From: Aliiroseovarius sediminilitoris
Lineage (GTDB): Bacteria > Pseudomonadota > Alphaproteobacteria > Rhodobacterales > Rhodobacteraceae
Assembly (NCBI RefSeq): GCF_900109955.1
Contig: NZ_FOJB01000002.1
Span: 1 to 64,000 of the forward strand
DNA length: 64,000 bases
Reading direction: 5' to 3'
Under the pieces are notes generated by a model. That model saw nothing but the letters and a program-made list of their open reading frames with translations, searched no databases and was not told the DNA's origin. A program made the translations under genes and the position numbers. This document shows, one piece after another, positions 1-64,000 of the stretch; position 1 is the stretch's first letter, and every line of letters begins with the position of its first letter.

Positions 1-70
1 TGGGCGGGCTTAGAAGAGCAAAAAGCAGCATGAAATCTAAACCTGATACACCTTAGAAACGCTGCAAACC

Positions 71-95
71 TGTCCTAAAAGGTGGGACCACTTCA
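71..95. mobile_element. Probable terminal repeat of an insertion sequence (right end only)
   Basis: The 25 bases here end in CA on the plus strand, so they read TG inward from the other strand, as IS3-family-type ends do. The neighbouring SCO-like gene on the minus strand loses its expected C-terminus exactly here, and its TGA stop is formed by the first bases of this sequence. Bases 1-70 hold no recognisable gene and would be element interior. The family assignment is from the TG...CA end only; no transposase is visible in the window. Confidence 0.4.
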
Positions 96-650
96 GCCAT
101 AGGGCCAGGAATTGGCAAAGCCCGCTTCAGGATCAAACAGAAAAAGATGCGAGGTATGCGCCATTGTGTAACCGTCAGGCGCGGTGGCTTCTTCAATTCG
201 CTCGAAAAAGATCGGGAAGGTTTTCGACGTTGCCGCGATTTGCTCGGGTGTGCCGGTCAGACCGATAATGCCCGCGTTGAACAGAGGCACATAGTTGGCG
301 AGTTCCAATGGAGTATCTCGCTCAGGATCGACCGATATGAAGATTGGTTGCACCTTTGACGCATCGTTCCCCAACCCCTCCATCACGGTGGTCACTTCAG
401 ACAATGTAGTGGGGCAAATGTCAGGGCAGTTCGTAAAGCCGAAGAACACCAGCATCCACCGCCCTGAAAAATCGCGTTTGGTACGGATCATGCCCTGGTG
501 GTCGGTCAACTCGAAGATTGCTCGGAACGCCGTCTCGTCATTGCGAGATTGATCGGCTCGGTAGTCCGACCAAAGCAGCAACCAAACAAAGGCCAACGTC
601 GCAATGCCCGCCAGCGTCCATAGGACTTTCCGAAACGCTTTCAGTTTCAA
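93..650 (-). CDS. SCO1/SenC-family copper chaperone, C-terminally truncated
   Basis: SCO/SenC proteins are membrane-anchored periplasmic copper or thiol-redox proteins that help mature the CuA site of cytochrome oxidase. An N-terminal membrane anchor (about residues 8-27) is followed by a thioredoxin-like fold with the copper-binding CPDIC (Cys75, Cys79) and the distal His165 in a HTSH context. At 185 residues it stops just after the last core strand, where the family normally continues about 15-20 residues as a helix. The stop codon lies in a probable IS end. A MerR-type promoter at 691-718 points into the gene, so it probably belongs to a metal regulon. All metal ligands remain, so it may still work, but the C-terminal loss makes that uncertain. 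Confidence 0.85.
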   Translation of the reverse strand: MKLKAFRKVLWTLAGIATLAFVWLLLWSDYRADQSRNDETAFRAIFELTDHQGMIRTKRDFSGRWMLVFFGFTNCPDICPTTLSEVTTVMEGLGNDASKVQPIFISVDPERDTPLELANYVPLFNAGIIGLTGTPEQIAATSKTFPIFFERIEEATAPDGYTMAHTSHLFLFDPEAGFANSWPYG

Positions 651-690
651 TGTAAACCGCCTGCTATGGTTCTTTCATTGCTGTGTGCAT

Positions 691-718
691 TTGCATCCTC
701 CAGCTACTAGAGGTTCAA
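691..718 (-). promoter_or_regulatory. MerR-type promoter/operator for the SCO-like gene
   Basis: Read on the minus strand there is a TTGAAC -35 (718-713), then the dyad CCTCTAGTAGCTGGAGG, then an AT-rich -10-like stretch near 691-696. A dyad inside a long spacer is the hallmark of MerR-family operators, and the CTCTAG/CTGGAG centre resembles zinc/cadmium/lead-type (PbrR/CadR/ZntR) boxes. The divergently placed MerR gene at 828 is the likely regulator. Confidence 0.6.
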
Positions 719-827
719 TCCCTTTAAGCCCCATGCGACGCGGAGTCACACGGTTGTGAGCAACAGACATCCCTTGAAAATTTTGCCTCAAAAACCTACA
801 GTTACTTTACATTCAAGGGGACCATAC

Positions 828-1256
828 ATGTTCACTATCGGAACGCTCGGAAAAAAGACCGGCACTAAAGTTCAAACCATTCGCTACTATGAGCAGATTG
901 GCCTGATGCCTGAGCCCGGCCGGACCGAAGGTGGACAAAGGCGCTATCGAGAAACCGACCTCGACCGCCTGTCTTTCATCCGCCACGCCCGCCAACTAGG
1001 GTTCCCGCTGGAAGCCATTCGAGAACTCTTGGATTTGTCCGACGATCCAAACCGTCCCTGCCATGATGCGGATGCCATCGCGCGTCGTCAGCTTAAGCAG
1101 GTCGAACAAAGGATGGCGCGTTTGGAAGCACTTCGAACGGAGCTAAAACGCATGGTGCATGAGTGCAGCGGCGGAAAGACTTCGGAATGTCTTGTCCTGG
1201 AAGTATTGAGGGACCATTCCGAGTGCCTGACCGACCACGAGGAAATTGGTGCCTAG
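828..1256 (+). CDS. MerR-family metal-responsive regulator (ZntR/PbrR/CadR-like)
   Basis: A 142-residue MerR protein with the N-terminal winged helix (about 1-70), a dimerisation helix and a C-terminal metal loop. Cys78, Cys113 and Cys121, plus Cys133, match the three-cysteine arrangement of divalent-metal sensors such as ZntR, CadR and PbrR. Copper-type CueR has Ser at the first position. The start ATG at 828 is preceded by an AAGGGG ribosome site; an upstream in-frame start would add residues unlike the family. It is followed by a CDF transporter, and MerR-type boxes flank it at 691-718 and 1969-1999. The exact metal cannot be read from sequence; Zn/Cd/Pb is inferred. Confidence 0.85.
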   Translation: MFTIGTLGKKTGTKVQTIRYYEQIGLMPEPGRTEGGQRRYRETDLDRLSFIRHARQLGFPLEAIRELLDLSDDPNRPCHDADAIARRQLKQVEQRMARLEALRTELKRMVHECSGGKTSECLVLEVLRDHSECLTDHEEIGA

Positions 1257-1340
1257 GGTGCGAGAAGCAGGTTTCTTTGGAAATGCGGAACCAATACAGC
1301 TTTTGCAGGTTAATCATGTAACCGTCGCGAAGGGGACCAC

Positions 1341-1943
1341 ATGGCAACGCCAATGAATCGCTCTGAACATAAGATATTGTGGGTCGTCTTGGTCCTGAAT
1401 GCAGCTCTCGCGATTGCATTTTTTGCGACGGGCACTTTCGGTGATTCCAACGCGCTGATCGCCAATGGGCTCGACAATCTCTCCGACAGCCTCGTCTACG
1501 CAATCAGTCTTTTTGCGTTGTCGCGCACCGGAAAATGGAAGCGGACAGCGGCGAACGTGTCAGGTGGTCTGCTTATTTTTTTCGCTCTTGGGATTCTTTA
1601 TGATGCGTGGCGTCGGTATTCGGGGGGGTCCGAACCGCTCGGGTCAATCATGATTTTAATGGCGCTTATTGCCGCTTTTATCAACGCGGTCTGCGTCTGG
1701 CTGCTTGCCCAGTTGCAGGACCCGGATGTCAATATTCGTGCTGCCAATACATTCAGTTGGAACGACTTCGCAGCCAATCTTGGAATTCTCGTGGCTGGTG
1801 GTTTTGTCGCTTGGTTGGGAACAAACTGGCCAGACCTTTTGGTCGGCGCCATTGTCGCCGGCATCGCCTTTTGGGGGGGGCTGAAGATACTAAGGGACGC
1901 TCATCAAGAACACCACAAGGCCGTGCATGGCGATATCCAATAA
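1341..1943 (+). CDS. Short cation-diffusion-facilitator-type membrane protein
   Basis: About 200 residues with six predicted membrane segments, resembling the transmembrane domain of cation diffusion facilitators, which export Zn, Cd, Co or Fe in exchange for protons. The segment-2 metal site reads DNLSD (Asp-x3-Asp) rather than the zinc-type HNFSD, and the segment-5 counterpart (SWNDFAAN) keeps an Asp but lacks the paired His. The C-terminal cytosolic metallochaperone-like domain is missing; only a short His-containing tail remains. It follows merR with a good GAAGGGG ribosome site. Metal specificity is probably not that of CzcD, and a non-transport role is possible. Confidence 0.7.
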   Translation: MATPMNRSEHKILWVVLVLNAALAIAFFATGTFGDSNALIANGLDNLSDSLVYAISLFALSRTGKWKRTAANVSGGLLIFFALGILYDAWRRYSGGSEPLGSIMILMALIAAFINAVCVWLLAQLQDPDVNIRAANTFSWNDFAANLGILVAGGFVAWLGTNWPDLLVGAIVAGIAFWGGLKILRDAHQEHHKAVHGDIQ

Positions 1944-1968
1944 TGAAATCACATGGGGCATTCGGCAC

Positions 1969-1999
1969 TTGAAGCTACAGTCGCTGTAGCAAATAGACC
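1969..1999 (+). promoter_or_regulatory. MerR-type promoter with perfect 7-bp dyad
   Basis: A TTGAAG -35 (1969-1974) is followed by the perfect dyad GCTACAG-TCG-CTGTAGC (1974-1990) and a TAGACC -10 after a 19-bp spacer. This is textbook MerR-family promoter geometry. It points at the transglutaminase-like gene and the CDF gene downstream, so both are predicted to be induced by the neighbouring MerR regulator. Confidence 0.75.
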
Positions 2000-2026
2000 T
2001 GTTTCATCATGATTCGAGGAACAACA

Positions 2027-2791
2027 ATGCGACAAAAAACCGATCCCCTGCATGCCGCCAGCAAATTGTTGGATTTCGATGATGATCGTATCGCCAGATT
2101 GATCGCGGATCGCGGATGGCGCGAACTGGACGAGTTTGACCGGATCGGTGCCATCTACGACTTTGTCCGAAACGAGATCGCCTTCGGCTACAATCAGGCG
2201 GATGATATACCCGCCTCACAGGTTCTTTCCGACGGCTATGGGCAGTGCAACACCAAAGGCACGCTTTTCATGGCGCTGCTGCGCGGCGTTGGCATTCGGT
2301 GTCGATTGCACGGCTTTGCGATCCATAAAGGCTTGCAGCGCGGTGTGGTCCCCGAGTTGGTATATCCCCTCACGCCGAAAGAGATCCTTCACTCGTGGGT
2401 AGAGATCGAATTTGAACATGCGTGGATCAATCTCGAAGGCTTCATCCTTGACGACGCGTTCCTCAACGTTCTTCAGGCATCTTTTCCCGGAACGAACAGT
2501 CTGTGCGGCTATGGCGTCGGCACGGATTGTCTAAGTGCTCCTCCCGTCATGTGGGAGGGGCAAGACACCTATATTCAGAGAACCGGCATCGTTCAGGATT
2601 TCGGGGTGTTTGAGACCCCGGACACCTTTTATGAGACCCACGGACAATCCTTCGGTTGGCTGCGGGGTATCCTGTATCGCCACCTCATACGGCACTGGAT
2701 GAATGCTCGCGTTCGCGCCTTTCGCAGCGGTCGCATGAAGGCCCACAACGGTGCGACACATGCACACAAGGAAGCTGCCAATGCCACATGA
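2027..2791 (+). CDS. Transglutaminase-like (papain-fold) protein
   Basis: A 254-residue cytoplasmic protein with a transglutaminase-like core. The nucleophile region GQCNTKG is followed by a catalytic His in HSWVE and an acidic residue downstream (NLEGF context). No signal peptide is visible. The start at 2027 follows a GAGGA ribosome site, which favours it over an in-frame ATG at 2009. The 3' end overlaps the start of the zinc-type CDF gene (2781), indicating translational coupling. Proteins of this fold act as proteases, amidases or cross-linkers; here the link with metal export is contextual and the substrate is unknown. Confidence 0.75.
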   Translation: MRQKTDPLHAASKLLDFDDDRIARLIADRGWRELDEFDRIGAIYDFVRNEIAFGYNQADDIPASQVLSDGYGQCNTKGTLFMALLRGVGIRCRLHGFAIHKGLQRGVVPELVYPLTPKEILHSWVEIEFEHAWINLEGFILDDAFLNVLQASFPGTNSLCGYGVGTDCLSAPPVMWEGQDTYIQRTGIVQDFGVFETPDTFYETHGQSFGWLRGILYRHLIRHWMNARVRAFRSGRMKAHNGATHAHKEAANAT

Positions 2792-3698
2792 TCACGGACA
2801 TGCCCATATCGATCCGGATTCGGGGGATCGCAGGATCTCTCTTGCGATCTGGGCCAATGGCCTTCTGACCGTTGCGCAGGTCGTCGGCGGTATTTTTGCA
2901 GGCAGCTTGGCCCTGATCGCCGATGCTCTTCACAATTTCTCCGACATGGCCTCGCTCGTGATTGCCTTCGGCGCCCGCAAAATCGCGCGCCGCCCGGCCG
3001 ATGAACGTATGACCTTCGGCTATGGTCGGATCGAAATCGTCGCAGCTTTGATCAACTACACCACCCTCATCCTAATCGGACTCTACCTGATCTATGAGGG
3101 TGGTATGCGCATGATCGACCCACCCGAAGTCATGGGATGGACAGTGGTCATTCTTGGAGGGATCGCGCTGGTGGTTGACACGCTGACCGCGATGTTGACC
3201 TATTCCATGCAGAAGGGGAGCGTGAACATCCGCGCGCTGTTCCTCCACAACCTGTCCGACGCGCTTGCGTCGGTGGCCGTGATCGTCGGTGGGACGCTCA
3301 TCATCCTTTACGACATGCGTTGGGTTGACCCCGCCATCACCATCGGCATTGCGCTTTATATCCTGTATCTGTCCATCACCGAGATCGGAGGCCCGATCCG
3401 CACCCTCATGCTGGGAAGCCCGCCCGACATTGACGGCACCGAAGTGGTTGCGGCGATCCAGAGTGTCGACGGCGTCGCCGATGTGCATCACATCCATCTG
3501 TGGCAGATGCAAGAACACGCCGCGGCTTTGGACTGCCATATCGTTGTCGAACGCAGTCGGATGGAGGACATTGAAACCATAAAATCCGGCATCAAGGCAG
3601 TGCTCCGCGAACGCTTTTCGATCGAACATTCCACGCTGGAATTCGAGGCAAAAGACACCGCGCATCAGAACGCCCATCTGTTCGGACATGGATCATAA
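2781..3698 (+). CDS. czcD: Zinc/cadmium efflux transporter, CzcD/ZitB-type CDF
   Basis: A 305-residue cation diffusion facilitator. The His-rich N-terminus (HDHGHAH) precedes six membrane segments carrying the zinc sites HNFSD in segment 2 and HNLSD in segment 5. The C-terminal cytosolic domain contains DVHHIHLWQM and ends in a His-containing tail. These are the hallmarks of Zn/Cd/Co proton antiporters in the inner membrane. The ATG at 2781 follows AAGGAAG and overlaps the stop of the transglutaminase-like gene. It is predicted to share the MerR-controlled promoter at 1969-1999. Confidence 0.9.
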   Translation: MPHDHGHAHIDPDSGDRRISLAIWANGLLTVAQVVGGIFAGSLALIADALHNFSDMASLVIAFGARKIARRPADERMTFGYGRIEIVAALINYTTLILIGLYLIYEGGMRMIDPPEVMGWTVVILGGIALVVDTLTAMLTYSMQKGSVNIRALFLHNLSDALASVAVIVGGTLIILYDMRWVDPAITIGIALYILYLSITEIGGPIRTLMLGSPPDIDGTEVVAAIQSVDGVADVHHIHLWQMQEHAAALDCHIVVERSRMEDIETIKSGIKAVLRERFSIEHSTLEFEAKDTAHQNAHLFGHGS

Positions 3699-3700
3699 GC

Positions 3701-3835
3701 GCGGCGCAAGGCGCCTTGTTTGCCCTTGGACTAGCTGCATTGGCCCTTGCCCCGTTCGCCGAAGGGCCGTGGTTGCGCGAGCAGTATTGCGCGAAATGCG
3801 ATGATGATTGTGCCGAGATGCGTAGGTTCTTGTAA
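3701..3835 (+). CDS. Possible small Cys-rich membrane-anchored peptide, start unresolved
   Basis: Immediately after czcD, one frame runs about 44 codons to a TAA at 3833-3835. It encodes a hydrophobic segment (GALFALGLAALALAPFAEG) followed by a CAKCDDDC motif. The codon pattern looks coding and the Cys/Asp tail could bind metal. No ATG, GTG or TTG occurs in frame nearby; only ATC/ATA codons stand at 3692-3697. An ATG at 3688 lies in another frame. A non-standard start, a sequencing frameshift or chance are all possible. Confidence 0.3.
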   Translation, partial: AAQGALFALGLAALALAPFAEGPWLREQYCAKCDDDCAEMRRFL

Positions 3836-4155
3836 GATGCTGGCTCATGGCCTGGATATTTTGACAACCTCAAGCTCAACGCATCTCATCCGGGCAAGTC
3901 TTCATACCAGAGTTGCAGGGAACATCTGAAACAGCCTTTGTTTATGGTTTTCCTTTTTGACAATGGGCGTGCCAGCCTTCGCGCCTCTCGTGGAAGACGC
4001 CACAGATCGGATCGATCACCTTTGTTGCGCCACCGTGAGGTTCACTCGGACGTGTGAAAACGGCTGGGGCGAGGGCGGTGATCGCCATGTTTCATCTCTG
4101 ACAGCGATTTATCCAATCGCTTGCGATCAGCGTCGGAAGGCCCTTGGGCGAGGGA
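3836..4155. other. Gap of about 320 bases with no recognisable gene
   Basis: Lies between the divalent-metal block and the convergent lgt gene. A 48-codon minus-strand frame (4088-3942) carries DPICGV and two further His/Cys positions, faintly like a YHS metal-binding motif, but it is too short and has no ribosome site. No terminator or repeat stood out. Confidence 0.4.
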
Positions 4156-5079
4156 TCAAGCCGTTTTTGCTGTTCTTTCCGGGGTTTTGCCGGACCGGCC
4201 CGAATGCGCCCACCAAATCAAAATAAGTCCGGCAGCGAGCATGGGCAGGGACAGGATTTGGCCCATGGTCAGCCCGCTGTTGCCAAAATGCAGGGCATGA
4301 CCAATTGGGTTCGTATCGGTTACGAATTGCAGATCAGGCTGGCGCACCAGTTCGACCAGCCCTCGTGCCAAGCCATAGCCGACAAGGAACAAACCGGTCA
4401 GGGCTCCTGGTTTGCGCAGCCAGTCACGCCTCAGGGCAAGCGTCAAAAGGACGATCCCAAGCACCAGGCCTTCCAGAACGGCTTCGTAGATCTGCGATGG
4501 GTGGCGGGCACAAAGCCCGACCACTCCGGCACAGGTCTGGGCGGCCTCACCGGGAAACACGACGCCCCAAGGAAGAGTGGTCGGGCGGCCCCACAATTCC
4601 GCATTGATGAAATTTGCGCTCCGCCCAAGGAAAAGCCCTATCGGTGCCGCCAAAGCAAGCAAGTCCGCCAGACTCAGGACGGGAAGACGGTTTCGCATGG
4701 CGAAGATAAGGGCCGCGACTGAAACACCCAGGAATCCACCATGAAAGGACATACCACCTTGCCATACCTTAAGGATATCAAGGGGTTGTGACAGGTAGTA
4801 TCCCGGTTGATAAAACAGGACATATCCAAGCCGTCCACCCAAAATAACCCCGACGATCACCCAAGTCAGCAGATCCTCCAGCTGCGCCGGTGAAAGCGGC
4901 GCCTCGCGCCCAGGCCAAACAGCAGTGTTTCGGACCAATCGAACACAAAGCCGCCAGCCAAGCAGCAACCCCACGATATAGGCCAGCGCATACCATCTGA
5001 TTGCAATGTGAAGAGACCATAGATCGATTGAGAAAATCTCGGGAGATATCTCAGGGAAGGGGATGGCGGCGACAATCAT
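4156..5079 (-). CDS. lgt: Prolipoprotein diacylglyceryl transferase
   Basis: Lgt transfers diacylglycerol from phosphatidylglycerol to the lipobox Cys of prolipoproteins at the inner membrane. The 307-residue polytopic protein has the signature [13 protein letters not shown], an upstream GGMSFHGG histidine loop and HPSQIYEA. The C-terminus carries a basic tail. The ATG overlaps the stop of the upstream membrane-protein gene by four bases (ATGA), with AAGGAAA as ribosome site, so the pair is co-translated. An lgt beside metal-resistance genes is probably an accessory second copy serving island-borne lipoproteins; that needs the rest of the genome to confirm. Confidence 0.93.
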
Positions 5080-5783
5080 TTCGTTTCCTTAAACTTGGGA
5101 GGGGTGTGGGGAGATCGCCGTGAGGCGGAATTGCGGGTAAGCGCGAATACGAGCATTGGGATGGCTGTCAGCAACCCAAGGCCGAGCGCCACCCAACCTG
5201 CGGGGCCGTATCGACCCGATATGGCTTCGGCACCAAAATAGGCCAATGCAAAACTGGCGGGCAGTATACCAGCCATGGTTGCAATGAGAAATCGCCACAA
5301 ATGAAGGCGACTCAGACCGGCTGCGTAGCTCATGACATCGAAAGAAATAAAGGGCAGCAGGCGGCTGATGAAAACAGCAACAGTCAAAGCGTTTTGTGAC
5401 CCAAGCAGGCCTGCCTCAATCCGTGCGCCCAAAAGCCGCTCGACAGTCCGCCGACCAAGAATGCGGGCGATCAGGAACGCGACGAGGGCGCCAGTTTCCG
5501 CACCGATAGCGACATAAAATGTGCCAGCAATCTGCCCAAATGCGGCGCCGGCAGCCAATGCGATAGGTGCGCTTGGAATAGGACTCGCCACGACGGCAAT
5601 GGTCATAAGCGCAATAACAGCAAGAGGACCAAAAACCCCGAGACCCTCAACCCAAGACCGTATGGTATCAGGGTTCAAATCAGCCAACATAGGAGAGAAC
5701 TGCCACCAAAGCGCGATGATACCCGCAGCACCAAGAAGCGCGGCGACAACGATTTTAGCTTTGATTGCGGGCCTTCCCGGCAT
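5076..5783 (-). CDS. TVP38/TMEM64-family (SNARE-associated) membrane protein
   Basis: A polytopic inner-membrane protein of about 235 residues with the DedA/VTT-like core: a re-entrant, Pro-rich [19 protein letters not shown] segment, [14 protein letters not shown], then [17 protein letters not shown] and an Arg-flanked final helix. Family members act as lipid scramblases or small-solute transporters; the specific role is unknown. The start used is the ATG at 5783. A TTG at 5840 in frame would add 19 residues and overlap the upstream oxidase stop. It is co-translated with lgt and follows the multicopper oxidase on the same strand. Confidence 0.8.
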
Positions 5784-5832
5784 TTTGTGCTTTCTGAATT
5801 CGGATATAGCCGTTCCCGAAAGGTGAGGCGTC

Positions 5833-7284
5833 TCAGCCAACGGTGAACTGACCCATCATCCCTGCATCTTCATGTTCGAGGATATGGCAATGGTACATAT
5901 AGGGCGCATTGGCCGGGGCGGGTTGGTCAAATCGGATCAGCAGGTCGACCGCGCCATTGACCAAAACGGTGTCTTTCCAACCCGTATTCTGAGGTCGCGG
6001 CGCGCGACCGTTCTCAGACAAGACCTGAAACTTGGCACCATGGACATGAAACGGATGCATCATCATATCAGCGCTGACTGTCCATCGCTCGAATGCCCCT
6101 TGGGTCACACGGAAATTGATCCGGTCCATCGCGAAGGCGTCGCCATTGATCGAGAACATACTGTCAGAACGTCCAAACATCATTCCCATTCCCATGGGCA
6201 TATCCAACGAAAGACGTCGCCAGTTCGCATTGGCGGCATTCCCATTTGGACGGGTGCCTCCAAGGTCGTCAGGCAGTTTCGTGATCCGAACGGGAAGGGT
6301 GGTATCAACGGTAAAGGGCAATACGGTGAAGCGCCCGCTTTGCTGGCGTTGACCCCCCATCATGCCACCCATCATCCCGATATTGGGATTGTGTTCAGAG
6401 GTCAGCGTCACGTCGCGCTCATTTGAGAAATCGACAAGGACTTCGAAACGTTCGCCGGGCGAGATGAGCAATTTCGACAATTGGATCGGCTTGTCCAGAT
6501 AGCCGCTGTCGGTGGCAACAAGATGCATGGGCCGATCATCCGACAAAGCAAGCGTATAGATACGCGCATTCGACCCGTTCAACAGACGAAGACGAACCAA
6601 TCCCTTGGGCACAACAGCAGAAGAGCCGACCTGGCCATTGATCAGGATGGTATCACCAAGAAATCCCATCATTCGGTCGGGCATGGAAGGGGAAAGGTCA
6701 AAGTCACCTCCTCGTGTAAACCGCCGATCCTGCAACACCAAAGTCAGGTCGTCGACACCATATTCCGACGGCAATCCACGCGCATCATCCTGACCATCGT
6801 CAATCTGAAGCACGCCTGCCAGCCCCAGTTGAACCTGCCGGGCAGTCGCCCCGTGAGCGTGGGAATGATACCAAGCGGTTGCTGCTGGCTGGGTGATCGC
6901 CAGTTCAGGCGACCAGGTTTTTCCCGGCGCGATGGGTTGATGCGGGCCACCATCGACCACCCCCGGCACAAGAAGGCCGTGCCAATGCACTGAAATCGTT
7001 TCGTCAAGTGAGTTGTAGACGTCGACCTGGGTTGAACGACCTGTTGGCATTCGCAAGGTTGGACCCAGGAAGGGTTGGTTGAATCCCCAAGTGTTGGTGC
7101 CGGACGAGCCTACAAACCCTGTTTGCCCTTTCAGCGCCTCCAACCGAACCTGCCCCGCTGACCTGGCGTCCAAAAGTGGCTGCATGGTCAGCCGTTTTAC
7201 CGCCGCCTGGCCAAGGGAAAAGGACGATGTCCCCACAAGAAATGCGCTGGCAGACAGGCTGCCAAGGAAAGTCCGGCGTTTCAT
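5833..7284 (-). CDS. CueO-like multicopper oxidase, Tat-exported
   Basis: A 483-residue periplasmic three-cupredoxin-domain oxidase that probably oxidises Cu(I) to the less toxic Cu(II). It has a twin-arginine leader (MKRRTFLG), copper ligands HWHG and HSHAHG in domain 1, and HPFHVHG and HCHILEHEDAGM in domain 3. Between them are Met-rich stretches (GMMGGMMGG, MGMGMMFG) like the Cu(I)-binding insert of CueO. The ATG at 7284 follows GGAGAAAAAG and places the Tat motif at the N-terminus; a longer upstream frame is spurious. It sits in a minus-strand run with rhodanese and DUF302 genes upstream. The Met-rich region distinguishes it from the second oxidase at 22462. Confidence 0.92.
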   Translation of the reverse strand: MKRRTFLGSLSASAFLVGTSSFSLGQAAVKRLTMQPLLDARSAGQVRLEALKGQTGFVGSSGTNTWGFNQPFLGPTLRMPTGRSTQVDVYNSLDETISVHWHGLLVPGVVDGGPHQPIAPGKTWSPELAITQPAATAWYHSHAHGATARQVQLGLAGVLQIDDGQDDARGLPSEYGVDDLTLVLQDRRFTRGGDFDLSPSMPDRMMGFLGDTILINGQVGSSAVVPKGLVRLRLLNGSNARIYTLALSDDRPMHLVATDSGYLDKPIQLSKLLISPGERFEVLVDFSNERDVTLTSEHNPNIGMMGGMMGGQRQQSGRFTVLPFTVDTTLPVRITKLPDDLGGTRPNGNAANANWRRLSLDMPMGMGMMFGRSDSMFSINGDAFAMDRINFRVTQGAFERWTVSADMMMHPFHVHGAKFQVLSENGRAPRPQNTGWKDTVLVNGAVDLLIRFDQPAPANAPYMYHCHILEHEDAGMMGQFTVG

Positions 7285-7300
7285 TCGCTTTTTCTCCGGT

Positions 7301-7771
7301 TCACAGCCTGAGAACAGACGGCAAGTCAGAGATTGCCTGCTGTGCGGTGACGACCGGCAGACCGGCCTTGACCCATCCCGGTCCGCTGCGTGACCCAAGC
7401 ATTCCATCTGCCACATCGATAAAACTATCATATCCAGACTTGCGAAGACTGCTCATCACACTGCCGGATCGCCCACCCGTTGCGCAAATCAGGGCAACGG
7501 GGCGGGTTTCGGCCAGATCACGTGCGGCAAACAGGCGTTCGGGAAAACGCTCATCGTGCAGGCTGACAGGCCAGGCACCCTGAGCTACGCCTGTTTGGCG
7601 CCATTCCTCCGCGGAACGAATATCAAGCATCCGTATCAGGTCCTGTTTCAAGGCTTCGAATGCCTCTGCGGAAGTCCAGATGTCACGATTCTGGGCCAGC
7701 GTCGCTGTAGCAAGTGCCTGAACGGGTAGAGATGCCAGGAAGACCAGAGTGCTTCGGCGTGAAAATTTCAT
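7301..7771 (-). CDS. Periplasmic rhodanese-domain protein
   Basis: A 156-residue single rhodanese domain behind a signal peptide (RRSTLVFLASLPVQALA, cleavage near residue 26). The active-site loop CATGGRS (Cys96) forms the persulfide in sulfurtransferases. The gene ends 16 bases before the multicopper oxidase start, so they share a transcript. Exported rhodaneses in copper islands may handle sulfane sulfur or cuprous thiols; this is inferred from context. Confidence 0.85.
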   Translation of the reverse strand: MKFSRRSTLVFLASLPVQALATATLAQNRDIWTSAEAFEALKQDLIRMLDIRSAEEWRQTGVAQGAWPVSLHDERFPERLFAARDLAETRPVALICATGGRSGSVMSSLRKSGYDSFIDVADGMLGSRSGPGWVKAGLPVVTAQQAISDLPSVLRL

Positions 7772-7793
7772 CTTCTACACTCCCGAAACGACA

Positions 7794-8183
7794 TCAAGCT
7801 GCCTCGATCGCTGTGCGCAGCATGTCACGAACTTCACCGGCCACCTCATGCAGCCCGCTATTCTCGACGGCCGCCATGGATGCGACCGGGTCGATTGCAC
7901 TGACTTCAGTGCCACCGTCTACCTGACGCAGGATGACGTTGCAGGGCAACATCGCGCCGATGCGCGGCTCCAGCCCAATGGCCTGATGCGCCATTTCAGG
8001 GTTGCACGCGCCTAAGATGCGGTAGCCGTCCATGTCGACGTCAATCTTCTTTTTCATCGTGGCCTTGACGTCGATTTCGGTCAAAACGCCGAACCCCTGT
8101 TCACTCAGAGCGTCACGCACGCGCATTTCTGCATCATCAATTGACACATCGGAAAGCAGCCGGTTGAAAGTGTATGTCATCAT
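7794..8183 (-). CDS. DUF302-family protein
   Basis: A 129-residue cytoplasmic DUF302 domain protein with the family pattern of a GFGVLTEIDVKATM strand, a central YRILGACNPEMAHQAI containing the conserved CNP, and ALLP-like GAMLPCNVILRQ. DUF302 proteins often travel with copper and sulfur genes; no reaction is established. A GAGGAGA ribosome site precedes two tandem ATGs. It heads the minus-strand run to rhodanese, oxidase, TVP38 and lgt. The stop lies 22 bases from the rhodanese start. Confidence 0.85.
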   Translation of the reverse strand: MMTYTFNRLLSDVSIDDAEMRVRDALSEQGFGVLTEIDVKATMKKKIDVDMDGYRILGACNPEMAHQAIGLEPRIGAMLPCNVILRQVDGGTEVSAIDPVASMAAVENSGLHEVAGEVRDMLRTAIEAA

Positions 8184-8204
8184 GTATCTCCTCTTGGAAT
8201 TATT

Positions 8205-8240
8205 CCGACCGACATCGGGGGGAAGTCTAATGTCGGTCGG
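8205..8240 (-). terminator. Perfect 11-bp inverted repeat between EF-hand and DUF302 genes
   Basis: Arms at 8205-8215 and 8230-8240 are exact complements (CCGACCGACAT) around a 14-base loop. It lies downstream of the EF-hand gene on the minus strand and upstream of DUF302. It lacks a T-run, so it could be a weak terminator or a protein-binding dyad in the promoter of the DUF302 operon. Confidence 0.5.
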
Positions 8241-8246
8241 AGCACC

Positions 8247-8271
8247 GGGTGCATACCATTTGGATGCACCC
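8247..8271 (-). terminator. Perfect 8-bp inverted repeat just after the EF-hand gene
   Basis: Arms GGGTGCAT (8247-8254) and ATGCACCC (8264-8271) with a 9-base loop, 12 bases past the EF-hand stop codon. Probable terminator stem or mRNA-stabilising hairpin; no strong T-run follows. Confidence 0.5.
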
Positions 8272-8282
8272 AGTTAAACGTC

Positions 8283-9020
8283 TCAGTTGTTTTCAGTGCT
8301 GTTCTCGGTGCCGGTATCTTCGCTTTTTTCTGTGCCGGTATCGTCACCCATCATTCCTTCGGAAGACGGACGCATATTCATACGCTTGGCAGGGGTTGTC
8401 ATTTCACTTGGTGTCACCATGCCGTCCCCATCCGAATCAAGATACTGGAAACGGTCAACCATCATGGACCGGGTGATTTCACCGTGCAGAACTTCGAACT
8501 CCTCAAGTGATAGCGCACCGTCACCATTCGTGTCAGCATCCGCGTGCATTGACTGCAATTGGCCAAGTGCCTCGTCACCTGAAACAATCCCATCACCATC
8601 GACATCAAATCGGTCCATCATCGACCCGCGCATGAGAGACATCATATCTTGTCCCATCATTCCCTGCGATCTGGCCGCTCCCATGTTGCCCATGCCAGCA
8701 CCCATGTTGCCCATGCCGCCGCCCATGTTGCCCATGCCGGCACCCATGTTGCCCATGCCGCCGCCCATCATCCCACCATGCATCTGCATCATCATTTTCA
8801 TCATGCCTTGCATCATTTGACGGTGGTCGCCGTCCATCATACCACCCTGGCCCATCATACCCATGGGTCCAGAACTGTCTGCCATCGCCCCAGAGCTTGG
8901 AGGATTGGCTTTACCTGCTCCTGCTTTCCCACCATCGTGGTGTCCTGCTTCGGCAAATGCTGCTCCGGTTGTGCTGAAGACCAGCGCCAGGGCGAGTGCG
9001 GTATTGGTTGTCTTGGACAT
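8283..9020 (-). CDS. Secreted methionine-rich EF-hand protein
   Basis: A 245-residue exported protein with a Sec signal ending at AAFAEA. The N-terminal half is extremely Met/Gly/His-rich and includes four tandem GMGNMG-(A/G) units, suited to binding Cu(I) or Ag(I) by thioethers. The C-terminal half has three EF-hand loops (DVDGDGIVSGDE, DADTNGDGALSLEE, DSDGDGMVTPSE) and an acidic Glu/Thr-rich tail. The start at 9020 puts the signal peptide first; a longer in-frame extension upstream would run into the regulator gene. It is divergent from an OmpR-type two-component system, the same layout as at 53-56 kb. A copper- or calcium-linked periplasmic sensor or buffer is inferred. Confidence 0.8.
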   Translation of the reverse strand: MSKTTNTALALALVFSTTGAAFAEAGHHDGGKAGAGKANPPSSGAMADSSGPMGMMGQGGMMDGDHRQMMQGMMKMMMQMHGGMMGGGMGNMGAGMGNMGGGMGNMGAGMGNMGAARSQGMMGQDMMSLMRGSMMDRFDVDGDGIVSGDEALGQLQSMHADADTNGDGALSLEEFEVLHGEITRSMMVDRFQYLDSDGDGMVTPSEMTTPAKRMNMRPSSEGMMGDDTGTEKSEDTGTENSTENN

Positions 9021-9098
9021 AGTAGCCTCTTTTCGTGTTTTGTTGCCTCGTTTACATCGGCATAAGAAATCGAAACGGAAGGGTATGCATCCCCCGGT

Positions 9099-9115
9099 TT
9101 GTAACCGTCTGTCGC
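9099..9115 (+). promoter_or_regulatory. Candidate response-regulator box (direct repeat)
   Basis: TTGTAAC-CGT-CTGTCGC, two 7-base half sites spaced by 10 bases, lies between the divergent EF-hand and response-regulator genes. The equivalent intergenic region at 53800-53816 has TTGTCGC-CAG-TTGTCGC. OmpR/PhoB-family regulators bind such tandem half sites. Confidence 0.45.
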
Positions 9116-9190
9116 AACACCCGATTCTTGATACAATCGGTGACAAAAATGGGTCTGACCGCCTCTGCGAAGATATCTTAGAAAGAGACC

Positions 9191-9913
9191 ATGACGAACC
9201 CACCGCATATCCTTGTTGTTGACGATCACCAGCAGATCCGTGACAGCGTGACCCGTTTTCTTGAGAAGAACGGCTTGCGCGCCACATCCGCGAAAGACGC
9301 TCAGGACATGGATGCGAAACTGGCCAAAGGGCATTTCGACCTCATGGTTCTGGATGTCATGATGCCGGGTGAAAGCGGGCTTTCGGTCTGTCAGCGTCTT
9401 GCAGCGGACAAAAGCATTCCAATTATCATGCTGACCGCATTGGGCGAGGAAACCGATCGGATTGTCGGACTGGAGATCGGAGCGGACGACTATATCGCGA
9501 AGCCGTTCAACCCCCGCGAATTGTTGGCGCGGATCAAGGCAGTGCTGCGCCGCGCGCCTCCGGTCGAAACCGTGGCAGGTGACTTTGCCGGCAAGAAAGT
9601 TCGATTTGCGCATTTGACCCTTGACGTTGACCGACAGGTTCTTTTGGACAGCGGTGCCACGGAAATTGCGCTGACCAGCGCAGATTTCAAACTTCTGATG
9701 GTGCTGCTTGAACGCCCCAGGGTAATCCTTAATCGCGACCAACTTCTGGATTTGGCTGCTGGACGGGCGGCGGGTCCTCTGGACCGCACCATCGATAACC
9801 AGATCAGCAGGCTGCGTCGCAAGATCGAACCCGATATCCTGCGCCCGAAGATCATAAAGACGATCCGCAACGGTGGGTATTGCCTTAGTGCCGATGTAGA
9901 GGTCGACGGATGA
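9191..9913 (+). CDS. OmpR/PhoB-family response regulator
   Basis: A 240-residue regulator with a receiver domain (about 5-120; phospho-acceptor Asp55 in LDVMMPG, Asp-Asp pair at 11-12, Lys in AKPFNPREL) and a C-terminal winged helix (LDRTIDNQISRLRRKIE, IKTIRNGGYCL). The 3' end overlaps the histidine kinase start by four bases. It is divergent from the Met-rich EF-hand protein. Its receiver is closely similar to that of the regulator at 53934, with near-identical ETDRIVGLEIGADDY and FNPRELLARI stretches. Copper or envelope stress sensing is an inference from context. Confidence 0.9.
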   Translation: MTNPPHILVVDDHQQIRDSVTRFLEKNGLRATSAKDAQDMDAKLAKGHFDLMVLDVMMPGESGLSVCQRLAADKSIPIIMLTALGEETDRIVGLEIGADDYIAKPFNPRELLARIKAVLRRAPPVETVAGDFAGKKVRFAHLTLDVDRQVLLDSGATEIALTSADFKLLMVLLERPRVILNRDQLLDLAAGRAAGPLDRTIDNQISRLRRKIEPDILRPKIIKTIRNGGYCLSADVEVDG

Positions 9914-11391
9914 CCTTGGCGCCCATTTATACTCTGCGGGTTCAACTGGTGCTGTTGGTGATCGCAGCCTTGACAGTCGCACAAGTGATCAGTCTTTGGC
10001 TGTTCGCGGATGAACGCAGTTTGGCCGTGCGTGCAGCTCTTGGTTTCGAAGCAGCAGGGCGCGCCGCCAATGTCGCGCGGTTGATCGAAGAAGCCCCTGA
10101 AGATTTGCACATGTCGATCCTGCGCGCTGCAAATTCGCCACTTGTCCGATTTGATCTGGCAAAAGAACCCATGGTTCAGCTTACTGGTCATTCGGACGGC
10201 GGTCTGGTCGAGACACGTATCCGCGCGCTTCTTGACGATGGTTACAGTCGCGACATCCGCGTCGAACTGCATGAGATTGAAGGGCGGATTCTTCCGCTTC
10301 CGCAACTTTCACAACAGATGTCCGAAATGCACGCGGCAATGATGCGCGGCGGGCTTTCGGCGGTCGAGATGAATTTGTCCATCGCGATCGCAGGCGGGCG
10401 CTGGTTGAACGTCGGAACGCGATTCGAACGACCGCCGATCCAATGGCCTGTTTATTCAATGTTGACCTTCGCATTATCGGCAGCGGTCATTCTGATCGCG
10501 ATTTTTTGGTTCCTGATGACCCGTTTGACGGGTCCACTGCGACGGCTGGTTGGCGCGGCAGATCGATTGGGACGGGGCGAAGATGTGGCGGATTTGCCCA
10601 TGGCCGGACCAACCGAGGTGCGTGACCTGACCTCGACCTTCAATCGGATGCAGGATCGCCTGACACGGTTTGTGGCAGACCGAACTCGACTACTTGCGGC
10701 GCTTGGGCACGACATACGCTCACCGCTCACAGCGATGCGGGTGCGGGCTGAAATGGTAGATGACGTTGAAACCCGCGATAGTCTTATCGCCTCGGTCGAG
10801 GAAATGCAGTCCATGGTCGAAGCCACTTTGACATTCGCGCGTGGGCTTGCGGATTCCGAAGAGCCCGAGACCATTGATATCGGCGAATTTCTTGATGCGC
10901 TGAAATCTGACATGGTGACGCCGTTTCACCTTGAAGACGGTCCAACGGTCAAAGCCCGGATTCGCCCTCATGCGCTGCGACGTGCCCTGCGCAACGTCAT
11001 CGAAAATGCAGTTCGCTATGGTGGTGCGACGCGTGTCAGCCATCAAAGCCGCACCGAGGAATTCATCATCACCGTCGAAGATAATGGCCCAGGCATTCCC
11101 GCCCCAGAACTGGAGCGCGTCTTTGATCCCTTCTTTCGCCTTGAGCAATCACGATCGCTTGAAACAGGCGGGCATGGGTTGGGTTTATCAATCGCTCGAA
11201 CGATAATTCGTGCCCATGGCGGCGATATTTCACTTTCCAATCGCGACGAAGGGGGGCTACGTGCAACCATCGCGATTCCTTTTGCGGACGACTTATCAAT
11301 GAAAGGAGACCATCATGAACATGAAGCTAGGTCTAACAACTCTGGCCGCGCTGCTTATGGCGAACATCGCCTATGCGGACAGGGCAGATGA
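9910..11391 (+). CDS. Sensor histidine kinase (HAMP-HisKA-HATPase)
   Basis: A 493-residue inner-membrane kinase with a first membrane helix at about 9-32, a periplasmic sensor of about 150 residues, a second helix near 189-212, HAMP, HisKA with GHDIRSPL (phospho-acceptor His267), then an ATPase domain with NVIENAVRYGG, DNGPGIP and GGHGLGLSIA. The periplasmic part has a Met/His patch (QQMSEMHAAMMRGG) that could contact copper. The C-terminus runs on past the usual end (ATIAIPF) for about 30 residues, overlapping the SHOCT gene by 77 bases. Partner of the response regulator just upstream. Confidence 0.9.
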   Translation: MTLAPIYTLRVQLVLLVIAALTVAQVISLWLFADERSLAVRAALGFEAAGRAANVARLIEEAPEDLHMSILRAANSPLVRFDLAKEPMVQLTGHSDGGLVETRIRALLDDGYSRDIRVELHEIEGRILPLPQLSQQMSEMHAAMMRGGLSAVEMNLSIAIAGGRWLNVGTRFERPPIQWPVYSMLTFALSAAVILIAIFWFLMTRLTGPLRRLVGAADRLGRGEDVADLPMAGPTEVRDLTSTFNRMQDRLTRFVADRTRLLAALGHDIRSPLTAMRVRAEMVDDVETRDSLIASVEEMQSMVEATLTFARGLADSEEPETIDIGEFLDALKSDMVTPFHLEDGPTVKARIRPHALRRALRNVIENAVRYGGATRVSHQSRTEEFIITVEDNGPGIPAPELERVFDPFFRLEQSRSLETGGHGLGLSIARTIIRAHGGDISLSNRDEGGLRATIAIPFADDLSMKGDHHEHEARSNNSGRAAYGEHRLCGQGR

Positions 11392-11635
11392 TTGGGGCAG
11401 GGGGTACGGCCACATGACTGGAGGCGGAGCATATGGTATGTTTGGTGGACTCATGATGTTGGCTTTTTGGGGCGTGATCATCGTCTTGATCGTGCTGGCG
11501 GTTCGCTGGTTCTCCGGTGATCGACCCGGCGGGAGCAAATCTTCGGATGCAATGAACGTCCTCAGATCCCGCTTTGCCAAAGGAGAGATCGATGAAGAAG
11601 AGTTTCTCAAGCGAAAAGCTGCACTCGAAGATTGA
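11315..11635 (+). CDS. SHOCT-domain small membrane protein
   Basis: A 106-residue protein with a signal sequence, a Gly/His/Met-rich stretch (WGRGYGHMTGGGAYGM), one membrane helix (about 47-66) and a C-terminal SHOCT motif (VLRSRFAKGEIDEEEFLKRKAALED). SHOCT domains are short oligomerisation or targeting helices found at the ends of membrane proteins. The gene has a strong AAAGGAG ribosome site although it begins inside the kinase gene. Small SHOCT proteins are frequent in copper loci; the role is unknown. Confidence 0.85.
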   Translation: MNMKLGLTTLAALLMANIAYADRADDWGRGYGHMTGGGAYGMFGGLMMLAFWGVIIVLIVLAVRWFSGDRPGGSKSSDAMNVLRSRFAKGEIDEEEFLKRKAALED

Positions 11636-11651
11636 CCTTCGCCAGACAGCT

Positions 11652-11671
11652 CTCACCCTTTCGAGGGTGAG
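11652..11671 (+). terminator. Stem-loop CTCACCCT-TTCG-AGGGTGAG
   Basis: A perfect 8-bp stem with a stable TTCG tetraloop lies 17 bases past the SHOCT stop and 37 bases before ccmF. No T-run follows, so it probably attenuates read-through or stabilises the upstream mRNA. Confidence 0.55.
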
Positions 11672-11707
11672 GGCACCACGACTGTACTTGATTGACAGGA
11701 TAGCAAC

Positions 11708-13708
11708 ATGACACCCGAAATCGGCCACTTTGCCCTAGCACTCGCCTTTGCATTGGCACTCATCCAAAGCGTACTCCCCGTGATGGGGGCTAATCGCGGC
11801 AAGCTGCTCTGGATGCAGTCCGCACGTGCGACATCAATCGGGCAGTTGGTGCTTGTCGCGGTTGCATTCGCCGCCTTGATGCGAAGCTTCATCATCAGCG
11901 ACTTTACCGTTGTCAACGTGGCATCGAACTCGCATTCACTCAAACCCATGCTCTACAAGATTGCCGGAACCTGGGGCAGTCACGAGGGGTCATTATTGCT
12001 CTGGGTGTTGATCCTGACCATTTTTGGCGCCGCCGTATCGGTGTTTGGCAGCAATATACCGGACTCGTTGAAGGCGCGCACGCTCGCCGTGCAGGCGTGG
12101 ATCAGTTCAGGCTTCTTGTCATTCATGCTTCTGACATCGAACCCGTTTGACCGGGTGTTTCCACCCCCTGCGAACGGTAACGATCTGAACCCGCTTTTGC
12201 AGGATTTCGGCCTCGCGCTTCACCCTCCGTTCCTTTACCTCGGATATGTCGGTTTCTCGATCGTCTTTTCTTTCGCCGTGGCTGCATTGTTGGAAGGCCG
12301 GGTCGATGCCGCATGGGCCCGCTGGGTGCGTCCCTGGACGTTGGCCGCCTGGATTTTCCTGACCGCAGGCATCGTGCTTGGCTCGTGGTGGGCTTATTAT
12401 GAGCTTGGCTGGGGTGGCTGGTGGTTCTGGGATCCGGTTGAGAATGTCAGCTTCATGCCTTGGCTGCTTGGCACTGCCTTGCTTCATTCCGCTATCGTTA
12501 CCGAAAAACGCGATGCATTCAAAAGCTGGACAATCCTGTTGGCGATCCTGACGTTCTCGCTGTCATTGTTGGGAACGTTCGTGGTGCGGTCAGGGCTTTT
12601 GACTTCGGTCCACGCCTTTGCCGTTGACCCGGAGCGCGGGCTTTACATCCTGTTCCTGCTGGCGTTGTCGATCGGTGGCTCGCTGGCACTTTACGCATGG
12701 CGTGCGCCGATGATGGAGGCTGGTGGGGTTTTCAAACCCATCAGCCGCGAAGCTGGATTGCTGGTCAACAACCTTATCCTTGGCGCGGCAACCGGGTCGG
12801 TCCTGTTCGGGACGCTCTATCCGCTGTTTCTTGAGGCGGTCACTGGAGAAAAAATTTCAGTCGGACCCCCTTTCTTTAACTCAACCTTCATACCAATGAT
12901 GCTGCCATTGGTGTTTTTCATGGGCGTCGGCCCATACCTGAGTTGGAAACGGGCTGATTTGCCCGGTGTTCTACAGCGTGTGAAATTCGTCGCACTGGCA
13001 TCAATCGTCGCGACCCTAGTTCTGTGGTATCTTCAGGAAGGTGGACCATTGCTGGCGCACCTGTCGGTCCTGCTGGCCATCTGGTTGTTGCTCGCGACGT
13101 TGCGGGAATGGGCGATGCGCATTCGACTGTTTGATGTGCCCTTTCCCGATGCGCTGCGTCGTGCGCGCAATCTGCCGCGCGCATCGTATGGAATGACATT
13201 GGCCCATGCCGGTCTTGCGGTCCTTATGCTTGGCCTTATTGGCTCCAGCGCCTGGAAGGTTGAAGAGGTCGTATTTGTTTCGCCCGGGACAACCATTGAA
13301 ATTGCCGGTTTCGAGGTCAGGTTCGACGGGGTCGAGCGGGTGCGTGGACCAAATTATTTCGCCGACCGCGGCACGTTGTATGTCACGAAAGGAGGGGAAG
13401 CCGTCACGACCCTGTTCCCCGAGCGGCGCTTCTACCCGATTGCCGAAAGCTCAACGACAGAAAGCGCTATTCGCTCTACCATTGTTGGTGATCTCTATAC
13501 CTCGATAGCTGAACCGGCGTCTGACGACGCGGAACTAAGTGGCGCTTGGACCCTGCGCATTCTTTATGAGCCGTTCGTCAACTTCATCTGGTTGGGCGCC
13601 GTAATCATGATCACTGGAGGCGGATTGTCCTTGTCAGACCGACGGCTTCGGGTCGGCGCACCGAAACGCAAACCAGTGCTCCCTGCGATCACGAATCCGG
13701 CGGAATAG
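11708..13708 (+). CDS. ccmF: Cytochrome c haem lyase subunit CcmF
   Basis: A 666-residue polytopic inner-membrane protein of the System I cytochrome c maturation ligase, which joins haem to apocytochrome CxxCH motifs in the periplasm. The WWD haem-handling motif is clear (WWAYYELGWGGWWFWDPVENVSFMPW), as are the HEGSLLLW and LHPPFLYLGY histidine segments. The C-terminal periplasmic domain and final helix are present, so the gene is full length. It starts a tight ccmF-ccmG-ccmH-ccmI operon. ccmA-E are not in the window and must be elsewhere if the set is functional. Confidence 0.96.
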   Translation: MTPEIGHFALALAFALALIQSVLPVMGANRGKLLWMQSARATSIGQLVLVAVAFAALMRSFIISDFTVVNVASNSHSLKPMLYKIAGTWGSHEGSLLLWVLILTIFGAAVSVFGSNIPDSLKARTLAVQAWISSGFLSFMLLTSNPFDRVFPPPANGNDLNPLLQDFGLALHPPFLYLGYVGFSIVFSFAVAALLEGRVDAAWARWVRPWTLAAWIFLTAGIVLGSWWAYYELGWGGWWFWDPVENVSFMPWLLGTALLHSAIVTEKRDAFKSWTILLAILTFSLSLLGTFVVRSGLLTSVHAFAVDPERGLYILFLLALSIGGSLALYAWRAPMMEAGGVFKPISREAGLLVNNLILGAATGSVLFGTLYPLFLEAVTGEKISVGPPFFNSTFIPMMLPLVFFMGVGPYLSWKRADLPGVLQRVKFVALASIVATLVLWYLQEGGPLLAHLSVLLAIWLLLATLREWAMRIRLFDVPFPDALRRARNLPRASYGMTLAHAGLAVLMLGLIGSSAWKVEEVVFVSPGTTIEIAGFEVRFDGVERVRGPNYFADRGTLYVTKGGEAVTTLFPERRFYPIAESSTTESAIRSTIVGDLYTSIAEPASDDAELSGAWTLRILYEPFVNFIWLGAVIMITGGGLSLSDRRLRVGAPKRKPVLPAITNPAE

Positions 13709-13711
13709 AAC

Positions 13712-14275
13712 ATGTTACGAGTACTGGCTTTCCTACCGTTCCTGATTGCGGTTGTTTTCGGGGGGTTTCTTCTCTGGGGTTTGAACCCGGATCGGAATCC
13801 GAATGAAGTCCCGACCGTGTTGATCTCGCAACCAGCACCAGAGTTTGAACTGGGGCCGGTTGCGGGTCTGGATACCCCGGGCTTGTCGCGTTCAAACTTG
13901 ATTGGAACCGATTCACCAGTCGTCGTGAATGTCTTTGCGTCCTGGTGCGTGCCATGTCGCGCGGAACATGCAGTGCTGACCAGCTTGGCCGAGCGCGATG
14001 GCATCCGGCTTTTTGGCATCAACTACAAGGACGAACCCGAAGACGCGGCGCGGTGGTTGGCCGAACTCGGGAACCCATACACACGGATTGGCTCTGACCT
14101 GTCGGGGCGGGCCGGGATTGAGTGGGGCATTTCCGGAGTGCCGGAAACCTTCATTGTCGGCACCGATGGCACCGTGCTCTACCGCTATGTCGGCCCGGTC
14201 GTGGGAGAGGAAGCGGTCGGTAAATTTCGCGAGGCCCTGGTCCAAGCCGGTGCCCTGAACAGAGAGGATCTGTGA
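13712..14275 (+). CDS. ccmG: Thiol:disulfide interchange protein CcmG/DsbE
   Basis: A 187-residue membrane-anchored periplasmic thioredoxin that reduces apocytochrome c or CcmH thiols before haem attachment. An N-terminal helix (about 3-23) precedes the thioredoxin fold with active site WCVPC (Cys79, Cys82). The GVPETF cis-proline loop is typical of CcmG. It begins three bases after ccmF and its TGA overlaps the ccmH start. Reducing power probably comes from a DsbD/CcdA-type protein such as the one at 16524. Confidence 0.94.
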   Translation: MLRVLAFLPFLIAVVFGGFLLWGLNPDRNPNEVPTVLISQPAPEFELGPVAGLDTPGLSRSNLIGTDSPVVVNVFASWCVPCRAEHAVLTSLAERDGIRLFGINYKDEPEDAARWLAELGNPYTRIGSDLSGRAGIEWGISGVPETFIVGTDGTVLYRYVGPVVGEEAVGKFREALVQAGALNREDL

Positions 14276-14748
14276 TGTTGCGACTTTTTATACTTCTTCT
14301 GGCGATGGCTTTGCCGATGACGGCATTGGCTGTTGAGCCGGACGAAATGCTGGATGATCCGGTATTGGAGGCACGCGCGCGCGAAGTGTCAAAGGGGCTT
14401 CGCTGTGTCGTATGTCTGAACCAGGACATCGACAGTTCAAACGCGGGCGTCGCGCGCGATCTGCGGTTGCTGGTTCGTGAACGCATCATGGCCGGGGACA
14501 CTAACGAAGAGGCCACGGCCTTTATCCAAGCTCGCTATGGTGACTATGTCCTGCTTAGACCGCCCTTGAATGCCAAAACCTACGTCTTGTGGTTTGCACC
14601 GCCAACGCTGTTGATCATCGGCGTCGGTGTTGGCTGGATGACGTTGTTGCGCAGGAGAAGGAAGCCTGTTCAAAACAAACTGAGCGAAGCCGAAGAGCAA
14701 GAAATCAAACAGTTCATAGATGACCAGAAGGCAGGAGAAAGTACATGA
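14275..14748 (+). CDS. ccmH: Cytochrome c maturation protein CcmH (CycL-type)
   Basis: A 157-residue protein with a signal peptide, the redox motif LRCVVCLNQ (Cys44, Cys47), a three-helix periplasmic domain ending in GDYVLLRPPL, and a C-terminal membrane helix. It is part of the CcmFHI haem ligation complex. The start chosen is the ATG at 14275, overlapping the ccmG stop as TGATG; an in-frame GTG lies one codon earlier. The 3' end overlaps ccmI by four bases. Confidence 0.94.
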   Translation: MLRLFILLLAMALPMTALAVEPDEMLDDPVLEARAREVSKGLRCVVCLNQDIDSSNAGVARDLRLLVRERIMAGDTNEEATAFIQARYGDYVLLRPPLNAKTYVLWFAPPTLLIIGVGVGWMTLLRRRRKPVQNKLSEAEEQEIKQFIDDQKAGEST

Positions 14749-15905
14749 TTTTCGTTTGGATGGGGTTGCTGACACTTATTGCAGTCGCCTTCGTTGCCTT
14801 TCCCTTGCTGAAGAAGGAGCAGGCACCAACATCTGCGCAGGATTCGACGCCAGCAGTTCTGGTGGATCAGTTGGACGAGGTGCAACGTGACCTTGATCGA
14901 CGCGTGATATCGAACTCCGAAGCATCGGCTGCGCAGCAGGAGATCAAGCGGCGCATTCTGGCAGCGGCAAGACGCACGGTGTCCGGACAGACTGTCGAGA
15001 ACACAAGCGGAAGGGTCGGGCTTTGGCTGGCCGTTTTATTCGTGCCGCTTCTGGCTGTCGTATACTATGCCTTCATGGGATCGCCAGAAATCTCAAGCCT
15101 GGCCTTTGCAGATCGCCAAGCCGAACGCGCCGAGCAAGAGAAAATTACCGAACTTACAGACAAGCTCTATGCCCGATTGGCGTCCGATCCGGAAGGCGGG
15201 CCGTCAGAGGGTTGGATGCTGCTAGGACAGACCTACTATCGTATGGGAGAGTATTCGCGGGCCGCGGCTGCGTTCGAGACCGTAGCGGACCGCGAAGATG
15301 CGACTTCGGCGACCTTTTCAATGCTGGCCGAAGCCCTGGTTAGTGCTGAGCAGGGTATCGTGACACCTAAAGCGGAAACCGCCATTGACAAAGCAATCGC
15401 GCTGGACCCAACCAACCCTGCGGGTGTTTTCTATAAATCAATGGCCATGGCACAGAAAGGCGAAGAGCAAGCGGCCTATGAGCTGTTGTTATCCAGTCTG
15501 GAGGCCGCCGACGGATTCGCATCCTGGATGGAAGTCTTTGTCGCACAAGCCAATCAGATCGGTGAAAAAATTGGCCAGGACCCAATTTCACTGACGGATT
15601 ATGCACCGATGGCAAACGGTGGGGCAGGACCGACAGCCGAGGACATCGAGGCTGCTGGCGAAATGAGCGCCGAAGATCGTAGTGATTTTATCCGTTCAAT
15701 GGTGGAGCGACTTGCCGCTCGACTTGAAGAAAACCCTGAAGATCTGGAAGGTTGGATGCGATTGGCGAACGCCTACAAGGTCCTTGGAGAAAAGCAGAAT
15801 GCGGTTTCGGCTTACGAACAGGCCTCAAACTTGCTTGCTGACCTCGCCGCGAATGATCCACGGCATCAAATTGTAGAGCAGGCATTGTCTGAACTGAAAG
15901 AATAA
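14745..15905 (+). CDS. ccmI: Cytochrome c maturation protein CcmI (TPR apocytochrome chaperone)
   Basis: A 386-residue protein with an N-terminal membrane helix (3-21), a cytoplasmic coiled-coil loop (VDQLDEVQRDLDRRVIS...), a second helix (about 90-108) and a periplasmic TPR domain (GWMLLGQTYYRMGEYSRAA and later repeats) that binds apocytochrome C-termini. This is the Rhodobacter-type CcmI layout. It closes the ccmFGHI operon; a strong hairpin at 16029 lies downstream. Confidence 0.92.
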   Translation: MIFVWMGLLTLIAVAFVAFPLLKKEQAPTSAQDSTPAVLVDQLDEVQRDLDRRVISNSEASAAQQEIKRRILAAARRTVSGQTVENTSGRVGLWLAVLFVPLLAVVYYAFMGSPEISSLAFADRQAERAEQEKITELTDKLYARLASDPEGGPSEGWMLLGQTYYRMGEYSRAAAAFETVADREDATSATFSMLAEALVSAEQGIVTPKAETAIDKAIALDPTNPAGVFYKSMAMAQKGEEQAAYELLLSSLEAADGFASWMEVFVAQANQIGEKIGQDPISLTDYAPMANGGAGPTAEDIEAAGEMSAEDRSDFIRSMVERLAARLEENPEDLEGWMRLANAYKVLGEKQNAVSAYEQASNLLADLAANDPRHQIVEQALSELKE

Positions 15906-16028
15906 CAATGAGTTGGCAAGGGATCTTTGGGAAGGTTCTCGGTGTTCCTTCCGTTTGGGTATGTGAAAGGTCAGCCTGTTTGCACCCACCAATCCAACGC
16001 TGACACAGAAAATCCATGACGAACTATC

Positions 16029-16052
16029 CCAGCGGCTTTGACAAGCCGCTGG
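16029..16052. terminator. Strong hairpin CCAGCGGCTT-TGAC-AAGCCGCTGG
   Basis: A perfect 10-bp stem with a 4-base loop lies 123 bases after the ccmI stop, followed by TTGATTTC. Probable terminator for the ccm operon. Confidence 0.6.
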
Positions 16053-16258
16053 TTGATTTCATGCCAAAACCGTTTCCTCAGGTGGGCAATGGCAATCAAT
16101 TGAGGTCTGGGCGGATCACTTGACCTTACGCCCGTTCATATAGGGTCCGGGCTTGAGCGGATTCTACTCTCAATCACGACACCGTAAACAAAACGGTCGC
16201 ATCCCGGGCATCTGGCGCAGATATCTTGCCACGGCATTCAAGTGATCCAAGCCTTAAG

Positions 16259-16283
16259 CCAGGCCAGGCCAGGCCAGGCCAGG
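16259..16283. repeat. Five tandem CCAGG units
   Basis: An exact five-copy pentanucleotide repeat in non-coding DNA. It is a candidate slippage site; no function is apparent. Confidence 0.85.
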
Positions 16284-16523
16284 AATATTGTGGTCGGGGC
16301 GGCATGAAAGCTCGTGTTGATATCCCCATGAAACAGGCATTACCGGGCCATAGCTCTAAGTTGCAATCCGGGGATACCCATGCGCCACCTTGACCTGTCA
16401 GAAATCAAGACGCCCTGAAAGATACCGGCTGTGGCGCTAAAGCCTGCGCTGTCAGCAATTCTGCAAACACCGCTGGCCTTGCGCTTCCTGAATTCTGGGG
16501 TTTTCCGGTGTCTTTGCGCCGCG

Positions 16524-18677
16524 CTACTTCTCAAACTCAAGGTTGCTGGAACGAACCTCGCTGATACGAGCGGTTTCCAGAGCCATCATGACATCCTGTG
16601 ACGACAGGATTTCGGACAAAATAATTCCGTTCGGTGCGCCGGGTCCATAGACAGCATTGAAGGGAATTCCATAGCGGTTGTTTGCTTCAAGGAACCGCGA
16701 GATACGTTCGTCGGGGCGCGTCCAATCGGCCTGCATTGCGGTGACACCATCACTGTTCAAGGCGGCCAAGACCGGTTCACGCTCCAAGACCAGAGCCTTG
16801 TTGGCTTTGCAAGTCAGGCACCAATCGGCAGTGACATCGACAAAAACCACTTCGCCCTGTGATACACGGCGCGCAATGCCCCCACGGTCGAAGGCGACCC
16901 AATTGATCCGCCCCCCTGGTGTTTCAGGCCCTGCCAACGCCTGACGCGCAAGAAGTTCGGCCGAAACCATGGGCAGAACGGCGAGCACGATCACGGTCAG
17001 GCCGCGCAGGGAAGGGGACCAGGGGCGCTGAATCAGAACCAGGAGCAATAGAAGTGAAAGGCCGACAACTACGATCATGGAAAGGGGGCCTGCGACGCTG
17101 GTCAAGACCCACAAGAGCCAGATTGATGTTCCGAGAAGAAGCCCCCCCAAAACCAATTTCAACCCGACCATCCACCGTCCTGGTTTGGGTAAGACCGACA
17201 CCAGACCCGGCATGAGAGCTACAAGCAGATAAGGCAGTGCAAGCCCCAAACCCAGCGCTGTGAATACAATCATGATGTCAACGCCACGCCCGGCAAGCGC
17301 AAATGCTATCGCCGTGCCCAGAAACGGTGCCGAACAGGGGGTAGCCATTACCGCCCCGAAAAATCCGGTAGCGAAGTCAGCTCCATGACCCGGGGTGCCT
17401 CCCGCATTGGACAAGCGAGTCTGGAGTGCGGAAGGCAAAGCCAGCTCGAACAGGCCAAACAGATTTGCGGAAAAGATAACGAGCACAAGGACCATCAATG
17501 CCAAGAATGCCGGATTCTGGAATTGCAGTCCCCATCCGACGGACACGCCAAAAAGCTGCAAAACATAGAGGATGGCGGCCAGAGCCCACATGAAACTCAT
17601 GACACCTGCGGCAGCGGCCAGAAAGCCAATACGAACAGATCGCGAGCCGCGTCCTTGCGCCTTGATCGCCGATGACAGCTTGATTGACAAAACCGGAAGG
17701 ACACACGGCATCACATTCAAGATCAGACCACCCAGAAAGGCGATCATCGCAATCCAGGCCAATTTGTTCAGACCTGGCACCAGTTGTTCAAGCCTGAACG
17801 GCGGTTCCGGTGGATCCGACATCAACTGAGGCGACAGGGTCAGGGCGCGTTCAGGACCGTCTGTCACGGTCAAGACGGGATCGTTATAGGTTTGTTCGTT
17901 AACGGTAAGGATCGGGATGCGCGCCCAAAGCCTGCGACCTCCATCCCCGAGCCGGATGTCAGGTTTACCCAAAGCTGTGCCGGCCCCAAGTTCGACAAAA
18001 ACATCCGGTGACACAAATGCTTTGGCGCTTAGCAACTCAAGCGTCAGGGCTGTCTGCTTTGCGTCGATTGACGCAACAGCAGCCTCAATCCCTGTGTTGT
18101 TACCTTCGCTGGGAACACGAGATAAGAAGGTGCTGATGCGCGATGCAGACGCCGTATCGATGTCCGAACCCGGCGGCAGTGACAGAGCCAGTTCAAAGGT
18201 ATGAGGAACACAGACCTCGGAGCAGGTCAGCAGTTTCACGGTTCCGACCAAATCGACTGGTTCACCCGGCTGTTGAAGAGTGATCTGAAGGGGCAAAACA
18301 ACGGAATCGTGATAGCCGAAGTTTTCGATACCGAATGCAGTGAACCGCTCCGGGGCTGGCCAGAGCATTTCAACATTTGCGACGTTGCTTGAGCCGCTCC
18401 AATCGACCTCGGGGGGGCTGCCAACTTCACCCGGAGAGCGCCAATAGGCTTTCCAGCCTTCGGCAAGCGTCAAGTCAAGACCCGCTGATAGCGTTTCAGT
18501 GCCGGATGGAACGCCATCCTGTGCAGAGATCAATTTTGCGGTCACAGATGTCGAGGAATATGCCTCCGACGTCACTGCGATAGCAGGGCTGGTCGCAAGC
18601 ATTCCCAAACCAAGAATAAGGAGCAACCCAATGTGGCGGGCTCCTGTCATCAGGGATGTAAACATCGTCATGTTCAT
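16524..18677 (-). CDS. DsbD/ScsB-type thiol:disulfide transmembrane reductase
   Basis: A 717-residue protein that passes electrons from cytoplasmic thioredoxin across the membrane to periplasmic partners. After a signal peptide, an N-terminal periplasmic domain carries the TCSEVCVPHTF cysteine pair, eight membrane segments carry NVMPCVLPVLS and MATPCSAPFLG, and the C-terminal thioredoxin domain has DWCLTCK. This domain order and the long N-terminus match ScsB (suppressor of copper sensitivity). The likely partner is the ScsC/DsbA-like protein at 23885; CcmG is another possible client. Confidence 0.88.
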   Translation of the reverse strand: MNMTMFTSLMTGARHIGLLLILGLGMLATSPAIAVTSEAYSSTSVTAKLISAQDGVPSGTETLSAGLDLTLAEGWKAYWRSPGEVGSPPEVDWSGSSNVANVEMLWPAPERFTAFGIENFGYHDSVVLPLQITLQQPGEPVDLVGTVKLLTCSEVCVPHTFELALSLPPGSDIDTASASRISTFLSRVPSEGNNTGIEAAVASIDAKQTALTLELLSAKAFVSPDVFVELGAGTALGKPDIRLGDGGRRLWARIPILTVNEQTYNDPVLTVTDGPERALTLSPQLMSDPPEPPFRLEQLVPGLNKLAWIAMIAFLGGLILNVMPCVLPVLSIKLSSAIKAQGRGSRSVRIGFLAAAAGVMSFMWALAAILYVLQLFGVSVGWGLQFQNPAFLALMVLVLVIFSANLFGLFELALPSALQTRLSNAGGTPGHGADFATGFFGAVMATPCSAPFLGTAIAFALAGRGVDIMIVFTALGLGLALPYLLVALMPGLVSVLPKPGRWMVGLKLVLGGLLLGTSIWLLWVLTSVAGPLSMIVVVGLSLLLLLVLIQRPWSPSLRGLTVIVLAVLPMVSAELLARQALAGPETPGGRINWVAFDRGGIARRVSQGEVVFVDVTADWCLTCKANKALVLEREPVLAALNSDGVTAMQADWTRPDERISRFLEANNRYGIPFNAVYGPGAPNGIILSEILSSQDVMMALETARISEVRSSNLEFEK

Positions 18678-18696
18678 TAACTCACGGTGCTATGCG

Positions 18697-18948
18697 TCAT
18701 TCATTTGCCCCTACCGGGATTTCCGATACGTCAGCAATTGTCAAACCCTGTCGACCATCATCACAAGAAATCGTTCGAACCGGGCTGTCTGCGTCGCCGG
18801 TAAACCAGCATCCCTCTGGTGCAGACATTGTCACATTGCCATAGGCAACGGTCGTATTGTCCGGTTTCTCGCATAGCTTGGGTGTCGCGGCACAACCGCT
18901 CAGCGCCAATCCAGCCAACACAACACGCAGGGGGCCGGAACCAGGCAC
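18697..18948 (-). CDS. Small lipoprotein of unknown function
   Basis: An 83-residue protein with a lipobox LSGC (Cys19), so the mature lipoprotein is about 65 residues and carries further cysteines (LCEKP, EGCWF, ISCDDG) that may form disulfides. No family was recognised. It lies between the DUF2933-like gene (start 5 bases after that gene's stop) and scsB, so the three probably share one transcript from the MerR-type promoter at 19313-19343. Periplasmic copper binding or a ScsB client role is possible but unproven. Confidence 0.65.
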   Translation of the reverse strand: MPGSGPLRVVLAGLALSGCAATPKLCEKPDNTTVAYGNVTMSAPEGCWFTGDADSPVRTISCDDGRQGLTIADVSEIPVGANE

Positions 18949-18952
18949 CGGA

Positions 18953-19285
18953 TCAACCCTGACGCACTTGCGGAACAGCCGATGACACTTCGCGGATCAC
19001 AATATCGTGTGTTTCATTGTCGGCCACAGAATCATCGGCCCCAGAATCACTTTTGTGACAGCTCTTGCCCATCACCTTGTGCATCACGAAATGGACGCCG
19101 ACACAAAGCAGCAAGGGTGCAAAGGTGAACAGGTTATACCCCGCCCCGCCAAACGCGCCGCCTGCCAGGACAAAGCCGACAATCGGTATAAACATGACGA
19201 CACAACAGGCCAACATCGCAAGATGCATCGGCTTCGACCCCGACTGGGATTGCGCCGTAGGTTTGGTGTCGTTTTGGTCGCTCAT
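18953..19285 (-). CDS. DUF2933-like small membrane protein
   Basis: About 110 residues with a short polar N-terminus, two hydrophobic helices (MLACCVVMFIPIVGFVLAGG and the FAPLLLCVGVHFVMHKVMG segment) and an acidic tail. The HFVMHKVMG / CCxxM pattern is like DUF2933 proteins common in copper-resistance loci. The ATG at 19285 follows GAAGAGG; an upstream in-frame ATG lacks a ribosome site. It heads a minus-strand unit with the lipoprotein and scsB. Potential His/Met/Cys copper ligands lie in the membrane segments. Confidence 0.7.
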   Translation of the reverse strand: MSDQNDTKPTAQSQSGSKPMHLAMLACCVVMFIPIVGFVLAGGAFGGAGYNLFTFAPLLLCVGVHFVMHKVMGKSCHKSDSGADDSVADNETHDIVIREVSSAVPQVRQG

Positions 19286-19312
19286 GTGTGCCTCTTCCGG
19301 ATGGGTTGGCCC

Positions 19313-19343
19313 CATATGCACGCCTAACCTGTAGAAAGGTCAA
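19313..19343 (-). promoter_or_regulatory. MerR/CueR-type promoter upstream of the DUF2933-scsB unit
   Basis: Read on the minus strand, TTGACC (19343-19338) is followed by the dyad-bearing spacer ACCTTTCTACAGGT and a CATATG -10-like element after 19 bases. The TTGACCTT start is shared with the copZ and copA promoters, which suggests control by the CueR-like protein at 29144. Confidence 0.5.
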
Positions 19344-19450
19344 GGATACATTTCGATACAAAATTTGATGCTCGGAGCAGTTGATGAATGTATCGGATCA
19401 GGCGAATAAGCAGCTCAGAAAAACGTCCAACAATCGCGTGGAGACGCAAC

Positions 19451-20032
19451 ATGGCAGGCAATGGAAAACTAGACAGGCGTATGGTGATGGCCGGTGCGGC
19501 TTCTTTTTTGGCTGCACCAACCATATTACGGGCACAGGAAGTTCCAACGAATATTCAGGAACCCGCGGTGCGGCGAAACATATCTTCCTTCACCCTACAT
19601 GAATGGAAAGACCATTTCGATAGTTTGGGCAAAGGCATTCTGCTGTCCGATACCGTCTCTCGTGTTCTTCAGCACTGGACAGCGGACGGTGAAATGCGGA
19701 TTTATCCGACGTCGGTGCCAATCTCGGAAGAATTGACCCGTCGCGGATATACCGAAGTTATCGAAAAGCGAAAAAACCCCAGTTGGGCCCCGACACCATC
19801 CATGAGAAAGCGCAATCCGGAATGGCCCGCGATCATAAAGGGAGGCGACCCCGAAAATCCCCTTGGATCACGAGCGCTGTATCTGTCTTGGCAATACTAC
19901 CGCATTCATGGCACTCAGGATTCGCGCAAAATCGGTCGCAATTCTTCGAATGGATGTATAGGTCTCTACAATGAACAGATCGAAGAAGTATATGACCGTA
20001 CTCCCGTTGGCACGCAGGTCAAGCTGATCTGA
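19451..20032 (+). CDS. Exported L,D-transpeptidase (YkuD fold)
   Basis: A 193-residue protein with a twin-arginine-like leader (LDRRMVMAGAASFLAAPTILRAQ) and a YkuD catalytic domain. The active-site loop reads RNSSNGCIGLYN with nucleophile Cys169 and an upstream HGTQ histidine. The family usually has Arg where this has Gly (GCIR to GCIG), a notable change beside the nucleophile. Such enzymes cross-link peptidoglycan or attach proteins to it. The ATG at 19451 starts the leader cleanly. It precedes a run of cytochromes, so it may be co-transcribed with them. Confidence 0.8.
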   Translation: MAGNGKLDRRMVMAGAASFLAAPTILRAQEVPTNIQEPAVRRNISSFTLHEWKDHFDSLGKGILLSDTVSRVLQHWTADGEMRIYPTSVPISEELTRRGYTEVIEKRKNPSWAPTPSMRKRNPEWPAIIKGGDPENPLGSRALYLSWQYYRIHGTQDSRKIGRNSSNGCIGLYNEQIEEVYDRTPVGTQVKLI

Positions 20033-20064
20033 TTACCGCAAGAACAAACCCAAAGGAAAAACGA

Positions 20065-20523
20065 ATGAGCAATTGGGGACTTTTCGTGGGCGGTGCGCTG
20101 CTGGTTGGCGTCGCGGCAGCCGGATGGCAGGCGTTTCAGCCAGCGCCCGCACAGCAAGGCCATTCCATGGTGCCGCCTGACACGAGCGACATCGCAATGG
20201 GTGATCCGATCGAGGACGTTCGGGTGCCCGAGGAATTGTCGGTTGAGGCAGCAATTGGAAAACGCGCGTTTGAGGCCAAGTGCGCAACGTGCCATGGCAC
20301 AAATGCTGCCGGCCAAAATGGAGTAGCCCCCCCGCTTGTGCATAAGATTTACGAGCCGGGGCACCATGCGGATGAAGCATTCCAAAGGGCTGCGATGGGC
20401 GGGGTTCGTTCGCATCACTGGAACTTCGGCGACATGCCTCCTGTAACTGGGATAACACGAGGGGATGTCCAATACATCGCGCTGTATATCCGAGAGCTTC
20501 AGCGCGAAAACGGGATCAATTGA
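20065..20523 (+). CDS. Membrane-anchored class I c-type cytochrome
   Basis: A 152-residue protein with an uncleaved-looking N-terminal helix and one haem motif, CATCH (residues 73-77). The axial Met is likely in DMPPVTG. Low-potential periplasmic electron carrier inferred. Its stop overlaps the next gene start (TGATG). Maturation would need System I, part of which is encoded at 11.7-15.9 kb. Confidence 0.85.
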   Translation: MSNWGLFVGGALLVGVAAAGWQAFQPAPAQQGHSMVPPDTSDIAMGDPIEDVRVPEELSVEAAIGKRAFEAKCATCHGTNAAGQNGVAPPLVHKIYEPGHHADEAFQRAAMGGVRSHHWNFGDMPPVTGITRGDVQYIALYIRELQRENGIN

Positions 20524-20876
20524 TGCTCCCAAAGACCGGTGCATTCCTGTTTCGATTGCTCTTTGTTGTTCTGATCGGCGGTTTCGTCGCTTTTGCGAGT
20601 GTTCCGGACGTCGCCGATGGCCACGCGGGAAGCTCTGACAGTCTGTCTGAGACGCTCGTGGATGAAAGCGGCGCGGACCACCACGCCGATACCGCATCCA
20701 GTTCATCCGGGCATTGCCACCCCGGTCTTGATTGCTTCACTGCCGGAGCCTTTCTTCTGCTTCCGGCATTGTCTGCACCATTGGAGACCGGAAAATCGAA
20801 AGTCTGGTTCTCACACCTTGAAAGCGAGAGCTGGGCATCCCTTCCAGACAACCCGCCGCCGCGAAATCAATCCTGA
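20523..20876 (+). CDS. Hypothetical membrane protein with His-rich loop
   Basis: About 117 residues with a first membrane helix (GAFLFRLLFVVLIGGFVAFA), a loop rich in His, Asp and Ser (ESGADHHADT, GHCHPGLDC), then a second hydrophobic stretch (AGAFLLLPAL). The CHPGLDC motif resembles the conserved part of DUF2946-type copper-associated proteins, but the match is weak. It is translationally coupled to the cytochrome upstream. Function unknown. Confidence 0.6.
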   Translation: MLPKTGAFLFRLLFVVLIGGFVAFASVPDVADGHAGSSDSLSETLVDESGADHHADTASSSSGHCHPGLDCFTAGAFLLLPALSAPLETGKSKVWFSHLESESWASLPDNPPPRNQS

Positions 20877-20915
20877 CACCAGCAAACTGAAAAAGACTGA
20901 TCAAGGATTGAAACT

Positions 20916-21503
20916 ATGAAAAAAACGACTGTTATTGCGGCAATCATCGCAAGCTCGACGGCTTTGGCCGCTTTTGCTCATGGCGGCGCAACCGGCGTCG
21001 TGAAAGAACGCATGGATGCCATGGCTGACATGGGAAAGGCTGTGAAAGCGGTCACGCCCATGATGCGCGGCGAAATCGCCTATGACGCGGATGTTGTGCG
21101 TCAAGCTGCGGCAACGTTCTCTCGTCACGCTGGCGAGACCATGACCAACCTCTTTCCCGAAGGCACCGGTGGTGCGCCCTCAGAAGCCAAAGACTCCGTC
21201 TGGACCAAATGGGAGGAATTCTCAGAACTGGCCGAACAGCTTGGTGTTGTTTCCGAAGGGCTGGCAGGCGCTGCTGACAACGGGATGATGGCGTCAGGCG
21301 GTGGTGCCGCGTCCACAGACACAATGATGGGCGGCGGTTCCAGCATGACGGGCGGCGCATCCGGCATGATGGGCGGCGCTGACACAACGGAAAGCACCAT
21401 GACCGTCGCGCAGATTGCTGAAATGCCAGTGGACAGCGCGTTCACAATGGTGACTCAGGTTTGCTCCGCCTGTCACACAAAATTCCGTGCGGAATCAAAG
21501 TAA
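20916..21503 (+). CDS. Cytochrome c' with methionine/glycine-rich insertion
   Basis: A 195-residue periplasmic cytochrome of the c'/c556 four-helix-bundle class, with a signal peptide ending at AFA and the haem motif CSACH (183-187) at the C-terminus, followed by KFRAE as usual. Compared with the usual 125-150-residue mature protein, a loop at about 121-162 is expanded with MM-GGG repeats (MMGGGSSMTGG, ASGMMGGAD). The Met-rich insert resembles copper-binding loops of nearby proteins. Members of this class bind NO or CO or transfer electrons; a copper link here is an inference. Confidence 0.85.
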   Translation: MKKTTVIAAIIASSTALAAFAHGGATGVVKERMDAMADMGKAVKAVTPMMRGEIAYDADVVRQAAATFSRHAGETMTNLFPEGTGGAPSEAKDSVWTKWEEFSELAEQLGVVSEGLAGAADNGMMASGGGAASTDTMMGGGSSMTGGASGMMGGADTTESTMTVAQIAEMPVDSAFTMVTQVCSACHTKFRAESK

Positions 21504-21504
21504 G

Positions 21505-22404
21505 ATGCGCGGTATCAGTAAACTAGCCTTGGGCGTGACGGCATTCGGTGCCTTCACGACCATCGCAATCGTTGCGTGGCCGATCGGGCAGATCAAAGGG
21601 CCCATCACTCTTGAAGGAGACGCAAGCAAAGGGGCCTATCTCGCCCGTGCAAGCGGCTGCATTGCCTGCCACACGAATTTTGAGGCAGGTGGTGCTCCTT
21701 TGGCTGGCGGAGTAAAACTGGACACGCCTTTCGGCACGCTGTTTTCACCCAATCTGACCACCGACCCGGAACACGGAATCGGTGACTGGACGATTGACGA
21801 ATTTGCGCGTGCCGTCAGGCAAGGGATCTCGCCGGATGGAGAGCCATACTATCCAGCCTTTACCTATCCTTTCTACGCCAACTTCACCGACCAGGAGATT
21901 GCCGACCTTTGGGCTGCTTTTCAGACTGTCCCTGCAGTTGCCGAACCGTCCAAGGAACAGGAAATGCCTTTCCCTTTCAACCAGCGTTGGGGGCTGAAAC
22001 TGTGGCGTGCCGCGTTTTTGACCACCCCGCGCACAGATCCGGTTGAAGGCAATGGCAACGCCTGGAACCGCGGTCGGGAGCTCGTGGAAGGGGCCACGCA
22101 TTGTGCAGCCTGTCACACAGGCCGCAACATTGTAGGTGCGCGGAAAACGGACAGCCAGCACTTCAAGGGAAGTGCCGCGTTACCCGGAGGAGGCAAAGCC
22201 CCGGCCATCGATTATGAAACGCTACAAATGCGCGGATGGACCGTAGACAGTCTGGCCTATGCGTTGCGAACCGGTATCAAACCCGACGGCGACGCGTTTG
22301 GAGGGTCGATGGGAGAAGTTGTAATGTATGGAACCAGGTTTTTGACAGAAGAAGATCAAAGGGCCATGGCAACCTACCTGATGGACGATCACACCGACGG
22401 GTGA
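21505..22404 (+). CDS. Diheme c-type cytochrome
   Basis: A 299-residue membrane-anchored protein with two haem motifs, CIACH (52-56) and CAACH (200-204), each in a class I cytochrome domain. This is the architecture of the cytochrome subunit of membrane-bound alcohol, aldehyde or gluconate dehydrogenases and of related thiosulfate or oxidase electron donors. The ATG at 21505 follows the cytochrome c' stop by one base. It precedes the second multicopper oxidase, so the cytochromes may accept its electrons or feed a terminal oxidase. Confidence 0.85.
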   Translation: MRGISKLALGVTAFGAFTTIAIVAWPIGQIKGPITLEGDASKGAYLARASGCIACHTNFEAGGAPLAGGVKLDTPFGTLFSPNLTTDPEHGIGDWTIDEFARAVRQGISPDGEPYYPAFTYPFYANFTDQEIADLWAAFQTVPAVAEPSKEQEMPFPFNQRWGLKLWRAAFLTTPRTDPVEGNGNAWNRGRELVEGATHCAACHTGRNIVGARKTDSQHFKGSAALPGGGKAPAIDYETLQMRGWTVDSLAYALRTGIKPDGDAFGGSMGEVVMYGTRFLTEEDQRAMATYLMDDHTDG

Positions 22405-22461
22405 CATAGCGAAACGAAACTAGGGAGGGGGCTGTGGCCCCCTTCCAAAGAAGGACACGGA

Positions 22462-23859
22462 ATGAAACAAACCCGACGAGATGTTTTGCGCATGGGGGCG
22501 ACCCTGGGACTTGGTACACTGGTGCCAGGAACAATTCGCGCGGCCGCGACCGACCCCACTTTGCTGACTGCCCGCGTTGCAGATGTCCAACTCGCGCCTG
22601 CCAACTATCCGCTGACCCAAATCTGGGGCTACGACGGGCAGATGCCGGGAACTTTGATCCGGGTGCAACAAGGCGACCGCATTGCGCGACGGTTTGTCAA
22701 CGAGCTTCCACAGGCCAGTTCCGTGCACTGGCACGGTCTTCGTATCGACAACGCGATGGACGGGGTGGCTGGGCTGACCCAGGACGCAGTGCCGCCCGGC
22801 GGGACATTCGACTATGATTTCACCGCCGATGATGCCGGCACGTATTGGTATCATGCCCACAACCGCTCTATGGAACAGGTCGCCCGCGGGCTTTACGGTG
22901 CCCTGATCGTTGATGAAGCGGAAGCGGCTGACATTGACCGGGATGAAATTCTGATCCTCGATGATTGGCGCCTGGACCCGGAAACGGCGCAGTTGGACAC
23001 TGATTTCGACACCCCGCACGACCGAAGCCACGCCGGGCGTCTCGGAAATTTTGTTGCCACGAACGGATCGCCGGAAACAGAGTTGCCGGTCAAGCCCAAC
23101 GAACGTCTGCGGCTGCGCCTGATCAACGCGTCCAACGCGAAGATATTCCAACTGGCGCTGTCGGGGCTTGAAGGTTGGGTGATGGCTTATGACGGTATGC
23201 CGCTGGACGTGCCAGAGAAGGTTGAAGGCCCTTTCCTGTTGGCACCTGGGCAACGCATCGATCTGTTTGCCGATGTCACCGCCGCCACAGACGAAGTCGC
23301 ACATTTGGTTCGCATCGACGATGAAGAAGCTGTTTCGCAAGCCGCTTTTCCAGTTGGTTCTTCCGAGAGTTCAGCCAGCAAGCGCAACACCCCAACGCCG
23401 CTGCCACCAAATCCGAACATGTCCGTTCCCGACGTGGACACGGCACGCCGGTTCGACTTGAAGATGGAAGGTGGCGCTATGGGCGGCCTTCAAAGCGCCA
23501 AGCTGGACGGCAAGACAATGAACTTTAGCGAATTGGCGGCAGTCAACCAGTTCTGGTCGTTCAACGGCATAGTCGGTATGGACGATACTCCACTTGCGCA
23601 GCTATCATCAGGGGAAACCGCACGGGTCAGCATCCAGAACGACACAGTCTTTCCACATGCCATGCACTTGCACGGTATGCATTTTCGCGAAGTCTTGAAA
23701 GATGGTAAACTTGGCCCCCTCAGGGATACGCTGTTGGTGTTCAGGGGTGAAACACGTGAGATCGCCTTTGTCGCTGGCAAACCCGGCAAGTGGCTATTCC
23801 ATTGCCACATGTTGGCTCATGCAGCAGCGGGCATGGCGACCTGGATTAGCGTGACATGA
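22462..23859 (+). CDS. Multicopper oxidase, Tat-exported (second copy type)
   Basis: A 465-residue three-domain cupredoxin oxidase with a twin-arginine leader (TRRDVLRMG). Copper ligands are HWHG (89-92), WYHAH, HAMHLHG and HCHMLAHAAAGM. It has HAMHLHG where CueO and the oxidase at 5833 have HPFH, and no Met-rich insert in the copper-donor region, so its substrate may differ (a laccase-like or CopA-type oxidase). It follows the diheme cytochrome by 57 bases with a GAAGGACACGG ribosome site and precedes the DsbA-like gene. Confidence 0.9.
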   Translation: MKQTRRDVLRMGATLGLGTLVPGTIRAAATDPTLLTARVADVQLAPANYPLTQIWGYDGQMPGTLIRVQQGDRIARRFVNELPQASSVHWHGLRIDNAMDGVAGLTQDAVPPGGTFDYDFTADDAGTYWYHAHNRSMEQVARGLYGALIVDEAEAADIDRDEILILDDWRLDPETAQLDTDFDTPHDRSHAGRLGNFVATNGSPETELPVKPNERLRLRLINASNAKIFQLALSGLEGWVMAYDGMPLDVPEKVEGPFLLAPGQRIDLFADVTAATDEVAHLVRIDDEEAVSQAAFPVGSSESSASKRNTPTPLPPNPNMSVPDVDTARRFDLKMEGGAMGGLQSAKLDGKTMNFSELAAVNQFWSFNGIVGMDDTPLAQLSSGETARVSIQNDTVFPHAMHLHGMHFREVLKDGKLGPLRDTLLVFRGETREIAFVAGKPGKWLFHCHMLAHAAAGMATWISVT

Positions 23860-23884
23860 ACAAATTAATATATGGGAGAACAGC

Positions 23885-24616
23885 ATGAAACTGAGAAATG
23901 GAATTCTCGCTCTGGCCATCGGTCTGGCGACGCCGTTTGGAACATGGGCGGACGAGTTAGATGAGGGCAGAATCAAGGAACTGGCCCTTGAAGCGATCCG
24001 TGAAAACCCCAGCATCATCATGGAAGCCGTCTCGATCCTGGAACAACAGAAAGCCACCGACATCGAGGCCGCCCGCGCAGATGTTCTGACCAATCAGCGC
24101 AACTTGCTGGAACTGGATCCGAATGCACCGGTGCTGGGCAATCCGGATGGGGATGTAACGGTGGTGGAGTTCTTCGACTACAACTGTCCCTATTGCCGCC
24201 GAGCGATGGACGAAGTGCAAGGACTGCTTGAGGATGATGCGGATGTGCGACTTGTTTATCGCGAGTGGCCTATTCTGGGAGAAGGATCGGTTTTTGCTGC
24301 AAAGGCTGCATTGGCAGCCCGGGAACAGGGGAAATACGAAGCATTCCATTGGGCGCTGATGGGTATGAGTGGTCGTGCAGAAGAAGCGTCTGTCATGCGC
24401 ATCGCATCTGAAGTCGGACTGGATATCGACCAGCTGCGCCGGGATATGCAAGCACCTGAAATCGAAGAACATATCTCGACCTCGATGAATCTTGCGCAAT
24501 CCCTGGGCTTCAATGGCACACCATCATTTGTGATCGGTGATGAACTGGTGCCGGGGTTTGTAGAGAAATCCCAGTTGGTTGAAATCGTCGATGCGACGAG
24601 AAAGGCAGCAGAATGA
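23885..24616 (+). CDS. DsbA-family thiol oxidoreductase (ScsC/Com1-like)
   Basis: A 243-residue periplasmic protein with a signal peptide, an N-terminal helical extension (DEGRIKELALEAIRENP...) that in ScsC mediates oligomerisation, and a DsbA thioredoxin domain with CPYC (Cys101, Cys104) and the cis-Pro loop GTPSFV. It is probably reduced by the ScsB-type protein at 16524 as a disulfide isomerase that protects against copper-induced misfolding. That pairing is inferred from known ScsB-ScsC systems. It follows the multicopper oxidase by 25 bases. Confidence 0.88.
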   Translation: MKLRNGILALAIGLATPFGTWADELDEGRIKELALEAIRENPSIIMEAVSILEQQKATDIEAARADVLTNQRNLLELDPNAPVLGNPDGDVTVVEFFDYNCPYCRRAMDEVQGLLEDDADVRLVYREWPILGEGSVFAAKAALAAREQGKYEAFHWALMGMSGRAEEASVMRIASEVGLDIDQLRRDMQAPEIEEHISTSMNLAQSLGFNGTPSFVIGDELVPGFVEKSQLVEIVDATRKAAE

Positions 24617-24874
24617 TCCCAGACTGCTGGTGGTCCAGCGATGTTTGACGACTGTTGGAACGAACACCATTTTTCAAAGGGAAAGGTTGGACGTGATCCC
24701 TGATGGTAAAATGTCGCTTGCTCCGTGCGCCGTCGAACCTTTGACGGCAGATGCTGACCACACATGGCGGATCGGGGATGTTCGAACAGTCGCTGCGCAG
24801 ACATCATGGCAATCCAGGATGAGGTATCATGATGAAAAAGAGAACGTTCACTAACCACAGCACGGAGAGAAACG

Positions 24875-25366
24875 ATGTCACGAACCAAGCTTGTGATTGC
24901 TGCGGCTGTCGCCATATTAGGTATTTTGAGCGCCGCGGCCTTCCTAGGCTCCAACGATGCAAAAGCCGGGCCACCAAAGCAACCGGCGAATTCTGATACC
25001 GAGGCCGGTGCGAAGTTGTATGCTGAAAACTGTGCTTCGTGCCACGGGGCGCAGTTGGAAGGTGAACCCGATTGGCGCAGCCCGAAAGATGACGGCACTC
25101 TACCCGCTCCCCCCCATGACCAGACCGGCCATACCTGGCATCACGGAGATGCGCTGCTGTTCAATTACACAAAACTGGGCGGGCAGGCGGCCCTGGAGGC
25201 AAGCGGCGTCACCGATTTTGTCAGCAGTATGCCCAGTTTTGGCGACCAATTGAGCGAGCAGGAAATCTGGGATATTCTGGCGTTCATCAAGTCAACCTGG
25301 CCCGACCGGATGCGCGAAACCCAGAAAGTGCGGACGGAAGGCGAACAGATGCAGGGTAGCTCGTAA
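24875..25366 (+). CDS. Monoheme c-type cytochrome
   Basis: A 163-residue protein with an N-terminal hydrophobic leader, a class I haem motif CASCH (53-57) and a likely axial Met in MPSFG. A His pair (GHTWHHGD) in the middle could bind metal. It resembles small cytochromes in copper loci that accompany multicopper oxidases. A good GGAGAGAAACG ribosome site precedes it. The 258 bases upstream hold no recognised gene and probably its promoter. Confidence 0.83.
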   Translation: MSRTKLVIAAAVAILGILSAAAFLGSNDAKAGPPKQPANSDTEAGAKLYAENCASCHGAQLEGEPDWRSPKDDGTLPAPPHDQTGHTWHHGDALLFNYTKLGGQAALEASGVTDFVSSMPSFGDQLSEQEIWDILAFIKSTWPDRMRETQKVRTEGEQMQGSS

Positions 25367-25467
25367 GCGACACGGTTTGACCTTTGTCATGTTGTGATAT
25401 CGCGCCAATGATAAAATACAATGAAATAAAATCACCAACCCACCCACCAAACATGGAAGCGAACCAA

Positions 25468-25944
25468 ATGACCAATCTTACACTTAATCGCCGCGCAGTT
25501 CTGTGTGCTATCGGAGCCGCCGGGCTTGGACTGAGTATGCCTGCTCTGGCTGGCACAGGCCCGTTGATGCAAGTCGTCAAGGATCCGAATTGTGGATGCT
25601 GCGGCGCATGGGTCGACGTCATAAACGAAGCAGGATTTGAAACGGAGGTCAGCGAAGTCCCCTATGAAGCGCTGGTGCGTCTGAAGCAGGAAAGTGGAAT
25701 CAGCGAAGAGATGGCGTCTTGCCACACGGCCCGTGTGGAAGAATATGTCATTGAAGGTCATGTGCCACCAGCCGACATCCGCCGCCTGTTGAGCGAACGA
25801 CCAGACGCAATCGGCTTGTCAGTTCCGGGCATGCCGTGGGGATCACCCGGCATGGGTCCTGAAAGCGAACGCGATGCCTATGCGGTATATATAATCCGTA
25901 AAGACGGGACGACCGAAGTCTTTACCGCTTATGACGCCGCGTGA
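25468..25944 (+). CDS. DUF411 metal-binding protein, exported
   Basis: A 158-residue DUF411 protein with a twin-arginine-like leader (NRRAVLCAIGAAGLGLSMPALA). The family hallmark NCGCCGAW (Cys42, Cys44, Cys45) is followed by SCHTA and GHVPPADIRRLL with GLSVPGMPWGSPGM, a Cys/His/Met set suited to copper. DUF411 proteins are found in copper and silver resistance clusters. The start at 25468 follows GGAAG; an alternative ATG at 25453 is in frame. Confidence 0.88.
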   Translation: MTNLTLNRRAVLCAIGAAGLGLSMPALAGTGPLMQVVKDPNCGCCGAWVDVINEAGFETEVSEVPYEALVRLKQESGISEEMASCHTARVEEYVIEGHVPPADIRRLLSERPDAIGLSVPGMPWGSPGMGPESERDAYAVYIIRKDGTTEVFTAYDAA

Positions 25945-26273
25945 TGGGTATCATCAATCCCGTAAGCTCTGCGTGAGTGTGTCAGATGGGGCCGCGTTCG
26001 CCCTGATCCAGAAAATACACCCTGCTCGCCGGGGTGCCTTGGCGAGGCAAGAGTTTACCGACTCTGTTTGATGCCCGAACTGTAACGTTCCAGATCGGCG
26101 GTCGAACGACCGGGACAAGAAGTCGAGATTGGCAGGAATGAGGTTAACGGAAGTGACCTCGTTCGGCGCAACCAAGGCCATTCGCGCCCTGTTCTTCGTT
26201 GAAGTGATGGCTAACGGCCGCCAACACCAGGCACTTGGCGTTGATGTGGCAACCGGCCAGACGGCGTATTGGC
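25945..26273. other. Gap of about 330 bases without a recognisable gene
   Basis: Between convergent DUF411 and copZ genes. A 73-codon plus-strand frame from 26129 has no family signature and runs into copZ antisense; it was not accepted. Confidence 0.45.
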
Positions 26274-26474
26274 TTAGACAGCCATCGTGCTGGGATAACC
26301 CTCCTTGTTCAAGATCTCGGCCAGTTCGGCGTCATTTAGTCTGCTGCTGATGTCGACGGTGCGTGCATCAAGATCGAAGGCAAGAACCGCATCGCCATCG
26401 ACGGCGTCGATCGCTTTTTCGATGGCTGCTTTACAATGACCGCAGCTCATGTCGGGCACGTTGAATTTGCTCAT
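26274..26474 (-). CDS. copZ: Copper chaperone, HMA domain
   Basis: A 66-residue heavy-metal-associated domain with MSCGHC (Cys11, Cys14), which carries Cu(I) in the cytoplasm to the CopA ATPase or CueR. The predicted ferredoxin-like fold is complete. It is divergent from copA, and each gene has its own CueR-type promoter in the 148-base gap. Confidence 0.93.
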   Translation of the reverse strand: MSKFNVPDMSCGHCKAAIEKAIDAVDGDAVLAFDLDARTVDISSRLNDAELAEILNKEGYPSTMAV

Positions 26475-26502
26475 TACACTCTCCGTTTCGTTGATCATCA
26501 AG

Positions 26503-26533
26503 CGACATGGAGGTTCCCATGGGGTAAGGTCAA
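26503..26533 (-). promoter_or_regulatory. CueR-type promoter of copZ
   Basis: On the minus strand, TTGACC (26533-26528) with the spacer TTACCCCATGGGAACCTCC, whose TTACCCCATGGGAA centre is a dyad, then an ATGTCG-like -10 after 19 bases. This matches the CueR/HmrR operator pattern. Confidence 0.7.
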
Positions 26534-26560
26534 GAGTCAAAAATATATTACATTCAGTGC

Positions 26561-26592
26561 TTGACCTTACCCACACTGGAACCCAGATACAT
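26561..26592 (+). promoter_or_regulatory. CueR-type promoter of copA
   Basis: TTGACC (26561-26566) followed by TTACCCACACTGGAACCC and an ATACAT -10 at 26587-26592, spacer about 20 bases. The first nine bases are identical to the copZ promoter, so both should answer to the CueR-like protein at 29144. Confidence 0.7.
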
Positions 26593-26622
26593 GCCTGATC
26601 CCCCCGAATCGCAGAGAGTGTC

Positions 26623-29130
26623 ATGACGGAAAAAAACAATGTTACTTTGTCGGTCGAAGGTATGACTTGCGCCTCGTGCGTCGGACGTGTCGAAAAGACA
26701 CTGACCGCAGTTCCCGGCGTATTAACTGCCGAAGTCAATCTGGCCAACGAAACTGCCCGAGTAAGCTTCGCCGCCCCCGCCAACTTGCCTGGGTTGATGG
26801 ATACTTTGAGTGAAGCAGGCTATCCGGCCTCAACGAACGAAGTGACCCTTGAAGTCGAAAATATGACCTGCGCCAGCTGCGTTGGCCGGGTTGAACGCAA
26901 ACTGATGGCCAGCACCGGTGTAATCGATGCGCAGGTCAATCTGGCCACAGAAACTGCAACCGTACGCTATGCCATCGGCGCAACTACGCCGGCAGATTTG
27001 GCCCGGATTTCCACCGAACTGGGATATCCAGCGAAGGTCAAGGCGGGTGAAGATCGCGACAAACAGGACCGCAAGGCAGCAGAGACTGCCCATCTCGGTC
27101 GACTGACCCTGATCGCGGCGGTTCTGGCTCTGCCGGTTTTCCTGATCGAGATGGGCGGTCATGTGGTTCCCGCGATACATATGTGGATCGAAAACAGCTT
27201 CGGTCTGCAAAACAGCCGGATTCTACAGTTTGTTCTGACCACGGTCGTCCTGTTCGGCCCCGGTCTGCGGTTTTATACCAAGGGATTTCCGCAACTGCTG
27301 AAGGGCGCGCCTGACATGAACTCGCTTGTCGCGCTTGGCACGTCCGCGGCCTATGTGTTCTCACTGGTGTCCACTTTCACACCGGGTCTGCTGCCGCCTG
27401 GCACTGATAATGTCTACTATGAAGCGGCAGCCGTGATTGTCGTCCTGATCCTGCTTGGCCGCTTTCTGGAAGCGCGCGCCAAAGGGCGCACAGGAGATGC
27501 AATCCGCAAACTTGTCGGGCTTCAGGCGAAAGCCGCACGGGTAGAGCGCGATGGCGAGGTCGTCGAGCTTCCGATCGAAGATATTGTCGTGGGCGATCTG
27601 ATCCACGTGCGTCCAGGCGAAAAAATTGCCGTGGACGGCACTGTCTCCAGCGGTCGTTCATATGTCGATGAAAGCATGATCACCGGCGAACCCGTCCCGG
27701 TCGAAAAATCCACCGGGTCTGAGATCGTGGGCGCCACGGTGAATGGAACCGGCGCGCTGACGTTCCGCGCGACCAAGGTCGGGTCCGATACGATGCTGGC
27801 ACAGATCATCAAGATGGTCGAAGAAGCCCAAGGTGCCAAATTGCCAATTCAGGGTCTTGTGGACCGGATCACATCCTGGTTCGTGCCTGCTGTCATGGTC
27901 ATCGCGACCCTGACGGTGCTGGCATGGCTGTTCTTTGGTCCTGACCCGGCACTGAGCTTTGCGCTGATTGCGGGCGTCGCCGTCTTGATCATTGCCTGCC
28001 CTTGCGCGATGGGGTTGGCAACTCCGACGTCGATTATGGTCGGCACGGGTCGCGCAGCCGAAATGGGCGTCCTTTTCCGAAAGGGCGATGCCCTTCAGAT
28101 GTTACAAGAGACGCGGGTGGTCGCGCTGGACAAGACCGGCACCTTGACACAAGGTCGCCCGGAATTGACGGACCTTATCGTCGCTGACGGGTTTGATGGC
28201 GATGAGGTGCTGCGCCTGGTTGCCGCCATCGAAGCGCAGTCCGAACACCCGATCGCCGAAGCCATCACGCGGGCCGCAGCCCAGAAGGGATTGAAAGGAG
28301 CCGTTGTCGAGGCGTTCACCTCGATCACGGGTTACGGTGTTGAAGCGACGGTTGAGGGCCATCGAATTCTTGTCGGTGCCGACCGGTTAATGAAGCGCGA
28401 AGGGATCGACCTGCGGGCGCTTGCTCAAACCGGCGAGGCACTGGGCCGTAAGGGGCGCACGCCGCTTTATGCTGCGATTGACGGACAGATCGCGGCAACA
28501 ATTGCTGTGACGGATCCAATAAAGGCGACCACCCCGGCAGCTATCGCAGCATTCCATGATCTGGGGCTGAGCGTGGCAATGATCACGGGTGACAATCAGG
28601 GAACCGCCAACGCCATTGCGGCCGAATTGGGAATTGATATTGTCGTGGCTGAAGTCCTGCCCGAGGGCAAGGTTGCCGCTCTTGAAGATCTGCGAACGCG
28701 GGGCAAGCTGGCATTCGTCGGAGACGGCATCAACGACGCGCCCGCACTGGCAACAGCGGATGTGGGCATTGCCATCGGCACCGGGACGGATGTGGCGATC
28801 GAGGCGGCAGATGTTGTGTTGATGTCTGGTGAGTTGACAGGTGTCGTCAACGCCTTTGACATTTCAACGCGCACCATGCGCAATATCCGGCAGAACCTGT
28901 TCTGGGCTTTTGCATACAACACATTGCTGATCCCTGTGGCTGCCGGCGTGCTGTATCCGGCCTTCGGGTTGCTTTTGTCGCCGGTTCTGGCGGCGGGTGC
29001 GATGGCCCTTTCCAGTGTCTTCGTGCTGACGAACGCGCTGCGCTTGCGTTGGGTCAAACCGGTTCTGTTCGAAAAAGCACCGGTTCCGATGCAGGGGGAT
29101 AACACTCTGAACCCGGCGCTGGCTGAATAA
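26623..29130 (+). CDS. copA: Copper-exporting P1B-type ATPase
   Basis: An 835-residue Cu(I) pump of the inner membrane. Two N-terminal HMA domains each carry MTCASC (Cys16/19 and Cys83/86). Eight membrane helices follow, with the ion-binding ACPCAMG, the actuator motif MITGEP, the phosphorylation site DKTGT, the nucleotide-binding SEHPIAEA, and the hinge [10 protein letters not shown]. All catalytic residues are present. It is divergent from copZ and 13 bases upstream of cueR, together a classical copper-efflux regulon. Confidence 0.96.
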
Positions 29131-29143
29131 GCAGGAGGACGAC

Positions 29144-29545
29144 ATGAACCTGAATATTGGCGAAGTATCCAAGCGCACCGGCCTGCGGGCGAAAACCATC
29201 CGGTATTATGAGGATATCGGGTTGGTGAAACCTTTGCGGGACTGCAACGACTATCGGGTGTTCCGCGAAACCGATCTGCACAAACTCATTTTCCTGAGTC
29301 GTGCTCGTGGCTTGGGCTTCACAATCGATGATTGTCGTGCATTGCTTGCACTATACGAAGATGGCAGCCGCAGTAGTTCGGAAGTAAAAGATATCACAAA
29401 CAGACACTTGGAAGAGATCGAAGCCAAGATCATTGACCTTCAGGCAATGCACGAGACATTGTCCCATCTGGCGATTGAATGCGCGGGGGATCACCGACCT
29501 GACTGCCCAATCCTAAAAGGACTGAGCGCCGAAATTGACCATTGA
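29144..29545 (+). CDS. cueR: CueR/HmrR-type copper-responsive MerR regulator
   Basis: A 133-residue MerR-family activator with an N-terminal winged helix (RAKTIRYYEDIGL) and a C-terminal metal loop with Cys113 and Cys121 in CAGDHRPDCP. A Ser run stands where divalent sensors have their third Cys (position 77-79), the signature of Cu(I)/Ag(I) sensors. It is co-transcribed with copA and probably controls the promoters at 26503, 26561 and perhaps 19313. An AGGAGG ribosome site precedes it. Confidence 0.93.
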   Translation: MNLNIGEVSKRTGLRAKTIRYYEDIGLVKPLRDCNDYRVFRETDLHKLIFLSRARGLGFTIDDCRALLALYEDGSRSSSEVKDITNRHLEEIEAKIIDLQAMHETLSHLAIECAGDHRPDCPILKGLSAEIDH

Positions 29546-30245
29546 TCTGAGACCAGTCTTTAATAAGGAACGCCTGATCGGATCTTCCGTTGCTGGCTTC
29601 GTCCCGGGCTTGGTGTGACGACTTGTTTTCCTCGCAATATTTCGATGTTCAGGACAAAAGCCTGACCGCGTGGCCTGACCTTCCCCGTATACGCGATGCG
29701 CTCAGATGCGTGAGCATCTGGGCGCCATAGTATTGGCGTAGCACGTATTTGAAATGACATTGACACCACCCCGTGACCGCGCAAAGCAACATCGGCATGG
29801 CTGGTCAGACCTGCTGTAGAAGATGGCTCCGCCCCGCCCAGCCATGCTCTGCTGCCACCAGATGTGACAGTTCTAGCTTGGACAAACACTGACACTTGCA
29901 ACTGATTGCAACACCGACACACCAAATCCGAAGGGTCAGTGGATTCCGGGTATCAACGCCCAATTGATCAAGCTGCAACAAGCGGATGCCGTGTTGCTGA
30001 AAACCATCACTGTATATCGCTTCGGAGCGCCACGGCGGTCCTTCAGTTCTTGGACCAGTTGGTGTCAGATGACGCGAAATTATGGTGAACAGGCAAGGGG
30101 GCTTCACGATGCTGTGTGGCCGGTTTTGCCTGACGGCGGTTTGTATTATTGTTGACATCGAAAAAGTTCACCAAGGGCATATCTGGTCAACTTGACTGAT
30201 CCAGAGCCATTGGTCCGGTTCATTGATCTGACAGGAGGGCCTTGG
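29546..30245. other. Gap of about 700 bases, probable island boundary
   Basis: No gene family was recognised on either strand. A 121-codon minus-strand frame (29925-29560) and a 117-codon frame (30158-29805) overlap each other and have no good ribosome site or signature; either could be a decayed gene. Base composition seems to become more GC-rich after this point (by eye), consistent with a join between the metal island and different DNA. Confidence 0.45.
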
Positions 30246-30734
30246 ATGTCCAAAATCCTGATCAAACGCCGCACCCTTATTGCCACCGGGATCGCCGCCG
30301 CTGTGACCGGGGGGGCCGGTCTTTTGGTGCCTGCGCGGGCGCAAGGCCTTGCGCCGACCCGATCGATGCGCGGCGGGTCCAACAACTATCTGCCCGGTGC
30401 GCCGATTGTGGACCGGATAGGCAATGGTGGTTTCTGGATGACCGGCACAGTTCGCCGCGCAGGCGATGGTGCCCCGCTGGCGGGTCAACGCATTCAGGTC
30501 TGGGCCCATACAACCGAAGGTCACGAACGCGACCCGCACAGTCACGGTGCCACACTGACCGATGCGACCGGAGCGTTCCGGCTTGAGATGCCGCAGATCG
30601 TGCCAGCCTTTGGGCAACCGCACGGCCATCTGGCCTATGACGACGACGCATTCGAGACGGTCTTCCTGCGGCCCGTCATGGCCAGTTCGAAAGACACCAG
30701 CCTCAGCGCGCATTTTGTCCTGCAACCGGCCTGA
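30246..30734 (+). CDS. Tat-secreted intradiol-dioxygenase-like protein lacking obvious Tyr ligands
   Basis: A 162-residue protein with a leader (IKRRTLIATGIAAAVTGGAGLL) and a short beta-sandwich domain resembling intradiol ring-cleavage dioxygenases, with GTVRRAGDGAPLAGQRIQVW, TDATGAFRLEMP and PHGHLAY (His126, His128). Real catechol dioxygenases bind Fe(III) with two Tyr and two His; here the GRYS tyrosine position is replaced by a His/Asp-rich segment (GHERDPHSHG). It is short compared with about 200-300 residues for the enzymes. The ATG follows GGAGG. It is followed closely by a ferric-reductase-like membrane protein, hinting at a secreted metal- or quinone-redox pair. Confidence 0.7.
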   Translation: MSKILIKRRTLIATGIAAAVTGGAGLLVPARAQGLAPTRSMRGGSNNYLPGAPIVDRIGNGGFWMTGTVRRAGDGAPLAGQRIQVWAHTTEGHERDPHSHGATLTDATGAFRLEMPQIVPAFGQPHGHLAYDDDAFETVFLRPVMASSKDTSLSAHFVLQPA

Positions 30735-30740
30735 CAAGGC

Positions 30741-31358
30741 GTGCTTCGGGGGATGAACGGTTTCAGGACCATCCTTTCCGTGCTGGTCGTTGCGGGCACG
30801 ATTGCGACACCGTTGCTACTCGCCGCGCAAAGCCCACTGCTCGCGTGGCGCGATCCGGTCTATATCGTGGCCGGGTTCGCTGGTATCATTGCGATGGCGT
30901 TTTTGCTGATCCAGCCATTGCTGGCGGCTGGGCTGTTTCCCGGCCTGCACCTGTTTGCCGGGCGTCGCGTGCATCGCGTGACCGGTGCAGGGCTGGTGCT
31001 TGCGGTGGTGATCCATGTCGGGGGCCTTTGGATCACAAGTCCGCCCGATGTCGTTGACGCACTTCTTTTCACGTCACCCACACCGTTTTCTGCTTGGGGT
31101 GTCATCGCGATGTGGGCGATGTTCGGTGCCGCCGGTCTGGCACTGGGGCGACGACATCTGAGGCTGCGGCTCTGGCGCCTTGGGCACACGTTACTGGTCG
31201 TTGTGGTCGTGGTCGGCAGCGTCATTCATGCGATGCTGATCGAAGGTGCCATGGAAACGATCTCGAAATCCGCGTTGTGCCTGCTGGTGCTGTTGGGGAC
31301 CGCGAAAGCGGTGTCGGACCTGCGAGCCTGGTCCGGTCGTGGCCCCACCGCACGCTGA
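30741..31358 (+). CDS. Ferric-reductase-like transmembrane protein
   Basis: About 205 residues with six predicted membrane helices. Paired histidines (HLFAGRRVHRVTG, VVIHVGGLW, LRLWRLGHTLL, SVIHAML) match the haem b-binding core of the ferric reductase/YedZ family. No FAD or NADPH domain is present, so it must take electrons from another partner. The GTG at 30741 and the ATG at 30753 are both possible starts; neither has a well-placed ribosome site. It is probably co-transcribed with the secreted dioxygenase-like protein just upstream. Confidence 0.75.
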   Translation: MLRGMNGFRTILSVLVVAGTIATPLLLAAQSPLLAWRDPVYIVAGFAGIIAMAFLLIQPLLAAGLFPGLHLFAGRRVHRVTGAGLVLAVVIHVGGLWITSPPDVVDALLFTSPTPFSAWGVIAMWAMFGAAGLALGRRHLRLRLWRLGHTLLVVVVVVGSVIHAMLIEGAMETISKSALCLLVLLGTAKAVSDLRAWSGRGPTAR

Positions 31359-31379
31359 TCGTGCCACGCGGCGGACATT

Positions 31380-32252
31380 TCAGCCGTCCAGCCGATAGAA
31401 CCGACGCGAGACGGTTTCAAAGACCTGTTCGTGATCCGTTTTGGGCACCAGAAGCGCATGCGCGCTGAATAGGGTTTCATAATCGGAATACAGGCTGTCG
31501 ACCGGGAAGTTAGAGCCGAACATGCAGCGATCCGGGCCGAATTGGTCAAGGCAGACCTCGATTATGGGCCGGAGATCTTCGGGTCTCCAGTCATGTTTGA
31601 ACATGCCGAGTCCGGACAGTTTGCAGGTGACATGGGGCAGGGCAGACAGGTGGCGCAATGCCTGCGCCCAATCGGCAAGCCCGGTCGCCGAACGATCATG
31701 CGGGCTGCCCGCGTGACACAGGGCAATCTGCGTGTCGGGAGCTGTTTCCAGCACGCGGGCGGTGTTTTCCATTAGTTCCGGGATCAGTTGCAGATCGAAG
31801 CTCAGCCCGCGCCGTCCCAATTCGCGCAGGCCGTCAGCGAACCGGGGATTGTCAAGCAGCGTGTTGGTGCCGGTCATGGCATCTTCGCCCGGCGCGCGAC
31901 CGACGATCTGGCGGGCGCCGCGCAGGGTCGAGAGGGTCTGGAACCGGTCAAGCTGATGCCCAAGGTCGGGCGCGGTCAGATCGCAAAAGACGACCTGCAC
32001 CATTGGCCAGTCGGGATTGGCATCTGCCACGGACTGCACCCATTGCGCCTCGGCCCAACCATCTTCGGCACCCACCTGTACGTGCACGGAGCCCGTCACG
32101 CCTTGCGCGGTGGCATCGCGGCGAAACTCCTCCAGCAGATAATTGCGCTGGATCGAGGCGGGATCGCCGAAAAAACGTGACGTTCCTTTGGCCATCAACC
32201 ACGGGTAATGCACCGCAGACAGATCCCAAAGATGGTGGTGGGCATCGATCAT
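31380..32252 (-). CDS. Amidohydrolase-2 family lactonase/hydrolase (TIM barrel)
   Basis: A 290-residue metal-dependent hydrolase of the COG3618 type, which includes L-fuconolactone, L-rhamnonolactone and 2-pyrone-4,6-dicarboxylate hydrolases. Metal and catalytic positions are visible: DAHHHLW at the N-terminus, HVQVG, LCHAGSPH and the final Asp in GSNFPVD. The start overlaps the stop of the SnoaL-like gene (ATGA), so the two are coupled. With the ABC importer divergent, a sugar-acid lactone substrate is a reasonable guess, but not shown. Confidence 0.82.
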   Translation of the reverse strand: MIDAHHHLWDLSAVHYPWLMAKGTSRFFGDPASIQRNYLLEEFRRDATAQGVTGSVHVQVGAEDGWAEAQWVQSVADANPDWPMVQVVFCDLTAPDLGHQLDRFQTLSTLRGARQIVGRAPGEDAMTGTNTLLDNPRFADGLRELGRRGLSFDLQLIPELMENTARVLETAPDTQIALCHAGSPHDRSATGLADWAQALRHLSALPHVTCKLSGLGMFKHDWRPEDLRPIIEVCLDQFGPDRCMFGSNFPVDSLYSDYETLFSAHALLVPKTDHEQVFETVSRRFYRLDG

Positions 32253-33250
32253 CACAGCTCTCCGTCAGCCAGTCGTTGCAGCACGTCATCACCTTGGTCT
32301 TTCCAGAAATGCAGAAGGTCAATGAATATCCAGTTTTCGGCCAGTTTGTCGCCATCGCGACGGTAAATGTCGATCACGCGGAACGCGCCGGTTTCGCCGG
32401 TGGGGGCATGCCCCATGAACTCGCCGGTCAGACGGGCAGTGAAATTGGGCCAGCCGAAGAAGCCTCCATAGTGACCTTCAGCCAACCGGGCGATATGGGT
32501 GGTTTTTGAGCGGTCAGAGAAGGCCGCGCGGAACGGCCCTGAATGCTGCCGCGCATATCGCGGGATCGTATAGGTCGCGCCGATGCCCGTCGGTCCCCAC
32601 CACAACATGTCATCGGCCCAGGTCTGGCGCAGCTCGTCTTCCAGGCTCAAACCGCTTTGCCATTGCCCCAAATCGCCGATCATGCGGTTGATCACCGCAA
32701 GCGTCGCCTCGCCCTCGTCGGCGGGCTGCGGCGCGAGAAGTAGCCCATCATGAGTTTGCGGACCCGGCTGCACCAGTTGCGCGGCGGTCTGGCCGGGGAA
32801 CGGGTCAAGACCGGCTTGCACCATCAGGTGGGGCAGGTCGAAATACATTGCGGTTTCGACGATCTTACCATCCGCGACCCGGTTGAATTCGCAATAGCGC
32901 AGCATGGCGATCTTGTGGGTCGGAGGGATGTTCAGAAACGGTTCGTCAAACAGCCCCATCAGATGCCCCATCGACACCACCCATATGCCGTTGAATCCAT
33001 CCATCTGATTGCGTCCGGCAAAGAAGACATCCTCGCGCCGTTGCAAGGACGTCAGGCTGCTGCGCAGGGGCACCCAGAACAGGCGGTCCACCTCTTGGAT
33101 TGATCCAAGTTCGCCAAACGGATGGAACCCACGCCAGAGGTAATCGGGGGCGGTGTGTGCCGCAAGCGCGTCTAGGGCGTTGATTCCCGGCGCGATCAGG
33201 TCCGCGTGATGGCGCCGGACGATGTCCTTGGCGGTTTGAAGGTCTTGCAT
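32252..33250 (-). CDS. Tandem SnoaL/NTF2-fold protein 1
   Basis: About 332 residues made of two NTF2-like cone domains. The second ends in the SnoaL pattern MGHAPTGETGAFRVIDIYRRDGDKLAENWIFIDLL. SnoaL-like domains bind small organic substrates and catalyse aldol, isomerase or dehydratase reactions, or only bind. Start at 33250 (MQDLQ) with AGAGAAG ahead. It is the first gene leftward from the operator region, divergent from the importer, and is coupled to the amidohydrolase. It shares the C-terminal pattern with the three SnoaL proteins of the plus-strand operon. Confidence 0.78.
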   Translation of the reverse strand: MQDLQTAKDIVRRHHADLIAPGINALDALAAHTAPDYLWRGFHPFGELGSIQEVDRLFWVPLRSSLTSLQRREDVFFAGRNQMDGFNGIWVVSMGHLMGLFDEPFLNIPPTHKIAMLRYCEFNRVADGKIVETAMYFDLPHLMVQAGLDPFPGQTAAQLVQPGPQTHDGLLLAPQPADEGEATLAVINRMIGDLGQWQSGLSLEDELRQTWADDMLWWGPTGIGATYTIPRYARQHSGPFRAAFSDRSKTTHIARLAEGHYGGFFGWPNFTARLTGEFMGHAPTGETGAFRVIDIYRRDGDKLAENWIFIDLLHFWKDQGDDVLQRLADGEL

Positions 33251-33282
33251 TTGCTTCTCTTTACAGTCAGTTGCGCCTGAAA

Positions 33283-33298
33283 TTGCATACGTTTGCAA
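33283..33298. promoter_or_regulatory. LacI-type operator O1
   Basis: TTGCATACGTTTGCAA is a near-perfect 16-bp palindrome centred on CG, the classic form of LacI/GalR-family operators. It is 32 bases from the leftward SnoaL-like gene start. Confidence 0.7.
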
Positions 33299-33337
33299 AT
33301 ATAGCTTGCCAAATTGTCGCAGCAAAGTCTAACATTA

Positions 33338-33353
33338 TTGCATTCGTATGCAA
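33338..33353. promoter_or_regulatory. LacI-type operator O2
   Basis: TTGCATTCGTATGCAA, the same palindrome core as O1 with centres 55 bases apart, lies 22 bases before the ABC ATPase start. The LacI-family gene at 41846 is the expected repressor of both divergent units. Confidence 0.7.
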
Positions 33354-33375
33354 AACCCAATGGGAGGGGGTCCGA

Positions 33376-34431
33376 ATGGCAGAGATCGAACTGCGCAACA
33401 TCAGCAAGCGTTGGGGCGCATTTGTCGGCGTCGATAATTTCGACCTGACCATCGCCGATAAGGAATTCCTGGTTTTGCTAGGGCCGTCCGGGTGCGGCAA
33501 GACCACCACGATGCGGATGATCGCCGGGCTGGAGGATGCCAGCGAAGGCGACATTATCGTTGACGGAGAGCGGGTGAATGACAAGGAACCCAAGGATCGC
33601 GACGTGGCCATGGTGTTCCAAAGCTATGCGCTTTACCCGAACATGAACGTCTATGAAAACATCCGCTTTCCGCTGAAGGTGCGCGGCAATGACCCCTCCA
33701 CCCACCATGAACGCGTGATGCAGGCCGCCGAACGGGTCGAGCTTCTGGACTTTCTGGATCGAAAACCGGCCGCCCTGTCGGGCGGTCAACGGCAGCGCGT
33801 GGCGCTGGCGCGGGCCATCGTCCGCAAGCCCAAAGTGTTCTTGATGGACGAACCCCTGTCCAATCTGGATGCCAAGCTGCGGGTCTCGACCCGCGCGCAG
33901 ATCAAGAACCTTAGCCACGATCTGGCGGCGACCACCATTTACGTGACCCATGACCAGATCGAGGCGATGACCTTGGCGGATCGGGTCGTCGTGATGAAAA
34001 AAGGTGTGGTGCAGCAGGTTGGCAGCCCGACCGAGATCTATGACACCCCGGCCAATACGTTTGTCGCCAGCTTTATCGGCTCACCTGCCATGAACCTGAT
34101 GGATGGAGAGGTAAAGGGCGGCACGTTCCGGGCACAAAACACCGAAATCCGCGGCCTGAACGCCCCCGACGGCCCCGTCACGCTTGGCTTTCGCGCCGAA
34201 GATGCCGCCTTGGCCGAGACCGGGCAGGGGCAGATCAACGCGCCGATCTATACGCTTGAGCTGCTGGGCGACGCGACGATGATTTCCGTGCGTATCAATG
34301 GCGCGCTGGTGTCGGTGAAATCCGACAAGACCTTCCGGGCAGAGATTGGGGACATGGTCTCGATCTCGGTCCCGAATGAGATTTGCCACAGTTTCGAAGC
34401 CACCGAAGATGGCAAACGTATCGAGGGCTAG
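33376..34431 (+). CDS. ABC transporter ATPase, MalK/UgpC type
   Basis: A 351-residue nucleotide-binding subunit of a carbohydrate-type importer. Walker A is GPSGCGKTT, the Q-loop MVFQSYALYP, the signature LSGGQRQRVALARA, Walker B VFLMDEPLSNLDA and the H-loop YVTHDQIEA; a C-terminal OB-fold regulatory domain follows. The ATG at 33376 has a GGGAGGGGG ribosome site; a longer in-frame start would cross the operator. First gene of the plus-strand catabolic operon. Confidence 0.93.
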   Translation: MAEIELRNISKRWGAFVGVDNFDLTIADKEFLVLLGPSGCGKTTTMRMIAGLEDASEGDIIVDGERVNDKEPKDRDVAMVFQSYALYPNMNVYENIRFPLKVRGNDPSTHHERVMQAAERVELLDFLDRKPAALSGGQRQRVALARAIVRKPKVFLMDEPLSNLDAKLRVSTRAQIKNLSHDLAATTIYVTHDQIEAMTLADRVVVMKKGVVQQVGSPTEIYDTPANTFVASFIGSPAMNLMDGEVKGGTFRAQNTEIRGLNAPDGPVTLGFRAEDAALAETGQGQINAPIYTLELLGDATMISVRINGALVSVKSDKTFRAEIGDMVSISVPNEICHSFEATEDGKRIEG

Positions 34432-34513
34432 CCCTCAGACACTTGCCGCGACAGCGGCACAACCATGGTCCGCGCGTCGACGGCGGACCTGACAAAACAG
34501 GGAGACATTTCTG

Positions 34514-35719
34514 ATGTTCAAGAAACTTGCATTGGCCGGCGTATTGTCGGTGATGGCAACCGGCGCATGGGCCGAGTGTGCCTATGAAAACACCACACCT
34601 TTGAAATCGCTGTCCGCCGGGTTCGAAGCCTGGAAGGCGGTCACGGATGCGATGGCGGAATGCGGAAATTTCCAAGCCTCGCTGGATCAGGATTTCCGCG
34701 AGAAGCAGCCCGAAGCCTTCGCGGCAAAACCTGCGCTGTATCAGATTGGCGGTGTTGCAAACTCGACCATGGTGCCGCTGTTGAATGCGGGCACAATTCG
34801 GCCGCTGGATGATCTGGTAGCAAAGTATGGCCAGCACCTGAAGCCCAACCAGCTGATCAAGGTGGACGGCAAGACCTATGCGATTGCGATGATGGTGAAC
34901 CTGCAACACCTGATGTATCGCGAGGACATTCTGAATGACCTCGGCATCGCGGTGCCCACGACCTATGCCGAGATGCTGGACGCGGCCGCGAAGATCAAAG
35001 AGGCGGGCGTTGTGGAGTATCCCATCGGTGCCACCTTCAAGACCGGCTGGAACCTGGGCGAAGAATTCATCAACAACTATCTGGGTGAAGGCGGCGAATT
35101 CTTTGCCGAGGGCAACATGCCCAACATCAACAATGAAAAAGGTGTGGCCGCGCTGGAAGTGATGAAAGCGCTGACCGAGTATATGGATCCGGAATATCTG
35201 GTCTCGGATTCGACTTATGTTCAGCAGCAATTCCAACAGGGCAAGATCGCCATGGCGAACCTGTGGGCCAGCCGTGCCGCCGCGATGAATGACGAAGCCG
35301 AAAGCCAGGTCGTTGGCAAGGTCGTGATGGCCGCCGCCCCGATGGGGTCCGAGCGTCCGGCCTCGTCGCTGTGGTGGGATGGCGTCGTCTTTGCCACCAA
35401 CATGACAGACGAAGAGGCCGAAGCTGCCTTTCAGGTGGCCATGGAGGGTATGGATACCGAAATGGTCAAGGCGAACAATGACGCTGCCGTCTGGCTGATC
35501 GACGGGTTTGATGCCGGGCCGCTGGCCAAAGGGGCCTATGAGACCGCGCAGAAAGGCACGGCACCCTATCCCGGATCCGGACCGATGGGCATCATGCACA
35601 CGGTGCTGGGTAACGGCATTTCGGATTACCTGAATGGTGCCAAGGATGCGACCACGACGCTGGCTGACATCGAAGCGGCCTATATCACCGCCGCCAAGGA
35701 ATCGGGCTTGGTGCAGTAA
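34514..35719 (+). CDS. ABC transporter substrate-binding protein
   Basis: A 401-residue periplasmic protein with a Sec signal (cleavage after GAWA). The mature part is of the family-1 (MalE/UgpB-like) sugar-binding type, with GKTYAIAMMVNLQHLMYREDIL and the late-lobe PAS-S-L-WWDG segment. A Cys pair (ECAYEN, MAECGN) near the start could form a disulfide. Ligand unknown; the sequence alone does not separate sugars, sugar acids and sulfonated polyols. Ribosome site GGGAGAC. Confidence 0.9.
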   Translation: MFKKLALAGVLSVMATGAWAECAYENTTPLKSLSAGFEAWKAVTDAMAECGNFQASLDQDFREKQPEAFAAKPALYQIGGVANSTMVPLLNAGTIRPLDDLVAKYGQHLKPNQLIKVDGKTYAIAMMVNLQHLMYREDILNDLGIAVPTTYAEMLDAAAKIKEAGVVEYPIGATFKTGWNLGEEFINNYLGEGGEFFAEGNMPNINNEKGVAALEVMKALTEYMDPEYLVSDSTYVQQQFQQGKIAMANLWASRAAAMNDEAESQVVGKVVMAAAPMGSERPASSLWWDGVVFATNMTDEEAEAAFQVAMEGMDTEMVKANNDAAVWLIDGFDAGPLAKGAYETAQKGTAPYPGSGPMGIMHTVLGNGISDYLNGAKDATTTLADIEAAYITAAKESGLVQ

Positions 35720-35731
35720 TTCCTTCTGAAC

Positions 35732-35755
35732 GGGGGAGGGTTTCAGCTCTCCCCC
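35732..35755 (+). terminator. Intra-operon stem-loop after the binding-protein gene
   Basis: GGGGGAG (35732-35738) pairs with CTCCCCC (35749-35755) around a 10-base loop, followed by CTCTTTCC. A hairpin between binding-protein and permease genes usually protects the upstream mRNA and partly terminates transcription, raising binding-protein levels. Confidence 0.65.
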
Positions 35756-35798
35756 CTCTTTCCACCAGTAACTTCAGGACCATGAGAAAGGCAGAGCC

Positions 35799-36821
35799 AT
35801 GAATTTCAAGACTTTCGCAGCCTTCGTCGGGCCATCTGTCTTTATGATGCTCCTGTTTATCGCGTTCCCGCTGGCAAGTGTGCTGAAGCAGAGCTTCTAT
35901 GTCACTCAGCCGGTCTATGAAACGGTGGAGGTCGAGACATGCTCGCCGGGGTTTCCCGACCAGATTTGCGTGACCGAGCAAAAATCCGTTCCGCAACTGG
36001 ATAAAGATGGCAACATCGTCGAGATCACGACCTTCGTCGGCCTGCAAAGCTATCGCAATGTGTTGGAGTTGGAGCGGGCATGGAATGCCATCAAAACTGA
36101 TGGACTGATGGCCCTTCAGTCGATTGATTTCTGGAAGGCGCTGCGGTTCACCCTGACATTCACCCTGATCACCTTGCCGATTGTCGTGGCGTCCGGGCTT
36201 GGCATCGCGCTGATGATCAACAATGCCTCACTTGCCATCAAGGGGCCGGTGATCTTCATCTCGCTCTTGCCGTTCATCATCACGCCGGTCATCGGTGCGC
36301 TCAGCATCAACTGGCTGTTTCGCGGCGACGGTATTCTGACCGCCCTTATCGAATGGTATTTGCAGCGCGACGTGTCGATGTTTGCGCAGGCCTGGACCAT
36401 CGAGATTCTGATCATGCTGTATCGTGTGTGGCACGTGGCCCCGTTTGCGGCGATCGTGTTCTATGCGGGGCTTCAGACGGTCAACAGTGACGCGCTGGAA
36501 AGCGCCGTGATCGACGGGGCAAGCAGATGGCAGCGAATGAAATATGTGGTGATCCCGCATCTGACCCCGCTGATCATCTTCATTTCGATGATCCACCTGA
36601 TGGACGCCTATCGCGTCTTCGAAGAAATCGTCGGCTTCTCAAGCCAGGGCTATGTCATCAGCTTGCAATGGCTGACCTATGACTTCCTGGTGCCGGATCA
36701 GGCGGGCAACCGGTCGATCAGCCGGGCTTCGGCCTCGGCGATGCTGACCATGATCGGGATTGCCGTTCTCCTGGTTCCGCTTCTGCGCCGCACCTGGCAA
36801 GACCATAAAGGAGGTCACTAA
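35799..36821 (+). CDS. ABC transporter permease, MalF-like
   Basis: A 340-residue inner-membrane permease with six core helices and the EAA coupling loop (ESAVIDGASRWQRMKYVVIPHL). The first periplasmic loop is long (about residues 40-95) and carries a Cys pair (ETCSPGFPDQICVTE) that may form a disulfide and contact the binding protein. Works with the permease two bases downstream. Confidence 0.9.
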   Translation: MNFKTFAAFVGPSVFMMLLFIAFPLASVLKQSFYVTQPVYETVEVETCSPGFPDQICVTEQKSVPQLDKDGNIVEITTFVGLQSYRNVLELERAWNAIKTDGLMALQSIDFWKALRFTLTFTLITLPIVVASGLGIALMINNASLAIKGPVIFISLLPFIITPVIGALSINWLFRGDGILTALIEWYLQRDVSMFAQAWTIEILIMLYRVWHVAPFAAIVFYAGLQTVNSDALESAVIDGASRWQRMKYVVIPHLTPLIIFISMIHLMDAYRVFEEIVGFSSQGYVISLQWLTYDFLVPDQAGNRSISRASASAMLTMIGIAVLLVPLLRRTWQDHKGGH

Positions 36822-36822
36822 G

Positions 36823-37977
36823 ATGTCGTCTCGCGCTCTTCGTCAGCCTTTGGGGCTGAAACTCACCTCGGCGTCGTTTTTGGCGCTTTGGTGCATCGTC
36901 GCGGCCTTCCCGATCTTCTGGATCACGGTGATGAGCTTCAAATCCCCGGTCGATGCGTTTTCGTCCAACCCGCTGAACGTCATCTTTGGCCCTAACACAC
37001 GAGCTGGCGGTCAGGGACTTTCCATCCTGGATATCCTGTTCGGGATCGTGGTGATCTGGGTGACGGCCCGGCTGGCCACCAAGACCCTGCCGATCATGGT
37101 CGCCGCCTATGCGCCCTCTGGCCAGAAATGGATTGGATGGCTGATCGGCGCGCTTGCCCTTGTCATCGGTTTCCTTGTCACCTTCTTCGCGATCCTGCCA
37201 GCCATCCTTGACGTGCTGAACCCATGGTTTGGCCCGCTGGGCCGGGATGTCATCGGTCTGACCACCGAGCATTACAAAACCGTTTGGATCGACCGCGGGT
37301 TTTCCAACAACTTCAAGAACTCGATGATTGTCACCACCGGCGTTGTGACCGTGTCGCTGACGGTGGGCACGCTGGCGGGCTATGGGCTTGCGCGGTCCGG
37401 GTCGGGCATTGCCTTCGCGATTCTTATCATTGCGCTGGTATTTCGGGCGTTGCCGCATTCGGTGCTGGTGGCGGGTTATCTGCCGGTGTTCATCTCGTCG
37501 TCCGAGTGGCTGGCCCCGATCCTGGGCGACAACGCCCCCACGCTTTATGGCAAACCCTTCGCGGTCATCGCGGTGCTGGTTGCCATCAATCAACCCTTCA
37601 CGATCTGGATGCTGCGGTCATTCTTTCAAAGTATCCCTGCCGAGCTGGACGAGGCCGCGCGGGTCGATGGTTGCAACCACTTCCAGGCCTTCCGTCGTGT
37701 CATCATGCCGGTGATGTGGCCGGGGGTGATCACGACCGGGCTGTTTTCCTTCCTGTTGGGCTACAATGACTTCCTTGTCACCTCGCTTCTGCTGGATGCG
37801 CAGAACCAGACCATGGTGCCAGCCATCGCCGGGATGTTCAGCCGCGAAACCACCACGACGGATCAGGTTGTCGCCGTGGCTGCGGCGGTGTCGATCACCG
37901 CGCCTTTGTTCTTCCTTGTCATGGTGTTCCAACGCCAGATTGTCAGCGGTCTGACCGCAGGCGCGGTGAAAGGCTGA
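36823..37977 (+). CDS. ABC transporter permease, MalG-like with enlarged N-terminal half
   Basis: A 384-residue permease, about 90 residues longer than the usual MalG-type subunit. The core, including the EAA loop (DEAARVDGCNHFQAFRRVIMPVM), is intact. The extra sequence lies between the first helix and the core and contains two or more further hydrophobic helices (LDILFGIVVIWVTARLA, WLIGALALVIGFLVTFFAIL). Ribosome site GGAGG overlaps the previous gene end. Confidence 0.88.
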   Translation: MSSRALRQPLGLKLTSASFLALWCIVAAFPIFWITVMSFKSPVDAFSSNPLNVIFGPNTRAGGQGLSILDILFGIVVIWVTARLATKTLPIMVAAYAPSGQKWIGWLIGALALVIGFLVTFFAILPAILDVLNPWFGPLGRDVIGLTTEHYKTVWIDRGFSNNFKNSMIVTTGVVTVSLTVGTLAGYGLARSGSGIAFAILIIALVFRALPHSVLVAGYLPVFISSSEWLAPILGDNAPTLYGKPFAVIAVLVAINQPFTIWMLRSFFQSIPAELDEAARVDGCNHFQAFRRVIMPVMWPGVITTGLFSFLLGYNDFLVTSLLLDAQNQTMVPAIAGMFSRETTTTDQVVAVAAAVSITAPLFFLVMVFQRQIVSGLTAGAVKG

Positions 37978-38050
37978 TGAGCAGCCGGGCAAGACATAAC
38001 GCGCGGTGCGGCCATCCGGCCCTGAACAGAATGCCGCGGGATTTCCTGCT

Positions 38051-38066
38051 GGGGCGTCCACGCCCC
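38051..38066. repeat. Short hairpin GGGGCG-TCCA-CGCCCC
   Basis: A perfect 6-bp stem in the 124-base gap between the permease and the second SnoaL-like gene. Possible weak attenuator between transport and enzyme genes. Confidence 0.4.
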
Positions 38067-38101
38067 GCACGATCCCAACGTATTTTGACAGGAGAGACAG
38101 A

Positions 38102-38629
38102 ATGAAAGGTTCCCGCCCCGAACAAGCGGTGCTGACCCGTGATACGGATATGTCGAAAACCGACGATACCCGCCGGGTGATCGAAGCCATGGTTGATGGC
38201 CTGAACGACCACCGCATCAACGATATTGGCGAGTTCTTTGCCAATGGATTTCGTTGGATGGGCAATCGGGGATGCGGCACGAAAAACGGGTTGAAAGAAT
38301 TTCAGACCAACTGGCAGCGCCCGTTTCAAGCGGCGTTTTCGGACAAGACCTGCATCGACGAGGCGCGTCTTTATATGGGGGAATGGGCCGCGGCGTTTGG
38401 CCGACAGGAAGCCACCCATTCCGGCGAATTTCTGGGCATCGCCCCCACCGGAAAGCGGGTCGAGATCCGCTATATGGATTTCTGGAAAGTGGTCGACGGC
38501 AAGATCACCGACAACTGGGTGAATGTCGATTTCGCCCATGTGGCCGCGCAACTGGGCGTGGATCTTTTTAACGGCGAAGGCTGGGAAGCCTATGACCGGG
38601 GCGAACGTGTACCCCCCCGGCCCGAATAA
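38102..38629 (+). CDS. Single-domain SnoaL/NTF2-fold protein 2
   Basis: A 175-residue protein with one NTF2-like domain. It has the SnoaL signature [32 protein letters not shown]. It carries several buried-type acids and Trp ([10 protein letters not shown]), but no catalytic assignment is possible by eye. Start at 38102 follows GGAGAG. It lies 13 bases before the histidinol-dehydrogenase-like gene, suggesting sequential reactions. Confidence 0.78.
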
Positions 38630-38642
38630 GCGAGGAAAAGCA

Positions 38643-39974
38643 ATGACGATCACACATCTGAAACGCGGCAAACCCGAGGCTGATCGTGCCGAGGATGACG
38701 CGCAGACGGCCGCTGTTGTGGCGGCGACGCTGAAGGACATCGAGACCCGTGGCGATGCCGCCGTGCGCGAGCTGGCGGTGAAGTTTGATGGCTATGACCG
38801 CGACAGCTATCGCCTGACGCAACAAGAGATTGACGCGCTGATCGCGAAGGTCAGCCCGCGCGAGCTGGCGGACATCAAGTTTGCGCAATCGCAGGTCACA
38901 AAGTTCGCCCAGGCGCAGCGCGACAGCATGCTGGACATAGAGGTCGAGACCTTGCCGGGTGTGATCCTTGGTCACAAGAACATCCCGGTGCAGTCGGTCG
39001 GCTGCTATGTGCCGGGCGGCAAGTTCCCGATGGTGGCAAGCGCGCATATGTCGGTGGCCACCGCGAAGGTTGCGGGTGTGCCGCGCATCATCGCCTGCAC
39101 GCCGCCCTTCAACGGCGAACCGAACCCCGCGGTGATCGCCGCGATGCATCTGGGCGGCGCACACGAGATTTACGTGCTGGGCGGCATCCAGGCCGTGGGC
39201 GCGATGGCGCTTGGCACGGAAACCATTGCCCCCGTGCATCTGCTGGTTGGCCCCGGCAATGCCTTTGTCGCGGAGGCCAAGCGGCAGCTTTTCGGCCGCG
39301 TCGGCATCGACCTGCTCGCCGGCCCGACCGAGACCATGGTGATCGCCGACGACACCGCTGCCGACGCCGAACTGTGCGCCACCGACCTTCTGGGTCAGGC
39401 CGAGCATGGCTATAACAGCCCCTGCGTGCTGCTGACCAACTCGCGCAAGCTGGCCGAGGACACGATGGCCGAGATCGACCGCCTCCTTCAGATCCTGCCC
39501 ACCGCCGGCACCGCGAAAGTGTCGTGGGACGATTATGGCGAGGTCATTGTCTGCGACACATATGAAGAAATGCTGAAGGTCGCCGACGACATCGCGTCCG
39601 AGCACGTGCAGGTGATGACCGACCGCGACGACTGGTTTCTTGAGAACATGACCTGCTATGGCGCGCTGTTCCTGGGGCCGCGCACCAACGTGGCCAATGG
39701 CGACAAGGTGATCGGCACCAACCACACGCTGCCGACCAAGAAGGCGGGCCGCTATACCGGCGGGCTGTGGGTCGGAAAGTATCTGAAAACACACAGCTAT
39801 CAGAAGGTCACAACGGACGAGGCCGCGGCGATGATCGGCGAATACGGCTCGCGCCTGTGCATGCTGGAAGGCTTCGTCGGCCACGCCGAACAATGCAACA
39901 TCCGCGTGCGACGCTATGGCGGTGTGAACGTGCCTTATGGCGAAGGCGCGCCCTATCGCGACGCAGCAGAGTAG
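38643..39974 (+). CDS. Histidinol-dehydrogenase-family alcohol dehydrogenase (HpsN-like)
   Basis: A 443-residue NAD-dependent zinc enzyme of the HisD superfamily. The family signatures are clear: [30 protein letters not shown], the metal/His segment [11 protein letters not shown], the catalytic ASEHVQVM and the C-terminal [10 protein letters not shown]. The context is catabolic rather than histidine synthesis, and the sequence resembles sulfopropanediol 3-dehydrogenase (HpsN), which oxidises a primary alcohol to an acid in two steps. Substrate not established; a polyol, sulfopolyol or sugar alcohol is possible. Confidence 0.85.
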
Positions 39975-40032
39975 TACTAACAACGTGCGGGGATCGCGAA
40001 ACGACACCCCGCCAACACATGAGACAACGAAA

Positions 40033-41082
40033 ATGGATGTTCAAAGCAAGAACAAGGCTCTGATCGCACCTGTGCGGGCGGCGATGTATGATTTTGACGC
40101 GGGCAAACTGCGCAAGGCGCTGGCAGACGCCTGTGCACCGGATGCGGTGTTTCACCTGTGTTTCCCGTTTGGCGACAGCATCGGGGCCGGCGCCTTTTGT
40201 GACACTGCCTATCGCGACCTGCTGGACGCCTGGCCGGATCTGGAGCGGCGTGATTATATCGTCATGGCCGGACCGGACGAAGACGGCGCGGAATGGGTCG
40301 GCTGTGGTGGCTATTACACCGGCACGTTCGAGGCCCCGTGGCTGGACATCCCCCCCACCGGTCATCAGGTCCATATGAGGTTTCACGAGTTCTTCCGCAT
40401 CGAAGACGGCAAGATCGTCGAATTTCAGGGCCTGTGGGACATTCCCGAGGTGATGATGCAGGCCCATGCCTGGCCGCTGGCCCCGTCGCTTGGGCGCGAA
40501 TGGCATGTGCCGGGTCCGGCCACCTGTGATGGTATCCTGACCGGCCCCTATGACATGAACAAGGGCACCGCGTCCCGTCAGCATATCATCGACATGCTGG
40601 AACATATGAAGCGCCACCCCAGCCAGGGCGGCCCCGAAGTGATGGAGATGGACAGGTTCTGGCACGAGAAGATGAGCTGGTATGGCCCATCGGGCATCGG
40701 CACCGGTCGCGGTATCCGGGGGTTCCGCAACTGGCATCAAATCCCGTTTCTGTCGGGGATGCCGGATCGCGGCAAATATGTGGACCAGATCGACTATCAC
40801 TTCTTTGGCGATGGCGATTATGCTGCCGTGACCGGGTGGCCTGACATGATCCAGACCGTCACCCATGGCGGCTGGCTGGGCATCGCGCCGTCGGGCAAGA
40901 AGATCACCATGCGCAGCCTTGATTTCTGGCGCATTGAAAACGGCAAGATCCGGGAAAACTGGGTGTTGGTCGACCTGCTGGATGCATATGACCAGTTGGG
41001 TGTGGACGTGTTTGCACGTCTGCGGGAGTTCAACAAGGTGCGCCATATGGGGCGCCTTAATATCCCTGATGGAATGAGCTGA
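40033..41082 (+). CDS. Tandem SnoaL/NTF2-fold protein 3
   Basis: A 349-residue protein with two NTF2-like domains. Both show the family pattern: IPPTGHQVHMRFHEFFRIEDGKIVEFQGLWD in the first and IAPSGKKITMRSLDFWRIENGKIRENWVLVDLL in the second. The middle contains a Trp/His-rich surface (RFWHEKMSWYGPSGIG) also seen in SnoaL protein 1 (MLWWGPTGIG). The stop overlaps the SDR start (TGATG). Tandem domains may form one active cavity each. Confidence 0.8.
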   Translation: MDVQSKNKALIAPVRAAMYDFDAGKLRKALADACAPDAVFHLCFPFGDSIGAGAFCDTAYRDLLDAWPDLERRDYIVMAGPDEDGAEWVGCGGYYTGTFEAPWLDIPPTGHQVHMRFHEFFRIEDGKIVEFQGLWDIPEVMMQAHAWPLAPSLGREWHVPGPATCDGILTGPYDMNKGTASRQHIIDMLEHMKRHPSQGGPEVMEMDRFWHEKMSWYGPSGIGTGRGIRGFRNWHQIPFLSGMPDRGKYVDQIDYHFFGDGDYAAVTGWPDMIQTVTHGGWLGIAPSGKKITMRSLDFWRIENGKIRENWVLVDLLDAYDQLGVDVFARLREFNKVRHMGRLNIPDGMS

Positions 41083-41849
41083 TGGATAAACTGCCCAAAA
41101 CCCCCTCGTTTCGACTTGATGGTCGTCGCGCGCTTGTGGCCGGGGCCAGTTCCGGGATCGGCCTGGCGTGCGCGGCTGCTTTGGGCGAAGCCGGGGCCGA
41201 AGTGGTTCTGGCCGCCCGGCGCGCCGATGCGTTGAAGGCGCTGGTCGGCGAAATGACGGCTGCGGGTATGTCTGCCCGTGCGCTGCCGTTGGACGTGTCC
41301 GATATTGCGGGCACGCAGGCGGCGATTGCGGGAAACGGACCCTTTGATGTGCTCGTGAACTCCGCCGGACTGGCGCGCCACAGTCCCGCGACCGAGACCA
41401 CCGAAGCGGATTTCGACGCGGTGTCCGACTTGAACATCAAGGGCGCTTATTTCCTGACCCAAGCGGTGGCGAAGGGGCTGATTGCAGCCGGAAAGCCCGG
41501 CAGCCTGATCAACATATCCTCGCAAATGGCGCATGTGGGCGGGGTGGACCGGGCGGTCTATTGCGCGACCAAACACGCGGTCGAGGGCTTCACCAAGTCG
41601 ATGGCGATCGAATGGGGCAGGGCGGGCATCCGCGTCAACACGATCTGCCCGACTTTCATCCTGACAGACTTGACCCGATCCACCTTTGAGCAGCCGGACA
41701 AACGCGCCTGGATCGAAGACAAGATCAAGCTGGGTCGCGTGGGTGAGGTCGAGGATATCATGGGCGCGGTGCAATTCCTGGCCTCGGACGCGTCCAGCCT
41801 TGTCACCGGCACGGCCTTGATGATCGACGGGGGATGGACCGCAGAATGA
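41082..41849 (+). CDS. Short-chain dehydrogenase/reductase
   Basis: A 255-residue classical SDR with the nucleotide motif GASSGIG, NSAG (NSAGLARH), the catalytic Ser in NISSQMA and YCATKHA (Tyr-x3-Lys). The Rossmann Arg-Arg after the second strand (AARRAD) suggests NADP preference, though this is a weak inference. Coupled to the genes on both sides (TGATG and ATGA overlaps). Probably oxidises a secondary hydroxyl of the imported substrate or an intermediate. Confidence 0.9.
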   Translation: MDKLPKTPSFRLDGRRALVAGASSGIGLACAAALGEAGAEVVLAARRADALKALVGEMTAAGMSARALPLDVSDIAGTQAAIAGNGPFDVLVNSAGLARHSPATETTEADFDAVSDLNIKGAYFLTQAVAKGLIAAGKPGSLINISSQMAHVGGVDRAVYCATKHAVEGFTKSMAIEWGRAGIRVNTICPTFILTDLTRSTFEQPDKRAWIEDKIKLGRVGEVEDIMGAVQFLASDASSLVTGTALMIDGGWTAE

Positions 41850-42862
41850 GCAAAGTGACCTCAGCCCAAGTTGCACAGCGCGCGGGCGTCAGCCAATCTG
41901 CCGTCAGCCGGGTGTTTACCCCCGGCGCCTCCGCGTCGAAGCGCACGGTTGAGAAGGTCAGGAAAGCTGCGGATGAACTGGGCTATCGCCCCAATTCGCT
42001 GGCGCGCGCGATGGTGTCGGGCAAAAGCCGGATAATCGGCCTGGTCGTGGCCTATCTGGAAAACCACTTCTATCCCGAAGCCTTGGAAAAACTGTCCAAT
42101 GCGTTGCAGGAACAGGGCTATCACATCCTGATTTTCATGGCTTCCAGCACGTCCGGTGACATCAGCGACGTGGTCGAGGAAATTCTGGATTATCAGGTCG
42201 ATGGGATCATCACCGCCTCGGTCGCCATGTCGTCGGATCTGACCGACCGCTGCCGCAAGGCCGGGGTGCCGATTGTCCTGTTCAACCGGTCGCAGGACGG
42301 GCCGGACCTGTCCTCGGTCGCGTCGAACAATGTCGCGGGCGGGCGCAAGATAGCCGAGTTCCTGATCGCGGCGGGGCACCGGAAAATCGGCTACATCGCG
42401 GGGTGGGAAGGGGCGTCGACCCAGCGTGACCGCGAGGCTGGGTTCCGGACCGGACTGGCTGCGGCCGGTGTTTCGCTTCACAGCCGCGCCGTGGGGGATT
42501 TCCGTTCTGACCGCGCTGCCGAGGCCGCACGGCAGATGTTCTCGGGCGATGATCGGCCCGACGCGGTGTTTGTCTGCAACGATCACATGGCCTTCGCGGT
42601 GATGGATGTATTGCGGTCAGATCTTGGCCTGTCGGTGCCCGGTGACGTGTCGGTCGTTGGCTACGACGATGTGCCGATTGCCGGCTGGCCCGCCTATGAC
42701 CTGACCACCGTGCGCCAACCCGCCAACCGTATGGTGGCCGAAACCGTCGGCCTGCTTCTGGCGGAAATCGACGGCACCGGGAAAGGCCCGCAAAAGATTG
42801 AAATTGACGGCCCGCTAGTCGTGCGCGGCTCGGCCCGCAAACCGGAAGGATGGAGCGAATGA
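41846..42862 (+). CDS. LacI/GalR-family transcriptional repressor
   Basis: A 338-residue regulator with an N-terminal HTH (VTSAQVAQRAGVSQSAVSRVF), the YRPNSLARAM hinge helix and a periplasmic-binding-protein-like effector domain (HRKIGYIAGWEG, PDAVFVCNDHMAF, VSVVGYDDVPIAGWPAYDLTTVRQP). It is inside the operon and overlaps neighbours on both sides, so it is autoregulated. The two palindromes at 33283 and 33338 are the predicted operators; the effector is probably the pathway substrate or an intermediate. Confidence 0.92.
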   Translation: MSKVTSAQVAQRAGVSQSAVSRVFTPGASASKRTVEKVRKAADELGYRPNSLARAMVSGKSRIIGLVVAYLENHFYPEALEKLSNALQEQGYHILIFMASSTSGDISDVVEEILDYQVDGIITASVAMSSDLTDRCRKAGVPIVLFNRSQDGPDLSSVASNNVAGGRKIAEFLIAAGHRKIGYIAGWEGASTQRDREAGFRTGLAAAGVSLHSRAVGDFRSDRAAEAARQMFSGDDRPDAVFVCNDHMAFAVMDVLRSDLGLSVPGDVSVVGYDDVPIAGWPAYDLTTVRQPANRMVAETVGLLLAEIDGTGKGPQKIEIDGPLVVRGSARKPEGWSE

Positions 42863-43833
42863 AGGGTTTTGACAGCAAGTTCAAGGATTTCCCCGACTAT
42901 ATCATCGGGATCACCAAGGAAATCTGGGAAGATCGCGGCATCGCCACGCTGCATGACTACTATGCACCCGATATCGTTGTGCGCTCGCCTGCCTCGGTCG
43001 TGGTGGGCAATCAGGATGTCATCGGCGCGACCATGGCCACGCTGGCAGAGTTTCCCGACCGCACCCTGCTGGGCGAAGATGTAATCTGGTCGGGCACCCC
43101 GGAAGAGGGGATGTTGTCCTCGCACCGGTTGTTTTCGACCGCGACGCATCTGGGCGATGGGGTTTATGGCAAGGCGACTGGGAACAAGCTGGCCTATCGC
43201 ATCATCGCGGACTGCCACGCGATCAACAACCAGATCAATGATGAATGGCTGATCCGCGACCAGGGCGCGATTGTGCGCCAGATGGGGTGGGAACCGAAGG
43301 ATTATGCAAGTGACCTGATCGCGCGTGAGGGCGGGCCAGAGCGTTGCGTGAAACCCTTCACCCCCGCCAATGACAAGCCCGGCCCCTATAAGGGCAACGG
43401 TAATGACAATGAATGGGGCCAGAAATACGCCGACATCCTGACGCGCATCATGAATGCCGACATGACCGCGATCGAATCCGAGTATGACCGCGCGGTGCAA
43501 TCGGAATATCCGGGCGGTGCCACAGGTCACAGCTGGGGGCCGGTGGATCGGTTCTGGATGGGGCTGCGTGCATCCTTCCCGAATGCCACCTTCACCATCC
43601 ACCACCAGATCGGGCGCGATGATCCGTTGATGCCGCCGCGCGCCGCGCTGCGTTGGACGTTGCACGGCAAGCATGACGGCTGGGGCGTTTTCGGCGTGCC
43701 GACCGGGGCCGAGGTCTATGTGCTGGGCGCAAGCCATGCCGAGTTCGGGCCGTGGGGTTTGCGGCGGGAATTCACTCTGTTCGATGAAACCGCGATCTGG
43801 AAACAGATCCTGTTGCAAACCGGAGAGGTGTAA
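42859..43833 (+). CDS. Tandem SnoaL/NTF2-fold protein 4
   Basis: A 324-residue protein with two NTF2-like domains: the first around WEDRGIATLHDYYAPDIVVRSPAS, the second around HSWGPVDRFWMGLRASFPNATFTIHHQIGRDDP. It is more divergent than the other three and lacks the PTGK-x-W-RIEDGKI signature at its end, having instead VYVLGASHAEFGPWGLRREFTLFDE. Starts inside the LacI gene stop (ATGA). Confidence 0.75.
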   Translation: MKGFDSKFKDFPDYIIGITKEIWEDRGIATLHDYYAPDIVVRSPASVVVGNQDVIGATMATLAEFPDRTLLGEDVIWSGTPEEGMLSSHRLFSTATHLGDGVYGKATGNKLAYRIIADCHAINNQINDEWLIRDQGAIVRQMGWEPKDYASDLIAREGGPERCVKPFTPANDKPGPYKGNGNDNEWGQKYADILTRIMNADMTAIESEYDRAVQSEYPGGATGHSWGPVDRFWMGLRASFPNATFTIHHQIGRDDPLMPPRAALRWTLHGKHDGWGVFGVPTGAEVYVLGASHAEFGPWGLRREFTLFDETAIWKQILLQTGEV

Positions 43834-43950
43834 GTGTCAACCGACGCTCTTCATCTGGACGCGGGTCAGGCCGCACGCAGGTTTCATAACTTCTGCGCGT
43901 CCCGGCGCGCGCGGCGGTTGAATGACCACCCGCCCGGTGTCCGGGTTTGA
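43834..43950 (+). CDS. Doubtful 38-codon frame between SnoaL 4 and bicupin
   Basis: A GTG directly after the SnoaL stop opens a 38-residue Arg/His-rich frame. No similarity or hydrophobic segment is seen. It may be a leader or chance frame in the 150-base gap. Confidence 0.15.
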   Translation: MSTDALHLDAGQAARRFHNFCASRRARRLNDHPPGVRV

Positions 43951-43984
43951 TCCACACAAACCCAACCCGATAGGAGACAGACCA

Positions 43985-44947
43985 ATGAGCAACATCCAAG
44001 ACCGCATCGTTCGCTATGGCGAGCTGCAACCCTGCAAAACCGCCTTCATCGACGCCCACACGCCGGGCTCGGACCAGAAGGAAAACTTCACCATCATCGG
44101 CGGCGGCGTCAGTGAAAGCCCAGATCAGCACGTTCACATCACCGATCAGATCGGCTTCAACATCGGCGCGGCGGGGCAACCGCCGAAATGCCGCAACTCG
44201 CTGCATTCCCATACCACCGCCGAGGTGTTCTTTGTCCTCAAGGGACGTTGGCGGTTCTTCTGGGGCCGCTATGGCACAGCGGGCGAATTCGTGGCCGAAG
44301 AAGGCGATATTTTCAACATCCCCACCGGCATTTTTCGCGGATTTGAAAACATCGGCACCGACTATGGCATGATCATGGCTGTGTTGGGCGGCGACGACGC
44401 GGGCGGCGGCGTGACCTGGGCCCCGCAGGTGATCGAAGACGCCAAGGACCATGGGCTTGTGTTGGGGGATAACGGTGCGCTTTACGACTCCAAGAAGGGT
44501 CAAAGCCTGCCGGATGGTGTGAAACCCATGCCACTTCTGACCGAAGAAGAGCTGAAGGCCTTCCCCGAAGTGCCGGTCGAAAATGTCGTGCGCGACTATG
44601 TCGCCCGGTATTGGGACTTGATGGCGCTGGCGGGCAAGAAACCCGCGAAAGTCATCGGCGAGGATGGGCTTTTGCGCGACAAACCGGGGTTCGAGGTTGA
44701 GTTCCTGACCCGCGTCTCGATCCCCGACGAAATGCACAGCCACGACAAACCCACGGTTCTGATGCCCATGCGTGGTCATTGGAAACTGCGGTATGAGGGC
44801 GGGGAAACCGTGCTGAACCCCGGCGACACCTGTCTGATCAATCCGGGCGAGTCCCATGCGCTTGCGCCGTCCATGACAGGCGAGGCGAGCCTTTATCGTG
44901 TCCGCACGACTGATGATCCGGCGGGCCTGACCTGGTCTGGCAAATAA
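43985..44947 (+). CDS. Bicupin protein (gentisate-dioxygenase-like fold)
   Basis: A 320-residue protein with two cupin domains. The first has NSLHSHTTAEVFFVLKGRWRFFWG and GDIFNIPTGIFRGFEN, the second MHSHDKPTVLMPMRGHWKLRY and LNPGDTCLINPGESHAL. Both retain the HxH-type metal positions. Bicupins include gentisate and related dioxygenases, oxalate decarboxylases and isomerases, so the reaction is not fixed by fold. A good GGAGACAGACC ribosome site is present. It precedes the MetE-like gene. Confidence 0.8.
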   Translation: MSNIQDRIVRYGELQPCKTAFIDAHTPGSDQKENFTIIGGGVSESPDQHVHITDQIGFNIGAAGQPPKCRNSLHSHTTAEVFFVLKGRWRFFWGRYGTAGEFVAEEGDIFNIPTGIFRGFENIGTDYGMIMAVLGGDDAGGGVTWAPQVIEDAKDHGLVLGDNGALYDSKKGQSLPDGVKPMPLLTEEELKAFPEVPVENVVRDYVARYWDLMALAGKKPAKVIGEDGLLRDKPGFEVEFLTRVSIPDEMHSHDKPTVLMPMRGHWKLRYEGGETVLNPGDTCLINPGESHALAPSMTGEASLYRVRTTDDPAGLTWSGK

Positions 44948-44967
44948 GAAACTGTGAGGAGCCCATT

Positions 44968-46092
44968 ATGACACGTATCAAAACAACCCATGTGGGCTCC
45001 TTGCCGCGCAGTCAGAAGGTGGTGGATTTCATCTTCGCCCGTGAGAACGGCACCGCCTATGACCCCGACGCGTTCGATGCCTGCATGACGCAGGCCGTGT
45101 CCGACACCGTGCGCAAACAGGTGGCGGCGGGGATTGACATCGTATCGGACGGTGAGACGTCGAAGATCTCTTACGCCACCTATGTCAAGGACCGCTATAC
45201 CGGGTTTGACGGCGACAGCCCGCGCAATGCGCCGGCCGACCTGAAAATGTTTCCGGGCTTCCTGAAACGGCTGGCCGATGATGGCGGCACCCCACAATAT
45301 GCACGCCCCATGTGCGTGGGTGAGGTGAAATCAAAAGGTCAGGGCGAGCTTGAAAAGGACATCGCGAACCTGAAAGCCGCGATGGACGAACATGGGGCAG
45401 AGCGCGGCTTCATGAACGCCGCCAGCCCCGGTGTGATCTCGCTGTTCCTTCAGAATGACTACTACACATCGCGCGAGGCTTATCTGGCCGCGCTGGCCGA
45501 CGCGATGAAGGCGGAATACGAGACCATCGTGGCCTCGGGGCTGGACCTGCAACTGGATTGCCCCGACCTTGCCCTGTCGCGCCACATGCTGTTCACCGAC
45601 TTGACGGATGACGAGTTCATCAAGGTCGCGAACCTGCATGTCGAGGCGTTGAACCACGCGCTGTTGGACGTCCCTGCCGACAAGGTGCGGGTGCATATCT
45701 GCTGGGGCAATTACGAGGGGCCGCATTGCTGCGACATTCCGATGGCCAAGATGTTCGACACGCTGATGGCAACGAAATCGCGCTATGTGCTGTTTGAAAC
45801 CTCGAACCCGCGCCACGGGCATGAATGGACCACGTTCCGCGACCGCAATGGCGACATCCCAGATGACAAGATTCTGGTGCCCGGCGTCGTCGACACCACC
45901 ACCAATTTCGTCGAGCATCCTGAACTTGTCGCCCAACGCATCCAGCGGTTCACCGACATTGTCGGCGCGGATCGGGTGATCGCGGGTTCGGACTGTGGTT
46001 TCGGCACGTTTGCGGGCTTTGGCGCTGTCGACCCTGACATCGCCTATGCCAAGCTTTCGGCCTTGGCCGAGGGGGCCGCGCTGATCAAATGA
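44968..46092 (+). CDS. MetE C-terminal-domain-like zinc protein (UROD/MetE superfamily)
   Basis: A 374-residue TIM-barrel protein like the catalytic half of cobalamin-independent methionine synthase. Zinc ligands are recognisable: VHICWGN (His, Cys), LFETSNPRHGHE (Glu) and AGSDCGFG (Cys). The N-terminal folate half of MetE is absent, so it is probably not a methionine synthase. Relatives of this size include epoxyalkane:coenzyme M transferase and other thiolate-activating enzymes. Here it is in a catabolic operon and could make or break a C-S or similar bond. Overlaps the next gene by four bases. Confidence 0.8.
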   Translation: MTRIKTTHVGSLPRSQKVVDFIFARENGTAYDPDAFDACMTQAVSDTVRKQVAAGIDIVSDGETSKISYATYVKDRYTGFDGDSPRNAPADLKMFPGFLKRLADDGGTPQYARPMCVGEVKSKGQGELEKDIANLKAAMDEHGAERGFMNAASPGVISLFLQNDYYTSREAYLAALADAMKAEYETIVASGLDLQLDCPDLALSRHMLFTDLTDDEFIKVANLHVEALNHALLDVPADKVRVHICWGNYEGPHCCDIPMAKMFDTLMATKSRYVLFETSNPRHGHEWTTFRDRNGDIPDDKILVPGVVDTTTNFVEHPELVAQRIQRFTDIVGADRVIAGSDCGFGTFAGFGAVDPDIAYAKLSALAEGAALIK

Positions 46093-46781
46093 CGCCCCTT
46101 GTGCTGCTTCCCGGAATGATGTGCGATGCGCGGCTGTTTGCGCCGCAATTCGCCGCTTTTTCGGGTCAGCGGATGGTGGTTAGCGCCCCCATCACCGAAC
46201 ATGACCGCGTTGAACGACTGGCCGAGGCTGTGCTGTCGGATGCCCCGCCGCGCTTTGCCCTGGCCGGTCTGTCCATGGGCGGCATCGTCGCGATGGAAGT
46301 ATTGCGCCAGGCCCGCGATCGGGTCGAGCGGATCGCCCTTCTGGACACCAACCCGTTGGCTGAAACCGATGCCGTCAAAGCCCGTCGTTTTCCGCAAATG
46401 CAAAAGGTGCGCGAGGGCCAACTGGCGCATGTCATGCGTGACGAGATGAAGCCAAATTACCTGAGCGACGGCCCGCGCCGGCAGGAAATCCTCGATCTGT
46501 GCATGGAGATGGCGCTGGACCTTGGTCCGCATGTGTTTTTGACCCAGTCGCGGGCTTTGATGGGCCGGCCCGATCAGGCTGAAACCTTGCGGGCGACGCA
46601 GCTTCCGGCGCTGGTCCTGTGCGGGCGGGATGACACTTTGTGTCCTGTGGCGCGGCACGAATTGATGGCGGACCTGATCCCTGATGCTCACCTTGAAATC
46701 ATCGACGGCGCGGGGCATCTGCCGACGCTGGAGCAACCCGAAAAAACCAACGTGGCGCTGGCGCGCTGGCTGGAGGACTGA
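46089..46781 (+). CDS. Alpha/beta-hydrolase
   Basis: A 230-residue hydrolase with the oxyanion loop LLPGMMCD, nucleophile elbow GLSMGG, acid in CGRDDTLCP and His in DGAGHLPTLEQP. Catalytic triad complete. Probably cleaves an ester, lactone or C-C bond late in the pathway. Translationally coupled to the MetE-like gene and abutting the aldolase-like gene. Confidence 0.85.
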   Translation: MTPLVLLPGMMCDARLFAPQFAAFSGQRMVVSAPITEHDRVERLAEAVLSDAPPRFALAGLSMGGIVAMEVLRQARDRVERIALLDTNPLAETDAVKARRFPQMQKVREGQLAHVMRDEMKPNYLSDGPRRQEILDLCMEMALDLGPHVFLTQSRALMGRPDQAETLRATQLPALVLCGRDDTLCPVARHELMADLIPDAHLEIIDGAGHLPTLEQPEKTNVALARWLED

Positions 46782-47477
46782 ATGGACAACACTCTTTTGA
46801 CCATGCTGCAACGGGTCGATACACCCACCGTTTGCAACGCCATCGAGGTGGCGCAGGGCAAACGTGGCTTTGACGCGTTTACCCGTGGCACGATGCTGGC
46901 CTCGCACCCTGATGCCCCGGCCATTGTGGGCTATGCCCGCACCGCTCGGATCGCCGCCGTCGCGCCGCCGACCGAGGCGCCCGAAGTCATCAAGGCACGG
47001 CGCATGGACTATTACCGCCATATGTCACAAGGTTCGCGCCCCGCGCTGGCGGTGATTGAAGACGTGGATTTCCCCCGGTGCATCGGCGCCTATTGGGGCG
47101 AGATCAACACGACGGTGCATAAGGGTTTCGGCCTGTCCGGTGCGCTGACCAACGGGGTTATGCGTGACCTTGGCGATCTGCCGGACGGGTTTCCGGTGAT
47201 TGCAGGCTCCATCGGTCCCAGCCATGGGTTCGTCCATGTAAAGGATATTGCGCAACCGGTGACGGTCTTCGGGTTGACCATCGCGGATGGCGATCTGGTC
47301 CATGCCGACCGCCACGGTGCGCTCGTCATTCCGCCCGACGTATTGCCTGATTTGGAAGCCGCAATCCGGCGCCTGTTGGACACCGAGAAACTTGTGCTGG
47401 ACCCAGCACGTCAGGAAGGGTTCGACTTTGACGCCTTCGAAGCCGCGTGGTCAGCCTTTGAGGCGGCGCGGACATAG
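46782..47477 (+). CDS. RraA/HMG-aldolase-family protein
   Basis: A 231-residue member of the RraA fold that includes 4-hydroxy-4-methyl-2-oxoglutarate aldolase and oxaloacetate decarboxylase. The class II active-site segment is GALTNGVMRDLGDL (Arg-Asp) after WGEINTTVHKGF, with GD-LVHADRHGAL-VIP at the end. Likely performs the final retro-aldol or decarboxylation giving pyruvate-like products. Last gene of the operon; a strong bidirectional terminator follows. Confidence 0.85.
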   Translation: MDNTLLTMLQRVDTPTVCNAIEVAQGKRGFDAFTRGTMLASHPDAPAIVGYARTARIAAVAPPTEAPEVIKARRMDYYRHMSQGSRPALAVIEDVDFPRCIGAYWGEINTTVHKGFGLSGALTNGVMRDLGDLPDGFPVIAGSIGPSHGFVHVKDIAQPVTVFGLTIADGDLVHADRHGALVIPPDVLPDLEAAIRRLLDTEKLVLDPARQEGFDFDAFEAAWSAFEAART

Positions 47478-47488
47478 TGAAAGCGCAA

Positions 47489-47518
47489 GGGCCGGGCGAA
47501 GTTTGATCCGCCCGGCCC
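47489..47518. terminator. Bidirectional terminator between rraA-like gene and katG
   Basis: A perfect 10-bp GC-rich stem GGGCCGGGCG / CGCCCGGCCC with a 10-base loop lies between the two convergent stop codons, followed by CTGTTTCTT on the plus strand. Confidence 0.8.
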
Positions 47519-47525
47519 CTGTTTC

Positions 47526-49709
<2,184 letters not shown>

Positions 49710-49729
49710 CTACTCCCTATCGGATGATT

Positions 49730-49748
49730 GCTACGGCGATTCCGTAGC
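49730..49748. promoter_or_regulatory. Inverted repeat in the katG-oxyR intergenic region
   Basis: GCTACGG-CGATT-CCGTAGC has perfect 7-bp arms. It lies in the 114-base divergent promoter region and may be part of the OxyR binding site or a transcription-start hairpin. Confidence 0.5.
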
Positions 49749-49820
49749 TTAGAATGAGTCTAACGCGACTGAATTATAAATCCCAATTGATTATTCTTAC
49801 AGAAGCGATAACCTTTGGTT

Positions 49821-50741
49821 ATGATCGGTCTGACCCTGAAGCATCTTCGATATTTCGATGCCCTCGCGCGCCATGCCCATTTTGGCCGTGCTGCGGATGC
49901 CTGTGGGATCTCGCAGCCCGCGCTATCGGTGCAGATCAAGGAATTGGAGGCGATGCTTGGTTCGCCGCTGGTCGAACGCGGATCGCGGAACATCCGTTTG
50001 ACCAGCCTTGGCACAGCGTTTTTGGATCGGGCGCGCAAGATACTGGTGCAGGTGGGCGAGCTGGACGATCTTGCGCGGTCGGCCATGGGGCCGCTTGCGG
50101 GGCAGTTGCGGCTTGGGATCATTCCGACGGTCGCGCCTTATCTTTTGCCACAGGTGATGGCTGCGTTGTCGACCCAATTGCCCACGCTGGAGCTTTACCC
50201 GCGCGAGTCCGTTACCAGGTCACTGATCGCTGATCTGCTTGACTCGCGGCTTGATGCGGCCATTGTCGCCCTTCCGATTTCCGAGCCCGCGTTGCAGGAA
50301 TTTGCGCTGTTCAAGGAAGATTTCGTGCTGGTGCGTCCGGTTAGCGAGGCGGATAAACCCGTGCCCAGCCCGGAAAAGCTTCAGGACATGCGATTGCTGC
50401 TGTTGGAGGAGGGGCATTGCTTCCGCGATCAGGCGCTGAGCTTCTGCGAGGTTTCAACCACCAAACCACGCTATTTGATGGAGGGCAGTTCGCTGTCAAC
50501 GCTGGTGCAGATGGTCGGGGCGGGGATGGGCGTGACGCTGATCCCCGAAATGGCGTTGCCACTGGAAACGCGGCAGGCGCAGGTTTCCATCGCCCGATTC
50601 ACGCCACCCAGCCCCGCGCGCAGCATCGGCATGGTGTGGCGCAAGACCAATCCGTTGGCTGAAAAACTGATGGAGGTCGGGGCGATTGTCCGGCAGGTGG
50701 GGGACACACAGCGCAAGTGCGCCGATGCGGCCCCGGCCTAG
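49821..50741 (+). CDS. oxyR: Hydrogen-peroxide sensor OxyR (LysR family)
   Basis: A 306-residue LysR-type regulator with an N-terminal HTH (FGRAADACGISQPALSVQIKELE) and a regulatory domain carrying the redox pair in GHCFRDQALSFC (Cys200, Cys209), matching Cys199/Cys208 of E. coli OxyR. That pair and the divergent katG make the assignment strong. An ATG at 49821 is used; a TTG at 49815 is possible. Its stop abuts the convergent aroQ stop. Confidence 0.95.
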   Translation: MIGLTLKHLRYFDALARHAHFGRAADACGISQPALSVQIKELEAMLGSPLVERGSRNIRLTSLGTAFLDRARKILVQVGELDDLARSAMGPLAGQLRLGIIPTVAPYLLPQVMAALSTQLPTLELYPRESVTRSLIADLLDSRLDAAIVALPISEPALQEFALFKEDFVLVRPVSEADKPVPSPEKLQDMRLLLLEEGHCFRDQALSFCEVSTTKPRYLMEGSSLSTLVQMVGAGMGVTLIPEMALPLETRQAQVSIARFTPPSPARSIGMVWRKTNPLAEKLMEVGAIVRQVGDTQRKCADAAPA

Positions 50742-51185
50742 TTACTTGCCGCCCAGAAGATGGGCCACATGCTGCATGGCAAGGGCATATCCGTGCGTGC
50801 CGAACCCGGCCATAACCGCATCGGCGCGAAGGCTGACGAAGGATTTGTGCCGGAAGGGCTCGCGTTTGTGGACCTGACTGACATGAACCTCGATCACCGG
50901 GCCATCAAAGGCGTTCAGCGCGTCCAGCACTGCGATGGAATAATGCGTGAGCGCACCGGGGTTGATGATGATCCCGGCGGCGTCTTCCCGCGCCTCGTGA
51001 ATCCAATCGACAATCTGACCTTCGTGGTTGGATTGCAGCATCTTTTGCGACAGACCGGCAGATGCCGCGACCGTCTGACATTGCGCTTCGATATCGGCCA
51101 GAGTCTCGTGCCCATAGAGGTCAGGTTGCCGATTGCCCAACAGGTTCAGGTTCGGGCCGTTGAGGATATAGATCAGTTTGCTCAT
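50742..51185 (-). CDS. aroQ: Type II 3-dehydroquinate dehydratase
   Basis: A 147-residue shikimate-pathway enzyme of normal length. Signatures are [18 protein letters not shown] (with the mobile Arg and catalytic Tyr), [28 protein letters not shown] (active-site His) and the final GYALAMQH. Start at 51185 chosen to fit the family. Converts 3-dehydroquinate to 3-dehydroshikimate. A catabolic quinate role cannot be excluded. Confidence 0.95.
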
Positions 51186-51336
51186 CAGGCGGCTCTTTCG
51201 TCTTGGCGTTGGGCGGTTTCTGCCGCCTCCTCGCGTTTGCCGGGTTTTCATGTTCTGGCATTAAAGCCGAACTTAGACAAGCAAGCCAAAGAGATAACGG
51301 ACCGCTGTGGGATTGGTGCCAGTGTGGGCCAACAGA

Positions 51337-51367
51337 AAAGCCCCGGTCGCGGATGGGCCGGGGCTTT
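51337..51367 (-). terminator. Rho-independent terminator of the dienelactone-hydrolase-family gene
   Basis: A perfect 10-bp stem AAAGCCCCGG / CCGGGGCTTT with an 11-base loop, followed on the minus strand by TTTTCTGTT, 27 bases after the stop codon at 51394. Confidence 0.85.
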
Positions 51368-51393
51368 GTCTGATTTGATGACCGGTGCACCGT

Positions 51394-52299
51394 CTAGCTG
51401 GCGGTCAGATGGGTGTCGAAGAAGGCCAGTGTCCGCTCCCACGCCAGAGTTGCCGCATCTTCGTCATAGCGCGGGGTGGTGTCGTTGTGGAAGCCGTGGT
51501 TGACGCCCGGATAGAAGTGGACGGTATAGCCCTTTCCGTTTTCATCCAGCGCCGCCTTATAAGCGTCCCAGCCCGCGTTGATCCGTTCATCCAGTTCCGC
51601 ATAGTGGATCAGCAGCGGGGCCTGGATCTGCGGCACGTCTTCGGCGGCGGGTTGCCGGCCATAGAACGGCACCGACGCGGCAAGATCGGGATAGGCCACT
51701 GCCAGCGCGTTGCTGACGCCGCCGCCATAGCAGAAGCCGACACATCCGACGCGACCCGTGCTGCCCTGATGGTCGCGAAGGTATTCGAAGGCGGCAAAGA
51801 AATCTTCCATCAGTTTTGCGCCATCAAGCTGTCGCTGCATCTCGCGACCTTCGTCGTCCGTGCCGGGATAGCCGCCAAGTGGCGTTAGCCCATCCGGCCC
51901 AAGCGCGAGATATCCGGCCTTGGCTGTGCGGCGCACCACATCTTCGATATAGGGGTTGAGACCTCGGTTCTCGTGCACGACCAGAACAGCGGGCAGAGGG
52001 CCTTCGGCACCCGCTGGGCGGGCCATAAGACCGCGGATCATGCCGTGACCTTCGGGGCTTTCATATTCGATGACCTCGGTTTCAATATCCGGGTCGTCCG
52101 GCGCCACCTGTTGGGCCAAAGCATAATTCGGCTGAAGCTGTTCAAAGATCATCGCGCCTGTAACACCGGCGGCAGCATAGCGGCCCGCCTTGGCAATAAA
52201 TTCGCGTTTGCTGAGTTTGCCGTGCACGTATCCATCGAAGACTTCCAGAATGCGCGGATCGAAATCAGACGCACGCTTGCGTTGAGGTTGGTCTGTCAT
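51394..52299 (-). CDS. Dienelactone-hydrolase-family protein
   Basis: A 301-residue alpha/beta-hydrolase of the DLH type with nucleophile Cys180 in GFCYGGG, an Asp/Glu in YAELDERI and His in NHGFHND. An N-terminal extension of about 75 residues has a hydrophobic [19 protein letters not shown] segment that resembles a Tat-type signal without the twin arginine at the very N-terminus, so it may be exported. Substrate unknown; isolated from other aromatic genes. Followed by a strong terminator. Confidence 0.85.
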
Positions 52300-52461
52300 T
52301 TTTTTCTCCTCTGTTGCTTGAATATGGTTGGTTGCATGATCCGGGAGTAGCCAAGATCGCCACCTCGCGGTGTCGCCTTTACCAAGTTTAGCACACGCGT
52401 CATGATTCTCTTACGGCGCGTGCGGTTGGAATGAATGCAACTTCCACACAAATTACCGGTC

Positions 52462-53040
52462 CTAACCGGCTGTCATGCGACGCAGGGTGGTGTCTCGATC
52501 AATGAAATGATGCTTCAACGCGCCAAAGATATGCAGCGCCAACATAAGCAGGATCACCGGGGGTGCGGTTTCGTGGACGGCCTTGGCGACGGTGTCCAGC
52601 CATTCGATCTTGCCCAGAGACGGCAACAGTGTCAGCCCCCAGATGGACAAATCGCGCCCGCCAGCGATGGACATGAGGATGCCCGAGATGGGCATCGCAA
52701 GGATCGCCGTCAGCAGTCCAACATGCACCACTTTCGCGGTTCTGTCTTGCCAGGCTGGCATCTGTTCGACTGGTTTTGGGAACCCGTTCGCCACCCGCCA
52801 GCCAACACGCCACAGGCCAAAGATCAGAACACTGACGCCAAAAGCTTTATGCCATTGCATATATGGGCTGACCGCCTCGCGCGGCAGTTCGCTGTTTTCG
52901 ATGAAGATGCCAAGGCCCAATGCGCCCAGAAAGATTGCTGCGGTGATCCAGTGGTTGATCTTCGACACCGATCCGAAATGGGTGGAACCGTCGGTTATTG
53001 GTGATGTTTTCACGGGGTGGGGTTGTTGATGTCCGTGCAT
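52462..53040 (-). CDS. Cytochrome b561-family protein
   Basis: A 192-residue four-helix membrane protein with haem b histidines in NHWITAAIF, QWHKAFGV, VVHVGLLTAI and ALHIFGALKHHFID. Class of CybB, which transfers electrons between quinol and periplasmic acceptors or superoxide. It lies just downstream of the EF-hand gene on the same strand (65-base gap) and may be co-transcribed with it. Confidence 0.9.
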   Translation of the reverse strand: MHGHQQPHPVKTSPITDGSTHFGSVSKINHWITAAIFLGALGLGIFIENSELPREAVSPYMQWHKAFGVSVLIFGLWRVGWRVANGFPKPVEQMPAWQDRTAKVVHVGLLTAILAMPISGILMSIAGGRDLSIWGLTLLPSLGKIEWLDTVAKAVHETAPPVILLMLALHIFGALKHHFIDRDTTLRRMTAG

Positions 53041-53104
53041 GTTCGATGCTCCATAACTGTATCGGGCGGCCCAGTCAGCCCGCCCGCTGTTTATGCGTAG
53101 CCGA

Positions 53105-53695
53105 TCAGCGGCGACCTGCCTTGTCAGTCAGGGTCAGTGCGCCGTCATTGTCGCGATCCATACGGTTCACGACATCTCCGAAGCGAGCGTCGGCTTCTTC
53201 AGGGCTGATCACGCCATCGCCATCCGCGTCGAGATCCTGGAACATATCGACCATGCGCGAGCGGGTGAATTCGCGGTAGAGCGTATCGAATTCTTCGATC
53301 GACAGGGCACCGTCACCCGAAACATCGGCCTCGGTCACTTTCGCGGCGCGAAAAGCGTCGACCTCTTCCTGCGTGACCGAACCGTTTCCGTCGGCGTCTA
53401 TCTGTGCAAACAGGCCGCGAAACATTTCGCCGCCACCTCTCATGCCATCACCGCCACGCATCCCGTGGCCACCGCGCTTTTCATGACGACCCATGCGGTC
53501 GCCCTTGCCACTGTCGCGGCCTGCTTTGCCGTCACGATAATCGGCGCGTTGCATTGGTTTCTGGGATTGCATCTGGACCTGTGCTTGATCGTCCGGGGTC
53601 AGCGGCGGCAGGTTTTGGGCAGTCGCGATCATCACCCCGGATCCGATCAGGCCAAGCGTCAGAAATCCGATGGGAAGAATTTTGGTCGTTTTCAT
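53105..53695 (-). CDS. Secreted EF-hand protein with His/Gly/Met/Arg-rich linker
   Basis: A 196-residue exported protein (signal cleaved near TAQ) with four EF-hand-like loops: IDADGNGSVTQEE, ADVSGDGALSIEE, LDADGDGVISPEE and MDRDNDGALTLTD. Between signal and EF-hands is a low-complexity region (KRGGHGMRGGDGMRGGGEM) with potential metal-binding His and Met. It is divergent from an OmpR-type two-component system, just like the Met-rich EF-hand protein at 8283. Function unknown; calcium or copper binding is inferred. Confidence 0.8.
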   Translation of the reverse strand: MKTTKILPIGFLTLGLIGSGVMIATAQNLPPLTPDDQAQVQMQSQKPMQRADYRDGKAGRDSGKGDRMGRHEKRGGHGMRGGDGMRGGGEMFRGLFAQIDADGNGSVTQEEVDAFRAAKVTEADVSGDGALSIEEFDTLYREFTRSRMVDMFQDLDADGDGVISPEEADARFGDVVNRMDRDNDGALTLTDKAGRR

Positions 53696-53799
53696 TGTGT
53701 GATCCTTTTCGATCCTGAGATATTGAGGACGCATGTCGCGTCCGGTGATCTCGATATGGACCTGATGACGCGAAAAGGTTTGTCAGGGCGAACCCGATT

Positions 53800-53846
53800 T
53801 TGTCGCCAGTTGTCGCGGCCCAGGGGTTTGACACATTTTGCGACAA
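53800..53846. promoter_or_regulatory. Repeated TTGTCGC boxes between EF-hand and response-regulator genes
   Basis: TTGTCGC-CAG-TTGTCGC (53800-53816) forms a direct repeat with 10-base periodicity, and an inverted copy GCGACAA stands at 53840-53846; TTGTCAG lies at 53780. The pattern recurs, weaker, at 9099-9115. Candidate binding sites for the adjacent OmpR-type regulator. Confidence 0.5.
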
Positions 53847-53933
53847 ATCAGGGCCTGTTGGGTGGGTGCGTATACTAGGCATGCACCCCCAATGCAGCTA
53901 CGACTGTCTTATAACACGCGAAAGGAGAAGCCG

Positions 53934-54647
53934 TTGGACGCGTCTGAGCCGAAAATTCTAATCGTTGATGATGCGCGCGACATTCGCGAGCCGCTGGGTC
54001 AGTACCTGCACAAGCAAGGGTTTCGTACAGAACTGGCTGCAAATGCCGGTGAAGCGCGCCGGATCATCGAGGAAGCGAACCTGGCGCTGATTGTTCTGGA
54101 CGTGATGATGCCGGGCGAAGACGGGCTGAGCCTGTGCCGCTGGCTTGTGGGGCGCGGTGGTCCGCCTGTGATCCTGTTGACAGCGATGGCGGATGAGACT
54201 GACAGGATCGTGGGTCTTGAACTTGGAGCCGATGACTACGTCGTCAAACCATTCAACCCGCGCGAGTTGCTTGCGCGTATCCGGGCCGTCTTGCGACGCG
54301 CGCCGCCGCCCGAGCCGAAGGTGCCGACGGGACGGGCACGGATTGCAGGTTGGACCCATGACCCGACCACCCATCGGCTGGTTCACCAAGACGGGCGCGA
54401 TATCGAGCTGACAACAGGCGAAAGCCGTCTTCTGGCGGTACTGGCAGACCATCCCAACACGGTGCTCAACCGTGATCGACTGTTGGATCTGACGGTTGGG
54501 CGGGATGCCAAGGCCTATGACCGTGCCATAGATAACACGGTCAGTCGTTTGCGCCGCAAGATCGAGGAAGACCCGAAAGTGCCGAAGCTGATCGTCACGG
54601 AATGGGGCGGCGGATACCGTCTGGCCGCCGACGTCGAAGCAGAATGA
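53934..54647 (+). CDS. OmpR/PhoB-family response regulator (paralogue of 9191)
   Basis: A 237-residue regulator with receiver Asp56 in LDVMMPGEDG, Lys in VKPFNPREL and a winged helix (YDRAIDNTVSRLRRKIE, VTEWGGGYRLAAD). It seems to start with TTG at 53934 after a strong AAAGGAGAAG ribosome site; upstream in-frame ATGs lie in the promoter region. Overlaps the kinase gene by four bases. Highly similar to the regulator at 9191, so the two modules share ancestry. Confidence 0.9.
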   Translation: MDASEPKILIVDDARDIREPLGQYLHKQGFRTELAANAGEARRIIEEANLALIVLDVMMPGEDGLSLCRWLVGRGGPPVILLTAMADETDRIVGLELGADDYVVKPFNPRELLARIRAVLRRAPPPEPKVPTGRARIAGWTHDPTTHRLVHQDGRDIELTTGESRLLAVLADHPNTVLNRDRLLDLTVGRDAKAYDRAIDNTVSRLRRKIEEDPKVPKLIVTEWGGGYRLAADVEAE

Positions 54648-55981
54648 CCGCCCTGCGCCGATTTTTACCCGATGGGGTCGCGGGCCGGTTTGCCCTGCTG
54701 CTGACCGTGGCGCTTGTGGTCGCCAACTTGATCGCGCTGGCGCTGCTGTCGATCGAGAGGGGTCGCCTGGATCGGGCCGCGTTGATCGAGCGGGAGGCAG
54801 AGCGCATCGTGTCGCTGGTTCCGGCCATCGAGGCAGCCGAGCCTGGTTCGCGCCATGCCATCGCACGCGACGCGTCCACCCGGTTTTCGCGCGTTTCGGT
54901 CGACCCTGAACCGGTGGTAACAGAGGTTCCGACCGCACCACGATCAACGGCTTTGACCAAGGACCTGACGGATGCGCTGGACGGACGACGCGTTCAAGCC
55001 GCGATCTTGGTGCGCCCGGATCGCGATGGCGGTCATCGCAGCGAAAGCATTGCCGTTTCGATCCTGTTGGCATCGCCCGATGGCGGGACAACGCAATGGT
55101 TAAACGTGCGGTCACGGGGGGAACGCCCCCGTCCGCCGGGGCTGGATGAAGAGGTCTTCTTTATCGTTCTGGGTCTGTCGCTTGTCGCGGTATTGGGGGT
55201 GTCGCTGCTGTTTCTGCGCCGCCTGACGCGACCGCTTCGTGAACTGGCAACGGCGGCGCGGGCCGCGGGCAATGGCGACCGGTCCGCTCATGTGGCCGAG
55301 GAAGGGCCGCGCGAAATGCGCGAGGCTGCCGCTGCGTTTAACGACATGCAATCCCGCATCGCCCGGTTCGATGCTGAACGGATGCGGACCTTGGCCGCGG
55401 TGGGTCATGATCTGCGCACCCCGATCACCAGTCTGAGGATTCGGGCCGAGCTTCTGGATGATCCAGACGGCGCAGCGATGATCCGAACGCTGGATGAAAT
55501 GACGGTAATGGCGAACGGGCTGGTATCTTATGCCCAGGGCGCGAGAGAGGCTGAGTCAGCCGAGCAGGTTCAACTGCGCGATCTGTTGGCACGTCTGTGT
55601 GACGAGCAGGGCGCGATCCTTGCCCCCGGTGACGCCGTTACGATCACCGCGCGCCCGGTTGCGCTTGCGCGTGCGTTCAGAAACCTGATCGACAACGCCA
55701 CCCGCTATGGCGGTGCCGCCCGCCTGTCACTGCACGTCCGGCGGCACCGGGCAGTGATCACCATCGACGATGACGGGCCGGGTATCCCTGTCGCTGACCG
55801 TGAATCCATGTTTGAACCCTTTGTCCGCGGCGAGTTGAGCCGCAATCTTGAAACGGGCGGCGCGGGACTGGGGCTGTCGATTGCACGCGGCATTATCGCG
55901 GCCCATGGCGGAGAGATTGCTTTGACCAACCGGGACGAAGGCGGCTTGCGCGTATCGATTGATCTGCCGGTTGTGATCTGA
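54644..55981 (+). CDS. Sensor histidine kinase (paralogue of 9910)
   Basis: A 445-residue kinase with two membrane helices (about 15-37 and 165-190), a periplasmic sensor of about 125 residues, HAMP, HisKA (VGHDLRTPITSLRIR) and ATPase motifs NLIDNATRYGG, DDGPGIP and GGAGLGLSIA. The last segment (LTNRDEGGLRVSIDLP) is nearly the same as in the kinase at 9910. Its sensor lacks the Met/His patch seen in that one, so the signal may differ. Confidence 0.92.
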   Translation: MTALRRFLPDGVAGRFALLLTVALVVANLIALALLSIERGRLDRAALIEREAERIVSLVPAIEAAEPGSRHAIARDASTRFSRVSVDPEPVVTEVPTAPRSTALTKDLTDALDGRRVQAAILVRPDRDGGHRSESIAVSILLASPDGGTTQWLNVRSRGERPRPPGLDEEVFFIVLGLSLVAVLGVSLLFLRRLTRPLRELATAARAAGNGDRSAHVAEEGPREMREAAAAFNDMQSRIARFDAERMRTLAAVGHDLRTPITSLRIRAELLDDPDGAAMIRTLDEMTVMANGLVSYAQGAREAESAEQVQLRDLLARLCDEQGAILAPGDAVTITARPVALARAFRNLIDNATRYGGAARLSLHVRRHRAVITIDDDGPGIPVADRESMFEPFVRGELSRNLETGGAGLGLSIARGIIAAHGGEIALTNRDEGGLRVSIDLPVVI

Positions 55982-55982
55982 G

Positions 55983-56897
55983 ATGAGAAAATCCCTGATA
56001 ATCGTTTCGGTGTTGATACTGGTCCTGGTCGCGACCGTGGGTGCCCAATATCTTTGGCAATCTCGCGGGCCGGGGCTGGTCTCGCCGTCAGCGAATGCAC
56101 TGCGCGTTGCCACGTGGAACGTCCATTACATCATGGCGCGGCGTGACGACGGGCGGTGGGGTCTGGAACGATGGCAGCAGCGCAAAGCGCCGCTTGCCGC
56201 TACTTTCGCAGCCCTTGAGGCAGACATCGTTGCATTTCAGGAGATGGAGACGTTCGAGGGCAGCGATGACGATACCGTCAATCTGGCGCGGTCGTGGCTG
56301 TTGGATACAAACCCGGACTACAGTGCTGCGGCAGTCGGTGATTGGAGGGTCTTTCCCTCAACGCAACCGATCTTCTATCGCACCGAACGGTTCGATTTGT
56401 TGGAGCAAGGGTGGTTCTTTCTGTCTGAAACACCCGATGTCATCTATTCCCGCACCTTTGACGGGTCTTACCCCGCATTCGTATCCTGGGCTGTGTTCCG
56501 GGACCGACAAAACGATGCGGAATTTCGCGTGGTGAATGCGCATCTGGATTACTCCAGTGGTGAGAACCGCACAAGATCCGTTGCTCTGATGACCGATCGA
56601 ATGGTGCCGTGGATCGCTGGAAACGAGGCGGTGATTCTTGCGGGCGATCTGAATGCACTTGCCGGGTCATCGTTGCATGACAAGCTTGAACAGGCTGGTT
56701 TGACCTTTGTGCCGGTGAAGGGGGCAACTTATCATCTGGATCGGGGTCTGAACCTGTTTGGGGCGATAGATCATATTGCCCATACTGAAAAGCTTCAGCC
56801 GATTGGCGAAGCCATGGTGGTCCGAGAACGGCTCGGCCCGGTCTGGCCGTCGGACCATTATCCTGTCGTCGTGGATTATCGCGGGTCCGGCAGTTAA
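55983..56897 (+). CDS. Endonuclease/exonuclease/phosphatase-family protein, membrane-anchored
   Basis: A 304-residue protein with an N-terminal signal-anchor (LIIVSVLILVLVATVGA) and an EEP fold: ATWNVHY, FQEMETF (metal Glu), NAHLDY, AGDLNALAG and the terminal SDHYPVVVD. Extracytoplasmic localisation suggests a phosphodiesterase or nuclease acting outside the cytoplasm. It begins one base after the kinase stop, so it is in the two-component operon. Confidence 0.85.
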   Translation: MRKSLIIVSVLILVLVATVGAQYLWQSRGPGLVSPSANALRVATWNVHYIMARRDDGRWGLERWQQRKAPLAATFAALEADIVAFQEMETFEGSDDDTVNLARSWLLDTNPDYSAAAVGDWRVFPSTQPIFYRTERFDLLEQGWFFLSETPDVIYSRTFDGSYPAFVSWAVFRDRQNDAEFRVVNAHLDYSSGENRTRSVALMTDRMVPWIAGNEAVILAGDLNALAGSSLHDKLEQAGLTFVPVKGATYHLDRGLNLFGAIDHIAHTEKLQPIGEAMVVRERLGPVWPSDHYPVVVDYRGSGS

Positions 56898-56996
56898 GCA
56901 GACATTCCGCGCTATTTGTCTTGCGAGCCGCCTCGTGCCGAGGCACGTTTCAGCGGGGCATGAAGGGTATTCGGGGTATGGCGGAAAGGACATTCG

Positions 56997-58448
56997 ATGG
57001 CATTTCTGGGGATTGATCTTGGCACCTCTGGCCTGCGTGCTTTGTTGGTCAATGCAGAGGGCACGCCGCTTGGCGCGGTCGAGCGGAGCTATGCCGCGAC
57101 ACATCCCCATCCCGGTTGGTCCGAACAGGACCCCGCCCAGTGGATCGCAGCATTTGACAGTGCGATGGACGAATTGCGGGCGACGTTCCCCGGGTTTGCC
57201 GATCTGCGCGGGATCGGGGTTGCCGGGCATATGCATGGTGCCACGCTGCTTGATGCGGCGGGCAAGGTTTTGCGCCCCTGTATTCTGTGGAATGACACGC
57301 GATCTGCGGCTGAGGCGGCGGTGCTGGATGCAATGCCGGATGTTCGGGCACGATCCGGCAACATCGTATTCCCCGGCTTCACGGCACCCAAGCTGGAATG
57401 GGTGCGCCGCCATGAACCCGAGATTTTTGCACAGACTGCCAAGGTTCTGCTGCCCGCGGCCTATCTGAACTACTATCTGACCGGTGAATATGTGGCGGAC
57501 ATGTCGGACAGTGCTGGCACGTCGTGGCTGGATGTTGGCAAGCGTCAGTGGTCCGAGCGGTTGCTTGAGGCCAGCCACATGCGGCCGGATCAGATGCCCC
57601 GGTTGGTCGAAGGGTCAGAAGTGGCGGGAGGGATGCGCCAAAAGCTGGCCAGGAAATGGGGGTTGAGCGGTTCTGTGACCGTGGCGGGCGGGGCAGGGGA
57701 CAATGCCGCCGCTGCCTGTGGCATCGGCGCGTTGAATGAAGGGCAGGGGTTTGTCTCGCTGGGCACGTCCGGGGTGCTTCTGGCTGCGCGCGATGGATAC
57801 GCACCTGCGCCAGAGACCGCCGTGCACACGTTTTGTCATGCGGTGCCGGGGCGGTGGTTTCAGATGGGCGTCATGTTGTCGGCGACCGACAGTCTGAACT
57901 GGCTGGCGCGGATTACTGGCGAAAAACCGGCAAAGCTGACCGCGCTTCTTGGCAATGTGTTGCACCCACCCGGTGCGGTTCGGTTCCTGCCCTATCTGTC
58001 CGGTGAACGGACACCTCACAATGACGCTGAAATTCGCGGCGGGTTTACAGGCTTGTCCGCAGGAACCACGCGGCAGGACATGACCCGCGCTGTGCTTGAA
58101 GGCGTGGCGTTCGGGTTGCGCGACAGTTTCGACGCGCTGACCGGCACTGATGCCAAGCTGGACAAGATCATCGCCATCGGTGGCGGAACCGCGTCGCGAT
58201 ACTGGGTCAACCTGTTGGCAACCGTGCTGGGTGTGCCGGTTCAACTGCCCGCATCAGGCGAGTTCGGCGCTGCGCTGGGAGCGGCACGACTGGGCCGGAT
58301 CGCAGCCACCGGTGTCGCGCCGGAAAGCGTCATCACGCCGCCAGAGATACAAGTCGAAATCCTGCCGGATACCGAGAAGATGGAGGCATTCGCCGCGGCC
58401 CATCAGGCTTTCCGCAGGGCTTATCCGGCGCTGAAATCCATTCAGTAA
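56997..58448 (+). CDS. xylB: Xylulokinase (FGGY kinase)
   Basis: A 483-residue sugar kinase with N-terminal FLGIDLGTSGLRALLV phosphate loop, the substrate region GVAGHMHGATLLD and WNDTRS, and the C-terminal FGGY ATPase motifs (GAGDNAAAACGIG, AIGGGTASRYWVNLLATVLGVPV). The GHMHG and WNDTR segments are typical of D-xylulokinase. Phosphorylates xylulose to xylulose 5-phosphate. It stands alone between EEP and convergent demethylase genes; no xylose isomerase or transporter is adjacent. Confidence 0.92.
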   Translation: MAFLGIDLGTSGLRALLVNAEGTPLGAVERSYAATHPHPGWSEQDPAQWIAAFDSAMDELRATFPGFADLRGIGVAGHMHGATLLDAAGKVLRPCILWNDTRSAAEAAVLDAMPDVRARSGNIVFPGFTAPKLEWVRRHEPEIFAQTAKVLLPAAYLNYYLTGEYVADMSDSAGTSWLDVGKRQWSERLLEASHMRPDQMPRLVEGSEVAGGMRQKLARKWGLSGSVTVAGGAGDNAAAACGIGALNEGQGFVSLGTSGVLLAARDGYAPAPETAVHTFCHAVPGRWFQMGVMLSATDSLNWLARITGEKPAKLTALLGNVLHPPGAVRFLPYLSGERTPHNDAEIRGGFTGLSAGTTRQDMTRAVLEGVAFGLRDSFDALTGTDAKLDKIIAIGGGTASRYWVNLLATVLGVPVQLPASGEFGAALGAARLGRIAATGVAPESVITPPEIQVEILPDTEKMEAFAAAHQAFRRAYPALKSIQ

Positions 58449-58449
58449 A

Positions 58450-60432
58450 TCAAATCGCGCGGCCAGCCTGTCGCCCCTCGTATATCGCCAAGGCCGCATT
58501 GCGGGGCGCATTGGCGTCGCCGATGGTGTGGGTGAGAATGCCCATCACGTCTAACGCCGTGCGAAGGCTGGTGTCGGCGATGTTTGTCGTGGCCAGTACC
58601 AGCATGTCGGCCGCGAGAGGTTCGGTTTGACCCGTCAACAGGGATTGCACGATCGCGCCGTTGGCGGTCCATTCGCTGATTGCGGCATCGGTCACGAAGC
58701 GCACGCCCAACTGGGCCAGCGTCCGCCGGAGCGGCCAATCGGTGGCCGAGCGTTCCAGTTCCTTGCCGATCATCGCGGCGGGGGTGACAATCGTCACCTC
58801 ATGGCCGTCCTCGGCCAGCCGCCAAGCTGTGCCACAGCCGCGCCAATTGCCGCCTTCGTCCAGCACAACGACACGCGGGCCCGGCCGCACCGTTTGCATC
58901 ATCACATCCTCGACCGAGCAGACATTGCCCTTTTCCAGACCCGGAAGGCCGGTCAGATGCGGCAGCGCCTTTTGGAAGCCCGTTTCGGCGGGCAGTGATC
59001 CGGTCGCCAGAACCACTTTGTCAGCGCCGAATGCTGTTATGTCGCCTTCATCCATGCAAGTGTTGAAACGCAGATCGACACCAAGCTGGGTCAGTTGCCG
59101 TTCATACCAGTCGATCAACTCGCTGATCTGGCCCCGGCGCGGCTGCAATCCGGCCAAGCGGAATTGCCCGCCCAACCTTGGCCCGGCTTCGGCCAGCGCG
59201 ACGCGATGCCCGCGTTCTGCGGCCACGCGGGCGGCCTCAAGCCCGGCGGGGCCACCGCCGACAACAAGAACGGATTTTGAATTGGGTGCCGGATCAAACC
59301 TGTCTCCGCCCCACAGATATTCATGCCCGGCAGAGGGGTTGATCAGGCACGAAATGTAATAGTCACGGCTGCGCCGCCCCCAACATTGCTGGTTACAGGA
59401 GATGCAGCCGCGAATGTCATCCGCCCGTCCCCTCCTGGCCTTGTTGACCAGATGCGGATCGGCAATCTGGCCGCGCACGATGGACACCAGATCGGCCTCG
59501 CCTGCGCCCAGAACGGTGTTTGCGTTTTGCGGTGTTCGGATGTGACTTTCGGCGGTGACGAGAGCATTCTTCACCACGCCCTTTAGCATAGCCGCCAGAT
59601 CGACCCCCAGCTTTTCGCCGTAAAGAAAGGTCGGCATCAGCTTGTAGAAATCGAAATAGCCGCCCGTGCCGCAGGTGACGTAATCCATCAACCCCTCGGC
59701 ATCGTGCAGAGCGACAATCCGGGCAGTGTCTTCCTTGGTCAAAGCGGCTTCGACATCCGGTTCGTCATTGACGGCCAAACCGATGACGAAGTCATTGCCA
59801 CAGGCGTCACGAATGCGGCGCAGCACCTCGCGCGAGGCGCGCGTGCGATTTTCAAGACTGCCGCCCCAACTATCGCTGCGCTGATTGGAAAATGGCGTCC
59901 AGAACTGATCCAGAAGACCGTGATAGGCAGCCCAGACCTCGACCCCGTCGAACCCGGCTTTCTGGCAGCGGATGGCGGCCTGGACAAACCCTTCGATTGT
60001 GTCCTCAATCTCGGTCTCGGTCATTTCGTGACTGCCGTCGCTGTCGTGATAACTGGGGCCGCCCGACGGCGACCAGTGGGCGTGCCAGGAAATGTCGCCA
60101 TCACCATGTGCGCCAACATGGTAAAGCTGCTGGATCATCACGGTGCCGTGGGCCTGGCACGCTTCGGTGATGCGCCGGAAATGCGGTATGACCGTGTCCG
60201 AGCCAGGCCGGAAATTGCCACGGGTGAGGACGGCGGCGGGATGCACTGGCATCGGTTCAACCACGATCATCGCCGCACCGCCCATGGCGCGTTCAACATA
60301 ATAGGCCAGATGCTGTTCGCCGGGCAGACCATCCTGCGCCATGTTCGTGGTATGCGCGCCAAACACCAGCCGGTTTTTCAAGGTCTTGTGCCGCAATTGC
60401 ACCGGCTGAAAGATATGGGGGAACTCGGCCAT
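58450..60432 (-). CDS. FMN/4Fe-4S/FAD oxidoreductase, trimethylamine-dehydrogenase family
   Basis: About 660 residues. An Old-Yellow-Enzyme-like FMN barrel has the active-site YHGLLDQFW and a complete iron-sulfur motif CISCNQQCWGRRSRDYYISC (C-x2-C-x3-C-x11-C). Two nucleotide-binding folds follow (VLVVGGGPAGLEAARVAAERG). Family members oxidatively demethylate tertiary amines such as trimethylamine, dimethylglycine or N-methylproline, or reduce enones. An ATG at 60432 or GTG at 60444 can start it. Last gene of the minus-strand operon after the racemase-like gene. Confidence 0.88.
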   Translation of the reverse strand: MAEFPHIFQPVQLRHKTLKNRLVFGAHTTNMAQDGLPGEQHLAYYVERAMGGAAMIVVEPMPVHPAAVLTRGNFRPGSDTVIPHFRRITEACQAHGTVMIQQLYHVGAHGDGDISWHAHWSPSGGPSYHDSDGSHEMTETEIEDTIEGFVQAAIRCQKAGFDGVEVWAAYHGLLDQFWTPFSNQRSDSWGGSLENRTRASREVLRRIRDACGNDFVIGLAVNDEPDVEAALTKEDTARIVALHDAEGLMDYVTCGTGGYFDFYKLMPTFLYGEKLGVDLAAMLKGVVKNALVTAESHIRTPQNANTVLGAGEADLVSIVRGQIADPHLVNKARRGRADDIRGCISCNQQCWGRRSRDYYISCLINPSAGHEYLWGGDRFDPAPNSKSVLVVGGGPAGLEAARVAAERGHRVALAEAGPRLGGQFRLAGLQPRRGQISELIDWYERQLTQLGVDLRFNTCMDEGDITAFGADKVVLATGSLPAETGFQKALPHLTGLPGLEKGNVCSVEDVMMQTVRPGPRVVVLDEGGNWRGCGTAWRLAEDGHEVTIVTPAAMIGKELERSATDWPLRRTLAQLGVRFVTDAAISEWTANGAIVQSLLTGQTEPLAADMLVLATTNIADTSLRTALDVMGILTHTIGDANAPRNAALAIYEGRQAGRAI

Positions 60433-60447
60433 TTCTTCATGCACCGT

Positions 60448-61476
60448 TCAGCCCGCACCCCACGTGTCCGAGATCCGATAGCCCTCGGGCCATGGGTCGG
60501 AGGGATCAAGCATGTGTTGGTGAATGCCGGTGATCCAGCCCCGGCCAGAAATTTCAGGAATAATGGCCGGGCAATCACCAATTGTGGTTTCGCCAAGAAT
60601 GGTGCCTGAGAAGGTCGAGCCGATGATGGATTGGACCGTCAGCCGGTCGCCCACATTCATCAGGCCGCGGGCGCGCAGAACCGCCATTCGCGCCGAAAGG
60701 GCTGTGCCGGTGGGGGAGCGGTCGACCTTGCCAGGCCGGATCGCGACGGCCGCCTTGGTGTTCAATCCCTCAGCGTCCTTGACCAATGGCCCGGCAAACA
60801 GACAGAACGAGAAATGCCGCCAGTCAGGATTGTCCGGGTGCGAAAACGTCAATTGCTGATTGGCGGCATTGGTGATGCGGACGCCAAGTTTTGCGATGTC
60901 ACGCGCCTCGTCTTCGGTCAGCGAAAAACCGAGCGCTGCGGCATCCACGATAACGAAACTGTCACCGCCATAGGCGGTATCGACGGTCAGTGTGCCAAGG
61001 CCATCGACCGCAAGCGTCTGGTCGAGTTCGGCAGCGAAGGATGGGACGTTCTGCACATGAATGCGCTCGGCCTTGCCGTTTTTGCAGTCTGCCCTGACGC
61101 GGACCAGCCCGCCGGGTGACTCCAGCACCATATGTGTTTCTGGTTCCTGCATTAGGACCAAACCCGCGTCCAGCAGCACGGTTGCGACACAGATTGAATT
61201 CGAACCGGACATCGGCGGGGTGTCCTCGGGTTCCATGATAATCCACGCGGCCTGTGCGTCGGGGTGTCTGGGAGGCACGAGCAGGTTCACATGCCGAAAG
61301 ACCCCGCCGCGCGGTTCGTTCAGGACGAAATTGCGCAGGGTCTGGTCGCGGGCGATCCAGCGGCTCTGTTCCCAGATTGTTTCGCCGGGCGGAGGCAGAA
61401 CGCCGCCCACGATCACGTCACCCACTTCGCCTTCGGCATGGGCCGAGATGACGTGAATGGTTTTCGAAGACCGCAT
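60448..61476 (-). CDS. Proline racemase/hydroxyproline epimerase superfamily, Ser-Thr variant
   Basis: A 342-residue protein with the superfamily layout: [12 protein letters not shown] at the N-terminus, [20 protein letters not shown] and [14 protein letters not shown]. The first catalytic position holds Ser90 (MSG where classical enzymes have MCGH) and the second holds Thr256 (SPTGT where racemases have SPCGT). Cys-Thr enzymes are trans-3-hydroxy-L-proline dehydratases; a Ser-Thr pair suggests neither two-Cys epimerisation nor the standard dehydratase. It starts one base after the upstream oxidoreductase stop, so it acts with demethylases, probably on a proline-type betaine. Confidence 0.88.
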
Positions 61477-63522
61477 TCAGATGTCCTTTACCAACCGAAG
61501 CGCGTCATAGATCGCCGCATGGGTGTTGCGGGCCGAGACGGCATCGCCAATGCGGAACAGTTGGAAGGTGCCATCCGGGTTGCGATCCATGGTTTGTGGC
61601 TGACCGTCGATCAGGGCCTCGTAATCCACCGCCCCGCCGTTTGACGACATCGGCTTCAAATCGAAATAGAGATCGTCCAGCGGCAGGGTGCCATAGTTCA
61701 CCACGACCTGATCATACTGCGCGTCATGGGTGTGGTCACTGTAATCTGTGCCAATGACCGCCGTCAGCTTGTTGCCATCGCGTTTCACATCCAAAAGCCG
61801 CCGGGTCACAGTGAAAGTCACATCCTTGTCCTGCAACGCGCGCATATAGGGCACAAGGTTCATCGCCATGATGTCGGGGGCAAACACGCGGTCGGGGGTC
61901 ATCACCTCGACCTTCGATCCGGCCAGCGCCGCGATTTCAGCAGCCTGAAGCCCCGGATGATCGCCGCTTTCGTCATAGATCAGGATATTGTCGGCAGGCT
62001 TCACGTCGCCCGAGATGATGTCCCACGAGGTAACGACATTCGCTTGCTCGGTCCCGGTTTCAAAAAGTTCCGTGTTAGGCAGGCCGCCGGTTGCCACGAT
62101 CACCACATCGGGGATCAGGGCGGTGATGTCGTCAGCCTCGGCCCATGTGTTGAACCGAAACTCCACGTCGCGCGCGGCACATTGCGCCATGCGCCAGTCG
62201 ATGATCGAGATCATTTCGCGCCTGCGCGGGCTTTGTGCGGTCAGGCGCACCTGCCCACCGGGATCGGCGGCGGCTTCGAACACGATGACCTCGTGGCCGC
62301 GTTCGGCAGCGACGCGGGCGGCTTCCAACCCACCGGGGCCAGCGCCCACGACCACCACTTTCTTGCGGGTCTTGGCGGGCGGAATGTCATGCGGCATGGT
62401 CAATTCGCGCCCGGTGGCAGCGTTGTGCATGCACAGCGCGTCGCCCGCCTGATAGATACGATCAAGGCAATATGTCGCACCGACACAGGGGCGGATGTCA
62501 TCCTCGCGCCCTTCGATGATCTTGCGCACGATATGCGGATCAGCCATATGCGCCCGAGTCATGCCGACCATATCCAGAAGCCCAGCCTGCACCGCATGGC
62601 GCGCCGTCGCCACATCGGGAATTTTCGCGGCGTGGAAGGTCGGCATTCCAGTGGCTTTCCGGACTTCACCTGCAAAATCCAGATGCGGGGCATTTTTCAT
62701 CCCCTGCACCGGGATAACGTCGGTCATCGCCGGATCGGTGTGAATGCGCCCACGGATCACGTTCAGGAAATCGACCTGCCCGGTGACGGCGAGCCGTCTG
62801 GAAATCTCGATCCCGTCCTCGGCGGTGATGCCTCCTTTTTGCGCCTCGTCCGCCGTGTAGCGGAAGCCGACGATGAAGTCGTTGCCCACGCGTTTGCGGA
62901 TTGCGTCAAGAACATCCATCGGAAAGCGCAACCGGTTCTCAAGCGTATCGGCACCGTATGGCCCGATCAGATCGTTGGTCAGCGGCGACCAGAACTGATC
63001 CAGCAAATGGCCATAAACCTGCAATTCGATCCCGTCCATGCCGCCCACCTGCATCCGTTCGGCGGCGTCGGCAAAATCGGTGATGATGCGGTCGATGTCC
63101 CAATCCTCGATCAGTTTGGGAAAGGCGCGGTGCGCAGGTTCGCGATGCTTTGACGACGAAACCGAGGGCAGCCAATTACCCTTGTTCCACGCGGTGCGAC
63201 GACCCAGATGGGTCAGTTGGATCATCACCGCGCAACCATGGTCGTGGCAGGCATCGGTCAGGTTTCTGATCCACGGCACCACCTCGTCCTTATAGGCCAG
63301 AATGTTATTGAACACCGGTGGGCTGTCTTTCGACACCGCAGCCGATCCTGCGGTCATGGTCAGCGCCACACCGGCCTTGGCGCGTTCGGCGTGATAGGCC
63401 GCATAGCGCTCCTTCGGCATCCCGTCTTCGGGGTAAGCGGGTTCATGACTTGTGGTCATGATCCGGTTCCTGAGCGTCAGGTGCTTGAGTTGATAGGGCT
63501 GGAGCAACGGATCCTTTGACAT
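61477..63522 (-). CDS. FMN/FAD oxidoreductase, N-methylproline-demethylase-like
   Basis: A 681-residue relative of trimethylamine dehydrogenase with FMN barrel (VYGHLLDQFWSPLTND) and two dinucleotide folds (VVVGAGPGGLEAARVAAERG). The iron-sulfur segment reads CVGATYCLDRIYQAGDALC, leaving three Cys, with Ala at the usual second Cys. This form is typical, to my recollection, of stachydrine/N-methylproline demethylases. It would convert N-methylproline to proline and formaldehyde. It precedes the racemase-like gene and follows the MttB gene by 10 bases, forming one operon. Confidence 0.85.
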   Translation of the reverse strand: MSKDPLLQPYQLKHLTLRNRIMTTSHEPAYPEDGMPKERYAAYHAERAKAGVALTMTAGSAAVSKDSPPVFNNILAYKDEVVPWIRNLTDACHDHGCAVMIQLTHLGRRTAWNKGNWLPSVSSSKHREPAHRAFPKLIEDWDIDRIITDFADAAERMQVGGMDGIELQVYGHLLDQFWSPLTNDLIGPYGADTLENRLRFPMDVLDAIRKRVGNDFIVGFRYTADEAQKGGITAEDGIEISRRLAVTGQVDFLNVIRGRIHTDPAMTDVIPVQGMKNAPHLDFAGEVRKATGMPTFHAAKIPDVATARHAVQAGLLDMVGMTRAHMADPHIVRKIIEGREDDIRPCVGATYCLDRIYQAGDALCMHNAATGRELTMPHDIPPAKTRKKVVVVGAGPGGLEAARVAAERGHEVIVFEAAADPGGQVRLTAQSPRRREMISIIDWRMAQCAARDVEFRFNTWAEADDITALIPDVVIVATGGLPNTELFETGTEQANVVTSWDIISGDVKPADNILIYDESGDHPGLQAAEIAALAGSKVEVMTPDRVFAPDIMAMNLVPYMRALQDKDVTFTVTRRLLDVKRDGNKLTAVIGTDYSDHTHDAQYDQVVVNYGTLPLDDLYFDLKPMSSNGGAVDYEALIDGQPQTMDRNPDGTFQLFRIGDAVSARNTHAAIYDALRLVKDI

Positions 63523-63532
63523 AGGCTTAACC

Positions 63533-64000
63533 TCAATACCACGCGTCTGGCATCGACGCTTTCTTCTTCGCCATGAACTCCTGAAGAGCTTCGTCTTTTC
63601 CGGGGTCGAGCGGGGGTGTCTGATAGGCGTTCAGTTGTTCTTTCCAACGCGAATTGGCGCGGGTGGCGGCGTCAATCCCACCTTGTTCATCCCAAGTTTC
63701 CCATGGCTGGTTGTCGTCCATTGCGCTGTCCCAATAGGCGGTCTTGTAGTGCCGCATCGTGTGCGCGGTCGAGAACAGATGCTCGCCCGGACCTTTTTCC
63801 GCCAAGGCGTCGAAGGCAAGCGTGTCCTCGTTCACCTCGATCCCTTTCAGATAGGCGTGAAGCGCGCCGCACAGGTCGGTGTCCATGATAAATTTCTCGT
63901 AGGACATCGACAACAGCCCATCGAGGAACCCGGCTGAATGCAGAACGTAGTTCGCGCCGCATTGCACCGCCGACATCATCGACATCATGGATTGCTGCAT
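63533..64000 (-). CDS. MttB-family methyltransferase (C-terminal part, cut by window edge)
   Basis: The last 155 residues of a trimethylamine-methyltransferase-family (MttB superfamily) protein, with QQSMMSMMSAVQCGANYVLHSAGFLDG and the C-terminal EHLFSTAHTMRHYKTAYWDS. Aerobic non-pyrrolysine members transfer a methyl group from glycine betaine, proline betaine or similar quaternary amines to a corrinoid protein. Whether this one has a pyrrolysine codon cannot be judged because the N-terminal part lies outside the window. It is first in the operon with both demethylases. Confidence 0.88.
   Translation of the reverse strand: MQQSMMSMMSAVQCGANYVLHSAGFLDGLLSMSYEKFIMDTDLCGALHAYLKGIEVNEDTLAFDALAEKGPGEHLFSTAHTMRHYKTAYWDSAMDDNQPWETWDEQGGIDAATRANSRWKEQLNAYQTPPLDPGKDEALQEFMAKKKASMPDAWY

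Follow-up and report, generated by a model that had tools for sequence, protein, structure and literature searches.

Several described systems resemble individual components of the locus reported here. In the accessible part of PMC11382572, His126 of CpHpsN is described as binding the sulfonate and as conserved across HpsN homologues within a GRYA/SH motif; this motif reads GRYAH in the structure from Cupriavidus pinatubonensis (8v35) and GRYSH in 8wwe. The latter, an (R)-DHPS dehydrogenase, presumably corresponds to the enzyme that PMC11131964 describes from R. pomeroyi. SnoaL, IdmH, AclR, and the tandem NTF2 epoxide hydrolases Lsd19 and MonB share their fold with the SnoaL proteins reported here. 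The core methionine synthases MesA-D and the Mes-like protein PGA1_c27430 of Phaeobacter inhibens contain the C-terminal MetE domain only, and the list of homocysteine residues of MetE used here was taken from the accessible part of PMC7857596. L-Fuconolactonase-type amidohydrolases and the RraA-like class II pyruvate aldolases, including HMG/CHA aldolase, provide the remaining comparisons. The sequence-only reading knew of no described pathway with this combination of genes, and none was found among the matches listed in the open-access literature.

Organization and control of the cluster

The window is the whole stretch of DNA that was analyzed, 64,000 nt from Aliiroseovarius sediminilitoris (GCF_900109955.1, contig NZ_FOJB01000002.1, positions 1-64,000, forward strand). 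A divergent, LacI-controlled cluster of approximately 16 genes occupies positions 31380-47477; repC is found on the same replicon, and the cluster is located on a plasmid. The features are as follows.

31380-32252, minus strand: AH, Amidohydro_2 family, L-fuconolactonase-like hydrolase, optional member (PF04909, 1.1e-32)
32252-33250, minus strand: SnD, two-domain SnoaL protein (PF07366, two stretches)
33283-33298, no strand: LacI operator 1, TTGCATACGTTTGCAA, exact site, operator-like palindrome
33338-33353, no strand: LacI operator 2, TTGCATTCGTATGCAA, exact site, operator-like palindrome
33376-34431, plus strand: ABC importer ATPase, MalK/UgpC type (PF00005, OB_MalK)
34514-35719, plus strand: ABC importer solute-binding protein (SBP), CUT1 type (PF01547)
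35799-36821, plus strand: ABC permease A (PF00528)
36823-37977, plus strand: ABC permease B (PF00528)
38102-38629, plus strand: SnA, single-domain SnoaL protein (PF07366)
38643-39974, plus strand: HDH, HisD/HpsN superfamily NAD dehydrogenase with GKFPM motif (PF00815, TIGR00069)
40033-41082, plus strand: SnB, two-domain SnoaL protein (Pfam; structure model)
41082-41849, plus strand: SDR dehydrogenase, KduD/gluconate 5-dehydrogenase-like (all 25 models listed fall below their own cut-offs)
41846-42862, plus strand: LacI-family regulator (PF00356, PF13377)
42859-43833, plus strand: SnC, two-domain SnoaL protein (PF07366 and PF12680, one per half)
43985-44947, plus strand: bicupin, Cup (cupin matches; first cupin HxH-x3-E-x6-G)
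44968-46092, plus strand: MetE-like (core-MetE) zinc enzyme, Meth_synt_2 (PF01717)
46089-46781, plus strand: abH, alpha/beta hydrolase, Abhydrolase_6 (PF12697)
46782-47477, plus strand: RraA-like protein, class II pyruvate aldolase type (PF03737; E-X20-R-D)

The protein families named from the sequence alone were borne out by gene calls and by Pfam and NCBIfam scans, including the four SnoaL proteins, three of which have two domains and one a single domain. The RraA-type protein also belongs to the set. The interval had been drawn from 30246, which begins too early. The gene at 30246-30734 has no Pfam match, the gene at 30753-31358 matches Ferric_reduct slightly under the cut-off, and tblastn finds neither of them in the 63 relatives with full flanks; the start was therefore placed at 31380. 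The statement that most genes overlap was too strong, since of the 14 junctions between genes on the same strand, 5 have overlaps of 1-4 bases, 1 abuts, and 8 have gaps of 1-151.

Both operators sit within the divergent promoter. The operator motif, with at most one mismatch, has 3 matches in the window against 0.46 expected (1 of 100 shuffles gives as many), and a tighter form is found in 86 of 191 fetched loci, several of which are copies of one another. The LacI operators noticed earlier are thus real. The proposal of a single multistep catabolic unit is supported, and it is highly likely that importer and enzymes are co-regulated and inducible together.

The genes at 33376-37977 encode a CUT1 carbohydrate ABC importer, as seen in the Pfam matches to SBP_bac_1, two permeases, and a MalK-like ATPase. 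Sugar-, SQ-glycerol-, and sorbitol-binding proteins are among the weak PDB relatives of the solute-binding protein. The best PDB match of AH is 4dlf, and AH shares PF04909 with the L-fuconolactonase-type amidohydrolases but differs in scoring 121 bits with the FuconLaconase model, for which the equivalog cut-off is 400.

Active-site residues of the enzymes

HDH scores 422.4 bits with the TIGR00069 hisD model (cut-off 243.8) and falls below the cut-off of model NF010343. A second HisD-family gene in the genome (C1:1030463) is 39% identical, has GLASYPS where HDH has GKFPM, and is taken to be the histidine-synthesis enzyme. Residues of HDH were compared in an alignment of 141 rows (at least 60% identity and at least 70% length; the window protein appears twice, leaving 140 distinct). 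The equivalents of catalytic Glu318 and His319, of the zinc-site residues Gln248, His251, and Asp352, and of Lys353 are retained in 141/141 rows, as in HpsN. At the position of the sulfonate histidine, HDH has Met in 138 rows and Leu in 3. HDH lacks this residue and therefore is not a DHPS dehydrogenase by the His126 test. Its genomic partners also differ from those of HpsN.

The model of SnB contains two NTF2-type domains (mean pLDDT 90.4), and the SnoaL/NTF2 fold is supported by both Pfam and this model. IdmH, AclR, SnoaL, Lsd19, and MonB are among the best structural matches; unlike these, the proteins described here are two-domain members of a catabolic operon. Asp121 is taken by us, in role and numbering, to be the catalytic Asp of the SnoaL polyketide cyclase. 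This position is Val in 101/101 rows of SnA (position set by alignment to 1sjw) and in 162 of 167 rows of the C-domain of SnB (another residue or a gap in 5; position set by motif), where an ENWV..D motif is found. At this residue, neither SnA nor the SnB C-domain matches the SnoaL polyketide cyclase. The first cupin of the bicupin has Arg in place of the third His, which we take to be part of the standard cupin motif.

The His-Cys-Glu-Cys zinc ligands of the MetE-like protein are present in 108/108 rows, one of which has Asp for Glu. Ser11, Glu63, and Asp197, the apparent homocysteine residues as matched through motifs, are invariant in 8/8 sequences and would correspond to Ser433, Glu484, and Asp599. 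The protein looks like a homocysteine-type methyltransferase, and the earlier suggestion of a thiol-type bond would fit the zinc-thiol chemistry expected from the retained ligands. The protein resembles MesA-D and PGA1_c27430 in consisting of the C-terminal MetE domain with zinc ligands and apparent homocysteine residues. It differs from these in its catabolic context and in that no MesX-type (DUF1852) gene is found among the cluster genes of the window. A SAM methyltransferase adjoins the MetE-like gene in 25/25 loci having that methyltransferase (24 distinct sequences). By primer mapping, the MetE-like protein is very probably the orthologue of PGA1_c27430, and at least the bicupin-MetE-hydrolase-RraA end of the cluster is very probably present in P. 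inhibens DSM 17395. We take D-X20-R-D to be the expected motif of RraA-like class II pyruvate aldolases. The protein from the cluster keeps the R and D of this motif in 84/84 rows and differs from HMG/CHA aldolase and its kin in having Glu for the first Asp in all 84.

Two alternatives bear directly on these residues. Organosulfonate catabolism, in which the importer would take up a sulfosugar or a polyol bearing a sulfonate, with HDH acting as an HpsN-type DHPS 3-dehydrogenase alongside an HpsO-kind SDR, is favored by the closest solved relatives of HDH, which are DHPS dehydrogenases (E values of 2.7e-116 for 8v35 and 4e-111 for 8wwe, compared with 6.9e-74 for the best HisD), by the retained Lys353, catalytic, and zinc residues, and by an SDR-HDH pairing like that of HpsO and HpsN (PMC11131964, accessible part). 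The sulfonate substrate raised by the sequence-only reading is nevertheless weakened by the replacement of His126 and of the GRYA/SH motif by GKFPM and by a second HDH paralogue (46-49% identity) beside the cluster type in 4 of 8 genomes searched; the annotations of the eight plasmid stretches examined contain no sulfolyase and no other gene for C-S cleavage. This alternative is considered unlikely. It is similarly doubtful that the MetE-like protein serves as a core methionine synthase for housekeeping, with its gene merely located in an unrelated sugar operon. The zinc and apparent homocysteine residues are consistent with such a role, and the accessible part of PMC12366255 handles the Mes-like protein as a putative second methionine synthase. 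Against it, the gene is placed inside the operon, and SnB is also present in 120 of the 122 genomes with a MetE-like gene. In PMC12366255, only residual growth without methionine is described for the bmt mutant of P. inhibens, in which PGA1_c27430 is presumably intact, and a similar point appears in the accessible part of PMC12478193.

Distribution and modularity

The set is found again in roseobacters, Roseibium, Halomonas, and a SAR324-labelled MAG, and gene order is similar across these lineages. Among 292 related genomes, with kinship ignored, 122 have a MetE-like gene and 132 a SnB-type SnoaL; both are found in 120, SnB only in 12, the MetE-like gene only in 2, and neither in 158. This co-occurrence exceeds chance, with Fisher values that take no account of relatedness, and holds also when the two genes are unlinked (G253, G132, G276, G057, G058). 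Presence was counted by tblastn in the 63 full-flank loci among 80 named loci, which were ranked by SnB similarity: SnB 63, SnC 60, SBP 60, permease A 60, permease B 59, ATPase 58, LacI 57, SnA 56, bicupin 56, SDR 54, HDH 53, MetE 52, abH 44, RraA 44, SnD 36, and AH 22. Much of the set is kept in the diverged copies of Halomonas (L145, L154) and the SAR324-labelled MAG (L164).

The SnoaL-HDH-MetE-RraA neighborhood recurs across lineages and is modular: the SnoaL proteins travel with the importer, and HDH-SDR is a separable unit. Units of ABC importer, SnB, and SnC occur in L143 and L156 (also in L158, cut by contig ends), with HDH encoded elsewhere in their genomes. HDH adjoins SDR in 9 of 12 SnoaL-free loci, where HDH-SDR stands beside other importers and C-C-cleaving enzymes, some loci having an HpcH/HpaI aldolase, RraA, BKACE, or KDPGal aldolase close by. 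Locus L177 has SnoaLs, bicupin, and a MetE-like gene but lacks HDH and SDR, a 47% HDH relative being the only one in its genome. Near-complete clusters without the MetE-like gene are found at L033, L045, L046, and L053. The pathway probably splits into upper and lower parts. In some clusters the importer is swapped for a distant type (SBP identity of approximately 40%, compared with 56-79%) while the enzymes remain alike, which leaves room for more than one substrate among the clusters.

This modularity could also reflect two or more unrelated sugar-utilization units, adjacent by accident, with an importer for an ordinary sugar; HDH-SDR and ABC+SnoaL are separable and importer types differ. 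The co-occurrence at unlinked positions, the shared operator motif, and the similar gene order make this quite improbable. A biosynthetic cluster for a polyketide-like or other secondary metabolite, with SnoaL cyclases and a SAM methyltransferase, would account for the SnoaL proteins and for the methyltransferase of those 25 loci. Anthracycline tailoring uses a hydrolase, which was also counted for this reading. The importer, LacI operators, and aldolase-type enzymes suggest catabolism instead, neither SnA nor the SnB C-domain keeps Asp121, and the annotations of the eight plasmid stretches contain no PKS, so that biosynthesis appears very remote.

Proposed catabolic pathway

The cluster very probably imports and breaks down a nutrient, which possibly carries a methyl group. 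In the proposed scheme, the CUT1 importer would take in a polyhydroxylated compound bearing a methyl group. Isomerization, dehydration, or ring opening would be carried out by the SnoaL proteins with two domains, together with SnA and the bicupin; these are placed at the first steps because the smallest recurring unit consists of importer, SnB, and SnC. Homocysteine or a thiol like it would receive the methyl group through the MetE-like enzyme, and the hydrolases would open ester or lactone intermediates. A vicinal-diol fragment would then be oxidized by SDR (C-OH to C=O) and by HDH (CH2OH to COOH, two NAD). Cleavage or decarboxylation of the product by the RraA-type enzyme would yield a pyruvate-type metabolite. 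SnoaL-free operons with their own importers would have the lower module, HDH-SDR, in common with this pathway.

Methylation of the substrate is proposed tentatively, at somewhat less than an even chance, and the whole scheme with a methylated substrate is offered with the same reserve. The methyl group is suggested by one enzyme family and a methyltransferase; 12 of the 132 SnB genomes and several near-complete clusters have no MetE-like gene, and a plain methionine synthase would keep the homocysteine residues too.

The presence of SnB with the MetE-like gene in 120/292 relatives, together with the largely marine lineages, suggests a substrate that is probably common in the habitat. If correct, the scheme would assign catabolic functions to a HisD-family enzyme of the GKFPM type and to SnoaL proteins of two domains that carry the annotation "ester cyclase", and it would explain the roseobacter core-MetE as a pathway enzyme and not a backup methionine synthase. 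A more far-reaching version, regarded as a long shot, is a common but unrecognized marine pathway that would degrade a methylated algal metabolite, either a ring compound or a polyol, with a SnoaL first step, methyl salvage as methionine by core-MetE, and an HDH-SDR-aldolase finish. Examples, both guesses from chemistry, would be an O-methyl cyclitol and a sunscreen core of the mycosporine/gadusol type that bears methoxy and hydroxymethyl groups.

The scheme is directly testable in P. inhibens DSM 17395, for which a knock-out of the Mes-like gene PGA1_c27430 already exists (PMC12366255). In the accessible part of that source, which mentions no defect, the knock-out retains the DMSP-induced shortening of the lag phase, which counts against the scheme.

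Extent and distribution of the cluster

The cluster extends from 31380 to 47477 and encodes four SnoaL proteins (SnA to SnD), a HisD/HpsN-like dehydrogenase with a GKFPM motif (HDH), an SDR, a bicupin, a core-MetE zinc enzyme (MetE-like), an amidohydrolase, an alpha/beta hydrolase, an RraA protein, the regulator LacI and a CUT1 ABC importer (SBP, PermA, PermB and ATPase). These families, already named in the sequence-only reading, were confirmed by gene calls and family scans. That reading placed the start too early, since none of 63 relatives with complete flanks (from the best 80 of 585 loci) has a match to the genes at 30246-31358, and the overlaps that it ascribed to most genes occur at 5 of the 14 same-strand junctions. 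A Pfam scan of ten other proteins of the window revealed no obvious pathway member.

Relatives were sampled as 60 stretches around SnB-type matches, as ten plasmid stretches, of which eight carry useful annotation of the cluster region, and as 80 named loci from one genome-collection scan, the best 80 of 585 confirmed matches ranked by SnB. The samples overlap (L039 with L105 and L049 with L134, for example), and locus counts are therefore not all independent. Genes were counted using tblastn with family thresholds in the 63 of the 80 named loci with full flanks, where the ranking by SnB favors close relatives. SnB is found in 63 of these loci from the best 80 of 585, SnC, SBP and PermA in 60 each, PermB in 59, ATPase in 58, LacI in 57, SnA and the bicupin in 56 each, SDR in 54, HDH in 53, MetE-like in 52, the alpha/beta hydrolase and RraA in 44 each, SnD in 36, and the amidohydrolase in 22. 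Optional neighbors recur as an enolase-superfamily protein (11 loci), a GMC oxidoreductase (11 loci) and a PNPOx-like protein (8 loci), with the following examples.

L172:18494-19723, enolase-superfamily protein
L081:11744-13255, GMC oxidoreductase
L136:13827-14438, PNPOx-like protein

Much of the set is held at lower identity in distant versions. Two Halomonas loci (L145 and L154) encode HDH (67-69%), SDR, an SnC-type protein (40%), SnB (69%), the bicupin (37-39%), the alpha/beta hydrolase, RraA and SnD. A MAG labelled SAR324 (L164) encodes HDH (63%), MetE (55%), the bicupin (36%), RraA (38%) and the amidohydrolase (37%). On a haloarchaeal plasmid of Halobellus limi (L036, 10608-17001), the genes next to an ABC importer encode four SnB-like proteins in tandem, one more SnoaL protein and a MetE-like protein (40%); a phosphonate importer is encoded just past this stretch. 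Remnants on a plasmid of P. inhibens DOK1-1 (L234) comprise an ABC ATPase, an SnB match and one more ester cyclase among transposases. L154, from Halomonas urmiana, is a mixed cluster in which the genes for HDH (68 and 69%), for SDR and for the SnC type each occur twice, as though a roseobacter-type version had merged with a Halomonas-type one.

Co-occurrence was counted in 292 genomes, requested at the level of the order; those listed belong to the family of the window. Thresholds were E values up to 1e-10 for SnB and 1e-60 for MetE-like, and cluster-type HDH was defined by a best E value of about 1e-220, a cut set by eye on the 205 genomes listed at a threshold of 1e-100. SnB was found in 132 genomes, MetE-like in 122 and cluster-type HDH in 143. 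Uncorrected for relatedness, SnB and MetE-like occur together in 120 of the 292 genomes, SnB alone in 12, MetE-like alone in 2 and neither in 158; SnB and HDH occur together in 127, SnB without HDH in 5 and HDH without SnB in 16. The MetE-like matches listed have at least 72% identity, save one at 51%. MetE-like and SnB are present in the same genome even where they lie far apart or on separate contigs (G253, G132, G276, G057 and G058).

The reading of the cluster as one unit, with modules, is well supported. The cluster is real, widespread, modular and catabolic, and undescribed as far as the literature search reaches: no description of this gene combination was recognized in the titles and abstract openings of the open-access matches listed (subscription papers and preprints lay outside the scope), in agreement with the sequence-only reading, whose author knew of no such pathway.

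The window covers positions 1-64000 of contig C2, which has 202,011 bases in a source genome of 3.41 Mb in 6 contigs, and one gene of this contig scores over the curated cut-off for a replication protein.

C2 184727-185242, RepC-family replication gene

Because C2 carries this gene, the probable location of the cluster is a repABC-type plasmid or chromid. SnB relatives are encoded on 23 plasmid records. To the left, at 22462-29545, genes for a multicopper oxidase, an HMA copper-chaperone-like protein, a P-type ATPase and a MerR regulator form a probable copper-resistance region. At 47526-50741 the cluster is bordered by genes for KatG and LysR, as it is at the start of a Maritalea MAG locus (L161), the only one of the 63 full-flank loci (from the best 80 of 585) with KatG; a joint transfer is possible. 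At 58450-63459 (-), the Pfam scan places a proline racemase family protein between two Oxidored_FMN/FAD enzymes, which makes the region a putative N-methylated (hydroxy)proline betaine locus.

HDH and a proposed lower module

HDH scores 422 bits on the TIGR00069 hisD model (cut-off 244), but its closest solved relatives, the DHPS dehydrogenases 8v35 (from Cupriavidus pinatubonensis) and 8wwe, rank above histidinol dehydrogenases. A further HisD-family gene of the source genome, on contig C1, has 39% identity. Each row of the residue counts is a distinct open frame covering no less than 70% of the query; for HDH, rows 60% or more identical to the window protein were used (141 rows, 140 distinct, the window protein being counted twice). 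According to PMC11382572, HpsN, the DHPS 3-dehydrogenase, has the motif G-R-Y-A/S-H and binds the sulfonate through His126. The equivalents of Glu318, His319, Asp352, Lys353, Gln248 and His251 are invariant in the 141 rows, so HDH shares with HpsN the catalytic and zinc-site residues listed as well as Lys353, whereas the His126 position is Met in 138 rows and Leu in 3. Because the former are invariant, HDH should work like HpsN, oxidizing by four electrons a primary alcohol whose neighboring hydroxyl binds the metal; because His126 is replaced, by this test it is not an HpsN. A sulfonate substrate, one of the options of the sequence-only reading, is thus rejected as the main reading where it depends on an HpsN-type enzyme. 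A second HisD-family gene of about 45% identity, with GRYPL vs GKFPM, appears at the cluster end in two loci (L073:17945-19264 and L201:13769-15058), suggesting another substrate class in the HisD superfamily.

HDH also occurs apart from the rest. Fifteen loci were obtained from 14 of the 16 HDH-positive, SnB-negative genomes (G097 and G187 were left out). Three of the loci still hold a SnoaL gene (L198, L200 and L201), and L206 holds MetE-like and LacI genes. HDH adjoins SDR in 9 of the 12 loci with no SnoaL gene in the stretch (L193-L196, L199 and L202-L205). The neighbors include a TAXI-type TRAP importer and an HpcH/HpaI aldolase in L193 and L205 (the aldolases and one importer part each were checked); TAXI importer genes (by homology), RraA and an amidohydrolase relative in L195; KDPGal aldolase and xylulokinase in L202, to which L204 is similar by eye; and a PEP-mutase/methylisocitrate-lyase-type enzyme, without SDR, in L192. 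L199 has TRAP-like genes (by eye), a 3-hydroxyacyl-CoA dehydrogenase-type enzyme and, beside its stand-alone HDH-SDR unit, a beta-keto acid cleavage enzyme (12373-13305) scoring 537.8 on the 3,5-dioxohexanoate:acetyl-CoA acetone transferase model (cut-off 430). HDH-SDR would be a reusable lower module in which a diol end is oxidized ahead of a C-C cleaving enzyme, and RraA may occupy the cleaving slot in the window cluster.

L143, L156 and, on a short contig, L158 hold little beyond the importer, SnB and SnC, and L173, near a contig end, holds the importer and SnB. These loci look like additional entry units feeding the same pathway, because their genomes encode HDH elsewhere (90, 88, 80 and 78% identity).

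Canonical RraA-type proteins carry D-X20-R-D; the window RraA has Glu in place of the first Asp and keeps R-D (E-X20-R-D in 84 of 84 rows). Of the four SnoaL proteins, all but one are two-domain proteins, and the AlphaFold model of SnB (pLDDT 90.4) contains two NTF2-type domains. The position of Asp121, a residue with a role in classical SnoaL cyclization (SnoaL numbering), is Val in 101 of 101 rows of SnA, with an Asp kept three residues further. Classical cyclization was rejected, Asp121 being replaced in SnA and in the SnB C-domain. In the first cupin of the bicupin, HxH-x3-E is kept and the third His is Arg in 120 of 120 rows. Identification with a named dioxygenase was rejected after a PDB sequence search gave three chance-level matches (best E 0.13), and Foldseek returned quercetinase, oxalate decarboxylase and other bicupins at rmsd 8-13; for these reasons no function was assigned.

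MetE-like enzyme and a candidate methylated substrate

All 108 rows of MetE-like retain the His-Cys-Glu-Cys zinc site, with Asp replacing Glu in one of them. Ser11, Glu63 and Asp197 are invariant in 8 of 8 and, judged by their motifs, presumably correspond to the homocysteine residues listed in section 11 of PMC7857596. A class I SAM methyltransferase is encoded in 25 of 150 sources analyzed (24 distinct sequences); it always adjoins the MetE-like gene and never appears without it (25 of 25). Anecdotal neighbors are DMSP-degradation genes in Marinovum algicola (L101), sarcosine oxidase and purU in Vibrio pelagius (L035), and an aminomethyltransferase-family gene in Halobellus (L036). In L101 the stretch after the cluster (22551-28431) encodes SBP56 and, by annotation, a DMSP demethylase (DmdA) and proteins of DMSP breakdown; SBP56 is also found near a related Phaeobacter piscinae locus (L038). 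The methyltransferase adjacency, the anecdotal neighbors and the homocysteine-type site together suggest methyl transfer in the pathway; counting against it, MetE-like is absent from 12 of 132 SnB genomes and from several near-complete clusters. A methylated substrate is a moderately supported candidate.

In PMC12366255, P. inhibens PGA1_c27430 ("Mes-like") is described as a putative core methionine synthase, of which a knock-out was made. The mutant retains the DMSP-induced shortening of the lag, and a putative second methionine synthase may explain why a bmt mutant still grows residually when methionine is absent (PMC12366255). The gene-specific parts of the knock-out and check primers given there match the window in the bicupin (20 of 21 bases at 44041), at the start of the alpha/beta hydrolase (17 of 22 at 46090) and in RraA (19 of 21 at 47080 and 17 of 21 at 47198), with runner-up places in that region scoring 13-14; one more primer is weak (15 of 20 at 43935) and another has no match in the region (14 of 22). 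Because these matches and their distances, which agree with the published flank length of about 1000 bp, fit the stretch from bicupin to RraA, the window MetE-like gene very probably has PGA1_c27430 as its orthologue, in the same order bicupin-MetE-alpha/beta hydrolase-RraA. The published primer pattern gave 0 matches in 394 family genomes drawn, and no open-access paper besides PMC12366255 was found for this locus tag.

Operators upstream of the ATPase gene

Two near-palindromes, TTGCATACGTTTGCAA and TTGCATTCGTATGCAA, lie at a distance of 55 bases in the gap of 125 bases that separates SnD from ATPase. When the regions upstream of ATPase were compared across 123 loci, the most frequent near-palindromes were variants of TGCAnACGnnTGCA. 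The pattern TTGCANWCGWNTGCAA appears in 86 of 191 fetched loci and in none of the other 105, many of the 191 being short and some mutual copies. Genome-wide, four sites match the looser pattern TTGCANNCGNNTGCAA exactly; the two besides those in the gap lie on C2 at 136842 and 141224 and have the sequence TTGCAACCGGTTGCAA. Since these latter two probably belong to another LacI protein, the regulon is probably this single promoter. An operator-like palindrome with one mismatch, TTGCAACTGATTGCAA, is found outside the cluster at 29896-29911.
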